The notes under the pieces: generated by a model
The model's database searches: none
What the model was told of the DNA's origin: nothing
What the model saw: the letters and a program-made list of their open reading frames with translations, nothing else
Made by a program: the position numbers and the translations under genes
Origin: Bacteroidota bacterium
GTDB taxonomy: Bacteria > Bacteroidota > Bacteroidia > Chitinophagales > Chitinophagaceae
DNA: 42,249 nt
Reading direction: 5' to 3'
NCBI GenBank assembly: GCA_003175695.1
Contig: PSRA01000230.1
Coordinates: 1-42,249, forward strand
Shown here: positions 1 to 42,249 of the stretch, piece after piece
Layout of the letters: every line of letters starts with the position of its first letter
Position numbering within the stretch: the stretch's first letter is position 1

Positions 1-1032
1 CCCCCACAAAAGGCAACAGAGTTTGCGGGCTATGGCGATGTCTCTGGCTCTGGTATTGGTTTCACGCCAGTTGGAGATGCCGTCATCGACCGACATGGCT
101 CCGCGTTCTATAGTGCCTCAGTTCCAGCCGGTTCTACGACCGACTACGCGATCCACAACGATCTGAATAACAGCACCCGCATTGTTTATGAGCATGGCAA
201 GATTACGTCCTTCTCAGACAATGGTGCGATCGCAATCTTCACAGCAGACTTCGCCAAGGCCTTCGGATCATACTCTGAATTACCGGGCGGAGCCCGTCTG
301 AATAGTGGCACTTCGCAAGTCGGTTTCATTAGAGGTATTACACCTTCAAGATGCACCATCGTCATATGGGATCAGTTCCTAACTGGTGCTTTGACAATAG
401 ATAAGTGTTGGCGCAACTTCTGGTTTCGAGGAAAACCCTCTGGATTTACATCCGAGACGGTATTGCAAGGCGCAAGCAATGCGGGTGTCATGGCCTGGGG
501 CGGCGATACAATATTCTTCGAAACAGGCGGTCTTCGTTGTACTGTCCAAATCTGTTCTATCTTTGATCAGATCTATGGCCTAGGCGGCTTTGTGGGAACG
601 CTGCCAAGTCCGGCGACACAGTTCACAAGCTTTGCAGATGGATATGAGACGGGCGGCGCAAATATGGATTATGCGTCCAACTGTCAGAACCCCACAGATA
701 TTCGGGTCCTAGACTCGGCTTCCTTCATAAGTCATGGTTGGCGTTCCCATTTCTCGTCGTCATATTCTACAAATGGCCACGAGATGATCTATGTCATCAC
801 AGTGGATGTTGCAGGCCAACCTGCGCCTATCTACAATAGGACATCGGCTCTAGCTCTCTTTGGGACACCACCGCCCCTGGGCGATATCGGGCGCCCCGTC
901 GAGTCGATCTACCGAACTGATCCTTTCCCAAGGATCCAGCCTAAGCAGGAAACTGTGTTCAACCAGGGAACTACGCCCGCCTCGATCCCCGTGGTGATCA
1001 GCCCCTTTTGTTCCAGCTACCCAATGGAGTAG
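1..1032 (+). CDS. Hypothetical protein, possible tail/receptor-binding protein (5' end cut)
   Basis: The reading frame is open from base 1, so the gene begins before the window; 343 residues are visible. The sequence is rich in Gly, Ser, Thr and aromatic residues with few charged stretches, as in beta-rich virion surface proteins. I recognise no enzyme motif. A TTG at 391 is in frame, but the upstream codons read equally well as protein, so I treat the gene as truncated and not as starting there. The next gene follows after 3 bases, so they are probably co-transcribed. The structural role is inferred from composition and from its place before the terminase and head genes; it is not shown by a motif. 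Confidence 0.6.
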   Translation, partial: PPQKATEFAGYGDVSGSGIGFTPVGDAVIDRHGSAFYSASVPAGSTTDYAIHNDLNNSTRIVYEHGKITSFSDNGAIAIFTADFAKAFGSYSELPGGARLNSGTSQVGFIRGITPSRCTIVIWDQFLTGALTIDKCWRNFWFRGKPSGFTSETVLQGASNAGVMAWGGDTIFFETGGLRCTVQICSIFDQIYGLGGFVGTLPSPATQFTSFADGYETGGANMDYASNCQNPTDIRVLDSASFISHGWRSHFSSSYSTNGHEMIYVITVDVAGQPAPIYNRTSALALFGTPPPLGDIGRPVESIYRTDPFPRIQPKQETVFNQGTTPASIPVVISPFCSSYPME

Positions 1033-1035
1033 TCC

Positions 1036-1710
1036 GTGGTTACTCTCTCCGTCATCAATCATAGCCTTCTTGAGAACTCTACCTTTGCTCAAATGGTCGC
1101 TTCCGTCCAGGCGCAAGTAGATGGAGAATTCCAGAATGTCTGGGGAATCAGAGCCGAGCTTAGACCTGTCGTATGGTCATCCGCTATGCCTACAATTCAA
1201 GGTTGGAGGGTTATTGTTGCAAATAACTCTGACCAAGCCGGAGACCTGGGGTATCATGATGAAACTGGAGTTCTTCCAACCGGCTACGTATTCGTGGAAG
1301 ATGCTATTAAATATGGAGTTACCCCTTCCGTAACCCTGTCGCATGAAGTCCTCGAGATGCTTATCGATCCCTGGATCAATGCAACAGCCATTATGCCTGA
1401 TGGATCTGTTTGCTCCTATGAGGTGTGCGATGCAGTTGAAGATGACCGATGGTCCTATGTTGTTGGAGACCACCTCCCTGTATCCAACTTTGTTACTCCC
1501 GCTTGGTTCACGCCTCATAGCCCCGGGCCTTGGGACTTTAAACAAGTCCTTCGTCAGCCCTTCCAGTTGGCACGTGGCGGCTACATTGCTGTCTTTAAGA
1601 ATGGTCACTGGTCCCAGCGATTCGACTCCGAGTCCTTCGACACAAAGCAGCAGGCGGCTCGGATCGAAAAGGGGAGATTTTCCCGCCTCTACAGGAGAAC
1701 AATGCGATGA
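1036..1710 (+). CDS. Zincin-like protein with an HExxE...DP motif
   Basis: This 224-residue protein starts at GTG 1036, with GGAG at 1026-1029 as ribosome site. The central motif SHEVLEMLIDP (His103, Glu104, Glu107, Asp111) resembles a zinc metallopeptidase helix but has Glu where classical HExxH enzymes have the second His. A following YEVCDAVE segment (Glu129) could give another ligand. No signal peptide is seen, and the C-terminus is basic. It sits between a cut virion-like gene and a lipoprotein gene and overlaps the latter by 4 bases (ATGA). Peptidase activity is inferred from the motif only; it could equally be a virion accessory protein with a zincin-like fold. Confidence 0.6.
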   Translation: MVTLSVINHSLLENSTFAQMVASVQAQVDGEFQNVWGIRAELRPVVWSSAMPTIQGWRVIVANNSDQAGDLGYHDETGVLPTGYVFVEDAIKYGVTPSVTLSHEVLEMLIDPWINATAIMPDGSVCSYEVCDAVEDDRWSYVVGDHLPVSNFVTPAWFTPHSPGPWDFKQVLRQPFQLARGGYIAVFKNGHWSQRFDSESFDTKQQAARIEKGRFSRLYRRTMR

Positions 1711-2192
1711 AGCGACGTGATCTTCTACTGGCCTCCACCGCCCTAGTGGCAGGCTGTGCCACACTATCGTCCCCCGGTGGGACGCCCACTGTGACGCAGG
1801 TTCAGAAGGATGCGACCCTCCTGAACAGTATTGTCAACCAGCTTCTGCCTCTGATCCCTCAGACCCTTGTATCGGCTGACACTATTCAGAAGATCCAGGG
1901 TATGTTGAATGCAGCAGCGAATGATGCCGTCGCACTGATGCAGGGCGCAACCTCTGGCAACACCGCTCTAGACATCTTCAACACAATGTCTACTGTGTTG
2001 CAGATAGTCTCGCCTTTCTTCCCACCGGCGGGCGGCGTCCTGACGGCAATCAACCTCGTCATAGCTCTGGCTCGAGGCGTAGCTTCCTTTCTAGGGGCAG
2101 CTCCTCCAGCACCAGCTCATGGCGCCGTTCTGAGCCCCGATGTGGCTCGTGAGATGCTCCAGCACATGCAGGCAGTCGGTGTCAGAACTTAA
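1707..2192 (+). CDS. Predicted lipoprotein
   Basis: This 161-residue protein has a basic N-terminus (KRRD), a short hydrophobic stretch and the lipobox VAGC with Cys17, so it is predicted to be exported and lipidated in a Gram-negative envelope. A second long hydrophobic region lies at about residues 95-132. Start ATG 1707 overlaps the previous stop (ATGA), with AGGAG upstream. The position just before terL is unusual for a lipoprotein. Possible roles are an outer-membrane spanin-like lysis protein or a superinfection-exclusion lipoprotein, but no motif decides between them. A copy of the 17-bp palindrome (1768-1784) lies inside the coding sequence. Confidence 0.7.
   Translation: MKRRDLLLASTALVAGCATLSSPGGTPTVTQVQKDATLLNSIVNQLLPLIPQTLVSADTIQKIQGMLNAAANDAVALMQGATSGNTALDIFNTMSTVLQIVSPFFPPAGGVLTAINLVIALARGVASFLGAAPPAPAHGAVLSPDVAREMLQHMQAVGVRT
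1768..1784. repeat. 17-bp palindrome, copy 1 (CGTCCC-CCGGT-GGGACG)
   Basis: Exact arms CGTCCC and GGGACG flank 5 bases. It is one of six copies in the window and lies inside the lipoprotein gene, where it encodes SSPGGT. Confidence 0.85.
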
Positions 2193-3696
2193 GATCCCCG
2201 ATAAGGCAACGGCCAAGGAACTTCTTGTTCTACGTGAGGAGCTCCTTGGTCGGCGCTTGAAGGATCCGCTGCGCAACTTCGTGCCCCATGCCAAACAAAG
2301 GGCATTCATAGATGCAACCCTTGAAGATAATTCGGGCGAAACCTGGTTTATCGCAGCTAACCGATCTGGTAAATCAGATGCTGGCGCTTATATCGGAGCA
2401 TCCCTCGCCCGATTTGGAAATCAAGGAGCTCGGTACGTCGGCGCCGCTGGATCTCGAGTACAAGTACGCGATACGGCTACGTCAGGGTGGGTTGTGGCTC
2501 TTGACTTTCCGTCCAGCCGAGACATCATTCAGCCCAAGTATTTTAACAATAACTTCGTTCCTCCAAACGCCACACACGAGCCCTTCATCCCCGATAGAGA
2601 AGTCGAAGAGTGGCGTGTTGGAGACCAAATTCTCAAGCTGAAGAACGGCTCGATTATTGGTTTCAAGTCATGCGAGTCGGGCGGAGGGAAGTTCCAAGGC
2701 GCAGGCAAGGAGTGGATTCACTTCGATGAAGAGCCTCCTGTCAATATCTACGAAGAGTGTTCCATACGAATTGAGGGTAATGTTAAACTCAGAATATTTG
2801 GAACTTGCACTATTCTGCCTCCCGAGGGGCAGGCCGGAGGCGTTAGTTGGTTATTCGAGAAGAAGATTGAACCCTGGCGGCGTGGAGAGGGCTCCGGAGT
2901 ACGGATTTTCGGCGCTTCTATTTACGACAATCCCCATGTACTTAAGAGTGAACTTGAGCGATTGGAAGGCATCTATCCCGAAGGGTCTATCGCCCGACGA
3001 ATTAGACTCAACGGTGAACTTCTTCCTGGACTCAGCGGAGCACGAGCTTATCCAGCTTACAATGGAGTCCTTAACATCCGTAAAGGCTTGGAGATTGACC
3101 CTCGACGACCGCTCTGCTGGGCGCTTGACTTCAATGTTGAACCAATGTGTAGCCTCATTGGTCAGAAGTTTGGAGCAGAATATCGTGTCTTCAAAGAGCT
3201 AGTTATAGATGAGGGCTCAGTCAGTGATATGTGTCAGTATTTCTACGACTACATACCGCATCACTTGTCAGAAGTGTGGGTATACGGCGACGCTACTTCA
3301 AAGCGACGGAGTGGACAAACTGGTCAATCTGATTATACAATTATCCAAAACGAAATGCGTGCCTATGGGTGCCCAATTAGAATTCGAGTTCCAGAGTCCA
3401 ACCCCCACGTCCCTGATCGTATCAATGCAGTTAATGTTGCGCTTAACTCTCGAGGAACTGTCAACCTCCTCATTGACCCAGGCTGTCGAGAGCTTATCTC
3501 AGATTTGGAGCAAGTACTCAGAGACGGCCGAGGCGGTATTAAAAAGACGAGCAACAAGAAGGACCCATACTTCAGACGAACCCACACATCAGATGCACTT
3601 GGATACTGGATATCCTATGAAAGTCCTGTTAGACTTTTAACCCTTCCTCAGGCAAAAGTAAGTGTACATATTCCCACGCCTTCATATGGCAATTAG
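2179..3696 (+). CDS. terL: Terminase large subunit (DNA packaging ATPase-nuclease)
   Basis: It powers genome packaging into the prohead and cuts the concatemer. From GTG 2179 it has 505 residues. The N-terminal ATPase shows a Walker A-like AANRSGKS (59-66) and Walker B WIHFDEE (Asp183, Glu184, Glu185). The C-terminal RNase H-like nuclease shows acidic residues in ALDFNVEP (Asp317), YGDATSKRR (Asp371) and SDALGYW (Asp472). The frame is open upstream to an ATG at 2140, but that lies deep inside the lipoprotein gene. GTG 2179, overlapping by 14 bases, is preferred although its ribosome site is weak. The portal follows after one small gene, the usual phage order. No small terminase is identified nearby. 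Confidence 0.95.
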   Translation: MSELKIPDKATAKELLVLREELLGRRLKDPLRNFVPHAKQRAFIDATLEDNSGETWFIAANRSGKSDAGAYIGASLARFGNQGARYVGAAGSRVQVRDTATSGWVVALDFPSSRDIIQPKYFNNNFVPPNATHEPFIPDREVEEWRVGDQILKLKNGSIIGFKSCESGGGKFQGAGKEWIHFDEEPPVNIYEECSIRIEGNVKLRIFGTCTILPPEGQAGGVSWLFEKKIEPWRRGEGSGVRIFGASIYDNPHVLKSELERLEGIYPEGSIARRIRLNGELLPGLSGARAYPAYNGVLNIRKGLEIDPRRPLCWALDFNVEPMCSLIGQKFGAEYRVFKELVIDEGSVSDMCQYFYDYIPHHLSEVWVYGDATSKRRSGQTGQSDYTIIQNEMRAYGCPIRIRVPESNPHVPDRINAVNVALNSRGTVNLLIDPGCRELISDLEQVLRDGRGGIKKTSNKKDPYFRRTHTSDALGYWISYESPVRLLTLPQAKVSVHIPTPSYGN

Positions 3697-3699
3697 GAA

Positions 3700-3903
3700 A
3701 TGGTGGGGAAGATTGACGCAGAAGAAAGAGCGCGTAAACTTGCCATCCTCAACAAAGATGTCAGGTTGTGCAACTTCTGCTCATATCCACTACTCAATCC
3801 GACGGAGAAGATGATTGGCCTGCACACGTGGTGCTTGGCAGATTCTAAGCGGAAGTTGAAAACGGCGGTTCAAGGACCGAGATATGGCAAAGTCGACGAG
3901 TAG
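3700..3903 (+). CDS. Small putative zinc-binding protein
   Basis: This 67-residue basic protein carries CNFC followed 19 residues later by HTWC, a CxxC...HxxC pattern that could bind one zinc ion. Start ATG 3700 follows the terL stop by 3 bases; the gene overlaps the portal gene by 20 bases. It lies between terL and portal, so a packaging-related role is possible, but nothing in the sequence shows it. Family not recognised. Confidence 0.65.
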   Translation: MVGKIDAEERARKLAILNKDVRLCNFCSYPLLNPTEKMIGLHTWCLADSKRKLKTAVQGPRYGKVDE

Positions 3904-5983
3904 GATGAATGGCGCCCGGGCGTCTGCCTCGAGCAGGAATGACGCTCCGCACGGGCAGGCTATGTCACCTACTGTGGATAGTCCTGGCTATCTATATGGG
4001 CCGGGCGAAGACGTGCCTGTCGATGACAACGATGATTTGATGGTCGTTCAGGCGATCAGGCAGTTCTGGACCGAGGCCGAAACAGCTCGTAAGACCAGGA
4101 TCAAGCAGAATACGGTCAACTGGTATGCCTACATGGGCCAGCAGGACTGGTCTGGCAAGGTCAAGGGGCAGTCTCGAGAGTATATTCCGAAGACATCTAT
4201 TGCGGTAGAGCAGGTTGCTGCTTTTATCCATAAGGCGCTGGTAGCCTTTGGCGACTGGTTCCAGGTTGTTATACCTGACCCGATCAAGGACAAGGTGCCC
4301 CTGACGGGCGGACAGATTTCGGACATTCTGAAGTTCTATATCAACCATCTTCCCGATGGAGAGAACAACACTACGACATTCGACATCCGCCTTTCAGATG
4401 CCATCAAGGTCGGTCTTCTGCAGAGCCTTATGATCTTCAAGGTGCATGGCATTTCGAAGCTCGAGCGCCGCCATCACATGGAGGAAGGTGATGTCTCGAT
4501 TTCACCTATCACTAATCGAGTCACCAAGGGTCCTCCCCATCTATCTGTGGAAGAGCGGGAAAGATGGCATCTCCAAATTGACCTTATTCGAGGAGAAGAC
4601 TATTATCCTGATCCAAGTGGGGAGGGTCTGTATGAGATTCACAAGGTAGAAAGAGACCTTCATAAAATCATTGAACTTGCCGAACAAGGTATTTATGACA
4701 AGGAAGCGGTGGATCAGTTGGTGAATAGCTATGAGCGAGAAGCCCAAGAGCGACGTAAGGACAGCGATCGTGGTCAGGAACGTGCAACTCCTCCGTCCTT
4801 CCGAAAGAAGGTCGTCCTCATGGAGTTCTGGGGCACACTACTCAATGCAGAAGGGCGAGTGGCTCATAAAAATTGTGTGGCTACTGTTGCCAATAACTTG
4901 TATCTCATCAGGAAGCCTGAGCCGAATCCTTTTTGGCACGGCGAAAGTCCATTCGTCGTTTGTCCGCTCACACGCGTACCGTTCTCCGTCTGGCATAAAG
5001 CAGTGTACGATGGTGCTTCGGGCCTTAATTTTGCTCTGAATGAATTGTTTAACCTGATTATTGATGGTGGCATCTCGGCGGTTTGGGGTATCAAGGAGAT
5101 CACACCAGAATGGCTTGAGAACCCCGAGGAGGTCTCGGGCGGTATCGCCCAGGGCGCCACGATTGCCGTTAAGGCTGAGAAGCCAGCCAACGAGCCGGCT
5201 CTTCGAGTTTCTCAGACTGGCAACGTTCCACAGGATGCGATGGCCGTCTATGAAGCCATCAATAGGGAGTTCAACCTTGCCTCATTTACGAATGATCTTC
5301 GTCTTGGCCAGATGCCTTCGAAGAATGTCAAGGCAACTGAGGTCATGCAGGGGCAGCAAGGAAATTCAGATATCATTGATGCCGTGGCTTCTTTGGTAGA
5401 ACAGCAGTGCATTGAGAAGATCCTTAGGAAATCATGGCTCTGTATTTTGCAAGACGCAGACCAGCTTCTATCAGAAGATCTTGTAAGTGCCATCGGTGCA
5501 ATGTCGGCTGTCACGTTCAGAAAAATGACTCCAGAGCAGAGATTCGCCGCTTTTGCACCCTATTCAAGCATCAAGGTAAATGGACTGACGGCGGTCCTGC
5601 AAAAGATGCAGGGCTTCCAGAAGTTCGCGGCTCTGATGCAGATTGTGATGAATAATCCTCTGTTGCTGCAAGCCTTCATGAAGAAGTTCAGTGGTGACAA
5701 GGCAGTTGAGTTTCTTATGCGCTGCCTCAATATCAATCCTGAAGATATTGAAATGTCCTCTGAAGAGCAGGCACAGGCTGAACAGACAATGCAGAGGACG
5801 CAGCAAGCGTCTAATCTCATCAACGGCCCGGGCCCGGGTGGTCCACAGGGAAATGCCCCTGGTCGAGTTGGGGGTGGGCAGGCAACTGGTAAGGTATCCA
5901 ACACGGGGAATGCTGGCCCCCAGGTGCCTTCTGAAATCAACCAGCTTACAGGTCCAACAACTGGAATGGCAGGTAACGCATGA
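3884..5983 (+). CDS. Portal protein
   Basis: This 699-residue protein would form the dodecameric portal ring at one capsid vertex through which DNA enters and leaves. The evidence is its size, its position directly after terL and before scaffold and capsid genes, and the general look of large podovirus portals: an acidic N-terminal region, then a mixed alpha/beta core with segments such as NWYAYMGQQDWSGKVKGQ (about residues 84-101). The C-terminus has a low-complexity tail rich in Gly, Pro, Asn and Gln. Start ATG 3884 lies inside the end of the preceding gene. No single catalytic motif is expected for a portal, so the call rests on context and overall likeness. Confidence 0.85.
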   Translation: MAKSTSRMNGARASASSRNDAPHGQAMSPTVDSPGYLYGPGEDVPVDDNDDLMVVQAIRQFWTEAETARKTRIKQNTVNWYAYMGQQDWSGKVKGQSREYIPKTSIAVEQVAAFIHKALVAFGDWFQVVIPDPIKDKVPLTGGQISDILKFYINHLPDGENNTTTFDIRLSDAIKVGLLQSLMIFKVHGISKLERRHHMEEGDVSISPITNRVTKGPPHLSVEERERWHLQIDLIRGEDYYPDPSGEGLYEIHKVERDLHKIIELAEQGIYDKEAVDQLVNSYEREAQERRKDSDRGQERATPPSFRKKVVLMEFWGTLLNAEGRVAHKNCVATVANNLYLIRKPEPNPFWHGESPFVVCPLTRVPFSVWHKAVYDGASGLNFALNELFNLIIDGGISAVWGIKEITPEWLENPEEVSGGIAQGATIAVKAEKPANEPALRVSQTGNVPQDAMAVYEAINREFNLASFTNDLRLGQMPSKNVKATEVMQGQQGNSDIIDAVASLVEQQCIEKILRKSWLCILQDADQLLSEDLVSAIGAMSAVTFRKMTPEQRFAAFAPYSSIKVNGLTAVLQKMQGFQKFAALMQIVMNNPLLLQAFMKKFSGDKAVEFLMRCLNINPEDIEMSSEEQAQAEQTMQRTQQASNLINGPGPGGPQGNAPGRVGGGQATGKVSNTGNAGPQVPSEINQLTGPTTGMAGNA

Positions 5984-6537
5984 GTATTACGAAGCCGACC
6001 GGGCGTGGTCTCGGTCTTCAGGGCAAGGGTCATGGAGGGGCTGGCGCCCATCACGGGGTGCATGGACATAGCGTGGCGCATCCGCCCAACGAATCTGGCG
6101 GTGTGGAGCATCATGTCGAAGTCCCAGCGGGCGGAGCCCCTGGCCTTCATGACTCGTATCACACTCCGTCGCATCGCCCCGCTTCTGCTGACCATCATAG
6201 CGAGATGCATGCCCATAGCGTGGCATCGGCAGAAGAGTTCAATACCGGCCATCGGCGTATGCCCACGCCCGATAGGTCGGGCGTTTTGAATGCAGATGCT
6301 CAGGCATCTGACTTCGGTTCGCAGCGCCCTGAGCTGACTGACAGCGGCGGACTACGCAATCGCCTCCGCGAGCCGGATCGCGGTAATGTAGGCTCGCACG
6401 GTATGCATCGAGAGCATAACGTAGCGGGAGATCCTGGGGCAGTCAACTCGCCCTATGATACCTCGACAGGTGGGGGCGGAACGCACTCTGAAGCTTCGAA
6501 TAGGCAGATGGGTCGAGCCCGTGTCAAAGGGAAGTAA
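5980..6537 (+). CDS. Histidine/glycine-rich low-complexity protein
   Basis: This 185-residue protein starts at ATG 5980, overlapping the portal stop (ATGA). The first half is very rich in His and Gly with repeated HG, HS and HH pairs such as AHHGVHGHSVAH; the rest is polar and likely disordered. Such composition can bind divalent metals, but no folded domain is recognised. The codons keep one open frame of normal length in a tightly coupled operon, which supports a real gene. It may be a head-assembly accessory protein given its place between portal and scaffold-like genes. Function unknown. Confidence 0.65.
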   Translation: MSITKPTGRGLGLQGKGHGGAGAHHGVHGHSVAHPPNESGGVEHHVEVPAGGAPGLHDSYHTPSHRPASADHHSEMHAHSVASAEEFNTGHRRMPTPDRSGVLNADAQASDFGSQRPELTDSGGLRNRLREPDRGNVGSHGMHREHNVAGDPGAVNSPYDTSTGGGGTHSEASNRQMGRARVKGK

Positions 6538-6709
6538 GACACTCGAACGGGGCCACAAGAGTAAGGCGATCGTTCATAAGATGTTTAGCGAAGTCTACGA
6601 CCAAGTTCCCCGTAACGTCGTGAAGACTGGAAAGAAGGGGAAGGCTAAGCGGAAGATGATGACTGCGATCGCCTTATCTAAGGCAAGGAGGGCGGGAGCC
6701 CGCGTCTAA
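6521..6709 (+). CDS. Small basic protein, DUF6496-like
   Basis: From GTG 6521 this is a 62-residue Lys/Arg-rich protein. The pattern IVHKMFSEVY...KGKAKRKMMTAIALSKAR resembles a short phage family (DUF6496 type: VMxEFK...KSRKQAIAIALSEAG) found near portal genes. An in-frame ATG at 6455 would add 22 residues, but it lies far inside the preceding gene; the GTG overlaps it by 17 bases. High positive charge suggests nucleic acid contact, which is inference. Family assignment is from memory of the pattern. Confidence 0.6.
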   Translation: MSKGSKTLERGHKSKAIVHKMFSEVYDQVPRNVVKTGKKGKAKRKMMTAIALSKARRAGARV

Positions 6710-6712
6710 TCA

Positions 6713-6976
6713 ATGATCGCAGGAATTGTTCTAGCACTAGCTACTTATGGACAGGCCTGTGTTGGCGTACCGAAAGATGATCTTGCTGAACTCCAAGCCA
6801 AAGGCTACGAACCCACGTTGCTCCTTGGCGATGTTTTCAACAATGGTCACGTTCTTCTCGTCAAACCAGATGGCTCTTGGATCGAGTACGTCATGCTCGC
6901 ATCAGGTCAGGGTTGCATCTGGGCTCTTGGACAGCATATGGGAATCTTAGAGAAGGGCAATGGGAAGGGAGCTTGA
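6713..6976 (+). CDS. Hypothetical protein with hydrophobic N-terminus
   Basis: This 87-residue protein begins with MIAGIVLALATYGQA, a short hydrophobic stretch that could be a weak signal peptide or membrane anchor. The remainder (LLGDVFNNGHVLLVKPDGSW) looks like a small beta-rich domain. It starts 3 bases after the preceding gene and overlaps the next by 17 bases. No family recognised. Confidence 0.55.
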   Translation: MIAGIVLALATYGQACVGVPKDDLAELQAKGYEPTLLLGDVFNNGHVLLVKPDGSWIEYVMLASGQGCIWALGQHMGILEKGNGKGA

Positions 6977-7205
6977 TCGTAAGACGATCGAATTGGTGGA
7001 GTGGTACCACTATAACAAGGACCGCATTCCACCTGCCGAATTGAAGAAGCGGTGTGATTTTTATGAAAAGACGATCGACATCATCCTCGAGCGTCTAATC
7101 ATCATCTGTGAGGACTTCCGCAAGGCAGAAAATCGCCCCGCTTCTTCGCATTTATATCTTCCGAATGGAATGTTAGTGAATGGTGATCTGAAAAAGTTTG
7201 GGTGA
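6960..7205 (+). CDS. Hypothetical helical protein
   Basis: This 81-residue charged protein is probably alpha-helical over residues 5-60 (RKTIELVEWYHYNKDRIP, KRCDFYEKTIDIILERL). ATG 6960 lies inside the end of the previous gene, and AAGGG at about 6950 could serve as ribosome site. It sits in the head-gene operon before the scaffold-like gene. No family recognised. Confidence 0.6.
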   Translation: MGRELDRKTIELVEWYHYNKDRIPPAELKKRCDFYEKTIDIILERLIIICEDFRKAENRPASSHLYLPNGMLVNGDLKKFG

Positions 7206-7210
7206 GGCAA

Positions 7211-7486
7211 ATGAAGGGATCTTCAATCGTTCATCTGTTGCGACAAGAGCTAGCAGGGCATACCGCAGATACTGAGGGTGACATAATCGACAAAGCAGTC
7301 GGCCAGTTTTACGGTGGGAAATTAACGCCGGTTGAGGCTTATGCTGTTATTGCTCAGATTTCTGGTATGCGCAAACTTATTTCTCGAATGGACAGGACTA
7401 TTCGAGATAGTGGAAATGACCCAGAATTCTCAGCTTCGGAGGTAGGATATCAAGATGGCCAGGCGCCCGAGACAGACCCAATCTGA
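7211..7486 (+). CDS. Hypothetical protein
   Basis: This 91-residue protein starts at ATG 7211, just after GGTGAGG. An in-frame GTG at 7202 overlaps the previous stop (GTGA) and would add 3 residues, so the start is not certain. The sequence is mainly helical (LLRQELAGHTADTEGDII, AYAVIAQISGMRKLISRM). It overlaps the scaffold-like gene by 32 bases. By position it may be a head-assembly factor. No family recognised. Confidence 0.6.
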   Translation: MKGSSIVHLLRQELAGHTADTEGDIIDKAVGQFYGGKLTPVEAYAVIAQISGMRKLISRMDRTIRDSGNDPEFSASEVGYQDGQAPETDPI

Positions 7487-8342
7487 ACAGGTCGAAACAG
7501 ATGAAAACGACCAGGCGTTTGCAGCGGTGGCATCTGCATCGGCAGGAGTCGTCGAGGCTAGCGTTGAAGACGGCCCTGCGAGGACTGAAGAGGAAGCAAT
7601 TGCTTTCGCTCCTGGTGCACGTACTTCTTCAACCACAGCCCGTCAGCAACACGATACACGTCCGACGGTCAAAATCATTAGACTGAATGGGCGTGAGGTC
7701 GAACTGCCGATCGACATTGCAGAGGAAATCGAGCAGCGTGAGTCTCGATTTCAAGAAGATCTCGAGGCGGCTCGCCGTCAGCAGCCACAACAGACCTATG
7801 TTGCTCCAACACCTCAAAAGAATGAAGAGATTGATCCATTCAACGACGAGAAATTGATGACGGAGCTTTTCACCAAGCCTGGTGAGACGCTCAAGAAGAT
7901 CGTCACTCACGCCACTGACAAGGTTCGTCAGGAACTGACGGGCCAATATACCCAGGAGCAGAATCGCAAGACCTTCTGGGAGCAGTTCTATCGAGAGAAC
8001 AAAGATCTTGTGGGCTTTGAGGATCTCGTGACCGGCGTTGCTAGCAGCCATCAGGCAGAGCTCAATCCTCTGACCTTTGAACAGGCTCGCAAGCGGATCG
8101 CGGGATATGCCAAGGCTCAGATCGAGAATATCGTCAGGTCTCGCACACCGAGAGAGGACGATACAAGAGGCGGCGAGTTACAGCCTCGCCGTCGCACTAC
8201 CGTAGAAGGCTCATCCACTCCTGCCGAGAAACCTGCTCGTACGGCTGTACAGGAAGAGAAACCAGGGTCCATTTCCTCGTATCTGCGGGAAAGACGTCGC
8301 CAGCGCAATGAAGCGCGGACGCGCCCCCCGGCAACTCAGTAG
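7455..8342 (+). CDS. Scaffolding-like protein
   Basis: This 295-residue protein is highly charged and probably mostly helical or disordered: an acidic Ala-rich N-terminus (about 1-65), a short structured piece VKIIRLNGREVELP, then long helices with many Glu, Gln, Arg and Lys and a basic C-terminus (RERRRQRNEARTRPP). This composition, together with the place between portal and major capsid genes, is typical of scaffolding proteins that shape the prohead and leave it. Start ATG 7455 has GGAGGTAGG upstream at slightly long spacing. No protease gene was recognised next to it. Confidence 0.7.
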   Translation: MARRPRQTQSEQVETDENDQAFAAVASASAGVVEASVEDGPARTEEEAIAFAPGARTSSTTARQQHDTRPTVKIIRLNGREVELPIDIAEEIEQRESRFQEDLEAARRQQPQQTYVAPTPQKNEEIDPFNDEKLMTELFTKPGETLKKIVTHATDKVRQELTGQYTQEQNRKTFWEQFYRENKDLVGFEDLVTGVASSHQAELNPLTFEQARKRIAGYAKAQIENIVRSRTPREDDTRGGELQPRRRTTVEGSSTPAEKPARTAVQEEKPGSISSYLRERRRQRNEARTRPPATQ

Positions 8343-8351
8343 GAGCTTTAG

Positions 8352-9296
8352 ATGGCGCAATTCCAGTGGCAGTTTGACGCGCCGACTGGCACCTTCAAGC
8401 AGCACGCTCTTTCCAGGCGGCTGTACGAAGCGGCTGTCCAGCGGTCCGTCTTTATGGACCATGTGCGCCCAGTCGAAGGCTTCGGCAAAAGACAGGGTGA
8501 AAACGTCACTCTGACTCGCATCAGCAACATTGCCGAGCCTACGTCGGGCAACCTGGTTGAGGGTGAGCGCATCCCTGAGGACGTGTTCACCGTCTCTACG
8601 ACCTCGATCACCGTGGTCGAGATCGGCCGAGCTATCCCGTTCACCAGCTTCGCTCAGGACCTGTCCTTCTTCGACATCGAAAATCCTATTCAGAACAAGA
8701 TGGTCGATCAGATGCGTCTTGTCCTGGATACGATGGCGGCGAAGGCGTTCAAGGCCGGTCAGATCAAGTACACAATCACTAGCTTCGGTTCGGAGACCGT
8801 TACGACCAATGGCACTCCGGGCGCCCAGGCCAGTGACAACATGAATGTGTATCACTGTGAAGAAATCCGGGACTATCTTTTCGACACGTTGGCTTGTCCG
8901 CCCGCCGAAGGAGAGGACTATATCGGCATCTTCCGTACTCTCGGCCTTCGGGGCATCAAGCGTGATCCTTCCTGGGAGACGTGGCACAAGTATACGGACC
9001 CCCAGGCTAAGTATAACGCTGAGGTTGGGCGAATCGAGAATATCCGGTTCGTGGAAACGAACCATGCCAACGCGCTGGGAAAGATCGGCGCTAGCTCGGT
9101 CTGCGGCGAGGGTGTGGTTTTCGGAGCGGACGCCGTGGCAATGGCGGAGGTTCTGACTCCCGAGATGCGCGCCGGTATCCCGCAGGACTTCGGACGTTCC
9201 AAGTCTGTGGCATGGTACGGCATTCTTCAGTTCGGAGTGATCTGGACCACGGCCAACCTTGGCGAAGCACGCATCGTGCATGTGGCCAGCACGTAG
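8352..9296 (+). CDS. Major capsid protein, N4-gp56-like
   Basis: This 314-residue protein is predicted to form the icosahedral shell with an HK97-type fold. The pattern is that of the N4-gp56 major capsid family: an N-terminal segment about yielding a permissive set of contacts (SVFMDHVRPVEGFGKRQGE), an E-loop-like NLVEGERIPED, then TTSITVVEIGRAIPFTSFAQ, and the late segment RIENIRFVETNHAN. TAGGAG at 8341-8346 precedes the ATG. It is followed by a series of small genes typical of decoration and neck proteins. Assignment is by recognised pattern and gene order. Confidence 0.88.
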   Translation: MAQFQWQFDAPTGTFKQHALSRRLYEAAVQRSVFMDHVRPVEGFGKRQGENVTLTRISNIAEPTSGNLVEGERIPEDVFTVSTTSITVVEIGRAIPFTSFAQDLSFFDIENPIQNKMVDQMRLVLDTMAAKAFKAGQIKYTITSFGSETVTTNGTPGAQASDNMNVYHCEEIRDYLFDTLACPPAEGEDYIGIFRTLGLRGIKRDPSWETWHKYTDPQAKYNAEVGRIENIRFVETNHANALGKIGASSVCGEGVVFGADAVAMAEVLTPEMRAGIPQDFGRSKSVAWYGILQFGVIWTTANLGEARIVHVAST

Positions 9297-9305
9297 GAGA
9301 ATGCC

Positions 9306-9740
9306 ATGTATGACAATATGAGATGGGATGAGATCATCTACGGCGCAACCAGCGCCGGCGGTGTTTTCACTGGTACGGGTGACATCGCCTGGTTCCCGCC
9401 CGGCATGTTCCCGCTCCGGCTGCGTAGGATCTCAGTGATCATCAGCACAGCGCTGACGGTTACTTCTTCGATCCTCTCATTCGACTATCAGCCAACATCT
9501 GGTTCGGCCACTGGCCGAGTCACGGCCTATGCTGGTACGATGACAATCACCACCGCGTTAGGTGCTCAGGGCAAGATCATGACCACGCCCGAGCTCAATC
9601 TCGATCTGACGCCTGGTGGTCGTCTTATCGTTAACCAGACCCAGGCCAGCACGGCTGGTGCAGGAGCTATCGTCGTGAGTGTTGAGGGGCGCTTCGAGTT
9701 CCCTGGTAACAACACCAATATGACGATCCTGTCGGCGTAG
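9306..9740 (+). CDS. Hypothetical virion protein (possible head decoration)
   Basis: This 144-residue protein is rich in Thr, Ser, Gly and beta-branched residues with hardly any charge in its second half, typical of beta-sandwich virion proteins. TAGGAG at 9295-9300 precedes ATG 9306. It follows the major capsid gene by 9 bases, the common place for a decoration or capsid-stabilising protein. No specific family recognised. Confidence 0.65.
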   Translation: MYDNMRWDEIIYGATSAGGVFTGTGDIAWFPPGMFPLRLRRISVIISTALTVTSSILSFDYQPTSGSATGRVTAYAGTMTITTALGAQGKIMTTPELNLDLTPGGRLIVNQTQASTAGAGAIVVSVEGRFEFPGNNTNMTILSA

Positions 9741-9748
9741 GAGGTAGC

Positions 9749-10138
9749 ATGACCGCTATCGCAGCAGCCAACGTTACGGTTACGACCGTTCAGAGTGCGC
9801 CCTCGGCAAGAGGCGGTCAGCGTATGTTTGAGGAGTCGCGGAAGAACAACCTCGTCAAGATCGTGTTTGGCGATGGTTCTCTTACGTATCCCACCGGAGG
9901 TATTCCGATGCCTGCCATCGGTAACTTCGGTATGAGGCGATTCCTCGAATATATCTCGATCCTCTCTGACAACCTCGACGCGTTCATCTACAAGTGGGAT
10001 TTTCCGAACCAGAAGATTCGGATTTACTATCCCACTCAGCAGACTGGTGGTGCAGGCAATAGAGCGGGCGTCGAGTTTGGCGTCTCCGATGTGCCTGCGC
10101 TGAATACAACCCTATATGCGGAGGCAGTCGGGTGGTAG
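9749..10138 (+). CDS. Hypothetical virion protein
   Basis: This 129-residue protein has the segments FGDGSLTYPTGGIPMP and YKWDFPNQKIRIYYP, a pattern I associate with small phage proteins encoded next to capsid genes. It is predicted beta-rich. GGAGG at 9740-9744 precedes ATG 9749. It overlaps the next gene by 7 bases. Likely a head or neck component by context; exact role unknown. Confidence 0.65.
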   Translation: MTAIAAANVTVTTVQSAPSARGGQRMFEESRKNNLVKIVFGDGSLTYPTGGIPMPAIGNFGMRRFLEYISILSDNLDAFIYKWDFPNQKIRIYYPTQQTGGAGNRAGVEFGVSDVPALNTTLYAEAVGW

Positions 10139-10461
10139 GAAAGCTGAACCTTCGGGGCGTTCACGCTTACGAGAAGGTCCCAGGTGCTGCTGGTATGGTT
10201 CGCCTTACTGGCACACATCACTATGTACGCGTCGTCAACGAAGGCTGTCCCCCTCTTTATATCCAGGATGGAGTTATCTATCCAGAAGACGGGCCTGCCA
10301 TCGACGTAGAGGACGCCCCGGACTGGTTCTGGCAGCAAGTGTCTCTGTTGACAGCGGAGGCACTTGCTGCCGTCGGCTTCTCTATTCCCGACGATCGAAA
10401 AGTGGTCGTCCCCCCGAGGGACGATACTAGAGGCGCCCGCCCCAGGGCTCGGAGACAATAG
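10132..10461 (+). CDS. Hypothetical protein, possible neck component
   Basis: This 109-residue protein starts at GTG 10132 inside the end of the previous gene. It has a compact N-terminal domain (VHAYEKVPGAAGMVR, DWFWQQVSLL) and a basic, disordered C-terminus (PPRDDTRGARPRARRQ). The position suits a head-completion or neck protein. A copy of the 17-bp palindrome (10407-10423) lies within the part encoding the C-terminal tail. No family recognised. Confidence 0.6.
   Translation: MVGKLNLRGVHAYEKVPGAAGMVRLTGTHHYVRVVNEGCPPLYIQDGVIYPEDGPAIDVEDAPDWFWQQVSLLTAEALAAVGFSIPDDRKVVVPPRDDTRGARPRARRQ
10407..10423. repeat. 17-bp palindrome, copy 2 (CGTCCC-CCCGA-GGGACG)
   Basis: Exact arms CGTCCC and GGGACG. 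The codon phase differs from copy 1 (here encoding VPPRD), so conservation is not at protein level. Confidence 0.85.
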
Positions 10462-10815
10462 ATGCCCGTTACCACCAAGGCTGGTAGTGCTGTTATGAAG
10501 GGGGTCCATAAGACCGTCTGGACCAACATGCCCAACGGCAATACTGGCGATCCCCAGAGTGCCCCGACCTTCAACGATAAGTCGGTCCACGTTACGGGCA
10601 CCTTTGGGGCTGGTGGTTCTATTACGATCGAAGGATCGAATGACGGTGTGAATTGGTTGGCTCTCCATGATCCCACCAACGCAGCTATCACCTTGACAGC
10701 GGCAGGTATGCGAGAGATCTTGGAGAACCCTTTGTGGATTAGACCAAACGTAACAGCGGGAGATGGCACAACTTCCTTGACCATCACCCTCATCCAGCGA
10801 GGCGCCCGTGTCTGA
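10462..10815 (+). CDS. Hypothetical beta-rich virion protein
   Basis: This 117-residue protein has the segment VHVTGTFGAGGSITIEGSND followed by GVNWLAL, a beta-sandwich-like pattern common in small phage head or tail proteins. ATG 10462 directly follows the previous stop. It overlaps the coiled-coil gene by 8 bases. Function is inferred as structural from composition and position only. Confidence 0.65.
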   Translation: MPVTTKAGSAVMKGVHKTVWTNMPNGNTGDPQSAPTFNDKSVHVTGTFGAGGSITIEGSNDGVNWLALHDPTNAAITLTAAGMREILENPLWIRPNVTAGDGTTSLTITLIQRGARV

Positions 10816-11293
10816 TATGTCTCTCGTAGAGGCTATCAACAGCCTCTCGGTTATGAAGAGCACCTTTGCTTCGCTCGAGAAGCTCGAGGCCATCCTGAAG
10901 CTGGCCAATGGGCTGGACACCTATGTCCATGAACAGGAGCTCTTGAAGCATAATCTCGAGGTGGCTGTCTCGACCAAGCGCGATCAGCTTGCAGAGCTTG
11001 ATCGGAAACTGGCCTCTATGGAAGCCCATCTTGAAAGGCGCACAGCTGAGATTGCCGCCGAACTGAAGGGGCATCAGGACAAGGCAAATGAAAAGAAGGT
11101 CGAGCTTGATCTCGATCTTGATGAACACGCGCAGAAGCACGAAGCTGCAGTTAGTGAAGTCAATCGAACGACAAACCTTCGTGTCACAGAGTTGAACCAG
11201 CAAATCGTAGAGAAACAGGCTGAACTCAATCTTCTTGAGAAGCGTGTTTCCGAAATGAGGAGCATGGCGAAAGCCATAGCATCAGGAGAATGA
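10808..11293 (+). CDS. Coiled-coil protein
   Basis: This 161-residue protein has heptad-like Leu/Ala/Glu/Lys-rich sequence from about residue 20 to its end (KRDQLAELDRKLASMEAHLE, LNQQIVEKQAELNLLEKRV), predicting a long coiled coil. GTG 10808 overlaps the previous stop; ATG 10817 is an alternative start. It may be a tape-like, scaffold-like or holin-associated factor; the next gene, overlapping by 4 bases, encodes a tiny membrane protein. No family recognised. Confidence 0.65.
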   Translation: MSDMSLVEAINSLSVMKSTFASLEKLEAILKLANGLDTYVHEQELLKHNLEVAVSTKRDQLAELDRKLASMEAHLERRTAEIAAELKGHQDKANEKKVELDLDLDEHAQKHEAAVSEVNRTTNLRVTELNQQIVEKQAELNLLEKRVSEMRSMAKAIASGE

Positions 11294-11460
11294 TGGACTG
11301 GGTCAAAAAGCGTCTTGGTGAGCACTCCACGCAGGTAGCTCTTGGCGCCGCGTGTGCAGCCGGGGCGGCATACTTCACCGGACAGATGGACTTGAACAAG
11401 CTGGCAATCGCGCTGTTCGGATGTTTCGTGACAATTGTGCTGCCAGCGAAACAGGCTTAG
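11290..11460 (+). CDS. Small membrane protein, holin-like
   Basis: This 56-residue protein starts at ATG 11290, overlapping the previous stop (ATGA), with AGGAG at 11284-11288. After a basic N-terminus (DWVKKRLGEH) come two apolar segments, about residues 16-32 (QVALGAACAAGAAYFTG) and 38-53 (KLAIALFGCFVTIVLP). Short proteins with this shape are often class II holins, which open the inner membrane for the lysozyme, or membrane-bound virion proteins. The lysozyme gene is far away on the other strand, so the holin role is uncertain. Confidence 0.6.
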   Translation: MMDWVKKRLGEHSTQVALGAACAAGAAYFTGQMDLNKLAIALFGCFVTIVLPAKQA

Positions 11461-11469
11461 GAGAGTTGA

Positions 11470-11937
11470 ATGAGCGGTCCCTTCGCACAGATCGCCAACC
11501 AGGCAACCACGGCGGCCTCGAATAAGACGGCGGGCTCGCTCATTGGTGCAGCCACGGTGGCGCCCAAGCTCTATGACTTCTCGGTATCGGCATCTGGTAG
11601 CCCTGCTGACAACGTGATCATCTACACGCTTCAGCGGTCTACCGTCGATGGAACGGGAACCACGGTGACGCCTACCTCGATCTCTCAGTCGCCGGGTATC
11701 GTGACGCCTATTGCGGCCCTCTGCACAACGAAGTCCAACTACACCGCCGAGCCCACCTACACGGCTGGTGTCGTGATCTGGTCCCAGGGCATCAACCAAC
11801 GGTCTGCCTTCCGATGGGTGGCAGTCCCTGGAGGCGAGGTTGTGATCCCAGCTATTGCGGCCGCAGGTCTCGGCTTCCAGGTCAAGTCTGCTGGGTACGC
11901 CGGTCAGTGTGACGTTTCTTATCACTGGCTGGAGTAG
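11470..11937 (+). CDS. Hypothetical beta-rich virion protein
   Basis: This 155-residue protein is rich in Thr, Ser, Ala and Val with very few charges, the composition of a capsid- or tail-exposed beta domain. AGGAG at 11459-11463 precedes ATG 11470. The next gene starts within its stop codon (TAGTG). Probably structural by context; no family recognised. Confidence 0.65.
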   Translation: MSGPFAQIANQATTAASNKTAGSLIGAATVAPKLYDFSVSASGSPADNVIIYTLQRSTVDGTGTTVTPTSISQSPGIVTPIAALCTTKSNYTAEPTYTAGVVIWSQGINQRSAFRWVAVPGGEVVIPAIAAAGLGFQVKSAGYAGQCDVSYHWLE

Positions 11938-12200
11938 TGCGTAGGCCACAAGGATACGTCTTCTACTCAGGCCCTGAGCAAGAAGACAATCGGGAGGGAG
12001 ATACCTTCCAGTGTGGCCACTGTCAGAGGATCGTGGAGGTTAAGCCCCTCTGCGATCCTGCTGACGCTGGGGGACTCTGTTTTCATTGCGCCCGACTTGT
12101 TTGTCCAATATGCGTTGCTAAAGGAACCTGCACTCCTTGGGAGAAGCAGCTCGAGAAAATGCAACGCCGTGCTGAAGCCCTGAGATCATATGGCTTTTAG
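11937..12200 (+). CDS. Cysteine-rich zinc-ribbon-like protein
   Basis: This 87-residue protein starts at GTG 11937, one base into the preceding stop. It has three Cys pairs or groups: CGHC (about 26-29), CFHC (about 48-51) and CPICVAKGTC (about 56-65), enough to bind one or two zinc ions. The C-terminus is a charged helix (WEKQLEKMQRRAEALRS). A zinc-ribbon gene inside the structural operon is unusual. It may contact nucleic acid or stabilise a neck component; role unknown. Confidence 0.65.
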   Translation: MRRPQGYVFYSGPEQEDNREGDTFQCGHCQRIVEVKPLCDPADAGGLCFHCARLVCPICVAKGTCTPWEKQLEKMQRRAEALRSYGF

Positions 12201-12202
12201 AG

Positions 12203-14503
12203 ATGCTCTCAGGCATTCCCGTAAATCAGGGAGTCGCTAGCGCCGGCACAGGAAGTCATACTCATACACTTCCTAATGCGGTCAAGCAAGGCGACGTTGT
12301 TGTAGTAGCTAGTACAGCGACTGGCTATACGGGCGTTATCACGGGTATTGTAGATCCAGCGGGGAATACATATCTAAAGATTTTAAGCGGTACTGGCGGT
12401 ACAAACCCCTGTCTAGAAGTATATAGGTGTATCAGTAAAGCAGACATGGCCGCTGGGTCTGTCTTGACTATTTCCTATGCTGTTACGACTCTCCTTCACT
12501 GTACGGCAATCGTCAGTATTCCGGGCATGTCTGCCGCGCCCGATGATGTTGAGCTTATCTTCTCAAGCTCTGTTAATTCGCAGACACCCTTCCTTGGCTC
12601 AGGAACACTAAATGATACAGAAGAACTTGTTCTGGGCTTCTATACTTCACATGCCGCCTCAGGAACTGTCACGCCCAACGCTGGGTTTACTACCGCAGTT
12701 ACTGGGACCTATAATAACGGCAACGAGACGCTTCAGATTGATTACCAGCGAGTCAGTTCGACCGCCTCAGTAGGATATAATCCGACAACATCTGCGGTTA
12801 TTCTTTGTCGCATTGGTGTATATTCGCTGCAGGCTGCTACGCCTCAGAGAGATCTATATCCTGATGGATCGTTCCCTAGACGGGATCCATTCAGGGCGGG
12901 CAGTCAGTGGCAGTATATGCATCCAGGCATTGCTCCGACGCCTGTCTTCGTACCTATCTTTCCGCCCCCGATCTATCCAGATCGTCTTAATCCACCGCCT
13001 CGCTTTCTTACAGCGAATCAGTGGCAGGATAGGATGGAGGAGACTCCTATCCCGAATGCGCCTGCTCCTACTGCTGATTTCATGGCATTCTTTGACATGC
13101 CACCCAAGACTCGATTGCCCAATCTCTGGCAGCGGGTCTTCTACGATACATCGTCGGAAAATGACTTTAATCTGCCATTGCCTCCGGCGCCAACCAATGA
13201 TTGGCGATCGTTCTTCCCAGACATCGTATATCCTCGTCCTATCCCGCCTCGTTGGAATAGAGAGTATCATGATGATCCTCTTGTCCCATCCAATACGCCT
13301 GGGCCTATCTTCCAGCTTGGCTTCTATTTCAATGTTGGTACGGTTTCATCTACCTCGAGAGCCTGCACCACTCTATACGACATGTTCCCGGGCGACTCGA
13401 TTATAGTCATTGCTGGATCAGCAGCTGGTAATTGCAATGTCAACGGTGTCACAGATACGGCTGGTAATACATATATTCTCGATGATGCTGGTAGCAGTGC
13501 TGCTGGTGCTCCTGAGGATGGTGTCCTTCACTGTGTGGTTACGAGCTTCCTCCCCAAGGGAAGTACAATCACTGCTACCTTCAATGGAACTAATCAAAAT
13601 CACACGATCATGGCGATCGGCATTAGCGGATCGGCCTATGATCTTGTATCTACCAATTACATTGATGCGAACCCAACTTCTAATAGCGGAAGTGGTGCAA
13701 CTTCCTCGACCTCATTGTCGTCTGGAACCTTCAAGGAAAATGTCGAGTTTGTTATATTCGACATTGAGACGACTTCTGCTACTGCTACTTCTTTGACCAT
13801 AACAGCTGCTGGTTCGACACAGTTTGCCAATATCTCGAGATCTTCTGCGCTTGAGATGTGGATCGCCTGGGAGGTTATCAATGGCACAAGCGCTATTTCG
13901 ATGTCTGCAAGCTGGACAACCGCTGCCGCCTATCGACAGCATATTCGTTCCTACAGACTTGTTCCAAAGGTGGATGCCTGGGGTGTCTTCCCATTCCAGG
14001 ACTACACAGTTCGACGCCCGCCCGACATCGTGCGAGATGGTCCATACTGGTTCGAAGTAATCCCGCAGACGGTGCCTATTCCGATCCTTGCACTGTCGGA
14101 GTATCAGGCCAATCCGCCTCGCCGTCCTCCTAATCTGGATCATCAGCAATACTTCTTTGAAAGCTGGCCGCCTCCATTCAGTACGGGTGTTGGACCTCCG
14201 CTTGGCACTGATCCCTGCTATCCATATAGCATGTGGAGATTGATGCATCCCGCCCGGGTGCGGTGGGCCTGCTGGTATCCAATTGCCGGCTGGGATGAAG
14301 TCCTTCCGTTGCCAACACCCCAAAGTGTGGCAACCGAAATAGATTACTCTTGGTACATGGCGCGCTTCTATCCTAAGACCAGAATGCCATATCCATGGTT
14401 CCTTGATTGGGAGTCTCGAGAGGTTCTACCTCAACCAAACTCGCCTTTCAATCCCTCGACGTTCGACTACCAGATGTGGCGTCGAAACATGACTCGGAGT
14501 TGA
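12203..14503 (+). CDS. Large tail-associated protein with duplicated modules
   Basis: This 766-residue protein appears to be an internal duplication. Each half has a beta-sandwich-like domain (about residues 25-211 and 375-590) with shared patterns (GDVVVV...VDPAGNTYL; GDSIIVI...VTDTAGNTYI), followed by a long Pro/Trp/Tyr/Arg-rich region (about 212-374 and 591-766). Those regions contain spaced units such as RPIPPRWNREY and RMPYPWFLDW. The GD...AGNTY pattern is seen in phage tail fibre and adhesin-like domains. I infer a tail or appendage protein. The ribosome site is poor (TTTTAGAG before ATG 12203). The exact role is unknown. Confidence 0.65.
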   Translation: MLSGIPVNQGVASAGTGSHTHTLPNAVKQGDVVVVASTATGYTGVITGIVDPAGNTYLKILSGTGGTNPCLEVYRCISKADMAAGSVLTISYAVTTLLHCTAIVSIPGMSAAPDDVELIFSSSVNSQTPFLGSGTLNDTEELVLGFYTSHAASGTVTPNAGFTTAVTGTYNNGNETLQIDYQRVSSTASVGYNPTTSAVILCRIGVYSLQAATPQRDLYPDGSFPRRDPFRAGSQWQYMHPGIAPTPVFVPIFPPPIYPDRLNPPPRFLTANQWQDRMEETPIPNAPAPTADFMAFFDMPPKTRLPNLWQRVFYDTSSENDFNLPLPPAPTNDWRSFFPDIVYPRPIPPRWNREYHDDPLVPSNTPGPIFQLGFYFNVGTVSSTSRACTTLYDMFPGDSIIVIAGSAAGNCNVNGVTDTAGNTYILDDAGSSAAGAPEDGVLHCVVTSFLPKGSTITATFNGTNQNHTIMAIGISGSAYDLVSTNYIDANPTSNSGSGATSSTSLSSGTFKENVEFVIFDIETTSATATSLTITAAGSTQFANISRSSALEMWIAWEVINGTSAISMSASWTTAAAYRQHIRSYRLVPKVDAWGVFPFQDYTVRRPPDIVRDGPYWFEVIPQTVPIPILALSEYQANPPRRPPNLDHQQYFFESWPPPFSTGVGPPLGTDPCYPYSMWRLMHPARVRWACWYPIAGWDEVLPLPTPQSVATEIDYSWYMARFYPKTRMPYPWFLDWESREVLPQPNSPFNPSTFDYQMWRRNMTRS

Positions 14504-14504
14504 C

Positions 14505-15491
14505 ATGGCCCTTATTTACACAACTGATCTAAAGGCATATGTCCTCGATGAGGGCGATGAGCCCATAGATGGATCGTCCGACTATGATCAGAATGTTGTC
14601 ACCTGGATTGATACTGGATATAAGGGGATCTGGTCAGGCACCTTTGAATTAGCTCCCGAAGTGCATTATCCCTGGTGGTGGCTTTGGAGCCCGATGCCAG
14701 GCACTATTACGATGGTGCCTAATATTGTGAATGATCTTATTACGATCACCCAGAATACGAATGTCGGAACCCTGGGGACTGTCCCTATCGATATTAGTGG
14801 AGTTCCATACTCGATCCAAGGTTGGTACATTAAAATCCTAGGATCTTTGGATGTCTTCCGAGTTGCACAGCACACAGTCAATACGACTGCTATTCAGCTC
14901 GACTCGATCTTCACTGGCCCTACTGGCGTCGTCTCATATAACGCCTTCAAACTAGAGTATCCTCTTCCCAGCAATCTTCTCTACATCGTATCGCCAATGC
15001 GCGCCTATCAGACAGGGCGTGAACAGGTCGAGATTGTGAGCAAGCATGCGTTGGAGACTCTCTTCCCACTCACGCAGATCACCTTTGGCATCCCAAACAT
15101 GGCTGCTCTTATTGCTGAGCAGATACTTCGTTTTTCTCACTATGTGGGTTCTGGTCAGACTGTTACTCCTTTTGTCCGTATTGATTTTGACTATCTTGTC
15201 ATTCCGCCAGATCTTACGGGTGCTGCTGGAGAGCAGCCGTTACTTCCAGCGCATTATCGGCGCATCCTGACGGACTATGCTCTCTATAGATTGTACAAGG
15301 CGAAGAATGACGATCGAGCGGAGGATGCTGGCCAGCGAGCTAAGGGCGGTGTCCAAGCTATGATGAAAGAACACATGAATAGGATTAATCGGGGAAGTAA
15401 TTCGTTTGGTCGAATCTATCCACGGCAACAGGATAGAGCTTCCATCCGTGGCCCGTGGCGTACAGAAAGCGGCTTTATCCTTTCTTACTAG
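14505..15491 (+). CDS. Head-tail connector (adaptor)-like protein
   Basis: This 328-residue protein starts one base after the preceding stop. Its C-terminal part has LLPAHYRRILTDYALYRLYK followed by AKNDDRAEDA, a helix pattern I associate with phage adaptor or gp11-type tail tubular A proteins, which bind under the portal. The N-terminal half is beta-rich with clusters of Trp. The nozzle-like protein follows one gene later, the usual podovirus order of connector then nozzle. The assignment is by local pattern and order, so moderate. Confidence 0.6.
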   Translation: MALIYTTDLKAYVLDEGDEPIDGSSDYDQNVVTWIDTGYKGIWSGTFELAPEVHYPWWWLWSPMPGTITMVPNIVNDLITITQNTNVGTLGTVPIDISGVPYSIQGWYIKILGSLDVFRVAQHTVNTTAIQLDSIFTGPTGVVSYNAFKLEYPLPSNLLYIVSPMRAYQTGREQVEIVSKHALETLFPLTQITFGIPNMAALIAEQILRFSHYVGSGQTVTPFVRIDFDYLVIPPDLTGAAGEQPLLPAHYRRILTDYALYRLYKAKNDDRAEDAGQRAKGGVQAMMKEHMNRINRGSNSFGRIYPRQQDRASIRGPWRTESGFILSY

Positions 15492-15499
15492 GAGGAACT

Positions 15500-15718
15500 A
15501 TGACTATCAGATATGGCGTGTTCTTTGCACCTGAAGAGACGAAGCAGGTGAATACCTTCGTACAGGCTCTGATGACTGGCTGGTCTAATGATACCCTCGG
15601 TCAGTTGCAGACCTACATCTATCAGATTGCAGTTAACTTTCACAACATGCCAGATAATGGCAATCCGTTCTATGGCCTCGATCTAACAACTGGAGAAATC
15701 ATAAGCGGAGATAACTAG
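15500..15718 (+). CDS. Hypothetical small protein
   Basis: This 72-residue protein starts at ATG 15500 with GGAGG at 15491-15495. An upstream in-frame start at 15455 lies inside the connector gene and lacks a comparable ribosome site. The sequence is a compact mixed fold (YGVFFAPEETKQVNTFVQAL). The next gene begins in its stop codon (TAGTG). By position it is a tail or connector accessory; no family recognised. Confidence 0.6.
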   Translation: MTIRYGVFFAPEETKQVNTFVQALMTGWSNDTLGQLQTYIYQIAVNFHNMPDNGNPFYGLDLTTGEIISGDN

Positions 15719-17343
15719 TGTCCTACAAGGGCATTCGGGCACCTATCTATATCGGCCAAGACGGCTGGTCTGCGAATAAGAACCAGACGCAGATCAAATC
15801 TTCGCAGCTTATAGTTGCGAATGATATTACGTATGAGTATGGGACGGTTGGCAAAGAAGGGGGAGCCGTCAGGTATACGCCTAATCCGATAGATAATGGG
15901 GCAACAATCCTGGGCGGGACCGATTGGTGGCCTAATACGAATCTCCAGAGAATGGTTGTTATGACATCTTCTGGGAAGCTCCTTAGGGATACTGGATCAG
16001 GCCAGTTCTTGGTTACGTTGAAGAGTGGATTGAACCAGCCCACCTATATCCCATACTTCGTGACGGGCGGATCAGAGACTCAAGCGGCGAACAAAAAGCT
16101 GTTCTGCTTCACAGGTAGTAATCCTGTACAGGTTCTGTCTGGTGATGGAACTACCACGACCAATCTGGCCACTCCTCCTTCAGATTGGGCTACAAGACCG
16201 CCAATCGCTGGCGATATTTATGTGCAGCGGCTATGGGGTGCCTCTGGACATTTTGTCTACTTCTCCAATCCCGCAAACCATGAGGATTTTACAACTGTCA
16301 ATGTGACAGGACAGCTTGCTGTTTATCCAGGCATCGGGGATGAAATCGTTGCTATTAAAGCCTTCAAGGGCTTCTTATTTGTATGGAAGAAGCCGTTTGG
16401 TATATTCTTCATCAACGCCAACGATCCTAATATCCAGAACTGGTCTGTTACACCCGTAACAGCTGGCCTTGGTGCTGCAGGGCCTGGGGCAGTATGTGCC
16501 TATGATAATGATATTGTCTTTCTTGACGTAGCAGGTTCTGTCTGTCAGCTTGCTTCGACATTACAGTTTGTTCCTGGCACAAACGCTGTTGTTCCAACTA
16601 CCACCTTTGCCTCTTCATCCATCTCACTTGTTGCCTATATAGATCCGTTTATTCGCGATAACTTTGATACATCCGCTCTGCGCCTTTGTCAGTCTGGATG
16701 GCACGCCCACAAGCGTGAGATGACCTTCTGCGTCACTACGATTGGAAGCCCTGTTAATAATGGTCGTCTCACAGTCGATTTCAACCGCCCCGATATTGTC
16801 CGCTTCAGATGGTCAATCAGAGATATCTGCACCGCCATGATTATGGCGCGTGATACAGATCTGACAATGCATCCCTTCCTTGGTGATGACAAGGGACTTA
16901 TTTGGAAGATAGATCAACCTACCCGTAGTAAGGATGGTCAGGGTTACATATCTATTTTCCAAACCGGCCACGAAGAATTTTCAAATCTCTTTGGTGGCTT
17001 TCCCAGCCAGGAGAAATTTGCATCTTCACGCAAGCTCTTCCAGTTCCTCGAAGTTGTAGCTAACCCCGTAGGAAATTGGAATTTGTCCATAGACGTTTAC
17101 ATTGATAGCAAGTATACGCAAACCGTCCAGTTCAATATGGGTGTAAGCGGTGCTGCTCTAGACTCTTTCATTCTCGACACAAGCCGCCTCGCCGGTAACG
17201 CTGTTCAGTCTAAAAGGCGTCGTATCAAAGGAAGTGGTCGGCGTATCTCTTTAGCTGGACATACCAGCGGCCCGGGCGAGGACTTCTCCATCGAGAAGAT
17301 TTACGTGGAGTTCCAACCCGGTGCCGAACGAGATCCATCTTAA
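15718..17343 (+). CDS. Tail nozzle / tubular B-like protein
   Basis: This 541-residue protein starts at GTG 15718. The central pattern WGASGHFVYFSNPANHEDF, then VYPGIGDEIVAIKAFKGF and LFVWKKPFGIFFI, is the kind found in podovirus nozzle proteins (tail tubular B or stabilisation type), which form the tube end with a beta-propeller-like ring. The connector-like gene lies just upstream. It overlaps the next gene by 23 bases. Assignment rests on this pattern and on gene order. Confidence 0.7.
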   Translation: MSYKGIRAPIYIGQDGWSANKNQTQIKSSQLIVANDITYEYGTVGKEGGAVRYTPNPIDNGATILGGTDWWPNTNLQRMVVMTSSGKLLRDTGSGQFLVTLKSGLNQPTYIPYFVTGGSETQAANKKLFCFTGSNPVQVLSGDGTTTTNLATPPSDWATRPPIAGDIYVQRLWGASGHFVYFSNPANHEDFTTVNVTGQLAVYPGIGDEIVAIKAFKGFLFVWKKPFGIFFINANDPNIQNWSVTPVTAGLGAAGPGAVCAYDNDIVFLDVAGSVCQLASTLQFVPGTNAVVPTTTFASSSISLVAYIDPFIRDNFDTSALRLCQSGWHAHKREMTFCVTTIGSPVNNGRLTVDFNRPDIVRFRWSIRDICTAMIMARDTDLTMHPFLGDDKGLIWKIDQPTRSKDGQGYISIFQTGHEEFSNLFGGFPSQEKFASSRKLFQFLEVVANPVGNWNLSIDVYIDSKYTQTVQFNMGVSGAALDSFILDTSRLAGNAVQSKRRRIKGSGRRISLAGHTSGPGEDFSIEKIYVEFQPGAERDPS

Positions 17344-17806
17344 TCAGCTGAATAAGCGCCTCGAGAGTGCGCGTTCTTCGCATAGCAGGACGCTGACTCA
17401 TATCAGGCATTCTGCCGCAGGCTCTATCGAACAGATCCTCTGTAAGCTGTGCGGACACCCTATTTCAGGGTTGGTCGAAGATGAGAGAATCGAACGCACT
17501 AATAAGATGGGCGATCGTGTTATTCTGCATCGCGCTCTTGTACATGTACGTTATCCTAATTATCGTCAGATTAGGATCCTTTTCGACGATGACTCGGAGC
17601 ATTCGACTCATCTTTGCGCTACATGCCTGAACAAGGGATTGACACCTTCACAACTTGAAATCCTCTACTGCTGCGATATCGCTCAGTGGTTGCATGAAGA
17701 TGATCAGGGTCTGGGTCCTGATGCGCAGAATCTCTTTCGCAATGCCCCTCAGCTTATGCATCGTAAGCCCAAGAGTTATTACGATGAGAAAGTGGAATTA
17801 GGCTAA
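17321..17806 (+). CDS. Hypothetical Cys/His protein, zinc-ribbon-like
   Basis: This 161-residue protein starts at GTG 17321 inside the end of the nozzle gene. CKLCG (about 41-45) and CATC (about 98-101) form two CxxC knuckles separated by about 50 residues, a possible zinc ribbon with a large insertion. The rest is charged and His-rich. The tail fibre gene starts in its stop codon (TAATG). Function unknown. Confidence 0.6.
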   Translation: MPNEIHLNQLNKRLESARSSHSRTLTHIRHSAAGSIEQILCKLCGHPISGLVEDERIERTNKMGDRVILHRALVHVRYPNYRQIRILFDDDSEHSTHLCATCLNKGLTPSQLEILYCCDIAQWLHEDDQGLGPDAQNLFRNAPQLMHRKPKSYYDEKVELG

Positions 17807-19098
17807 TGCCTGCTTTATATACAATTACTACAAGGGCATCGGGAACGATTCTGACTGCGGCTATCTACAATGCCGATCACCAGAATCATGTGACCAATGG
17901 AGATGCTTCGCATCTGGGCGGCTTTTCGCAATCTGTAAGTCAGATGCAAGTCCAGATCAATCCGGGCGACGTTGGCTCGGAGGTTCTGTCTTCGAGTATC
18001 TCTGATGAGCTTGCTCGTCTCCGCTATATCATTGCAAGTATGCGAGGGCAGAATATCTGGTACGCTGGGCAGGGCGGATCATGCTTCGGACGCCGTGACT
18101 ACATTCATAATGGGTCTATGAGTCTATGGCGGCGCCTTCCTAATGTGTCGTCTGGTGTAACTCTTACCTCTGGTCAGGTTGGATATGGTCCTGACAGATG
18201 GTCTGTCCAACCCACTGGCTGTACGGTCGGCATAGGTCACGCTCAGCTTTACGCTAACAATATTGACCCTCGCCTTTTCGATGCCATCATGGTTACTCGA
18301 AATGTCCAGGGGGCTGGGCAGAATCAGATTGTTGTGGAACAGACCTTTGATTTTACGCAGATCCTAGCTTTGAGCGGACAGACTGTTTCTGTCAGGGCTT
18401 CTATCGTTGGAGGCCTTGGTCTAACAGCCCCTAATGTTTCGATGTTCTTTGCAGTCGGAACAGGTCCTACTAATACTCGTCGTGGATTTGGTAATTTCAC
18501 TAATGAAGTTCTCTTAGGTTCAGCAAGTGTAGCTCCTCTTGCCGGCGTACCTGTTCCGATTGGTCTCAACGGTATGGTTGTTCCAGATGGAATGACCCAG
18601 GCTGCTCTTATCTTTACTTGGATCCCTACAGGTATTCCAACAGGTGATGATTCAGTTACTATTGGTGGTGTCCAGATGCATGATGGACCCACTGCTATAT
18701 CTGTTCCACTTGATGTTATGGGCATGGACTATGAACATCAAGTCAACTGTTTTGATCGCTTCTACTGGAACTCTTTTGCTCTAGCTTCTAATCCTGGACA
18801 GAATATTGGGTATGAAGGCATTTCATTCCCAATCTCAGTCAGTGCTGGTCAAGCTCAAATTATTCCAGTCAAGGTGCGTTCGCCAGCCATGATCTTGCAG
18901 AACTCAAGATTTACAGGATATAATCCCTTTGCGCTTAATGCGCAGGCTAGAAATATTAACACAGGTACTGACTGTTCTTCTACTGGTGTTGGCTTTTTTC
19001 AAGCTGATAATTTTTTCTATAACTGTATTATGCCAGCAGGTTCTATTCCAGGCCATCGTATTTCTCTTCATATATCTATTGATGGCGGCCCCTACTAA
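17806..19098 (+). CDS. Tail fibre / appendage protein
   Basis: This 430-residue protein has an N-terminal segment GTILTAAIYNADHQNHVTN typical of phage tail fibres. A helical stretch (DELARLRYIIASMRGQNIW) follows. From about residue 100 there is a carbohydrate-binding-like jelly-roll region with HNGSMSLWRR and YGPDRWSVQ, a pattern common in receptor-binding fibres. It follows the nozzle-like gene, as expected for an adsorption apparatus. It overlaps neighbours on both sides by single bases. Sugar binding is inferred. Confidence 0.75.
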   Translation: MPALYTITTRASGTILTAAIYNADHQNHVTNGDASHLGGFSQSVSQMQVQINPGDVGSEVLSSSISDELARLRYIIASMRGQNIWYAGQGGSCFGRRDYIHNGSMSLWRRLPNVSSGVTLTSGQVGYGPDRWSVQPTGCTVGIGHAQLYANNIDPRLFDAIMVTRNVQGAGQNQIVVEQTFDFTQILALSGQTVSVRASIVGGLGLTAPNVSMFFAVGTGPTNTRRGFGNFTNEVLLGSASVAPLAGVPVPIGLNGMVVPDGMTQAALIFTWIPTGIPTGDDSVTIGGVQMHDGPTAISVPLDVMGMDYEHQVNCFDRFYWNSFALASNPGQNIGYEGISFPISVSAGQAQIIPVKVRSPAMILQNSRFTGYNPFALNAQARNINTGTDCSSTGVGFFQADNFFYNCIMPAGSIPGHRISLHISIDGGPY

Positions 19099-19331
19099 TG
19101 GAACTCGGAGAAGGGGAAAATGGAAAGTGGTATAAGTTGCCTGCAGTTGCATGGATCACCCTGGTCTCGGTTCTAGTCGGATGGCTTGTTACGAATGAGC
19201 ATCGGTTATCAACTATTGAAGATAATCAGATAGAGGACACTAAGCAGATCACTCAGATGCACGAAGAATTGAACGATATGCATCGAGAAATCTTGGAATA
19301 TCTGTCACCCCCTCGGCGGCCAGGACCTTGA
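19098..19331 (+). CDS. Single-span membrane protein with coiled coil
   Basis: This 77-residue protein starts at ATG 19098 in the preceding stop. It has one transmembrane segment at about residues 14-32 (LPAVAWITLVSVLVGWLV), then a charged helix with coiled-coil character (STIEDNQIEDTKQITQMHEE) and a short Pro/Arg tail. This shape fits an XhlA-like membrane protein, an i-spanin or a holin. Being in the late operon supports a lysis role, but no motif proves it. Confidence 0.6.
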   Translation: MELGEGENGKWYKLPAVAWITLVSVLVGWLVTNEHRLSTIEDNQIEDTKQITQMHEELNDMHREILEYLSPPRRPGP

Positions 19332-19332
19332 G

Positions 19333-19791
19333 ATGTATGTCCATATAGCAGATGAGGTTGATCTAAGAAGGTGTACCGAGGCATCAGATGGTACAATGGA
19401 TTTTGAGAAGAATGTCTTTCCTACTATTGTGGCCGAGACCGATGATCGAGAGAGAATCCTTGGGTTCCTCTCCACGTGGGTGTCGGGGAAAGATGTTATT
19501 GCTGGCCCTCTTTGGATTAATCCTAATGTCAGGGGCCTTCTTCGTGGCAGAGTTACTCTTGCTGTGTTCGAGTGTTACGAGTTCATTCTGCGAAAGGCTG
19601 GTCTTTCCTATTATAAGGCATATGTACCTGCCCATCTTACACGATACATTAGTCTATTATATAGGGCGGTAGATCTCGAGCCCTACGACATGGATGACAA
19701 TGGCAACTTGTGGTTTGAAAGGCGCTTAGATGGGAGCTCCCTCAGTCAGCGTTCCGCCGCCGACTCCGCAGCAGAACCAAGACGTCAATAA
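19333..19791 (+). CDS. GNAT-like acetyltransferase candidate
   Basis: This 152-residue protein has a GNAT-like order: RILGFLSTW, IAGPLWINPNVRG (near the acetyl-CoA loop), a helix TLAVFECYEFILRKAGLSYY, and a late LWFERRL strand. Phage GNAT-like proteins are often encoded near tail and ejection genes; their substrates are mostly unknown. The classical Q/RxxGxG/A loop is not clear. The last 20 residues overlap the next gene by 62 bases and look like unstructured read-through. The call is from pattern, with moderate confidence. Confidence 0.55.
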   Translation: MYVHIADEVDLRRCTEASDGTMDFEKNVFPTIVAETDDRERILGFLSTWVSGKDVIAGPLWINPNVRGLLRGRVTLAVFECYEFILRKAGLSYYKAYVPAHLTRYISLLYRAVDLEPYDMDDNGNLWFERRLDGSSLSQRSAADSAAEPRRQ

Positions 19792-20707
19792 TCAGGCCAA
19801 GCTGCTCGCTGAGCAGACCAAGATCCTGACGCAGCAATTCCAGCAGGAACAGCTTCTTGCGCCTTTTATTTATCAATCCCTGGGACTGACACCCACCCTC
19901 AATGCGAAGGGAGTCATTACAGGGTTCACGCAAGATCCCAACTTCGCCGCCCTACAGAAGCAGATGCCGGAGTTGCAGCTCGAGCTAGCTAAATCGGGCA
20001 TCACCAACGCCGAGCAGCAGAACAAGATGGAAGCTCAGTTCATGGATATCCAGCAGCAACAGCTGGCTTTCCAGAAGCAGCTTCAGCCGCTCTATCAGGG
20101 GATGTTGACAGAGCAGTTTGGATTGACATCTGAGCTCTTCAATCGTGAACAGCAGGCGCTGGAAGGCAAACTTCCAGTTGACCCTGGCCTCATTACATCT
20201 CTAAATGAGCAGCAGGCTCAGACTGAAGAGGGGCTGCGCAACAACCTGGGTCCGGGCTGGGCCACTTCTACTCCAGCCATCCAGGCTATGTCCAAGTTCA
20301 ACCTCAATAAACAGAACATTCTCGAGTCGGCACGTCGAGGTGATCTGTCTATGGCTGAACAGCTTGGTCTCGCGATGAACCCGAGTCAGTTCTTTGGCTC
20401 TCCAAGTGCTGGCTCTTTCGGAGGTATGTATGGCGCACCTAACTTCGCAGGCCAAGCCGGAGGTATTCCAGGCCAGATCGCTGGGCAGTTTGGCACACTC
20501 TTCGGAAACGCTGCGCAGGGATACAACGCCCCGCTGCAGTACTGGCAGAACCTTCAGGGCATGGGTCTGCAAGCGAACATGGCGAATGCGCAGAATTCTC
20601 TCGGCGTACTTGGGGCTCTGGGCGGAGGCATCGGACAACTAGCAGGCATGGGCGCATATGGCGCCTTGTTCGGTAGTCCCATCACTGGCGGAGGGTTGTT
20701 CGGATAA
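19730..20707 (+). CDS. Ejection (internal virion) protein candidate 1
   Basis: This 325-residue protein is rich in Gln, Ala, Leu and Gly. Residues 1-150 are long Gln-rich helices (KLLAEQTKILTQQFQQEQ), and the end is a Gly/Ala-rich, apolar region (LGVLGALGGGIGQLAGMGAY) that could insert in membranes. Being first of three consecutive large genes after the tail genes matches the internal virion protein set of podoviruses, which is ejected into the cell to form a DNA channel. The start ATG lies 62 bases inside the previous gene. Confidence 0.65.
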   Translation: MGAPSVSVPPPTPQQNQDVNNQAKLLAEQTKILTQQFQQEQLLAPFIYQSLGLTPTLNAKGVITGFTQDPNFAALQKQMPELQLELAKSGITNAEQQNKMEAQFMDIQQQQLAFQKQLQPLYQGMLTEQFGLTSELFNREQQALEGKLPVDPGLITSLNEQQAQTEEGLRNNLGPGWATSTPAIQAMSKFNLNKQNILESARRGDLSMAEQLGLAMNPSQFFGSPSAGSFGGMYGAPNFAGQAGGIPGQIAGQFGTLFGNAAQGYNAPLQYWQNLQGMGLQANMANAQNSLGVLGALGGGIGQLAGMGAYGALFGSPITGGGLFG

Positions 20708-22719
20708 TGGCTATCGGAGGTATGGCATTTGCCGGGGGCTTTGCTTCCGGCCTAGCAGGTGGAGCGCAGACAGCTCAGACGATGGGTATGCGCGCCTCGA
20801 TGATGAAGCTCGAGCAGCAGAGGGCCAACCTCGAGGCCAATACTGCTCTGGCTAATGTCATGCGTATCCCTGTGCCGGCCCTTCGACAGCTTGCTGTCCA
20901 AAACCTAATGCCATCGCTTCGTATAGATCCGAAGAGCCCAACTGGCAAGACTTTGATTGATGTGGCGAAGAATGGAGATCCTGCCACCACTGGTGTCTTT
21001 GCAGATATGTTTGCTAAGATGGGCATGCATATCTCGCCTGAGATGCTAGTGAATATGACTAGCACACCTGAGGGGATGAATCAACTTACAGGTATGCTTG
21101 TTAACGTGGGCATGGGCAATCAGGCTATGGGGCTGATCCAGAATGTCCTAAGTGGTGGACAGGCTGGAGGGACAGACCAGGGACAAGCTTCAACCACTGA
21201 TGTTTCGGGCCAAGGTGCGTCCCCCGGAGGGACGGCTTCTGGGACGGAACAGACAAGTGGTGGAGGGGCGGCAGAGGATACTGGCGGGCAGCCTCCCCCC
21301 GTTGAGTCCTCTGCTCAACCCACCGCCGGTGGTGGAATGCCAACAGGGGGCGGACAAGCACAGCAGACTGCGGCCCCCTCACAGCAGCAGGCTGCGCCCC
21401 GCCCCCTGGCTTCTGCGGGTATCCCTACACAGCCGGTACCAGGCCTTACGCTACAAGCCCATCTATCGGAAGGCATCCCCCTGCCAATCCAACCAGCTGT
21501 GCAAGGGTTCCAGAGTAAGATCCAAGCTCTCAATATGGCGCAGGCTTCCTATCCGGCGATGAAGGATAGATTGCAGCCTACAATCGACGAGCTTGTACGT
21601 CAGAGGGATATGCTGGTCAACAACTACTTCAAGTCCGTAACTGCAAGTCAGGAGCAGCAGCGCATCGGAATTGAAGGTGGGCGCCTTGCCGTCGCGCAGG
21701 GTGAACTAAATCTCGGCAAGCAGCGCCTCGCTTGGGAGATTAACAAGCCTGAGAGCCCGGCTGGTCAGCTTATCCATGATCTGAACATGGGCACTCTTAA
21801 TCTATCTGGTTCCTCAGGCATAGAGGGCGGGGCCACACCTACTGCTGGTGGCGGTCAGCCTCAGACTGCGCAGGCAGGTGGAGCCGCCCCTCTCCAGCTT
21901 AACCAGGGCGAGATGGATATCACGGGCAGTCTTCCGAATGACGCAGCAAAGAATGCTGTTCTGAAAGCCTTGGGTGCTCCAGCAGGTGCTCATATCATTC
22001 AGCTTCCTGGTGGTCAGGGCCTCGCCTATCGTATGCCTACCGCTACGTCTGTTGGTGAGAACCAGGCTTCTGAATCTCAGATTGCTCTCAACGGTGTTAC
22101 ACAAGTCAGATCTGTTATCCAGCAGGCTATCACGGCGATCCAAAAGGATCCAGCCTCTGTCGGTCTGACTGGTGATGCTCGAGGGATTGCACAGACTGCC
22201 TTCACACAGGGCCTCGACCTTGCGACCCTGGTGCCCGGGCTGAAGAATGCTCTCGGTGGCTTGAAGGATGCCTTGCCCAAAGGCTATCTCGATTACGATC
22301 CCAACATCCCGCAGCTCCAGCAGGCGGAGCATTTCATCGCTGCAACGATCGCCAAGGAGATGGCTCCTTCTGGCACGACTATTGGTGGCTTTGGTGAGCT
22401 GTTGAAGAAGGCTGAGAAGATGGTCAGCTTCACAGATGAAAGCTCGACCGACGCTGTTACGAAGTTGCAGCAGCTGGATGGATGGCTCGCCACTCGACAA
22501 GATGCCTACAAGAGCCAGATCGGCCAAGGCGGGCAAGCAGGTATTAGTGGACCTGGATCTGGAACTGGTTCCTCAACCACTCAACCTGCTTCGGAAACCA
22601 AAGGCATGCCTCGTTGGGCCAAGGGTGATAAGGTCACCAACGAGAAGGGTGAGACCCTCTATTATCAGGGCGATGGATCTGCAAAGGGTAAAGCATGGCT
22701 GCCAACCCCGCCCCAGTAG
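20707..22719 (+). CDS. Ejection (internal virion) protein candidate 2
   Basis: This 670-residue protein starts in the preceding stop (TAATG). It has a Gly/Ala-rich N-terminus (AFAGGFASGLAGGAQTAQT), a helical region, then a long low-complexity linker rich in Gly, Gln, Pro, Ser and Thr (about residues 145-245), and a helical C-terminal half (about 400-620). The position between two similar proteins and the helical makeup suit an ejection channel component. No lytic transglycosylase motif was found. It carries the third 17-bp palindrome (21218-21234). Confidence 0.65.
   Translation: MAIGGMAFAGGFASGLAGGAQTAQTMGMRASMMKLEQQRANLEANTALANVMRIPVPALRQLAVQNLMPSLRIDPKSPTGKTLIDVAKNGDPATTGVFADMFAKMGMHISPEMLVNMTSTPEGMNQLTGMLVNVGMGNQAMGLIQNVLSGGQAGGTDQGQASTTDVSGQGASPGGTASGTEQTSGGGAAEDTGGQPPPVESSAQPTAGGGMPTGGGQAQQTAAPSQQQAAPRPLASAGIPTQPVPGLTLQAHLSEGIPLPIQPAVQGFQSKIQALNMAQASYPAMKDRLQPTIDELVRQRDMLVNNYFKSVTASQEQQRIGIEGGRLAVAQGELNLGKQRLAWEINKPESPAGQLIHDLNMGTLNLSGSSGIEGGATPTAGGGQPQTAQAGGAAPLQLNQGEMDITGSLPNDAAKNAVLKALGAPAGAHIIQLPGGQGLAYRMPTATSVGENQASESQIALNGVTQVRSVIQQAITAIQKDPASVGLTGDARGIAQTAFTQGLDLATLVPGLKNALGGLKDALPKGYLDYDPNIPQLQQAEHFIAATIAKEMAPSGTTIGGFGELLKKAEKMVSFTDESSTDAVTKLQQLDGWLATRQDAYKSQIGQGGQAGISGPGSGTGSSTTQPASETKGMPRWAKGDKVTNEKGETLYYQGDGSAKGKAWLPTPPQ
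21218..21234. repeat. 17-bp palindrome, copy 3 (CGTCCC-CCGGA-GGGACG)
   Basis: Exact arms CGTCCC and GGGACG in the low-complexity linker region of the 670-residue protein, encoding ASPGGT. Confidence 0.85.
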
Positions 22720-25187
22720 AACAGGAACAACCACCTGCGGGCTTCTCGGCTCAGAAGACGGCTCCCGCAGCAGAACAAGAACAGCCTCCATCTGGGTTTA
22801 CTGCCCAAGCTCAGCAGACAAAGCCTGACGTCTCTGGTATCCCCAACGTCTATGCTCCCTACGAGAAGGGCATCGAAGAGCCACCTATCCCTGGGCTCGA
22901 GCAGATGCCACGAACTCTAGGTGAGGGCGCCAAAAGCAACTTGCCCGAGATCCCCTGGGGCGCTATTCATCAGCTCGGGTGGCATCCCGAGACTGCGCCC
23001 ATGTTCGACTCTATGTATGGCAAGAATGCTTCTGCGCCGTTCATCCAGCGCTTGCAGGGATCAGAAGCCAATCCTGGTCCTGGCTTTGGTGAGGATTTCA
23101 CTACTGGTCTTGCTGGCGGAGCCAAGAGTGCATTTGTAGTTGGCGGTGCCATCGGCGGTGGAATGATCGGAGCAGGTGGTGGACCTGCTGCCCTTGCTAC
23201 TATTCCAGCTGGTACTGCTGTCGGCGCTATGGCTGGCGCCAATGCCTATGATGCTATCGCCAACCTTGTTCATGCCTGGAGGGGCGATAAGGATACCAAT
23301 GGTAATCCGATCGTCCTTCGAGAGAGCACTGTAGATATGTTGCGCACCGGCCTATCTGCTCTGGGCGGAACAGCCGGCACGGCTATGACTCTTCCTTTCA
23401 AAACCGAAGCTGCACAGCTAATGGGCAAGGTGGTTACTGGTGCAGCTGGTTCTTCAATCGGCACCTTTACTGGTGATCAGGCTGCGGCTGTTGCCAAAAC
23501 TTGGGGCCTATTGCCAGCCAGTGAACGTACCCCTACTATGTTGCAAAGTCTTCAGGACTCGGCTCGAGATGGTCTCTTGAACCTAGCCTGGGGAACCGCA
23601 ATGGCTGGAGCTCCTATTGCAGCTAAGACTGCTGTTGGAAAGATCTTCGGCCTCTACAGCCCGGAGGCTCGTACTCTCTATGATGCATCCCAAAAGCTTG
23701 GTATTCCTATTTCTTTGTCTAATCTTAGTACCAACAAAGTGGCGGCTGCTTTTCAGCGTATCGCTAATATCTTTCCTCTTCTGGCGCACCCTCTTGACCA
23801 TCTTCTAGCTGAGCAGAAGCAGGCGATTACGCAATTCACTGACAATATGTTTGCAAGGCAGATGGTCAATGGGAAGTGGGTTGGATTAGGCAAGCCGCCC
23901 GTCGAGGCAGATCTTTCTTGGGCCTCCATGGATGCTGCCAAGTCAGCCTACACAACGGTTGATAGCTTCTGGCGTGGCAAATACAATGAGCTATTAGCTA
24001 CTGCTGCGACCAAAGGTTCTTTTATCCCAACCGCTCGCCTTCAGGTTCTGGGCAACAATCTGCTAGATCAGTTAAAGTCTCGAGAGTTTGTCCCAGAGAC
24101 ACCCGAGGGTGAGGAGCCTGGACAGCCAACACCTATTGGACCCAACATAGGCTTCTCGCAAAAGGAACTTCAACTTGCAACTGACTTGTCAAAGCTTCCT
24201 GACAAGATCAGTCTTTCCCAGATGGATGGGATACTTCAGCGGGCGGAAACCCTCTACCAGCAAGGCGGTGTCCAAGGTCGAAAGGTAGAGGGACTTGAAG
24301 ACCTCGCTTCCGAGGCACACATGGCTCTGCGTGCTTCCAAGCTTGGCAAGCAGTTTAACGCGATTGACACTGGCTGGAACAATGCCCTTCAACCGTTCAA
24401 AACTGCTGTGGGAAAGGAGTTCAACAAGGCAGACAAGAATGCCTTTATCGCCAGCCTTTCCAGCATTCCGGGTTCTACTCCTGAGGCCGAACTCGGTAAG
24501 ATGATTTACTCTATGTCCAGTCCGGATCAAGTCGCTGCGATTAGTAAGATCGTGGGTCCAGATCTCATGCGGAAGGCTGCTTCTTCTGTCATGGAACAAG
24601 CCGTCATTGACGGTAGGAGCGAGCCACCCAACTGGCAGTTTACTAAGTTCTTCAACCCCGTAAAAATCTTCGACCAAGAGAAGTTTGCACGGGCGCTGGG
24701 TCTGGACAACCCAAACAGCGACAGATGGCAGGCTGTCAAGATGGCCTTGTCTGGTACTGGCATCAACCCTGATGACCTCCAGAAATTTGTCAACGTCATG
24801 AAGCTGGTTAACAAGAACCAGATCTCTCGGACCTCCACTATGATCGCCCGGACTATGACCTTGGGCGGCACGGGCATGGCGTTCAAGTACTTCTTCCCCC
24901 TCATGGAAGCTGAAGTACATGGGAACTCTTTGCCCTCTATGGCCGCCTCTCTGATTGGGATCGCCTCTGCGTATAAGGGCGTCCAGATGGTCGGCTCTGC
25001 CCAGTATCTGAATACTGTGATGCGTGCCACTAATTTCAGCCTGGGGGAACTTCCTCGCCGTATGGCCTACTTGAGACTGTTTCAATTGTCCATGCCTTTC
25101 TTGGGTTCTTCAAACGAGGATACGGCTCAAAAGGTGCAAGCCGTCACCGACAAGGCGCAAGGACTATATCAGTCTATCGCGCCGTAA
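22695..25187 (+). CDS. Ejection (internal virion) protein candidate 3
   Basis: This is the largest protein in the window, with 830 residues. It opens with two near-identical 12-residue units, EQEQPPAGFSAQ (9-20) and EQEQPPSGFTAQ (27-38). Apolar Gly/Ala-rich segments follow (FVVGGAIGGGMIGAGGGPAA, about 143-165; more near 295-325 and 735-770), with amphipathic helices between. Such alternation suits a membrane-penetrating DNA ejection protein. No peptidoglycan hydrolase motif was seen. The start overlaps the previous gene by 25 bases; the end overlaps the convergent minus-strand gene by 19 bases. Confidence 0.65.
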   Translation: MAANPAPVEQEQPPAGFSAQKTAPAAEQEQPPSGFTAQAQQTKPDVSGIPNVYAPYEKGIEEPPIPGLEQMPRTLGEGAKSNLPEIPWGAIHQLGWHPETAPMFDSMYGKNASAPFIQRLQGSEANPGPGFGEDFTTGLAGGAKSAFVVGGAIGGGMIGAGGGPAALATIPAGTAVGAMAGANAYDAIANLVHAWRGDKDTNGNPIVLRESTVDMLRTGLSALGGTAGTAMTLPFKTEAAQLMGKVVTGAAGSSIGTFTGDQAAAVAKTWGLLPASERTPTMLQSLQDSARDGLLNLAWGTAMAGAPIAAKTAVGKIFGLYSPEARTLYDASQKLGIPISLSNLSTNKVAAAFQRIANIFPLLAHPLDHLLAEQKQAITQFTDNMFARQMVNGKWVGLGKPPVEADLSWASMDAAKSAYTTVDSFWRGKYNELLATAATKGSFIPTARLQVLGNNLLDQLKSREFVPETPEGEEPGQPTPIGPNIGFSQKELQLATDLSKLPDKISLSQMDGILQRAETLYQQGGVQGRKVEGLEDLASEAHMALRASKLGKQFNAIDTGWNNALQPFKTAVGKEFNKADKNAFIASLSSIPGSTPEAELGKMIYSMSSPDQVAAISKIVGPDLMRKAASSVMEQAVIDGRSEPPNWQFTKFFNPVKIFDQEKFARALGLDNPNSDRWQAVKMALSGTGINPDDLQKFVNVMKLVNKNQISRTSTMIARTMTLGGTGMAFKYFFPLMEAEVHGNSLPSMAASLIGIASAYKGVQMVGSAQYLNTVMRATNFSLGELPRRMAYLRLFQLSMPFLGSSNEDTAQKVQAVTDKAQGLYQSIAP

Positions 25188-26365
25188 ATCGGCTCTTTCC
25201 GAGCAACATCTAGTTTGGCTTCGACCTGCCTGCTGTCGAGCAATGTCTTGATGACTTGATCGAAGGTATAGGAGTCGATCTTGTCTGTCATTGTGCGCAG
25301 GATCTTGGACTTATGAACAGGGCCGTGTTCGCGAATAAAGTCCAGAACCTCGGCGGTATGTTTTCCGAATTTCAAATCTGATATCCCTCTAAAGACTTCA
25401 TGCATCTTCGGCTCTATTTCTTCGAGCATCCTCAGACTGTCTTCCAAATCCTTGCGTGATATGATAAGTTCGTTGGACCTCGAGGCGCTATGTAACATAC
25501 CTAGCTTTGTTAGATGGGTTGGCCTGCGGCTGAGATATCCCCTAAGGAATGGACTAGTTAGGGGATGCTCGCCTGTCTCGATTAAACGATCTTGTTCTAT
25601 ATACCAAGCATCGTAGAATTCTCGGGCGTGTCGATCAAATCGCATAGGGCCCGTTATACGGTTCATTGACTCGAGATCGTCCATAAGGCGATCACGGAGA
25701 CCAGCGTTAGGAGGATAAAGGTCAGGATTGGGTATTGTCTTAGCCTTTTTATCCTGTACCACAAAAATGACGCGACTAGTAAAGCCACCCCCAACAGCTT
25801 CACGAGGTAATATACTAGGGAGCCAGCTTGGATCTGTTGTTGCCAGAAAGTTAAAGCAGACACCATTCACCTCATCTATTCCTTGATGTTTTGTACGCCG
25901 TTCCCACTTGTCTCTACTATCGTACCAGTTGGTCATATCCGCCAACAAGGCGACGTTCTGATATCCTAAAAAGACTGCAAGCTCTTCGGCGAAACACGAT
26001 ATAGCAGATTGGTTCATAATCCTTCCAGAGGTAGTATCGGTGAATTGAGTGGAACAGTCATGCATGTCTCGAATAAGAGATTCTTTCGAATTGTCTTCGG
26101 CAATAATCGAAATGTTCATGCCTTCCAGGAACTGCCGACCTACCGTCAAAGGCTCGCCCTTTCTCGACAAGCCAGATGGCCCTACTAAGATAACATATAT
26201 ATTGGGATAGAGGGTTGTGTGACCCCGCTTAAACCAAACCTTCCTCTGCAGCGCACCTGCAATAAGGCTCATAGCCGTCCATCTGTGATACACCGGACTT
26301 GATTCGCTATTCTCTACATACTTCATGTAGTCGCCAATCCAGTCCTTAGACCTCCTTCGGCTCAA
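25169..26365 (-). CDS. DUF3987-like replication ATPase (helicase candidate)
   Basis: This 398-residue protein has the start DWIGDYMKYVENSESSPVYH and an ATPase-like core. A variant P-loop, VGPSGLSRKG (61-70), replaces the usual GxxxxGKS/T; a Walker B-like FAEEL (125-129) follows. Its C-terminal part looks like a winged helix (VLDFIREHGPVHKSKILRTM). DUF3987 proteins are primase- or helicase-associated ATPases. It is last in the minus operon after the DNA polymerase genes, which suits a replicative helicase. The start is TTG 26365; ATG 26326 is an alternative that would remove the conserved DWIGDY. Confidence 0.65.
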   Translation of the reverse strand: MSRRRSKDWIGDYMKYVENSESSPVYHRWTAMSLIAGALQRKVWFKRGHTTLYPNIYVILVGPSGLSRKGEPLTVGRQFLEGMNISIIAEDNSKESLIRDMHDCSTQFTDTTSGRIMNQSAISCFAEELAVFLGYQNVALLADMTNWYDSRDKWERRTKHQGIDEVNGVCFNFLATTDPSWLPSILPREAVGGGFTSRVIFVVQDKKAKTIPNPDLYPPNAGLRDRLMDDLESMNRITGPMRFDRHAREFYDAWYIEQDRLIETGEHPLTSPFLRGYLSRRPTHLTKLGMLHSASRSNELIISRKDLEDSLRMLEEIEPKMHEVFRGISDLKFGKHTAEVLDFIREHGPVHKSKILRTMTDKIDSYTFDQVIKTLLDSRQVEAKLDVARKEPIYGAID

Positions 26366-26513
26366 CTTTCTTTTTCCCTGTATACCCTGTTCGAAGTTGC
26401 CAAGCTCTTACCCGACAACTGACCGAGCAGTATAACTGTTTCCACCGAAGTCTCTTGGCCGACTCACCGCAGTGTTTGCAGATGATCCGGCCTTTGTCTT
26501 TTCGCATAGACAT
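26346..26513 (-). CDS. Small zinc-finger protein
   Basis: This 55-residue basic protein starts at ATG 26513, with a second ATG two codons later. It has CKHC at 12-15 and CSVSC at 29-33, a C-x2-C...C-x3-C finger like those in short phage and bacterial nucleic-acid-binding proteins. Its end overlaps the ATPase gene by 20 bases, and a strong AAGGAGG lies in its last codons. It has its own candidate promoter upstream. The role is unknown; DNA or RNA contact is likely from charge and finger. Confidence 0.65.
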   Translation of the reverse strand: MSMRKDKGRIICKHCGESAKRLRWKQLYCSVSCRVRAWQLRTGYTGKKKVEPKEV

Positions 26514-26612
26514 TGATGCTATTTTACGGTTTTACGCTTTCTGGTACAACCCCCCCGGCGGCTGCCAGATGGGCGCCCCAAAGCGTAAATGGCGGGCCTT
26601 AGAAGCGTAAAA
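26514..26612 (-). promoter_or_regulatory. Intergenic region with candidate promoter and TTTACGCTT repeats
   Basis: This 99-base gap is long for this compact operon. On the minus strand TTGTAC (26549-26544) and TAAAAT (26526-26521) are 17 bases apart, a moderate sigma70 match whose -35 box is weak. AAGCGTAAA or its complement occurs three times (about 26529-26540, 26580-26589, 26602-26613): two copies in one orientation and one inverted. The repeats overlap the promoter and the polymerase stop, and could be protein-binding sites or an RNA structure. Confidence 0.4.
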
Positions 26613-27527
26613 TCATCCGGCTTTTTGCATCTCGATTGCATGTAAACCATCCCATGCTTCTTCAAGTTTCCACCCCAAAGCATCTGGATCTTTGAACCCA
26701 GCTAGCTTAACTTCCGACATGCGCCCCCAATTAGGGCCTAGCTTCATATCAGTCTTCACGGTAAATTCACGACTCCCATACCGACAAGTAGGAGACATCC
26801 AGCTATCGACAGACATACAAACAGAAGCAAGGCGAACCCACCCAGCATGATTATTGGGAAGTTCAGTTTGTGCCAATATAGAGTCATGAACTTGAGCCTT
26901 CGGAACCGTGTATCTAAAGCCATCAATCTCCTCCTCGTACAGCCTTCGTAGGGCCCTGTTGACCATATCCACAACTGTTGACTGAGGCTTGAAAGCGTAG
27001 CCAGCCTTGAACAGATGTGGACCCCAAGTGTCTCTTAGGACGACCTTCCGCCCGAAGCAGTTCGTAAGAGTACGATCGCGTTTGAGTTCGCGGCGAATAG
27101 ACTCGTGCCATACAGATATGCTAGGATAAGCTTTCTCGTGGTAAAAATCCACAATACGTTTGGCTTCGGACTCATCCATTTCGTTATAGAGGGCAAATAC
27201 TCTATAGGTTTCTCCATAATTGAGAGCATGATTGCTCTTCTTCCCAGCCTGATATACAGACATTGTCCGGGGTAGGAAATACCCTCCCGTCGAAAGGTCA
27301 GGAATACTCTGCCGGAGTTCTTCGATCTCGACAGGATTACGTAGCTCACCGATAAGTTCCTTCTCTGCTAGGATAAGGTTGTCAGGGACGCCAAAGATTA
27401 GATTGCCTGTCACAACGTGGGGCTTCTTGCCATTCTCCACTACGTCCAACATGCGGGCGTCCCCAGAAAGATAGGCGACGACTACCCACTCGGCACCTGC
27501 CTTATCGAAGTTGAGGAAGATCTTCAT
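26613..27527 (-). CDS. Family A DNA polymerase, palm/fingers subunit (C-terminal part)
   Basis: This 304-residue protein is the catalytic core of a family A DNA polymerase. It begins just before motif A, NFDKAGAEW (Asp8, Glu13). The O-helix follows, AGKKSNHALNYG (Lys96, Tyr104, Gly105), although the usual Arg four residues before the Lys appears to be absent. Next come LTNCFGRKVVL and PQSTVVDMVN, and motif C, VHDSIL (His214, Asp215, Ser216), where the normal Glu of HDE is Ser. The missing thumb and exonuclease are in the gene at 28264-29904. ATG 27527 overlaps the preceding gene (ATGA), so this is a clean gene start. Confidence 0.88.
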   Translation of the reverse strand: MKIFLNFDKAGAEWVVVAYLSGDARMLDVVENGKKPHVVTGNLIFGVPDNLILAEKELIGELRNPVEIEELRQSIPDLSTGGYFLPRTMSVYQAGKKSNHALNYGETYRVFALYNEMDESEAKRIVDFYHEKAYPSISVWHESIRRELKRDRTLTNCFGRKVVLRDTWGPHLFKAGYAFKPQSTVVDMVNRALRRLYEEEIDGFRYTVPKAQVHDSILAQTELPNNHAGWVRLASVCMSVDSWMSPTCRYGSREFTVKTDMKLGPNWGRMSEVKLAGFKDPDALGWKLEEAWDGLHAIEMQKAG

Positions 27528-27958
27528 CCTAGAACCTTGACAAGATTTTCGATTGTCGTGACTATACTATTAGCAAAGAGGTACATAAGTTCTGGCTCAA
27601 AGCCTTGTTCACGCAAGAGAATAAAAAGTTCCTTGCCTTTTCCTCTTGCATAGCCGGCTTCGAGATGTGCACTACGTCCACATGGAAGTAACAAGACACA
27701 CGTATCGCACCAGTCGAGGCCAGCCTTATCGTAGCCAAATCCCCTTTGTGCTATTGGATCACTGAGAGCAAATGTATACTCAGCAGGGGTCCACTCTTTA
27801 TAATTTTTGCTAACGTCAGTCCATCGAAAGCCGTTGTTGGTAGCAGAAGGATGACGGAAGTCATACACCTCATGATTTTCTTCACGAAGTATATTGACCA
27901 GAAGAGGCTGTTCTTCGTTCTTCCAGGACGTGGCGAGGTATATCTTGCGTTTCATCAC
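27524..27958 (-). CDS. Nucleoside 2-deoxyribosyltransferase-like protein
   Basis: This 144-residue protein has KIYLATSW at the N-terminus, then LDWCDTCVLLLPCGRSAHLE followed by AGYARGKGK. This is the pattern of the nucleoside deoxyribosyltransferase / deoxynucleotide N-hydrolase superfamily, with Glu100 as probable nucleophile and Asp82/Asp85 nearby. Such enzymes exchange or remove bases on deoxynucleosides and could serve nucleotide salvage or host-DNA turnover. It sits between the two halves of the DNA polymerase, overlapping neighbours by 4 bases on both sides. The substrate cannot be read from the sequence. Confidence 0.75.
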   Translation of the reverse strand: MMKRKIYLATSWKNEEQPLLVNILREENHEVYDFRHPSATNNGFRWTDVSKNYKEWTPAEYTFALSDPIAQRGFGYDKAGLDWCDTCVLLLPCGRSAHLEAGYARGKGKELFILLREQGFEPELMYLFANSIVTTIENLVKVLG

Positions 27959-28254
27959 GCATCCTCCTGCTTGACATGTTCATAGCACCAGCTATCTCCC
28001 ACGATGGTTGGAAAGCCACAGAGGATCTGACTTGTCATCTGCGTGCCAACCTGGGGCGGCTGCTTCATGCCATGTTCGAACTGAAGCTTGCTCTCATAGA
28101 CATGCTGGATGTTGATCAGCTGGGTGATTGGCTTCACTGGATACAACCGACACTCTCCGATTGGCTTCCCATTCTGCATCATACCAGGAACCTTGACCCA
28201 CAGCTGACAGTTGTGGCACCGATCTGTCTCTTTATTGAAAGGCCGAACGCGCAT
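27955..28254 (-). CDS. Cysteine-rich small protein
   Basis: This 99-residue protein has CHNCQLW (13-19), GECRLYP and a late CGFPTIVGDSWCYEH. This spacing of C-x2-C...C...C...C is common in small phage proteins thought to bind zinc. It starts 9 bases after the end of the UDG-exonuclease gene, using the TAGGAGG made by that stop codon as ribosome site, and overlaps the next gene by 4 bases. The function is unknown. It is one of two genes lying between the polymerase halves. Confidence 0.65.
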   Translation of the reverse strand: MRVRPFNKETDRCHNCQLWVKVPGMMQNGKPIGECRLYPVKPITQLINIQHVYESKLQFEHGMKQPPQVGTQMTSQILCGFPTIVGDSWCYEHVKQEDA

Positions 28255-28263
28255 AGTTACCTC

Positions 28264-29904
28264 CTAGTCGTCAGGAACAATAAACTCCTTAAATGAAGGA
28301 TCTAAGTTTTGCATGTTAAGTCCGGTCTGGAAGATAGTCTCAGAACTGCTAAGGCGCCCGGTCCAGGTCCCTCGAGGATTATATGCAGTTCTAAGTCTCC
28401 CGTCTGGGTCTGTTTCCACGTCAAGATAGCTCGATTTGAGTTTATTAAGTGTCCTAACCTTTTGGATAAGAAGGAGTTCGGGCCATCTATACCTTCTAAT
28501 AAGGCGAGCAAGTGCCAGATCATCAGTTGTGACTTTTCCCGTTTTAGGCGAGATATATGCATGTGCCCCTTTGTGGCCATAAATGTACTGCGCAACCTGC
28601 TTTGGCGAGAGGGCATTGATCGGGTAGTCGGCTGTTTTGTTAAGATCTTCAATGGCTGCATTGAGCTGACTTTCTATGTCCTTCCTTGTCTGCTGTAATA
28701 GCTTATGATTTACCTTAAGACCATCAACCATCATATACAGCAGAGCAGGATATAAAGCTGTTGTTTCATCATGCGTCTGACGGTATCCTTTGTCAAGCTC
28801 TTCCTGCATGTTGAGCCAACTTTCAAGTGAAACAACAGAATCCTTGGCGTTATATATCCAGAAGCTATCCATGTCGCGAAAGGGCTTCTTCCAGATCTTG
28901 CCATCGTCTTTGTAGTAGGGCCATCTTGTATAGATAGAACAAATAGTGCCTAGGTCCTTTTTGAAATCGATATACATAAGGTTAAAAGCGACCATAGTGT
29001 CATAGTATGGTCCTGCGACAAAGATGTTATTCCTATACAATAGCATGAATAGGTCGAAGAGAATGTTTTGATTGACCTTGGGGATCGGTAGTGCCAAGAG
29101 GCTAGCAATAGCCAGCCAAACTTCCAGCTCCTCAAGTTCTGTAAAGTAGTGATTTCCTGTGCGCCCAACGAAAGGTATAGATATAGCCTCCCCAATCTCA
29201 TATGCGAATGATATCGCCGAGATTTGGCCGTGATAAACTTCCACGTCAAAGTTGAGAATTTTTGCATTTTGCTTCGCTTTCTCAATCCAAGCGAGTGTCT
29301 CATGAAAGCCTGGCTCGATGATGAAGTTTGCCTGGGGCAGGGAGAGGATTGGAGATTTACTCTCCTCCTTGATCCTCTCCATGTCGTTGACAATCAGATA
29401 TCTCCAAACATAGTTGCCACGCAAGACCGCTGCAGGATGGATAGTTGGTACAACTTTCCGACCTGGAACAAGGTCGCAGGTTAGGATCGAGCCGCGCCAC
29501 TTCATGATCTTTGGCAACCCACAAAGGGCATCGGATGCAACTCCGCCGAGAGGACATATAACGTTGGCCTTGCATTTCTCTAGCCTTTCAGTCAGACGTT
29601 GTACGCTGAGTTGACCTTCCTCCGTAAATCCGCCAGTTGCCGTCCAAAGGAGTTCTCCGCCATCTTTCTTATATATGCGAACTTGTGAGGACTTCTCATC
29701 CTTGTAGACAGGAAACTCAAATACGTTAGTGATATAGCACTCTCGTCGGATAATGCCAGCTGTGTGTAGGCACTCCTCAAACACCATTCCAGCGGGTCCG
29801 ACAAAAGGTCTACCCAACCGAAGCTCGACATTAGATGGAGCCTCGCCGACGAAACATATACGGCTATTAATGTCGCCTTCTTCATAGGGCGTACTCCTTC
29901 TCAT
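28264..29904 (-). CDS. UDG-like domain fused to 3'-5' exonuclease and PolA thumb (N-terminal polymerase part)
   Basis: This 546-residue protein has three parts. Residues 1-170 look like a family 4-type uracil-DNA glycosylase: GEAPSNVELRLGRPFVGPAG (20-39), CYITNVFEFP, and TIHPAAVLRG (His156, Pro157), but the N-terminal Fe-S cysteines of family 4 are absent. Residues 215-360 are a DnaQ/PolA proofreading exonuclease: FDVE (Asp220, Glu222), ILFD (Asp284), YNAKD (Tyr351, Asp355). The remainder is the polymerase thumb, ending with TGRLSS (515-520), NMQNL and IVPDD, exactly where motif A should follow. Motif A begins in the gene at 26613-27527. The two proteins presumably assemble into one polymerase. 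Confidence 0.85.
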   Translation of the reverse strand: MRRSTPYEEGDINSRICFVGEAPSNVELRLGRPFVGPAGMVFEECLHTAGIIRRECYITNVFEFPVYKDEKSSQVRIYKKDGGELLWTATGGFTEEGQLSVQRLTERLEKCKANVICPLGGVASDALCGLPKIMKWRGSILTCDLVPGRKVVPTIHPAAVLRGNYVWRYLIVNDMERIKEESKSPILSLPQANFIIEPGFHETLAWIEKAKQNAKILNFDVEVYHGQISAISFAYEIGEAISIPFVGRTGNHYFTELEELEVWLAIASLLALPIPKVNQNILFDLFMLLYRNNIFVAGPYYDTMVAFNLMYIDFKKDLGTICSIYTRWPYYKDDGKIWKKPFRDMDSFWIYNAKDSVVSLESWLNMQEELDKGYRQTHDETTALYPALLYMMVDGLKVNHKLLQQTRKDIESQLNAAIEDLNKTADYPINALSPKQVAQYIYGHKGAHAYISPKTGKVTTDDLALARLIRRYRWPELLLIQKVRTLNKLKSSYLDVETDPDGRLRTAYNPRGTWTGRLSSSETIFQTGLNMQNLDPSFKEFIVPDD

Positions 29905-30122
29905 TGGACAGGTCCCATAGGGATTGTTACAGTTGGAACTCCCGCCTGGGGCGCATCGTTGCTGTTGCGTTCATAGATCACAGAAATAGGAAACTGTGAA
30001 TTGGCCGCTGTGTCAGATGCGATCTGAATAACTCGCCAGCCCTGCGCCCCGGCGGCGGTCATCGAGACCGTGGCCTGCATGATGTCTGTGTATTGCTGCA
30101 TCAGGTATTCATACGTCGCCAT
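29901..30122 (-). CDS. Small protein, DUF4177-like
   Basis: This 73-residue protein starts at ATG 30122, preceded by AGGAGGA; the frame is open further upstream, but that part lies inside the ParB-methyltransferase gene. The pattern ATYEYLMQQY...AAGAQGWRVIQIA resembles DUF4177, a small domain with a GW(E/R)-V core. It overlaps the UDG-exonuclease gene by 4 bases. A role with the replication proteins is inferred only from position. Confidence 0.6.
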   Translation of the reverse strand: MATYEYLMQQYTDIMQATVSMTAAGAQGWRVIQIASDTAANSQFPISVIYERNSNDAPQAGVPTVTIPMGPVQ

Positions 30123-31410
30123 CTTCGTCCTCCTGTTCTTCAGATACATCATCTCCAGCTTCCTCTTTTCGATCGTTGACAACTCGAGTGAGGAAGCGAT
30201 GCTTGACGGTATCATCAAGATCCCACCCATAACCAACCATGTGCTCCTTGTAAGCGGCCCTTAGGATTGATCCACTACCAAGGAAAGGGGAGCAGATGAC
30301 CGATCCGGGCCAGGCAAATGTTCGCAGCAACTCGACCATAAGCTCGACAGGTCTTTCAGTGGGATGTATCTTTTTGGCAGGTGCGAGGGGCGCAAAGTCA
30401 AAGACATTTGAACGTCCAGGCTTGCGAAGTTTGGGCATACCCTTACGGCAAAGAAAGAAGGGTTCGTAAGAAGAGGCAAGCATGGTATCGGGAGAGGATG
30501 TTTGTCCGCTTTGACCCTTATACCAGATACAGGGAATAGAACCCACTGTGAAACCAACATCCTCAAGGGTTTCCTGGACGATAGCAGACCAGTCCGGAGC
30601 ATACCACCATACGCAGAAAGTGTTGTTGCGGAGCTTATGGTAAACAAGACGGGCCATGTCCCTGACAAAGTGCTCATAGTCTTCCTCTGATACTTCCCGG
30701 TAGCGTTTGGCGTTGTTTACCTGATTGCGAGCCTTGCGCTTTTCAAGTTCGATCGCGTAGGGCGGATCGACCTCGGCGAAGTTAAGGACGCCATCGTTCA
30801 CTTCTGATAGACCCTGAAAGGCGTCGCCTATCTTGTAATGATTATTTGCGGCTTTAGAGGCATCAGCGTACTTACCTTCAGCGGCTGACGCCAGAGCCAT
30901 ACGAACTGTCTCTTCTTTGACCGCAGAAAGAGCCCGCCATGCTTGCTTCTGTGTCGGTATCTCTGCCAGGCCGGGGACAAGATCCAGCGATTGAGCAAGC
31001 TCGATACGCCGATGGACTTCCGACTTGGACATGTCACTAAGAGCGGCCTGCTGCGATAGCGACCAGTCCGGGTCCTTGGCTTTGTGTAGATCAAAAAGAC
31101 GGCGTTCCAAGTTCGCCCGTTCCTGCCACGAGAAGTCGAGACGATGAATATTCTCGAAAAGTTCAATTTCGAGTGCATCTATTTCTCCCGTGACGGGACG
31201 TATAACTGCAGGGATTGTCTTCAAGCCGGCGAGCTTCGCCGCTTCGTAGCGGCGCTGCCCGGCTATGAGATTGAGATCTAGATCAAGCGTTATAGGCTGG
31301 ATGATGCCATATTGCTTGACGCCTTCAACCATCTCCGAGAGGTCGCCAAGACCTTTGCGGAAACGGTTCCCTATTTTTATCTCGGATAGGGGAACCTCAC
31401 GAGCCTTCAC
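30109..31410 (-). CDS. ParB-domain / DNA methyltransferase fusion
   Basis: This 433-residue protein starts with a ParB/Srx-type domain (IKIGNRFRKGLGDL, then IAGQRRYEAAK at 49-59, equivalent to the GERRxRA nucleotide-binding motif). A ParB/KorB-like helix-turn-helix follows (SLSQQAALSDMSKSEVHRR, 117-135). From about 205 it is an amino-methyltransferase with DPPY (215-218) before FLGSG (376-380), the order of beta-class N6-adenine or N4-cytosine enzymes. ParB-methyltransferase fusions are known in phages. It may methylate phage DNA and bind specific sites. Start GTG 31410 has AAGG unusually close. The acidic C-terminus (EEQEDEDGD) is probably disordered. Confidence 0.85.
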   Translation of the reverse strand: MKAREVPLSEIKIGNRFRKGLGDLSEMVEGVKQYGIIQPITLDLDLNLIAGQRRYEAAKLAGLKTIPAVIRPVTGEIDALEIELFENIHRLDFSWQERANLERRLFDLHKAKDPDWSLSQQAALSDMSKSEVHRRIELAQSLDLVPGLAEIPTQKQAWRALSAVKEETVRMALASAAEGKYADASKAANNHYKIGDAFQGLSEVNDGVLNFAEVDPPYAIELEKRKARNQVNNAKRYREVSEEDYEHFVRDMARLVYHKLRNNTFCVWWYAPDWSAIVQETLEDVGFTVGSIPCIWYKGQSGQTSSPDTMLASSYEPFFLCRKGMPKLRKPGRSNVFDFAPLAPAKKIHPTERPVELMVELLRTFAWPGSVICSPFLGSGSILRAAYKEHMVGYGWDLDDTVKHRFLTRVVNDRKEEAGDDVSEEQEDEDGDV

Positions 31411-31621
31411 CTTGAAGAGCTTTCAAAATCTCGGCGGCCTGCTCCGGGGTGAGACTGCCCAAGAGGGTCGTGACCGCCGACGTGGCCTCGCGGGCCTTCC
31501 GTTCCTTGACGGCCGGCATCTTGTTCTGCTTCCGGTCGTCGCGGATCTTGCGAAGGGCCTCTAGTTGTTCTTCTCTGCTCATATTGAGAAGGTTCGTCCG
31601 AAGAGTATCCAGTTTCGTCAT
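31397..31621 (-). CDS. Hypothetical small helical protein
   Basis: This 74-residue protein is charged and helical, ending with SLTPEQAAEILKALQGEG, a helix-loop-helix-like unit. ATG 31621 is preceded by GGAGAAG. It overlaps the start of the ParB-methyltransferase gene by 14 bases, so they are co-translated. No family recognised. Confidence 0.65.
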   Translation of the reverse strand: MTKLDTLRTNLLNMSREEQLEALRKIRDDRKQNKMPAVKERKAREATSAVTTLLGSLTPEQAAEILKALQGEGS

Positions 31622-31640
31622 CGAACTTCTCCACCGTCAT

Positions 31641-31688
31641 AGTGCTTCCTGGCCTAGCACTATATACAAAGTCAGCAGCCATTGCCAG
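31641..31688 (-). promoter_or_regulatory. Candidate promoter with operator-like inverted repeat
   Basis: On the minus strand CTGGCA (31688-31683) and TATAGT (31664-31659) are 18 bases apart. The inverted repeat AGTGCT-N9-AGCACT (31641-31661) covers the expected start of transcription. It would serve the 74-residue gene and the ParB-methyltransferase gene. The -35 match is only partial. Confidence 0.4.
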
Positions 31689-31764
31689 GATAGTTGATTG
31701 CAGATTTACCTTGTATTCTTCTGTGAAGTAGGAAGCGCCCCCGGACGCTCCCTGGTAGTTAGAG

Positions 31765-32043
31765 TTAGTCCGTTGTCTCCTCACTATCCGTACGTTGAAC
31801 ACCTTTTCCCGCTCCCGTAGTTGGCGTCCCACTGTGGGACGGCTTCTTGTGTGTGTATTCCAAGGTGTATTGTCCAGAAAGGATAGCCCCGATAACGATA
31901 TCGCCTTCCTTGTCGATTGCATCCATCAACTTTTCTAGGAATAGGCGAATCAGGGTAGGTAGGAACCCCCAGGGGATGCGTATTTTCATTCTTTCCGCTA
32001 GTTCAACAGGCACTTGAAAGATGATACGCTTTGTAGAAGTCAT
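31765..32043 (-). CDS. Small RHH-like or hypothetical DNA-binding protein
   Basis: This 92-residue protein has IIFQVPVELAERMKIRIPWG then PTLIRLFLEKLMDAI, like a beta strand followed by two helices in ribbon-helix-helix proteins. The C-terminal third is polar and Thr/Gly-rich, probably disordered. ATG 32043 follows CAGGG. A copy of the 17-bp palindrome (31825-31841) lies in its coding sequence. The DNA-binding role is inferred from the local pattern; no family match can be claimed. Confidence 0.55.
   Translation of the reverse strand: MTSTKRIIFQVPVELAERMKIRIPWGFLPTLIRLFLEKLMDAIDKEGDIVIGAILSGQYTLEYTHKKPSHSGTPTTGAGKGVQRTDSEETTD
31825..31841. repeat. 17-bp palindrome, copy 4 (CGTCCC-ACTGT-GGGACG)
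   Basis: Exact arms CGTCCC and GGGACG inside the 92-residue gene on the minus strand, encoding PSHSGT. The inner bases extend the symmetry to GTCCCAC-T-GTGGGAC. Confidence 0.85.
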
Positions 32044-32071
32044 CCCTGGTTCTTTCTGTTGTAGGAAGGAG

Positions 32072-32108
32072 GCCGGCTCATCTGCCCATGGAGAAGCAGA
32101 GAGCCGGC
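32072..32108 (-). other. Stable intergenic RNA hairpin
   Basis: GCCGGCTC (32072-32079) pairs with GAGCCGGC (32101-32108), continued by TCTGC/GCAGA after a 1-base bulge: 13 pairs and a 10-base loop. It lies between the ssDNA-binding candidate and the 92-residue gene. No T-run follows on either strand, so it is not a standard terminator; it could be an RNA-processing or attenuation structure. Confidence 0.55.
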
Positions 32109-32134
32109 CCGGCAGCGGCTAGTGGAAGAGTAGC

Positions 32135-32662
32135 CTAGCCGCGCCTACGCGCCCTTCCCTTGGTTGCAACGACATTGCTCGATCCAGAGGAGCGACCTTC
32201 CTCCTTCTCTTCTCGAGCCAGGCGAGGCCAGCGGATCTCATTGCGATACTCGCCGGTCTTCTTGCCATTCTTGTCTTCTGCTTCGACCTTCAGCACGGTT
32301 GCCCGTCCCGTTGCATCGATCAGATCATCGGGGTCCCAGCCATCCGCCTCGTAGGGAACGCCGAGGCACTCCAAGATGCGCCGCTGCTTCAGAAGGGCCA
32401 TCTTGTTGAAGGTGGTGGTCTTGGGGTCGCCATCGTCGGGGCGGGTGAGCATGATATTCTCGAAGATCGGTGAGGCGTCGGGGAACTCAGGATCCTCGAT
32501 CGCGATTACTAGCTGGATCATATTGTCGCTATCGTTGCCGGCCTCTTCCCAGGCCTTGCTCTTTTTGGAAGTGACCGACACGACTCGCAGATCATACTCC
32601 CGCTCACCTGGGACTACCTCTGCTTCTTTGACGTCAGAAAGACTCTGCTTGATAAAGCCCAT
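32135..32662 (-). CDS. Single-stranded DNA-binding candidate (DUF669-like)
   Basis: This 175-residue protein has a beta-rich core (REYDLRVVSV, MIQLVIAIED, IFENIMLT) and the phrase RRILECLGVPYEADGWDPDD then LIDATGRATVLKVEAED, as seen in phage DUF669/ssDNA-binding-type proteins, where a helix is followed by an OB-like strand pair. The C-terminus is basic and disordered. It directly follows the Sak4-like ATPase gene, a classic recombination partner of an ssDNA-binding protein. The call is moderate because no unique motif exists. Confidence 0.6.
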   Translation of the reverse strand: MGFIKQSLSDVKEAEVVPGEREYDLRVVSVTSKKSKAWEEAGNDSDNMIQLVIAIEDPEFPDASPIFENIMLTRPDDGDPKTTTFNKMALLKQRRILECLGVPYEADGWDPDDLIDATGRATVLKVEAEDKNGKKTGEYRNEIRWPRLAREEKEEGRSSGSSNVVATKGRARRRG

Positions 32663-32663
32663 T

Positions 32664-33524
32664 TCACTTGCCTTTCTTGGGTGTGTCTGACTTATGTGGC
32701 GCAGACAGGTAGCCAGCGTCCCTCAAGATCTTTCCTAGTCCATGTTCTTGAGGGTTGACAAATTCCTTGTTCTTTACAGGGATAGAGACGTCAATATCAC
32801 GCTCGAGACCTTTTATAGAACTGCGAATATAAGGGTGCATTTTGTCTGAAACTGTATTGAAGTAGAAGCCATCTTCATCGGAACCACATCTATATATACA
32901 GCTAAACAGCAATGGGATACGGATCTTCAGCTTGCCAGTTAGGACTGGCTGATAGGTAGTCCTTCCAGACACTTTGTCTTGGACTAGCTCTTCGTGGGCG
33001 GTGGCAACCCATAGCTTGTTGTTGGCAGTAATACTTCGAGCCACAGACAAGATTGTCTGCCGTTGCGTAGACCAATCATCTTGCTCTGGCTGCTTTCCAA
33101 AGCGGCCGTTCAGCCACATGACTCGATCCATAACAGCATCGCTAAAAGTAGTAAAGCTATCAAATCCAATCCAGTCATAATCTTTAAATAGACCGTCCTT
33201 GACCCCTCGCTCGTAGTGTTCCTCCCACTGGGTGTAAGCGAGAGGCTCAGGGGTTTTGACCACCTTGTCTGGTTTGATCTCTTGCTTACCATCCCTAGTC
33301 TTCGAGGCCAACGGATGTACGTTGATGTCCAATAAATCAGATGAAAATATTTCATAGTCTACATCCAATCCTGCTAGCGATGCAAGTGCGTTGGGGTCGA
33401 ATATGTAGATGAAACCTCTCCCACCTAATGTGTGATATTGAGTTGTCTTGCCAGCGCCTGGAGGACCGATCAAGAGGACTGTCAGATGGTCCTGGAGGTT
33501 TTTGACATCGCGGGCGTTTGGCAC
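32664..33524 (-). CDS. RecA-fold ATPase, Sak4/AAA_24-like recombinase
   Basis: This 286-residue protein has a perfect Walker A, GPPGAGKTT (20-28), a Walker B-like DWIGFDSFT, and VATAHEE, the order of Sak4-type phage annealing/recombination ATPases. The start is GTG 33524 with GGAAAGAG upstream. It is flanked by the ssDNA-binding candidate and, one gene away, the RecB-like nuclease, so the group probably does recombination-dependent replication or repair of phage DNA. Confidence 0.82.
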   Translation of the reverse strand: MPNARDVKNLQDHLTVLLIGPPGAGKTTQYHTLGGRGFIYIFDPNALASLAGLDVDYEIFSSDLLDINVHPLASKTRDGKQEIKPDKVVKTPEPLAYTQWEEHYERGVKDGLFKDYDWIGFDSFTTFSDAVMDRVMWLNGRFGKQPEQDDWSTQRQTILSVARSITANNKLWVATAHEELVQDKVSGRTTYQPVLTGKLKIRIPLLFSCIYRCGSDEDGFYFNTVSDKMHPYIRSSIKGLERDIDVSIPVKNKEFVNPQEHGLGKILRDAGYLSAPHKSDTPKKGK

Positions 33525-33571
33525 AGCTCTTTCCTTTCCCAGAAGGGCGAAGTAGGTTTTCTGAAGTGATG

Positions 33572-33844
33572 CTATTCTTCTTCGTCGAGAGGCATGAAGA
33601 TGATGCGATCAAACACGCCGTTCTTCCACAGAACGCGGGCGTACAGGATCTCTCCATCGAGGACCATATAGCGCCACTCGCGATCCATCCCTGTGTCTCC
33701 GTTCCATCTCTTGCGAAGCCCGCCTCCGTGTTTGTCGTAGACGAAATGCTCCACAGTATGCGGGACTTGCTTCATATCTCGAATGAAATCCGAAAGCCGC
33801 TCCCACCGGGCTTGTTCTAATTTCTGATATTCGTTGTATTCCAT
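33572..33844 (-). CDS. Hypothetical small protein
   Basis: This 90-residue protein has a helical N-terminus (EQARWERLSDFIRDM) and a beta-rich C-terminus (WRYMVLDGEILYARVLW) with an acidic tail. It has a strong candidate promoter just upstream (33881-33908), so it may start its own transcription unit. No family recognised. Confidence 0.65.
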   Translation of the reverse strand: MEYNEYQKLEQARWERLSDFIRDMKQVPHTVEHFVYDKHGGGLRKRWNGDTGMDREWRYMVLDGEILYARVLWKNGVFDRIIFMPLDEEE

Positions 33845-33880
33845 GGCTCTGCGTCTCCATGTGACAATCTTGAGACATGC

Positions 33881-33908
33881 ATAATATCACATCATCAGAA
33901 GGTGTCAA
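33881..33908 (-). promoter_or_regulatory. Sigma70-type promoter
   Basis: TTGACA (33908-33903) and TATTAT (33886-33881) are 16 bases apart on the minus strand. The start site would be near 33874, upstream of the 90-residue gene and the Sak4-like and ssDNA-binding genes. Its -35 box lies in the last codons of the nuclease gene. Confidence 0.65.
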
Positions 33909-34954
33909 GTCTTTTTTCTGCGCTTGAAGATCTTTTCCAGGTGCAGCTCTTTGAAAGGACTCCAGAAGTTGCCCTCTTCAAAGTGCTCATCCTCTTCTGC
34001 AATATGCCGCTGGCGAGGGTCGATCCAGCTTTTGCACAGATCCAGATAGTCGCACGTCGTCTCGAAGGCAATGCATGAGTTTGTGTTCTGTGGAAAGGCC
34101 GCCATGATCGGACTCTCTTGGGTCTCAATCAGGGCGTGCTTATTGGCTCTGATGTTGTTGATGTAGTAGTGAGTGGTCCAGAGCCACTCCTCAAGGTTGG
34201 TAAGATCTCTCTCGACCGGGATAAAGCGAAAACGCCTTTCACTCCTATGCACGAGTGCCAGATCGACGAGTACCTCCTTAAAAGCCGGACCGATAAGTGC
34301 GTTCGCTGAATAGAGGTATCCGTCAATTTGACTATTGGGAACGTATGACTCCAGAACTGATGTTCTGAAACCGTTGGCTTTAGAGTAGGCAGTAGTGGTC
34401 TTATGCTCAATGAGAGAGATGCGACCATTTCTTCTGATCTTCTTATCGAACCGTCCGACATAAAATAGATTAGGATTGTTCGGGTCGAGTGGAACCGCAA
34501 ATGGTTCTTCCACCGCCAAAAGTTCAATATCACCGTTGAGGAAGAAGTTTTTTCTCTGATCAATGTATTCGAATAGCATATCCATTGCGACTGTCGGAGT
34601 ACGTGGCTCGAGTTGCTTATGAGTCTCAAGATCCATATCGGCAATCCCAGGATACCCATATTCCCCACTCCATGTTTCTTCAAAAGCTACCATTGCCCCT
34701 GCGACAGATGCTTCGATATAGTCTCTGTAAGGCCCAGGACGCTTTGGGATAGATGATCCACGGCCGCAGAAACGCTGCCAGATAACATCCATAGCACGAT
34801 GCCAAGCCGCACCAAAAGCGAGAGCAGGACGAGGAGTACGAGTAACAATACCCCTTTGGTGTCGGTAGTAGAGGTATCGCAGGCATTTACGTGAGTCTTG
34901 GATCGTTGTGTTGTCATAGAGTTCGAGCTCCTGTTTTTTGGTGCGCCTTGACAT
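33905..34954 (-). CDS. PD-(D/E)XK nuclease, Cas4/RecB-like
   Basis: This 349-residue protein has the RecB-family nuclease order: a conserved His in FGAAWH (52), VGRFDKK (Asp170), SLIEHKTT (Glu183, Lys185) and the QxxxY motif SQIDGYLY (Gln209, Tyr213). Cys24 together with Cys294, Cys301 and Cys307 suggests an Fe-S cluster of the AddB/Cas4 type. It would act as a DNA exonuclease making 3' ends for the Sak4-like recombinase encoded nearby. The ribosome site is weak (GAGAAC). No Cas1/Cas2 or CRISPR array is near, so it is a phage recombination nuclease and not an adaptation protein. Confidence 0.85.
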   Translation of the reverse strand: MSRRTKKQELELYDNTTIQDSRKCLRYLYYRHQRGIVTRTPRPALAFGAAWHRAMDVIWQRFCGRGSSIPKRPGPYRDYIEASVAGAMVAFEETWSGEYGYPGIADMDLETHKQLEPRTPTVAMDMLFEYIDQRKNFFLNGDIELLAVEEPFAVPLDPNNPNLFYVGRFDKKIRRNGRISLIEHKTTTAYSKANGFRTSVLESYVPNSQIDGYLYSANALIGPAFKEVLVDLALVHRSERRFRFIPVERDLTNLEEWLWTTHYYINNIRANKHALIETQESPIMAAFPQNTNSCIAFETTCDYLDLCKSWIDPRQRHIAEEDEHFEEGNFWSPFKELHLEKIFKRRKKT

Positions 34955-34963
34955 GTTGTGTTC

Positions 34964-35179
34964 TCAGTCGTCGGTACAGTTGCAGTTGCCAGACGGGGCG
35001 CCGCCAGACAGGTCATCATTCCCGCCACTCCAATTGGCGGCATCTTGGACCTGTGTGTCGCAGCAGCCGTTGCCCGTGTCGTGCTGGCCTGCCGCCGCAT
35101 CGTGGCGCCCTTCACCGCCTTGACCTAGGGCGGGCGAGGCGAACATTACGAGACACAATAGGATAGTAAGGTTACGCAT
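34964..35179 (-). CDS. Small exported cysteine-rich protein
   Basis: This 71-residue protein has a clear signal peptide (MRNLTILLCLVMFASPALG, likely cut before Gln20), then a Gly/Asp/Asn-rich mature part with CC and CNC. The mature protein could be about 50 residues with disulfides or a bound metal. AAGGAGAGGAAG precedes ATG 35179. It follows a membrane micro-protein, a beta-helix protein and the lysozyme in one operon, so an envelope role in lysis or exclusion is possible; this is inference. Confidence 0.65.
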   Translation of the reverse strand: MRNLTILLCLVMFASPALGQGGEGRHDAAAGQHDTGNGCCDTQVQDAANWSGGNDDLSGGAPSGNCNCTDD

Positions 35180-35191
35180 CTTCCTCTCCTT

Positions 35192-35287
35192 TCATAGAGC
35201 TAGATACTGGATAAGCAGAATCGCTAGACAGACAATACCCAGGACGAATAGTGCGATAGTGACATACTTCTCAATCACGTTGACCAT
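35192..35287 (-). CDS. 31-residue membrane micro-protein
   Basis: This ORF of 31 residues has a short polar start (MVNVIEK) and then an uninterrupted apolar helix (YVTIALFVLGIVCLAILL). It overlaps the end of the beta-helix gene by 13 bases and fills the gap before the exported Cys-rich gene. Start could also be GTG 35278. It has the form of a mini-holin or membrane regulator and lies two genes from the lysozyme. The ribosome site is weak, so expression is not certain. Confidence 0.5.
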   Translation of the reverse strand: MVNVIEKYVTIALFVLGIVCLAILLIQYLAL

Positions 35288-35991
35288 CCGCCGTTCTGGG
35301 TGGTGCCATAACTTGAACCAGGCAGCACACTGTTGGCACCACGTCCAGTGGCCACCCCGCCCCCATTGTGGGCGTCGAACTTTCTTCCATAGACAACCCC
35401 CTGATATGTGGGCTGTATCACTTGTATGACTGCATTCTCACTGGCCTGCATAAATGCGTTGGAGAAAGAGGGCGAGTGGCTAGTCACAACACCTGCATAT
35501 CCGAGGAATAGACCTCCCAAAGATGCAGCTACATGTGCCCTTCCACCTCCTATGATGTCATAGTTGCTAGAACATACAACAGTTGCGCATGTATCCACAT
35601 CTATGTGATAATCCGCAGTACGCCCAAAGCGATTGCTGAATAGTTGAACATAAGATGCCCTGGAAATATGTAGACAGTCCAGAGTACCGCCCCAGAATTC
35701 GATCCCTCCAATCTCCATGCGAGCCATATTCACCTCGAGCAGGTGCCACGCAGATGCATCAGGCTTCCATACTGTGGCACCCTGCCCAATGATACGAACA
35801 GTACCGCCTCCGACGAATGGTCCATTTACTCGGACACATTCGTTGTATGCGCTATTTGTAAGATTGAGCGTAACGTTGAAGCCGGACATGTCCACAGTAT
35901 TCTTGACATAATCTAAGGCATATCCGATCGAAGGAAAGCCTCCAACTCCCACTATGTATTGTGTATCACTTACGAGAGTAGAGCGGCTCAT
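35275..35991 (-). CDS. Beta-helix protein, tailspike-like
   Basis: This 238-residue protein has the start of a right-handed beta-helix: a helix GYALDYVKNTVDMSG then repeating strands FNVTLNLTN, GGGTVRIIGQG, MEIGGIEFWGG, VQLFSNRFG. The C-terminus is Gly/Ser-rich. Such folds occur in tailspikes and polysaccharide lyases of phages. It lies on the early strand, 4 bases after the lysozyme gene, away from the tail genes. GAGGTGA precedes ATG 35991. It may be a host-glycan-directed enzyme or a small appendage protein; no catalytic residues can be assigned. Confidence 0.65.
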   Translation of the reverse strand: MSRSTLVSDTQYIVGVGGFPSIGYALDYVKNTVDMSGFNVTLNLTNSAYNECVRVNGPFVGGGTVRIIGQGATVWKPDASAWHLLEVNMARMEIGGIEFWGGTLDCLHISRASYVQLFSNRFGRTADYHIDVDTCATVVCSSNYDIIGGGRAHVAASLGGLFLGYAGVVTSHSPSFSNAFMQASENAVIQVIQPTYQGVVYGRKFDAHNGGGVATGRGANSVLPGSSYGTTQNGGWST

Positions 35992-35995
35992 TTTG

Positions 35996-36472
35996 TCACC
36001 TCATGGATTTATAGTAAAGGGCAAGTTCACGCTTCCTTCTGGCTAGTAATGCGGGACTATGATACATATGCCCGTTAACATCCGTCTCACAGTTCCATGC
36101 CTCCCACGCTGGCATGATCCGATCAGCATCTTCGGGTGGGCGAAGTACCCTACATACAGTCGAGGTAGCGAAGGCTTCTGTTCCGATGTTGAAGATCAAC
36201 GAGACAACGGCATCATACTCGTTCTGTGCCATCGTCCGCCAGGGTGTAATATTGACCGAGATACACATCTCACAATGCCTTACGTCATCTCGAAGCCATT
36301 CGAGAGCCTGAGCTATTGTGATCTGTGGGAACTGTGTAAGAGGAACATACTTCACATGCGTAAGAAGATGTCCTACACCCTGCGTAGCATATCCTTCATT
36401 ATCATAGTAGGCTATAAGATTGAAGCCTTCCTGATCCATAAGGAACTTTAGACCACTGTCACTTGTTTGCAT
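35996..36472 (-). CDS. Lysozyme (T4-type, GH24 endolysin)
   Basis: This 158-residue muramidase cuts the peptidoglycan glycan chain to lyse the host. The T4-type triad has exact spacing: Glu15 (QEGF), Asp24 (YYDNEG) and Thr30 (ATQGVGH), that is E-x8-D-x5-T, with Gly-His following. No signal peptide or SAR-type anchor is present, so it needs a holin. AGGAGAAGAACA precedes ATG 36472. It is followed by the beta-helix gene and two small envelope genes on the same strand. Confidence 0.92.
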   Translation of the reverse strand: MQTSDSGLKFLMDQEGFNLIAYYDNEGYATQGVGHLLTHVKYVPLTQFPQITIAQALEWLRDDVRHCEMCISVNITPWRTMAQNEYDAVVSLIFNIGTEAFATSTVCRVLRPPEDADRIMPAWEAWNCETDVNGHMYHSPALLARRKRELALYYKSMR

Positions 36473-36932
36473 TGTTCTTCTCCTTGATGGGGCGCCATCC
36501 TATCTGAGTGACCTTTTCTTCGCCTGGAGCGCCCAGCATGTTTTCCCAACGCTCTAGAATCTCAAAAGCCTCTGGTTTTTCTTTTACAAGAGTATCCATA
36601 GGCTGCCACTCTTTCTCCTCTCCGCTGGCGGCGAGGGCGGCCCGTTCCGTATGGATGCAATCGCCGGAACTAACACAGTCTCCATTAGGCAGCGTGTAGC
36701 AGCCATTTTCATCAGTTACGTTCCCCAGTAACTCATCAACCTTTCTGACCACGCTGACATCGGAGCTATTGTTCTGTATCCACTCCAGCCCCTCCCTCGC
36801 CCTAGCGAGAGCTGCTTCGGCGGCACAAAGCTGCTTATGTAGATCACTAGCTCTATCTCCAGCCGTCTTCCACCAAGACCAGAGTTGTTCTTTGGTCCAA
36901 CAGTTGGGAGGCTTATCATCTATCTCGCTCAT
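36459..36932 (-). CDS. Hypothetical protein
   Basis: From ATG 36932 (GGAGGGTAGT upstream) this is a 157-residue protein; an earlier in-frame start at 36950 has a poorer site. It has an N-terminal helix with Trp (WTKEQLWSWWKTAGDRA), a helical Ala/Arg stretch (AAEAALARAREGLEW), and a middle Cys cluster (CYTLPNGDCVSSGDC). It ends with EEKVTQIGWRPIKE. It overlaps the lysozyme start by 14 bases. No family recognised. Confidence 0.6.
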   Translation of the reverse strand: MSEIDDKPPNCWTKEQLWSWWKTAGDRASDLHKQLCAAEAALARAREGLEWIQNNSSDVSVVRKVDELLGNVTDENGCYTLPNGDCVSSGDCIHTERAALAASGEEKEWQPMDTLVKEKPEAFEILERWENMLGAPGEEKVTQIGWRPIKEKNNANK

Positions 36933-36955
36933 ACTACCCTCCACAGCCATATAGT

Positions 36956-36986
36956 GAGACAGCCCACCTACATGGCAGGCTGTCTC
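36956..36986 (-). other. Intergenic inverted repeat
   Basis: GAGACAGCC (36956-36964) and GGCTGTCTC (36978-36986) are perfect 9-base arms around 13 bases. It lies between two hypothetical genes on the minus strand. No T-run follows, so it is not a simple terminator; it could be an RNA hairpin or operator. Confidence 0.55.
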
Positions 36987-36995
36987 CCTCTATGG

Positions 36996-37172
36996 CTATT
37001 CCGGAATAGGAACAGCCGCTTCACGCCTCTTCTCGGCGTGGCGCTCACAGAGATGGGTCATACCCCCGGGCGTGTCCCAATGCTCTGTGGCTGCTTCGAG
37101 GCCCTCGTCGTAGAAGAAACAGTCTTCACACATAAGGTGAGGACCATTTTCATCGAACTGGACAATCATCAT
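36996..37172 (-). CDS. Small putative zinc-binding protein
   Basis: From ATG 37172 this is a 58-residue acidic protein; GGAGGAAGAG directly precedes it, which favours this start over the ATG four codons upstream. CEDC, then HLCERH about 23 residues later, could bind zinc. It overlaps the preceding micro-protein gene by 4 bases (ATGA on the minus strand). No family recognised. Confidence 0.6.
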   Translation of the reverse strand: MMIVQFDENGPHLMCEDCFFYDEGLEAATEHWDTPGGMTHLCERHAEKRREAAVPIPE

Positions 37173-37249
37173 CTCTTCCTCCATTCAGATACAAGGATCC
37201 AAAAGACACACCCTATACCGAGTGTGTCTATGATGAGCATCCAGATCAT
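37169..37249 (-). CDS. 26-residue membrane micro-protein
   Basis: The ORF has 26 residues, an apolar helix (IWMLIIDTLGIGCVFWILV) and a short basic end (SEWRKR), a typical topology with the tail in the cytoplasm. ATG 37249 overlaps the stop of the HTH gene (ATGA), and its own stop overlaps the start of the next gene, so it is translationally coupled on both sides. The role is unknown. Being real is supported by coupling and composition only. Confidence 0.45.
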   Translation of the reverse strand: MIWMLIIDTLGIGCVFWILVSEWRKR

Positions 37250-37566
37250 GGGAATCCAATCACCTGCGTCGTGATCCCCATAGCCTTGCAGAATGCAAGA
37301 AGAGATGTTACACTCTGCTTGCGGACGAGGACAAGATAGCAGGCAATCTCATCTGTCTCGCGCCTCTCGAGCCTATTAAGAGCCGTAATAGCTATTTCTA
37401 CACTGAGAGGCATATCGTCCTTGGCAAGCCATCCTCGAATGCCACTATCTGTGACACCGAGGTTGTCTGCTGCCTCTCTAATTGAGAGTTTGTGCTGCTC
37501 GATATAGGCACGAAGAAGACCAGAGCCTGTACGCTTGAATACGTGCTTCTTACGCTCTTCGGACAT
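37246..37566 (-). CDS. Helix-turn-helix regulator
   Basis: From ATG 37566 (AAAGGAACAAGAAG upstream) this is a 106-residue protein. The open frame extends upstream through an unrelated overlapping gene, so the longer start is rejected. The HTH is LSIREAADNLGVTDSGIRGW (about 27-46). The C-terminal part is apolar and helical (VTSLLAFCKAMG). It may be a transcription regulator of the early genes; the target is unknown. Confidence 0.7.
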   Translation of the reverse strand: MSEERKKHVFKRTGSGLLRAYIEQHKLSIREAADNLGVTDSGIRGWLAKDDMPLSVEIAITALNRLERRETDEIACYLVLVRKQSVTSLLAFCKAMGITTQVIGFP

Positions 37567-37600
37567 CTTCTTGTTCCTTTCTATGTCGTTGTCCGGTTGG

Positions 37601-37771
37601 TCAGTCAAGGTATTCGAACGTAATCCGAATGCCCTTGGGCGGAGGGTTTGGAAGATCGAACTTCCTGAGGTAGATAGATCCCACAAAGTCGCCCTCGTCT
37701 TCTTTGTAGACTTCCTTGTTCCTAGTAGACTTGTCCCAGGTAACAACCACGCTTTTCGTTTTGTCTGACAT
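37601..37771 (-). CDS. Hypothetical small protein
   Basis: This is a 56-residue protein with start ATG 37771 and AGAGGTAATAG upstream. The sequence has SVVVTWDKSTRNKEVYKE and the beta-rich end VGSIYLRKFDL...KGIRITFEY. It fills the gap between the 91-residue gene and the HTH gene. The overlapping longer frame is less convincing. No family recognised. Confidence 0.6.
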   Translation of the reverse strand: MSDKTKSVVVTWDKSTRNKEVYKEDEGDFVGSIYLRKFDLPNPPPKGIRITFEYLD

Positions 37772-37803
37772 TCTATTACCTCTTATTGCTGGTTGCTAGT
37801 AAT

Positions 37804-37820
37804 CGTCCCACGGTGGGACG
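37804..37820. repeat. 17-bp palindrome, copy 5 (CGTCCC-ACGGT-GGGACG)
   Basis: Exact arms CGTCCC and GGGACG, with full symmetry GTCCCAC-G-GTGGGAC. It is the only copy between genes, directly after the stop codon of the 91-residue gene and 33 bases before the next start. Confidence 0.85.
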
Positions 37821-37821
37821 G

Positions 37822-38097
37822 CTACTCGGGGGCTATTTCCTCCTTTCCTTCATTGATCTCAGTTATGTCATCTTCATGAGCTCGAAGACCTTGCTCGTAT
37901 CCTGCATGAAAAGACTCATTGCGAATGTCCCAGATGAAGGACATAAGAGCCTCTTGGTCTTCCGCCCTGATATCGAGTCCAAGATCTTTGAACTTGGTGA
38001 ACACGTCACTCTCAAACTCTTCCTTGGCCATGTCTTCAAGGGTATTGCCAGGGATATCACTGACGGATACGCCGGGCGGTAGGTTGTCGTTGCTCAT
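37822..38097 (-). CDS. Hypothetical acidic protein
   Basis: This 91-residue protein is acidic (MAKEEFESDVFTKFKDLG, GLRAHEDDITEINEGKEE), probably helical. AGGAGATAG precedes ATG 38097. It begins 3 bases after the winged-helix-like gene. No family recognised; an early acidic protein of this kind could be a host-takeover factor, which is speculation. Confidence 0.65.
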   Translation of the reverse strand: MSNDNLPPGVSVSDIPGNTLEDMAKEEFESDVFTKFKDLGLDIRAEDQEALMSFIWDIRNESFHAGYEQGLRAHEDDITEINEGKEEIAPE

Positions 38098-38100
38098 ATT

Positions 38101-38343
38101 CTATCTCCTTTTCCAAGCATAGACAAGACGATGAAGCCTTTCTAGGCCCTTCTTAGTAGTCACAAATCTATTCTTGTGCTGGCGCATAAAACCTCGGCGG
38201 ACCATCCGCCAACATGCGGATGCGATGAGCCCGGGGCGCTTGTCAATGCTTGTCTGAGGAAATCCAGCCTTGCCTTTGAAGGATTGGCTGCCATGGAATA
38301 GAACTTCACATTCCGCTTCCACTAACTGTCCTATACTAGGCAT
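38101..38343 (-). CDS. Small winged-helix-like protein
   Basis: This 80-residue basic protein ends with ACWRMVRRGFMRQHKNRFVT then TKKGLERLHRL, like the wing and last helix of winged-helix domains (an R-Y/F-x-L/V-T-x-K-G pattern). ATG 38343 overlaps the preceding gene by 8 bases. Likely DNA-binding; target unknown. Confidence 0.6.
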   Translation of the reverse strand: MPSIGQLVEAECEVLFHGSQSFKGKAGFPQTSIDKRPGLIASACWRMVRRGFMRQHKNRFVTTKKGLERLHRLVYAWKRR

Positions 38344-38767
38344 ATTGTTTCACCTTCTTGTATATGTTGACAAGAGTTCTATGCTGCCTCATTGTTAGAG
38401 GAAGTTCTGCATCTAGACGATCAATAATGCTTTTAAGAAATCCCTTCTCCCATTCTGACAAATACTGCTGATATGTATCACAGATGTCAGCCATCTGAAG
38501 ATCTGATATTTCTTCTTCAGGATTAGGATCTGGATTCCTATAATAATTCCCAGATTGATAAAATCCTTCTTCCCATGGATACTTAGCATGGGCGTATTCT
38601 TTCTGCTTCTGCTTTACATTAACAGAAATAACATCCTCCCAAGTCAGACCCGCCTTCTTGAGCATGTCATTGGCCATCTTGCCAGCATTAGCCCTTTCGC
38701 CGTCAAATGAAGAGCCAAGCATGCCAAGAAGACGGATCAATCTATCTTTCCATGCCTGGTCAGGCAT
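38336..38767 (-). CDS. Hypothetical protein, DUF2786-like N-terminus
   Basis: This 143-residue protein has RLIRLLGMLGSSFDGERANA then MANDMLKKAGLTWEDVI, similar to a DUF2786 helical unit found in phage and bacterial proteins. The rest is charged and helical. The start ATG 38767 has AAAGGA very close. It overlaps neighbours by 8 bases on each side. Function unknown. Confidence 0.6.
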   Translation of the reverse strand: MPDQAWKDRLIRLLGMLGSSFDGERANAGKMANDMLKKAGLTWEDVISVNVKQKQKEYAHAKYPWEEGFYQSGNYYRNPDPNPEEEISDLQMADICDTYQQYLSEWEKGFLKSIIDRLDAELPLTMRQHRTLVNIYKKVKQYA

Positions 38768-38951
38768 TCCTTTTAGACCTGATTGGTGTTAGCACCAACT
38801 GGATGTCTTCCACTGAGGGTGGCGTTCCTACTCGCTTGATATAATCCCAGGCATCTAACGCCCCCATGCCATAAACCAGGCGCAGAAAGCGCCAGTAATC
38901 GTGCTTACCAAGACCTAACGCTGTTGCTGGCCTGTTGCTGTGTGTCATCAT
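38760..38951 (-). CDS. Hypothetical small protein
   Basis: From ATG 38951 (GGAGGAACAAG upstream) this is a 63-residue basic protein with GLGKHDYWRFLRLVYGMG and a VEDIQLVLTPIRSKR end. A longer frame upstream overlaps the next gene and is rejected. It overlaps the DUF2786-like gene by 8 bases. No family recognised. Confidence 0.55.
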   Translation of the reverse strand: MMTHSNRPATALGLGKHDYWRFLRLVYGMGALDAWDYIKRVGTPPSVEDIQLVLTPIRSKRNA

Positions 38952-38965
38952 CTTGTTCCTCCATG

Positions 38966-39166
38966 TCAGGCATCTAGTTCGATCTTCCATGAGGCCAAAG
39001 AGCCGCCGCCCCCATGATAGGCTTTGCCCTGCTCGAGCTTGCCTTTGATCTTCCACTCTTCTGTCTTAGAAATCTGGTTCAATTCCAGAAAGTTGGCGAA
39101 CCTCGTATAGACAACGATGCCCTGCACTGTGAGACGCACCATTGAGTCGTCTTCTACATTAGCCAT
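38966..39166 (-). CDS. Hypothetical small protein
   Basis: This 66-residue protein has alternating beta-like and charged parts (MVRLTVQGIVVYTRF, KTEEWKIKGKLEQGKA). GGGAGGCAACAAAT precedes ATG 39166. It overlaps the end of the 52-residue basic gene by 8 bases. No family recognised. Confidence 0.6.
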   Translation of the reverse strand: MANVEDDSMVRLTVQGIVVYTRFANFLELNQISKTEEWKIKGKLEQGKAYHGGGGSLASWKIELDA

Positions 39167-39317
39167 ATTTGTTGCCTCCCTTAATTGCGGCTATTACACT
39201 GTCAAACCCTAGCTTAGAGCGCTTAGGCTTATCTTGGGGGCGCTCCGCTTCCATACGCTCGAGGAGTCGCTGACGTGGGCTCTTTGTCGCACGACCACTC
39301 TTGCGATGCTTCCTCAT
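39159..39317 (-). CDS. Small basic hypothetical protein
   Basis: This ORF of 52 residues has a strongly basic N-terminus (MRKHRKSGRATKSPRQR) and a helical end (SVIAAIKGG). ATG 39317 lies just after the end of the 67-residue gene; its last codons overlap the next gene and contain that gene's ribosome site. It fills an otherwise empty 156-base gap. Expression is not certain. Confidence 0.5.
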   Translation of the reverse strand: MRKHRKSGRATKSPRQRLLERMEAERPQDKPKRSKLGFDSVIAAIKGGNKYG

Positions 39318-39322
39318 GCCTG

Positions 39323-39526
39323 TCACAATCGCCCATCCATGCGTCTAATAATGAGTTCGATTTCAAGACGATCTAATAAATCCTGCGCCGTCAGTTGGGA
39401 GCCCGCCTTGATAGGCGCTACGCCACTCTTAATCCTCCGAATATCGAAGAGTATTTTTGACAAGGGCAATTCCGAGATGGGAACTCGTATCCCTGTCCGC
39501 TTATTTCTGACGTAATAGTCTCTCAT
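39323..39526 (-). CDS. Hypothetical small protein, probably leaderless
   Basis: This 67-residue basic protein (RDYYVRNKRTGIRVP, TAQDLLDRLEIELIIRRM) starts at ATG 39526. There is no ribosome site; the promoter at 39533-39561 puts the expected transcription start at or within a base or so of the ATG, so the mRNA may be leaderless. It is the first gene of the next minus operon after a terminator. No family recognised. Confidence 0.6.
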   Translation of the reverse strand: MRDYYVRNKRTGIRVPISELPLSKILFDIRRIKSGVAPIKAGSQLTAQDLLDRLEIELIIRRMDGRL

Positions 39527-39532
39527 TCAAAT

Positions 39533-39561
39533 ATTGTGCCATACATCATTTGGCATGTCAA
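39533..39561 (-). promoter_or_regulatory. Sigma70-type promoter
   Basis: TTGACA (39561-39556) and CACAAT (39538-39533) are 17 bases apart on the minus strand, with TATGG next to the -10 box. It lies directly downstream of the intrinsic terminator and so restarts transcription. Confidence 0.55.
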
Positions 39562-39602
39562 GCCAAGATAAAAAGAAAAGAGCCCCCTTGCGAGGGCTCT
39601 TT
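39560..39602 (-). terminator. Intrinsic terminator
   Basis: On the minus strand AAAGAGCCC (39602-39594) pairs perfectly with GGGCTCTTT (39585-39577), with an 8-base loop, followed by TCTTTTTATCTT. It ends the unit of the 135-residue gene. Confidence 0.85.
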
Positions 39603-39663
39603 CCCAGCTATGACACGCCCCACTGCCTTTGTGATCTCAAAGGCGAATGGCTTTGCACATAGC

Positions 39664-40071
39664 CTAGGCGTGCGCGGCCTTCTTCTCCTTGCCGCCGCCA
39701 GCGATCCCAGTGAGCTGGGCCAGCAGCGCAGCCTTCTGATCGGCAGGCATCTTGGCGAACTGATCCGCCAGCTTTTCCTGTGGAGACTTGCCGCGAACCT
39801 TCAGACCAGGCTTGTACTTGTTGACGGCGTCCTGGATCTCCTTGTCCGACTTGCCATCAGCCATGCCCTTGCGAGCAACTGCCTGGACATTGATCGTCAG
39901 AGCAGAGCGAAGATGTGCAACACAAATCTGCTCGCCGAACTTCTCGACCATTCCCTTCAGAGTGTCGGGGCAGTCCCAGTTGACAGACACCTGTCTGTCT
40001 GTGGCCCGATATCCCTCTTTGCCCTTCTCAGAGTCTGGCGACTTCGGTAACGTGGTCTTGATCGTAAGCAT
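39664..40071 (-). CDS. Hypothetical protein with its own promoter and terminator
   Basis: From ATG 40071 (AAGGAGG upstream) this is a 135-residue protein. The first part (VSVNWDCPDTLKGMVEKFG, then CVAHLRSALTINVQAVARKG) is mixed, and the second is Lys/Ala/Gln-rich and helical (QEKLADQFAKMPADQKAALL). Unlike its neighbours it has a strong promoter immediately upstream and a strong terminator immediately downstream, so it is probably expressed at high level as a single-gene transcript. It may be a nucleic-acid-binding early protein, but no family is recognised. Confidence 0.65.
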   Translation of the reverse strand: MLTIKTTLPKSPDSEKGKEGYRATDRQVSVNWDCPDTLKGMVEKFGEQICVAHLRSALTINVQAVARKGMADGKSDKEIQDAVNKYKPGLKVRGKSPQEKLADQFAKMPADQKAALLAQLTGIAGGGKEKKAAHA

Positions 40072-40115
40072 TTGATGCCTCCTTAGTGGCATGATGTTAA
40101 ATATGACGGTCCAAC

Positions 40116-40145
40116 ATCATATGGGCATAGTCGCGGGCGTGTCAA
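40116..40145 (-). promoter_or_regulatory. Sigma70-type promoter
   Basis: TTGACA (40145-40140) and TATGAT (40121-40116) are 18 bases apart on the minus strand. The start site would be near 40109, in front of the AAGGAGG of the 135-residue gene. Confidence 0.7.
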
Positions 40146-40468
40146 TTCATTTTTTGCTTAGGCGGCGCTTCTTTCTGTGACATTGTTGCGGCATCGGTGT
40201 CGAGACCTAGCACACATCTCATTATGTCGTTCAGAAGTTGGTTGTTCATAAACCAGGCGGTTACGATATTCCCCTTTGTGGGATATCTTGACAGGATGCT
40301 AGACATAACAAGAGTCATGGCACTATCAAATAGTGCAACATCCTCTGCCTCTACATATCTTGCAAGGATGGGGAGAATAACATCTCTTATCTCGACATAC
40401 AACTTGCCAAGATTCCCCTCACCTTCATAGGCTGCTTGCAACTTCTCTGGATCAATCGGGACGTGCAT
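40142..40468 (-). CDS. Hypothetical helical protein
   Basis: From ATG 40468 (AGGAGCGAGAA upstream) this is a 108-residue protein; an earlier start at 40495 is possible. It is mainly helical (GKLYVEIRDVILPILARYVE, DSAMTLVMSSILSRYP). It overlaps the previous gene by 17 bases. No family recognised. Confidence 0.6.
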   Translation of the reverse strand: MHVPIDPEKLQAAYEGEGNLGKLYVEIRDVILPILARYVEAEDVALFDSAMTLVMSSILSRYPTKGNIVTAWFMNNQLLNDIMRCVLGLDTDAATMSQKEAPPKQKMN

Positions 40469-40607
40469 TTCTCGCTCCTGTTGGGACGATTTCAAGGAAT
40501 GTACCAGATATCTCTCTCAGATGGGGCAAGATTGCCCTTCGAAGCATACTACCAACAGCCCCATCTGACACAGCATGAAGGGTGCTCAATGTAATAGTGA
40601 AGCTCAC
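40452..40607 (-). CDS. Hypothetical small protein
   Basis: From GTG 40607 this is a 51-residue protein: AAGGCGGCAA is its ribosome site, and GTGA overlaps the stop of the HTH gene. An upstream in-frame ATG at 40634 has no good site. The sequence is SFTITLSTLHAVSDG then MLRRAILPHLREISG. No family recognised. Confidence 0.5.
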   Translation of the reverse strand: MSFTITLSTLHAVSDGAVGSMLRRAILPHLREISGTFLEIVPTGARNARPD

Positions 40608-40891
40608 TTGCCGCCTTGTAACAGTCGGTTCCATTGCTGCTCTACCTTGTCAAGTTTGGGAATACGAGGACCTTGTGGAACGCCCTTGGGCCAGCCACGG
40701 CGGGCGGTCTTGGGAACCAAATTCCATACTCTCAACATATTACACATATGGTTATATGTGACGCCGAAATACCATGCCAGTTCTGGCTTGGTAAGCCCAT
40801 TAGATATAAGCCATCTTGCTTCGGCCTCTTTATCCTTGAGTGGAATGCGATCAGACTTCCAATAATACCTATTGCTGTTCACTCTCACCAT
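40604..40891 (-). CDS. Helix-turn-helix protein
   Basis: From ATG 40891 (AGGAGCACCTTG upstream) this is a 95-residue basic protein. The HTH is LTKPELAWYFGVTYNHMCNM, typical of resolvase- or sigma-like recognition units in small phage regulators. The C-terminus is Lys/Gly/Pro-rich. It overlaps the preceding gene by 23 bases, so it is co-expressed. It may control early or late promoters; the target is unknown. Confidence 0.65.
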   Translation of the reverse strand: MVRVNSNRYYWKSDRIPLKDKEAEARWLISNGLTKPELAWYFGVTYNHMCNMLRVWNLVPKTARRGWPKGVPQGPRIPKLDKVEQQWNRLLQGGK

Positions 40892-41690
40892 CAAGGTGCT
40901 CCTTTATCATCTCGAGGCCCGCAAGCGCCGCTTGTCTGCGCACATCGTGTTCATTCTCTGCAATCTCTTTCAAAAAGTCAACCATGGCCTTTTGGACATC
41001 TGGATTTGCAATGATAAAGTGATCTATATTGAACCGCCCTTTGATGAATATCTTCCACTGTTTACCAGCATCGTCAGGTAGATCAGATGTATTGTCTGGA
41101 TGATGCTCCCAGTCAAGCTTCTCATTCTCCTCAGATTGCCGCACCATCTCGGCATATCGGGCAAGCATCTTCTGATGCTCCTCATCCTCATGTTGATCAC
41201 GAAGCCTTATTTGAAATCGATAGGCTTTTTCAATAGCTGCCTGTATGTCATATCCAGATGCTAGCATCTCTTCGTAGTCAAGCATGTCCATGTGGGGCGG
41301 GCGACCAGCACGATCCCATTCAATTGCCAATCTATGACGCTCATGGTGCCACTCTGAAACCCTATCGTAGATTTCGTCCCGCTGTGGGACGCCAACTGGA
41401 GGGTTCATCGCATAGCGTAGCGACCTAGGTGTAGATCCTTTATTCGCAAACTGCGTATACTTATGCTGTCTTAATTGTTCATAAAGCTCTCGATCACGCC
41501 CGGCTGGCATTGGTCCACTATCACCATTAGGCCATAGTGCATCTGGATACAATCGTCCTTGCCTTACCTTATAGACAACGCCTGTAGATACGTGGAATTT
41601 AATAGAAATCTCAAATACAGGCACACCCCGCCACATCATATCCTTCATCTCAGTTGCATCCAATAACTTTATAACCGATTTACCTGCCAT
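40869..41690 (-). CDS. Early protein with N-terminal HTH
   Basis: From ATG 41690 (GGAGGCAATC upstream) this is a 273-residue protein, the first of the minus operon behind the strong promoter. The N-terminus is HTH-like (MMWRGVPVFEISIKFHVSTG, VVYKVRQGRLYPD). The rest is charged and helical, ending with AGLEMIKEHLDGESEQQ. It may be a regulator of the phage cycle or a terminase-like DNA-recognition protein; HTH plus long helical tail fits both. A copy of the 17-bp palindrome (41375-41391) lies in the gene. Confidence 0.6.
   Translation of the reverse strand: MAGKSVIKLLDATEMKDMMWRGVPVFEISIKFHVSTGVVYKVRQGRLYPDALWPNGDSGPMPAGRDRELYEQLRQHKYTQFANKGSTPRSLRYAMNPPVGVPQRDEIYDRVSEWHHERHRLAIEWDRAGRPPHMDMLDYEEMLASGYDIQAAIEKAYRFQIRLRDQHEDEEHQKMLARYAEMVRQSEENEKLDWEHHPDNTSDLPDDAGKQWKIFIKGRFNIDHFIIANPDVQKAMVDFLKEIAENEHDVRRQAALAGLEMIKEHLDGESEQQ
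41375..41391. repeat. 17-bp palindrome, copy 6 (CGTCCC-GCTGT-GGGACG)
   Basis: Exact arms CGTCCC and GGGACG inside the first early gene, in a third context (minus strand, encoding VPQRDE). Confidence 0.85.
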
Positions 41691-41717
41691 GATTGCCTCC
41701 AGATGTATGATGCCAGT

Positions 41718-41747
41718 ATTATGCATTCATCCATCCATGTATGTCAA
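41718..41747 (-). promoter_or_regulatory. Strong minus-strand early promoter
   Basis: TTGACA (41747-41742) and CATAAT (41723-41718) are 18 bases apart. Transcription would begin near 41711, just ahead of the first early gene, and probably reads the whole minus block. Confidence 0.75.
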
Positions 41748-41830
41748 GCCCCCCACCCCCATTGCCCCGCTCCCCACTACTCCCCACTATATAGTAAAAA
41801 AATATATAATTTCTTTGTAGAATACAGAAG

Positions 41831-41880
41831 GTGTACCATTCGTACACAGGCCCCCCGTTCTGTTACACATGTACACATGA
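41831..41880. promoter_or_regulatory. Operator-like inverted repeats in the divergent region
   Basis: GTGTAC-N5-GTACAC (41831-41847) is a perfect inverted repeat. About 20 bases on, TTACACATGTACACATG holds the same GTACAC half-site and CATGT-AC-ACATG. An AT-rich stretch (41787-41820) lies next to it. The placing between two divergent promoters suggests repressor or activator binding. Confidence 0.5.
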
Positions 41881-41898
41881 ATGATTGATCGCGTGCTC

Positions 41899-41927
41899 TT
41901 GACATCTCATCCAATCCCCAATATATA
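41899..41927 (+). promoter_or_regulatory. Strong plus-strand promoter
   Basis: TTGACA (41899-41904) and TATATA (41922-41927) are exactly 17 bases apart. The start site near 41934 precedes AGAGG and ATG 41951. Confidence 0.75.
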
Positions 41928-41950
41928 CAACACATAAAGCAGAGGTCCAC

Positions 41951-42133
41951 ATGTTTCCAGCTGTCGTGCCCCCTCTAGGCTTCTCCTGCGCCGATCTCTG
42001 GGACCGTCGCCGAAGGAGTGCAAAGGTAAACAGACAGTTGGCCATGCTGACCTCTGCAATTGCTGCCACTGAAGAAGCAGCAAACAAGGCCCCGGGAGAG
42101 CTCGCGTCTAACAGCGAGAATAAAGATGCCTAG
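41951..42133 (+). CDS. Hypothetical small protein, first of the right-hand operon
   Basis: This 60-residue protein (LWDRRRRSAKVNRQLAML, then an Ala-rich helical end) has a good promoter and AGAGG ribosome site upstream. It is the first gene of the plus-strand operon that leaves the window. It overlaps the next gene by 8 bases. No family recognised. Confidence 0.6.
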   Translation: MFPAVVPPLGFSCADLWDRRRRSAKVNRQLAMLTSAIAATEEAANKAPGELASNSENKDA

Positions 42134-42249
42134 ATGGCGCAAGGGAGATCCATACTACATCCACCCTAACCCTGATGTATTGTGTGGTATAGCCGCCATA
42201 GCTACATACCTGGGAAAAAGCTACAATACGGTAGATGCATGGATAAAGA
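42126..42249 (+). CDS. HTH protein, 3' end cut by window
   Basis: 41 residues are visible from ATG 42126. They start PRWRKGDPYYIHPNPDVL and continue with an HTH-like CGIAAIATYLGKSYNTVDAW. It overlaps the previous gene by 8 bases. This could be a regulator or the DNA-binding N-terminus of a small terminase, which is otherwise missing from the window. The remaining sequence is needed to decide. Confidence 0.55.
   Translation, partial: MPRWRKGDPYYIHPNPDVLCGIAAIATYLGKSYNTVDAWIK

Follow-up and report, generated by a model that had tools for sequence, protein, structure and literature searches.

Six dispersed 29-bp dyads as candidate parS-like sites of a phage's own ParB–methyltransferase

Six copies of a 17-bp palindrome are scattered over the window (the whole analysed stretch of 42,249 nucleotides), which raises the question of what protein, if any, reads them. 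All six copies listed by the sequence-only reading are present at their positions with zero mismatches (Table 1), and the comparison with shuffled controls that it had proposed gave an expectation of 0 exact cores (100 dinucleotide shuffles). The window contig carries all six copies of its assembly (4,576,422 bases, 275 contigs). When up to three mismatches are allowed, there is one extra match in the window versus 1.68 expected, hence the core lacks a tail of degenerate versions. The repeated element extends beyond the 17 bp noted initially: it is a 29-bp dyad, and 9 of its 12 half-sites carry an outer WCT and fit the pattern GGGACGnnnWCT exactly, compared to 0.02 matches expected at one mismatch or less.

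Table 1. Dyads and the proposed reader protein in the window
Feature	Positions	Strand	Extent or evidence	Context
Site 1	1762..1790	.	29-bp dyad, core 1768-1784	near start of gene 1707-2192; right outer ACT
Site 2	10401..10429	.	core 10407-10423	close to 3' end of gene 10132-10461
Site 3	21212..21240	.	core 21218-21234	within G/S/T-rich linker of gene 20707-22719
Site 4	31819..31847	.	core 31825-31841	close to 3' end of gene 31765-32043
Site 5	37798..37826	.	core 37804-37820	intergenic; ACT as outer triplet on both sides
Site 6	41369..41397	.	core 41375-41391	within gene 40869-41690
ParB–methyltransferase fusion, proposed site binder	30109..31410	-	433 aa; PF02195 + PF01555, PHROG matches, model pLDDT 82	
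ParB N-terminal (CTPase-type) domain	31144..31344	-	residues 23-89; GxRR, ENxxR; PF02195; invariant columns; solved ParB, Noc matches	
S-K-S	31021..31029	-	residues 128-130	start of HTH recognition helix
Methyltransferase domain	30220..30777	-	residues 212-397; DPPY, PFLGSG; PF01555; CcrM, RsrI matches	

As had been reported, five copies lie inside predicted genes and one between genes, the latter in a 50-bp gap of our own gene model. The genic copies occupy two codon phases, which agrees with the earlier proposal that conservation acts at the DNA level. At site 2, the relative L139 retains the peptide VVVPPR with five synonymous differences (GTT GTT CCA CCC CGG in L139, GTC GTC CCC CCG AGG in the window), while the following two codons, into which the end of the site falls, carry amino-acid changes. 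Compared with L139, L121, and L122, site 2 shows substitutions only and no insertion, so it arose by point changes. The occurrence of the exact sequence in this lineage only, and in different genes, would fit a mobile mini-palindrome, or else an artefact of chance or of codons, but the former is at odds with the history of site 2 and the latter with the zero expectation and the two codon phases, leaving both with a negligible probability. The sites are also spread more evenly than expected by chance (p 0.021), with 97% of the window within 5 kb of a site, 5 kb being the single radius tried and chosen after the data were seen.

The exact core is absent from the remaining 97 of the 98 related genomes searched, while the control, the pattern read backwards, is present in four of them. 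The sequence-only reading had held that absence from all close relatives would count against it. For the exact sequence, this is formally what is observed (no copy in 30 records of capsid relatives, nor in the capsid loci examined), but the test is too narrow: this particular sequence is private to the phage, and what recurs in phages with the same ParB–methyltransferase is the class of sites (see below). We found the exact core in 112 viral stretches, in a single copy each except for L009 with two; an outer AGT or ACT is present in 3 of 112, approximately the chance level, and this line of search was set aside. The extended pattern was found in 29 genome stretches, one copy apiece.

A candidate reader is encoded in the window itself. 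The fusion protein matches PF02195 with 51.7 bits (cut-off 26.3), and G51, R53, R54 and E86, N87, R90 are invariant in alignments of 8 and 23 sequences; judging by these motifs, its N-terminal part is a ParB domain with intact nucleotide-binding motifs. The C-terminal part of ParB is replaced by a predicted beta-class N6/N4 DNA methyltransferase, with DPPY and FxGxG in the beta order and an agreeing fold; CcrM and RsrI are matched in both sequence and fold. All 50 matches listed by Foldseek for the fusion model are methyltransferases, the ParB and Noc matches coming from the sequence search. Matched by motif, the middle residue of the SKS triplet is the counterpart of ParB residue 173, described as a proven specificity residue (PMC7383237).

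Neither a ParA-type ATPase (PF13614) nor an integrase (PF00589) was found in 24 ParB–methyltransferase records, and both are absent from the window proteins scanned with Pfam, which are a part of the predicted genes. With no ParA component of a ParABS partition system found in these records and scanned proteins, partition is not implied. This bears on a reading of the sites as dispersed centromeres for partition of a plasmid prophage, as in N15. Phage N15 reportedly carries a few dispersed dyads, its centromeres, read by a ParB-type protein, and is said to have ParA and a plasmid prophage. The window resembles N15 in its dispersed dyads and ParB-type reader, but differs in ParA and the plasmid prophage and has a methyltransferase in place of the ParB C-terminal part, which makes this reading very improbable.

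Phages encoding a ParB–methyltransferase often have their own dispersed odd-centred dyads, private in sequence to each. We considered 41 contigs with this gene: the window, the Desulfofustis phage LS06-2018-MD01, G465, seven capsid relatives, and 31 records from 80 loci, mostly the longer ones. Dyad sets with a score of at least 8, a threshold chosen after the data were seen, were found in 16/41 of these contigs versus 0/14 relatives without the gene, and sets exceeding all 60 shuffles in 23/41 versus 1/14. The score of at least 8 was reached in none of 34 other viral stretches, which are shorter (12–15 kb), were found via the core motif of the window, and were unchecked for the ParB–methyltransferase gene; six of them, with GC 0.61–0.72 and score at most 7.68, exceeded all 40 shuffles. 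The Desulfofustis phage, linked to the window via replication genes and not terminase, portal, or capsid, has six exact and three near GTCCC-N5-GGGAC dyads, and contig G483 has ten. The even spacing holds across 21 families (combined p 2.2e-6), including the CGGCC set of G481, which is clustered and probably does not represent sites; the same set is included in the 16/41 and 23/41 counts.

On the other side, 18 of the 41 contigs have no set exceeding all shuffles, among them five of the seven capsid relatives; the sets of two capsid relatives, G448 and G454, exceed the shuffles, but their families are doubtful. No dyad set was found in the distant ParB–methyltransferase phages Mel-JY34 and Javan639. 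The score of 8.97 in Burkholderia phage KS5 was reached by 5/60 shuffles. Two Gordonia phages with ParB-like proteins and GC-rich arms, Opie (score 6.6, 1/60 shuffles) and Meyran (7.27, 0/60), were left out of the counts on either side. A dyad alone is not diagnostic, as a separate group of phages carries dense GTCCCAASTTGGGAC arrays yet has no ParB_N. We set aside CGTTTAAACG (four copies in G453) as even-centred and GAAGATCTTC (four copies in G458), which we took to be codon-driven.

The arms tend to vary with the first residues of the predicted recognition helix rather than with overall protein similarity. With overall identity removed, arm similarity is associated with the helix triplet both in 24 families (p 0.036) and in 21 curated families (p 0.021); the curated set omits G448, G454, and G488 as low-complexity or degenerate, and both sets omit G491, whose HTH is cut off. 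In particular, the SKS helix is common to the window, the Desulfofustis phage, and G483, all with GTCCC-N5-GGGAC arms. Among 42 other, held-out loci (helix read in 40), only two such dyads were found, in L330 (SKS) and L301 (PKS), and the held-out SKS loci L311 and L354 have no GTCCC dyad. The SQP helix goes with ATCAAANTTTGAT in G475, G444, and L318, and the association of xxG helices with GAA holds in 7/7 curated families; the exceptions are SKG helices, accompanied by G-rich arms in G466 and G469 and by another family in G488. The Mantel test on positions +5..+7 yielded p 0.0023, but it was post hoc, as were the definitions of helix and trait classes; phylogeny-controlled pairs agree in 4/4 cases, too few to reach 0.05. 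The helix–arm code, as read from these sequences, is not clean, and some helices break it. Still, the natural series of helix–site pairs could extend the ParB/Noc specificity code.

The sequences support the 29-bp sites and their even spacing, their association with ParB–methyltransferases, covariation of helix and arm, and intact GxRR, ENxxR, DPPY, and PFLGSG motifs. We consider it quite likely that the six dyads serve the phage's own ParB–methyltransferase as parS-like loading sites; the recurrence of the site class in phages with the same protein supports the original comparison to parS. A dimer would read both arms with its HTH helices, much like ParB on parS, would load at the dyads, probably as a nucleotide (CTP) clamp, and would then move onto the flanking DNA. 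The sites leave nearly the whole genome within about 5 kb of one. The methyltransferase would be brought to the phage DNA in cis, and the phage genome, not the host DNA, would be marked or coated. If methylation is delivered in this way, the whole viral genome could be marked with host DNA untouched.

Alternatively, the protein might bind the sites as a local switch only, methylating the outer A[CG]T with no spreading. This triplet indeed recurs at +11 or +12 in 8/12 half-sites of the window and at +11..+13 in 49/241 half-sites of other dyad families, but a local switch would not need even tiling of the genome, and we regard it as unlikely. Loading followed by spreading could reflect a wider strategy of self-addressed modification in phages, with a clamp–methyltransferase loading at tiling phage-specific sites and sliding, so that only site-bearing DNA is methylated in cis and coordinated change of site and helix gives each phage its own self-mark; this generalization is tentative, and we would put it at somewhat less than even.

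Another possibility is that a repressor, either the small HTH_3 protein (37246-37566) or the protein encoded at 40869-41690, uses the sites as operators or stoperators and blocks transcription at each site when bound. The former protein has an HTH_3 match and a site (site 5) 238 bp upstream of its gene, and both proteins are as private to the phage as the exact motif, neither having a relative among phages or viral contigs. However, the same class of sites is seen in ParB–methyltransferase phages of other HTH content, two of which share the GTCCC arms, and the HTH_3 protein has no tblastn match in one of these, the Desulfofustis phage. Moreover, the sites are symmetric and away from promoters, which renders this explanation improbable and agrees with the sequence-only reading that they are not promoter operators. 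Its suggestion of stoperator-like sites gained no positive support, given the symmetry, the lack of a promoter link, and the absence of an integrase among the scanned proteins. Cluster A mycobacteriophage stoperators, similarly short and genome-dispersed, are described as lacking symmetry, pointing in the direction of transcription, and binding the immunity repressor (PMC4351075); the window sites are dyads, and of lysogeny genes, no integrase was found among the scanned proteins. The single-sequence model of the 37246-37566 protein is poor (pLDDT 52). One small HTH_3 protein is encoded among the Pfam-scanned proteins of the window.

Compared to ParB–parS and Noc–NBS as described in PMC7383237, the window system has a ParB-type N-terminal domain with GxRR and ENxxR, a predicted HTH reader, a dyad of similar size, and, by motif, the same specificity residue. 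By contrast, the phage dyads are odd-centred, with a 17-bp core and outer triplets, the methyltransferase occupies the place of the dimerisation domain, and the window phage has many evenly spread sites and no ParA found. Fusions of the ParB fold to an N6_N4 methyltransferase, with domain architecture identical to that of the window protein, are reported to be enriched in phages and prophages (PMC12704722). We found no binding sites given for them there, and the string 'palindrom' has no occurrence in the main text; the dispersed dyads provide a candidate DNA address for such fusions, as proposed here for the window protein. We found no published account of dyads as ParB–methyltransferase sites in the open-licence PMC literature.

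The earlier statement that no phage site with this sequence had been described fits the literature searched, but a parallel has been described in Corndogvirus (Cluster O). Its 17-bp dyad repeats, TGTTCGGNNNCCGAACA, have an odd centre and arms that do not vary, are scattered both within genes and between them (34 copies in Corndog), and are absent from the M. smegmatis host, and a ParB-like protein is encoded, according to PMC4351075. Unlike the window sites, those of Corndog are denser toward one end, and the ParB-like protein of Familton (502 aa) contains only ParB_N, with no match to a methyltransferase family. Reading by a ParB-type protein would offer a testable explanation of these repeats.

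The window carries six exact copies of CGTCCCNCNGNGGGACG, with none expected from the shuffled window, so the six dispersed palindromes described in the sequence-only reading are borne out, with coordinates exact. Degenerate copies are not enriched (one extra match at 3 mismatches vs. 1.68 expected). The dyad extends past the 17-bp core, the half-site GGGACGnnnWCT being matched by 9 of the 12 halves. All six copies in the assembly are on the window contig, and a count of the motif in 98 related bacterial genomes yielded none in the 97 other than the window's own. CGTCCCNCNGNGGGACG is likewise absent from 72 loci of the phages with the most similar capsids, the closest of which, L117, is at 90% identity. 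The exact sequence is private to the window phage. At the position of site 2, locus L139 encodes VVVPPR, and loci L121 and L122 encode VVVPAR; five codons of the window differ synonymously from those of L139 and the next two differ with amino acid changes, and therefore site 2 arose by substitution.

A lineage-specific reader, namely the small HTH protein encoded in the window, was first suspected for such private sites; no relatives of this protein for comparison turned up among the phages and viral contigs searched. For the ParB–methyltransferase, an alignment-based scan yielded 80 loci.

Positions of features in the window and in compared contigs or records (G) and loci (L)
Record	Position	Strand	Feature
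Window	1768, 10407, 21218, 31825, 37804, 41375		CGTCCCNCNGNGGGACG
Window	28264-29904 and 26613-27527	-	family A DNA polymerase, split over two ORFs (26613-29904)
Window	27524-27955		nucleoside deoxyribosyltransferase gene, between the polymerase ORFs together with a small ORF
Window	30109-31410	-	ParB–methyltransferase
Window	37246-37566	-	DNA-binding-like protein, matches HTH_3; no relatives in the collections searched
Window	40869-41690	-	DNA-binding-like protein, by eye alone; no relatives in the collections searched
L117	7964-8473	+	small ORF with homing-endonuclease-like start (LAWLAGIMDGEG), flanked by two head genes; by eye
G441 (L240-L241)	3803, 9448, 12816		odd-centred TGATCG-N5-CGATCA-like dyads (arms TGATC, gap 7)
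G453 (L204-L206)	12061, 22653, 30527, 33951		dispersed even-centred palindromes CGTTTAAACG; capsid relative, ParB-methyltransferase not detected
G463 (L210-L211)	35874-36138		~15 head-to-tail 18-bp repeats around GCATCGAAGCGGG
L426 (Familton gp91)	5136-6644	-	Corndogvirus ParB-like protein, candidate binder of Cluster O 17-bp repeats
G498 (L556-L558)	10.6-28.3 kb of 47 kb		13 GTCCCAASTTGGGAC dyads
G499 (L559-L561)	17.0-26.1 kb of 55 kb		11 GTCCCAASTTGGGAC dyads

Many of the 80 loci have dispersed dyads of their own with differing arms, such as TGTTCAAANTTTGAACA, TGATCAAANTTTGATCA, TGGCCCANNNTGGGCCA and TGTAACAANTTGTTACA. In a uniform test with 60 dinucleotide shuffles per contig, a dyad family exceeded all shuffles in 23 of 41 ParB-methyltransferase contigs (G448, G454, G488, G491 and the clustered G481 family being doubtful) vs. 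1 of 14 related contigs without the gene; the other 18 had no such set. A score of 8 or more was reached by 16/41 and 0/14, respectively, and by none of 34 further viral stretches, each 12-15 kb long (maximum 7.68). The sole control above its shuffles was G441, a 20.9-kb contig in which ParB-methyltransferase was not detected, and the gene may lie beyond the contig ends. No dyad set was found in the distant ParB-methyltransferase phages Mel-JY34 and Javan639. The sites are evenly spaced: 97% of the window is within 5 kb of a site vs. a random mean of 77% (p 0.021), and when 21 families are combined, p falls to 2.2e-6, with a median of 6.0 kb over 106 spacings. The exception is G481, where the sites are clustered.

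The best named phage match of the window protein is in Desulfofustis phage LS06-2018-MD01 (37% identity), in which counterparts of the window's polymerase, primase, Sak4-type ATPase and exonuclease-type proteins are also present; for terminase, portal and capsid there is no match at E 0.01. This phage has GTCCC-N5-GGGAC dyads, 6 exact and 3 near, scattered across 44 kb, with flanks beyond the 17-bp core partly conserved (TAGCAA). Ten such dyads are found in contig G483 (40% identity), and all three share the triplet SKS at the start of the recognition helix and the arms GGGAC. Contig G467 is closer to the window (51%), yet has SVG and GAAC arms. The arms tend to follow the ParB recognition helix, though imperfectly. 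In 21 curated families, xxG is paired with GAA in 7/7, and GAA occurs in 0/14 others; outside the curated set the rule is broken by three contigs with SKG, namely G488 and the two with G-rich arms, G466 and G469. Partial Mantel tests of arms against helix gave p 0.036 (24 families), 0.021 (21 curated) and 0.041 (minus one near-duplicate), while overall protein identity predicts the arms poorly (r -0.02 to 0.12). On a tree made without the HTH region, xxG–GAA agreed in 4/4 independent pairs, and [KR]S–GG pairs showed agreement or no difference with no disagreements, both too few for significance. Among 42 held-out loci, many of them short and without any site, the sole two GTCCC-N5-GGGAC dyads are in L330 (SKS) and L301 (PKS), and the dyad is absent from the SKS loci L311 and L354. 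Triplet SQP goes with ATCAAANTTTGAT in L318 and G444, and likewise in G475; the AQS loci L290, L291 and L348, possibly close kin of G473, have one GATC dyad each. By our reading of the motif, the middle residue of the triplet would correspond to ParB residue 173, which sets specificity according to the ParB/Noc swaps described in PMC7383237.

Outside the arms, A[CG]T occurs at +11 to +13 in 49 of 241 half-sites of 20 other families, the background being 1 to 13 of 241 at starts +13 to +15 or +16 and beyond; 8 of the 12 window half-sites have it at +11 or +12. A conserved portion of the protein may read part of the site, and our guess is that this is the methyltransferase domain. In the model of the window protein (pLDDT 82, pTM 0.54), the N-terminal part is of ParB type, helices 118-125 and 129-144 form an HTH, and the methyltransferase is similar to CcrM and RsrI.

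Similar dyads exist in other settings. A reverse scan for GTCCCAANTTGGGAC gave at least 23 multi-site loci; among the matches listed, the centre is C/G in 19 and A/T in 4, 3 of 48 records searched pass the ParB_N cut-off, and the multi-site records with ParB_N are G483 and G504 alone, both with A/T centre (the ParB sequence of G504 is truncated ahead of its HTH). Records G498 and G499, both with C/G centre and examined over their full length, have no detected ParB_N, and therefore a dyad alone is no proof of a ParB-methyltransferase. Their GTCCCAASTTGGGAC dyads, confined to a single region of each genome, are perhaps an operator family.

Dispersed centromeres are present in N15. Corndog is described as having 34 invariant 17-bp dyads with no function assigned there, missing from M. 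smegmatis, and its genome includes a gene for a ParB-like protein (PMC4351075). The Familton homologue of the latter, 502 aa long, contains just ParB_N, whereas the window protein is a ParB–methyltransferase. The fusion of a ParB fold to an N6_N4 methyltransferase is a reported, phage-enriched architecture (PMC12704722), and 'palindrom' has no occurrences in the main text of that paper. None of 24 ParB-methyltransferase records contained a match to ParA (PF13614) or to tyrosine integrase (PF00589), and Pfam scans of selected window proteins yielded neither; we do not count the window sites and protein as a partition system. Given the comparison with known systems, and since in the literature searched we found no paper tying phage ParB-methyltransferases to cognate dispersed sites, we file them as a putative new form of the ParB–parS kind, which would work like parS loading.

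As for the split polymerase of the window, its two parts match separately in the relatives G457 and G445, too.
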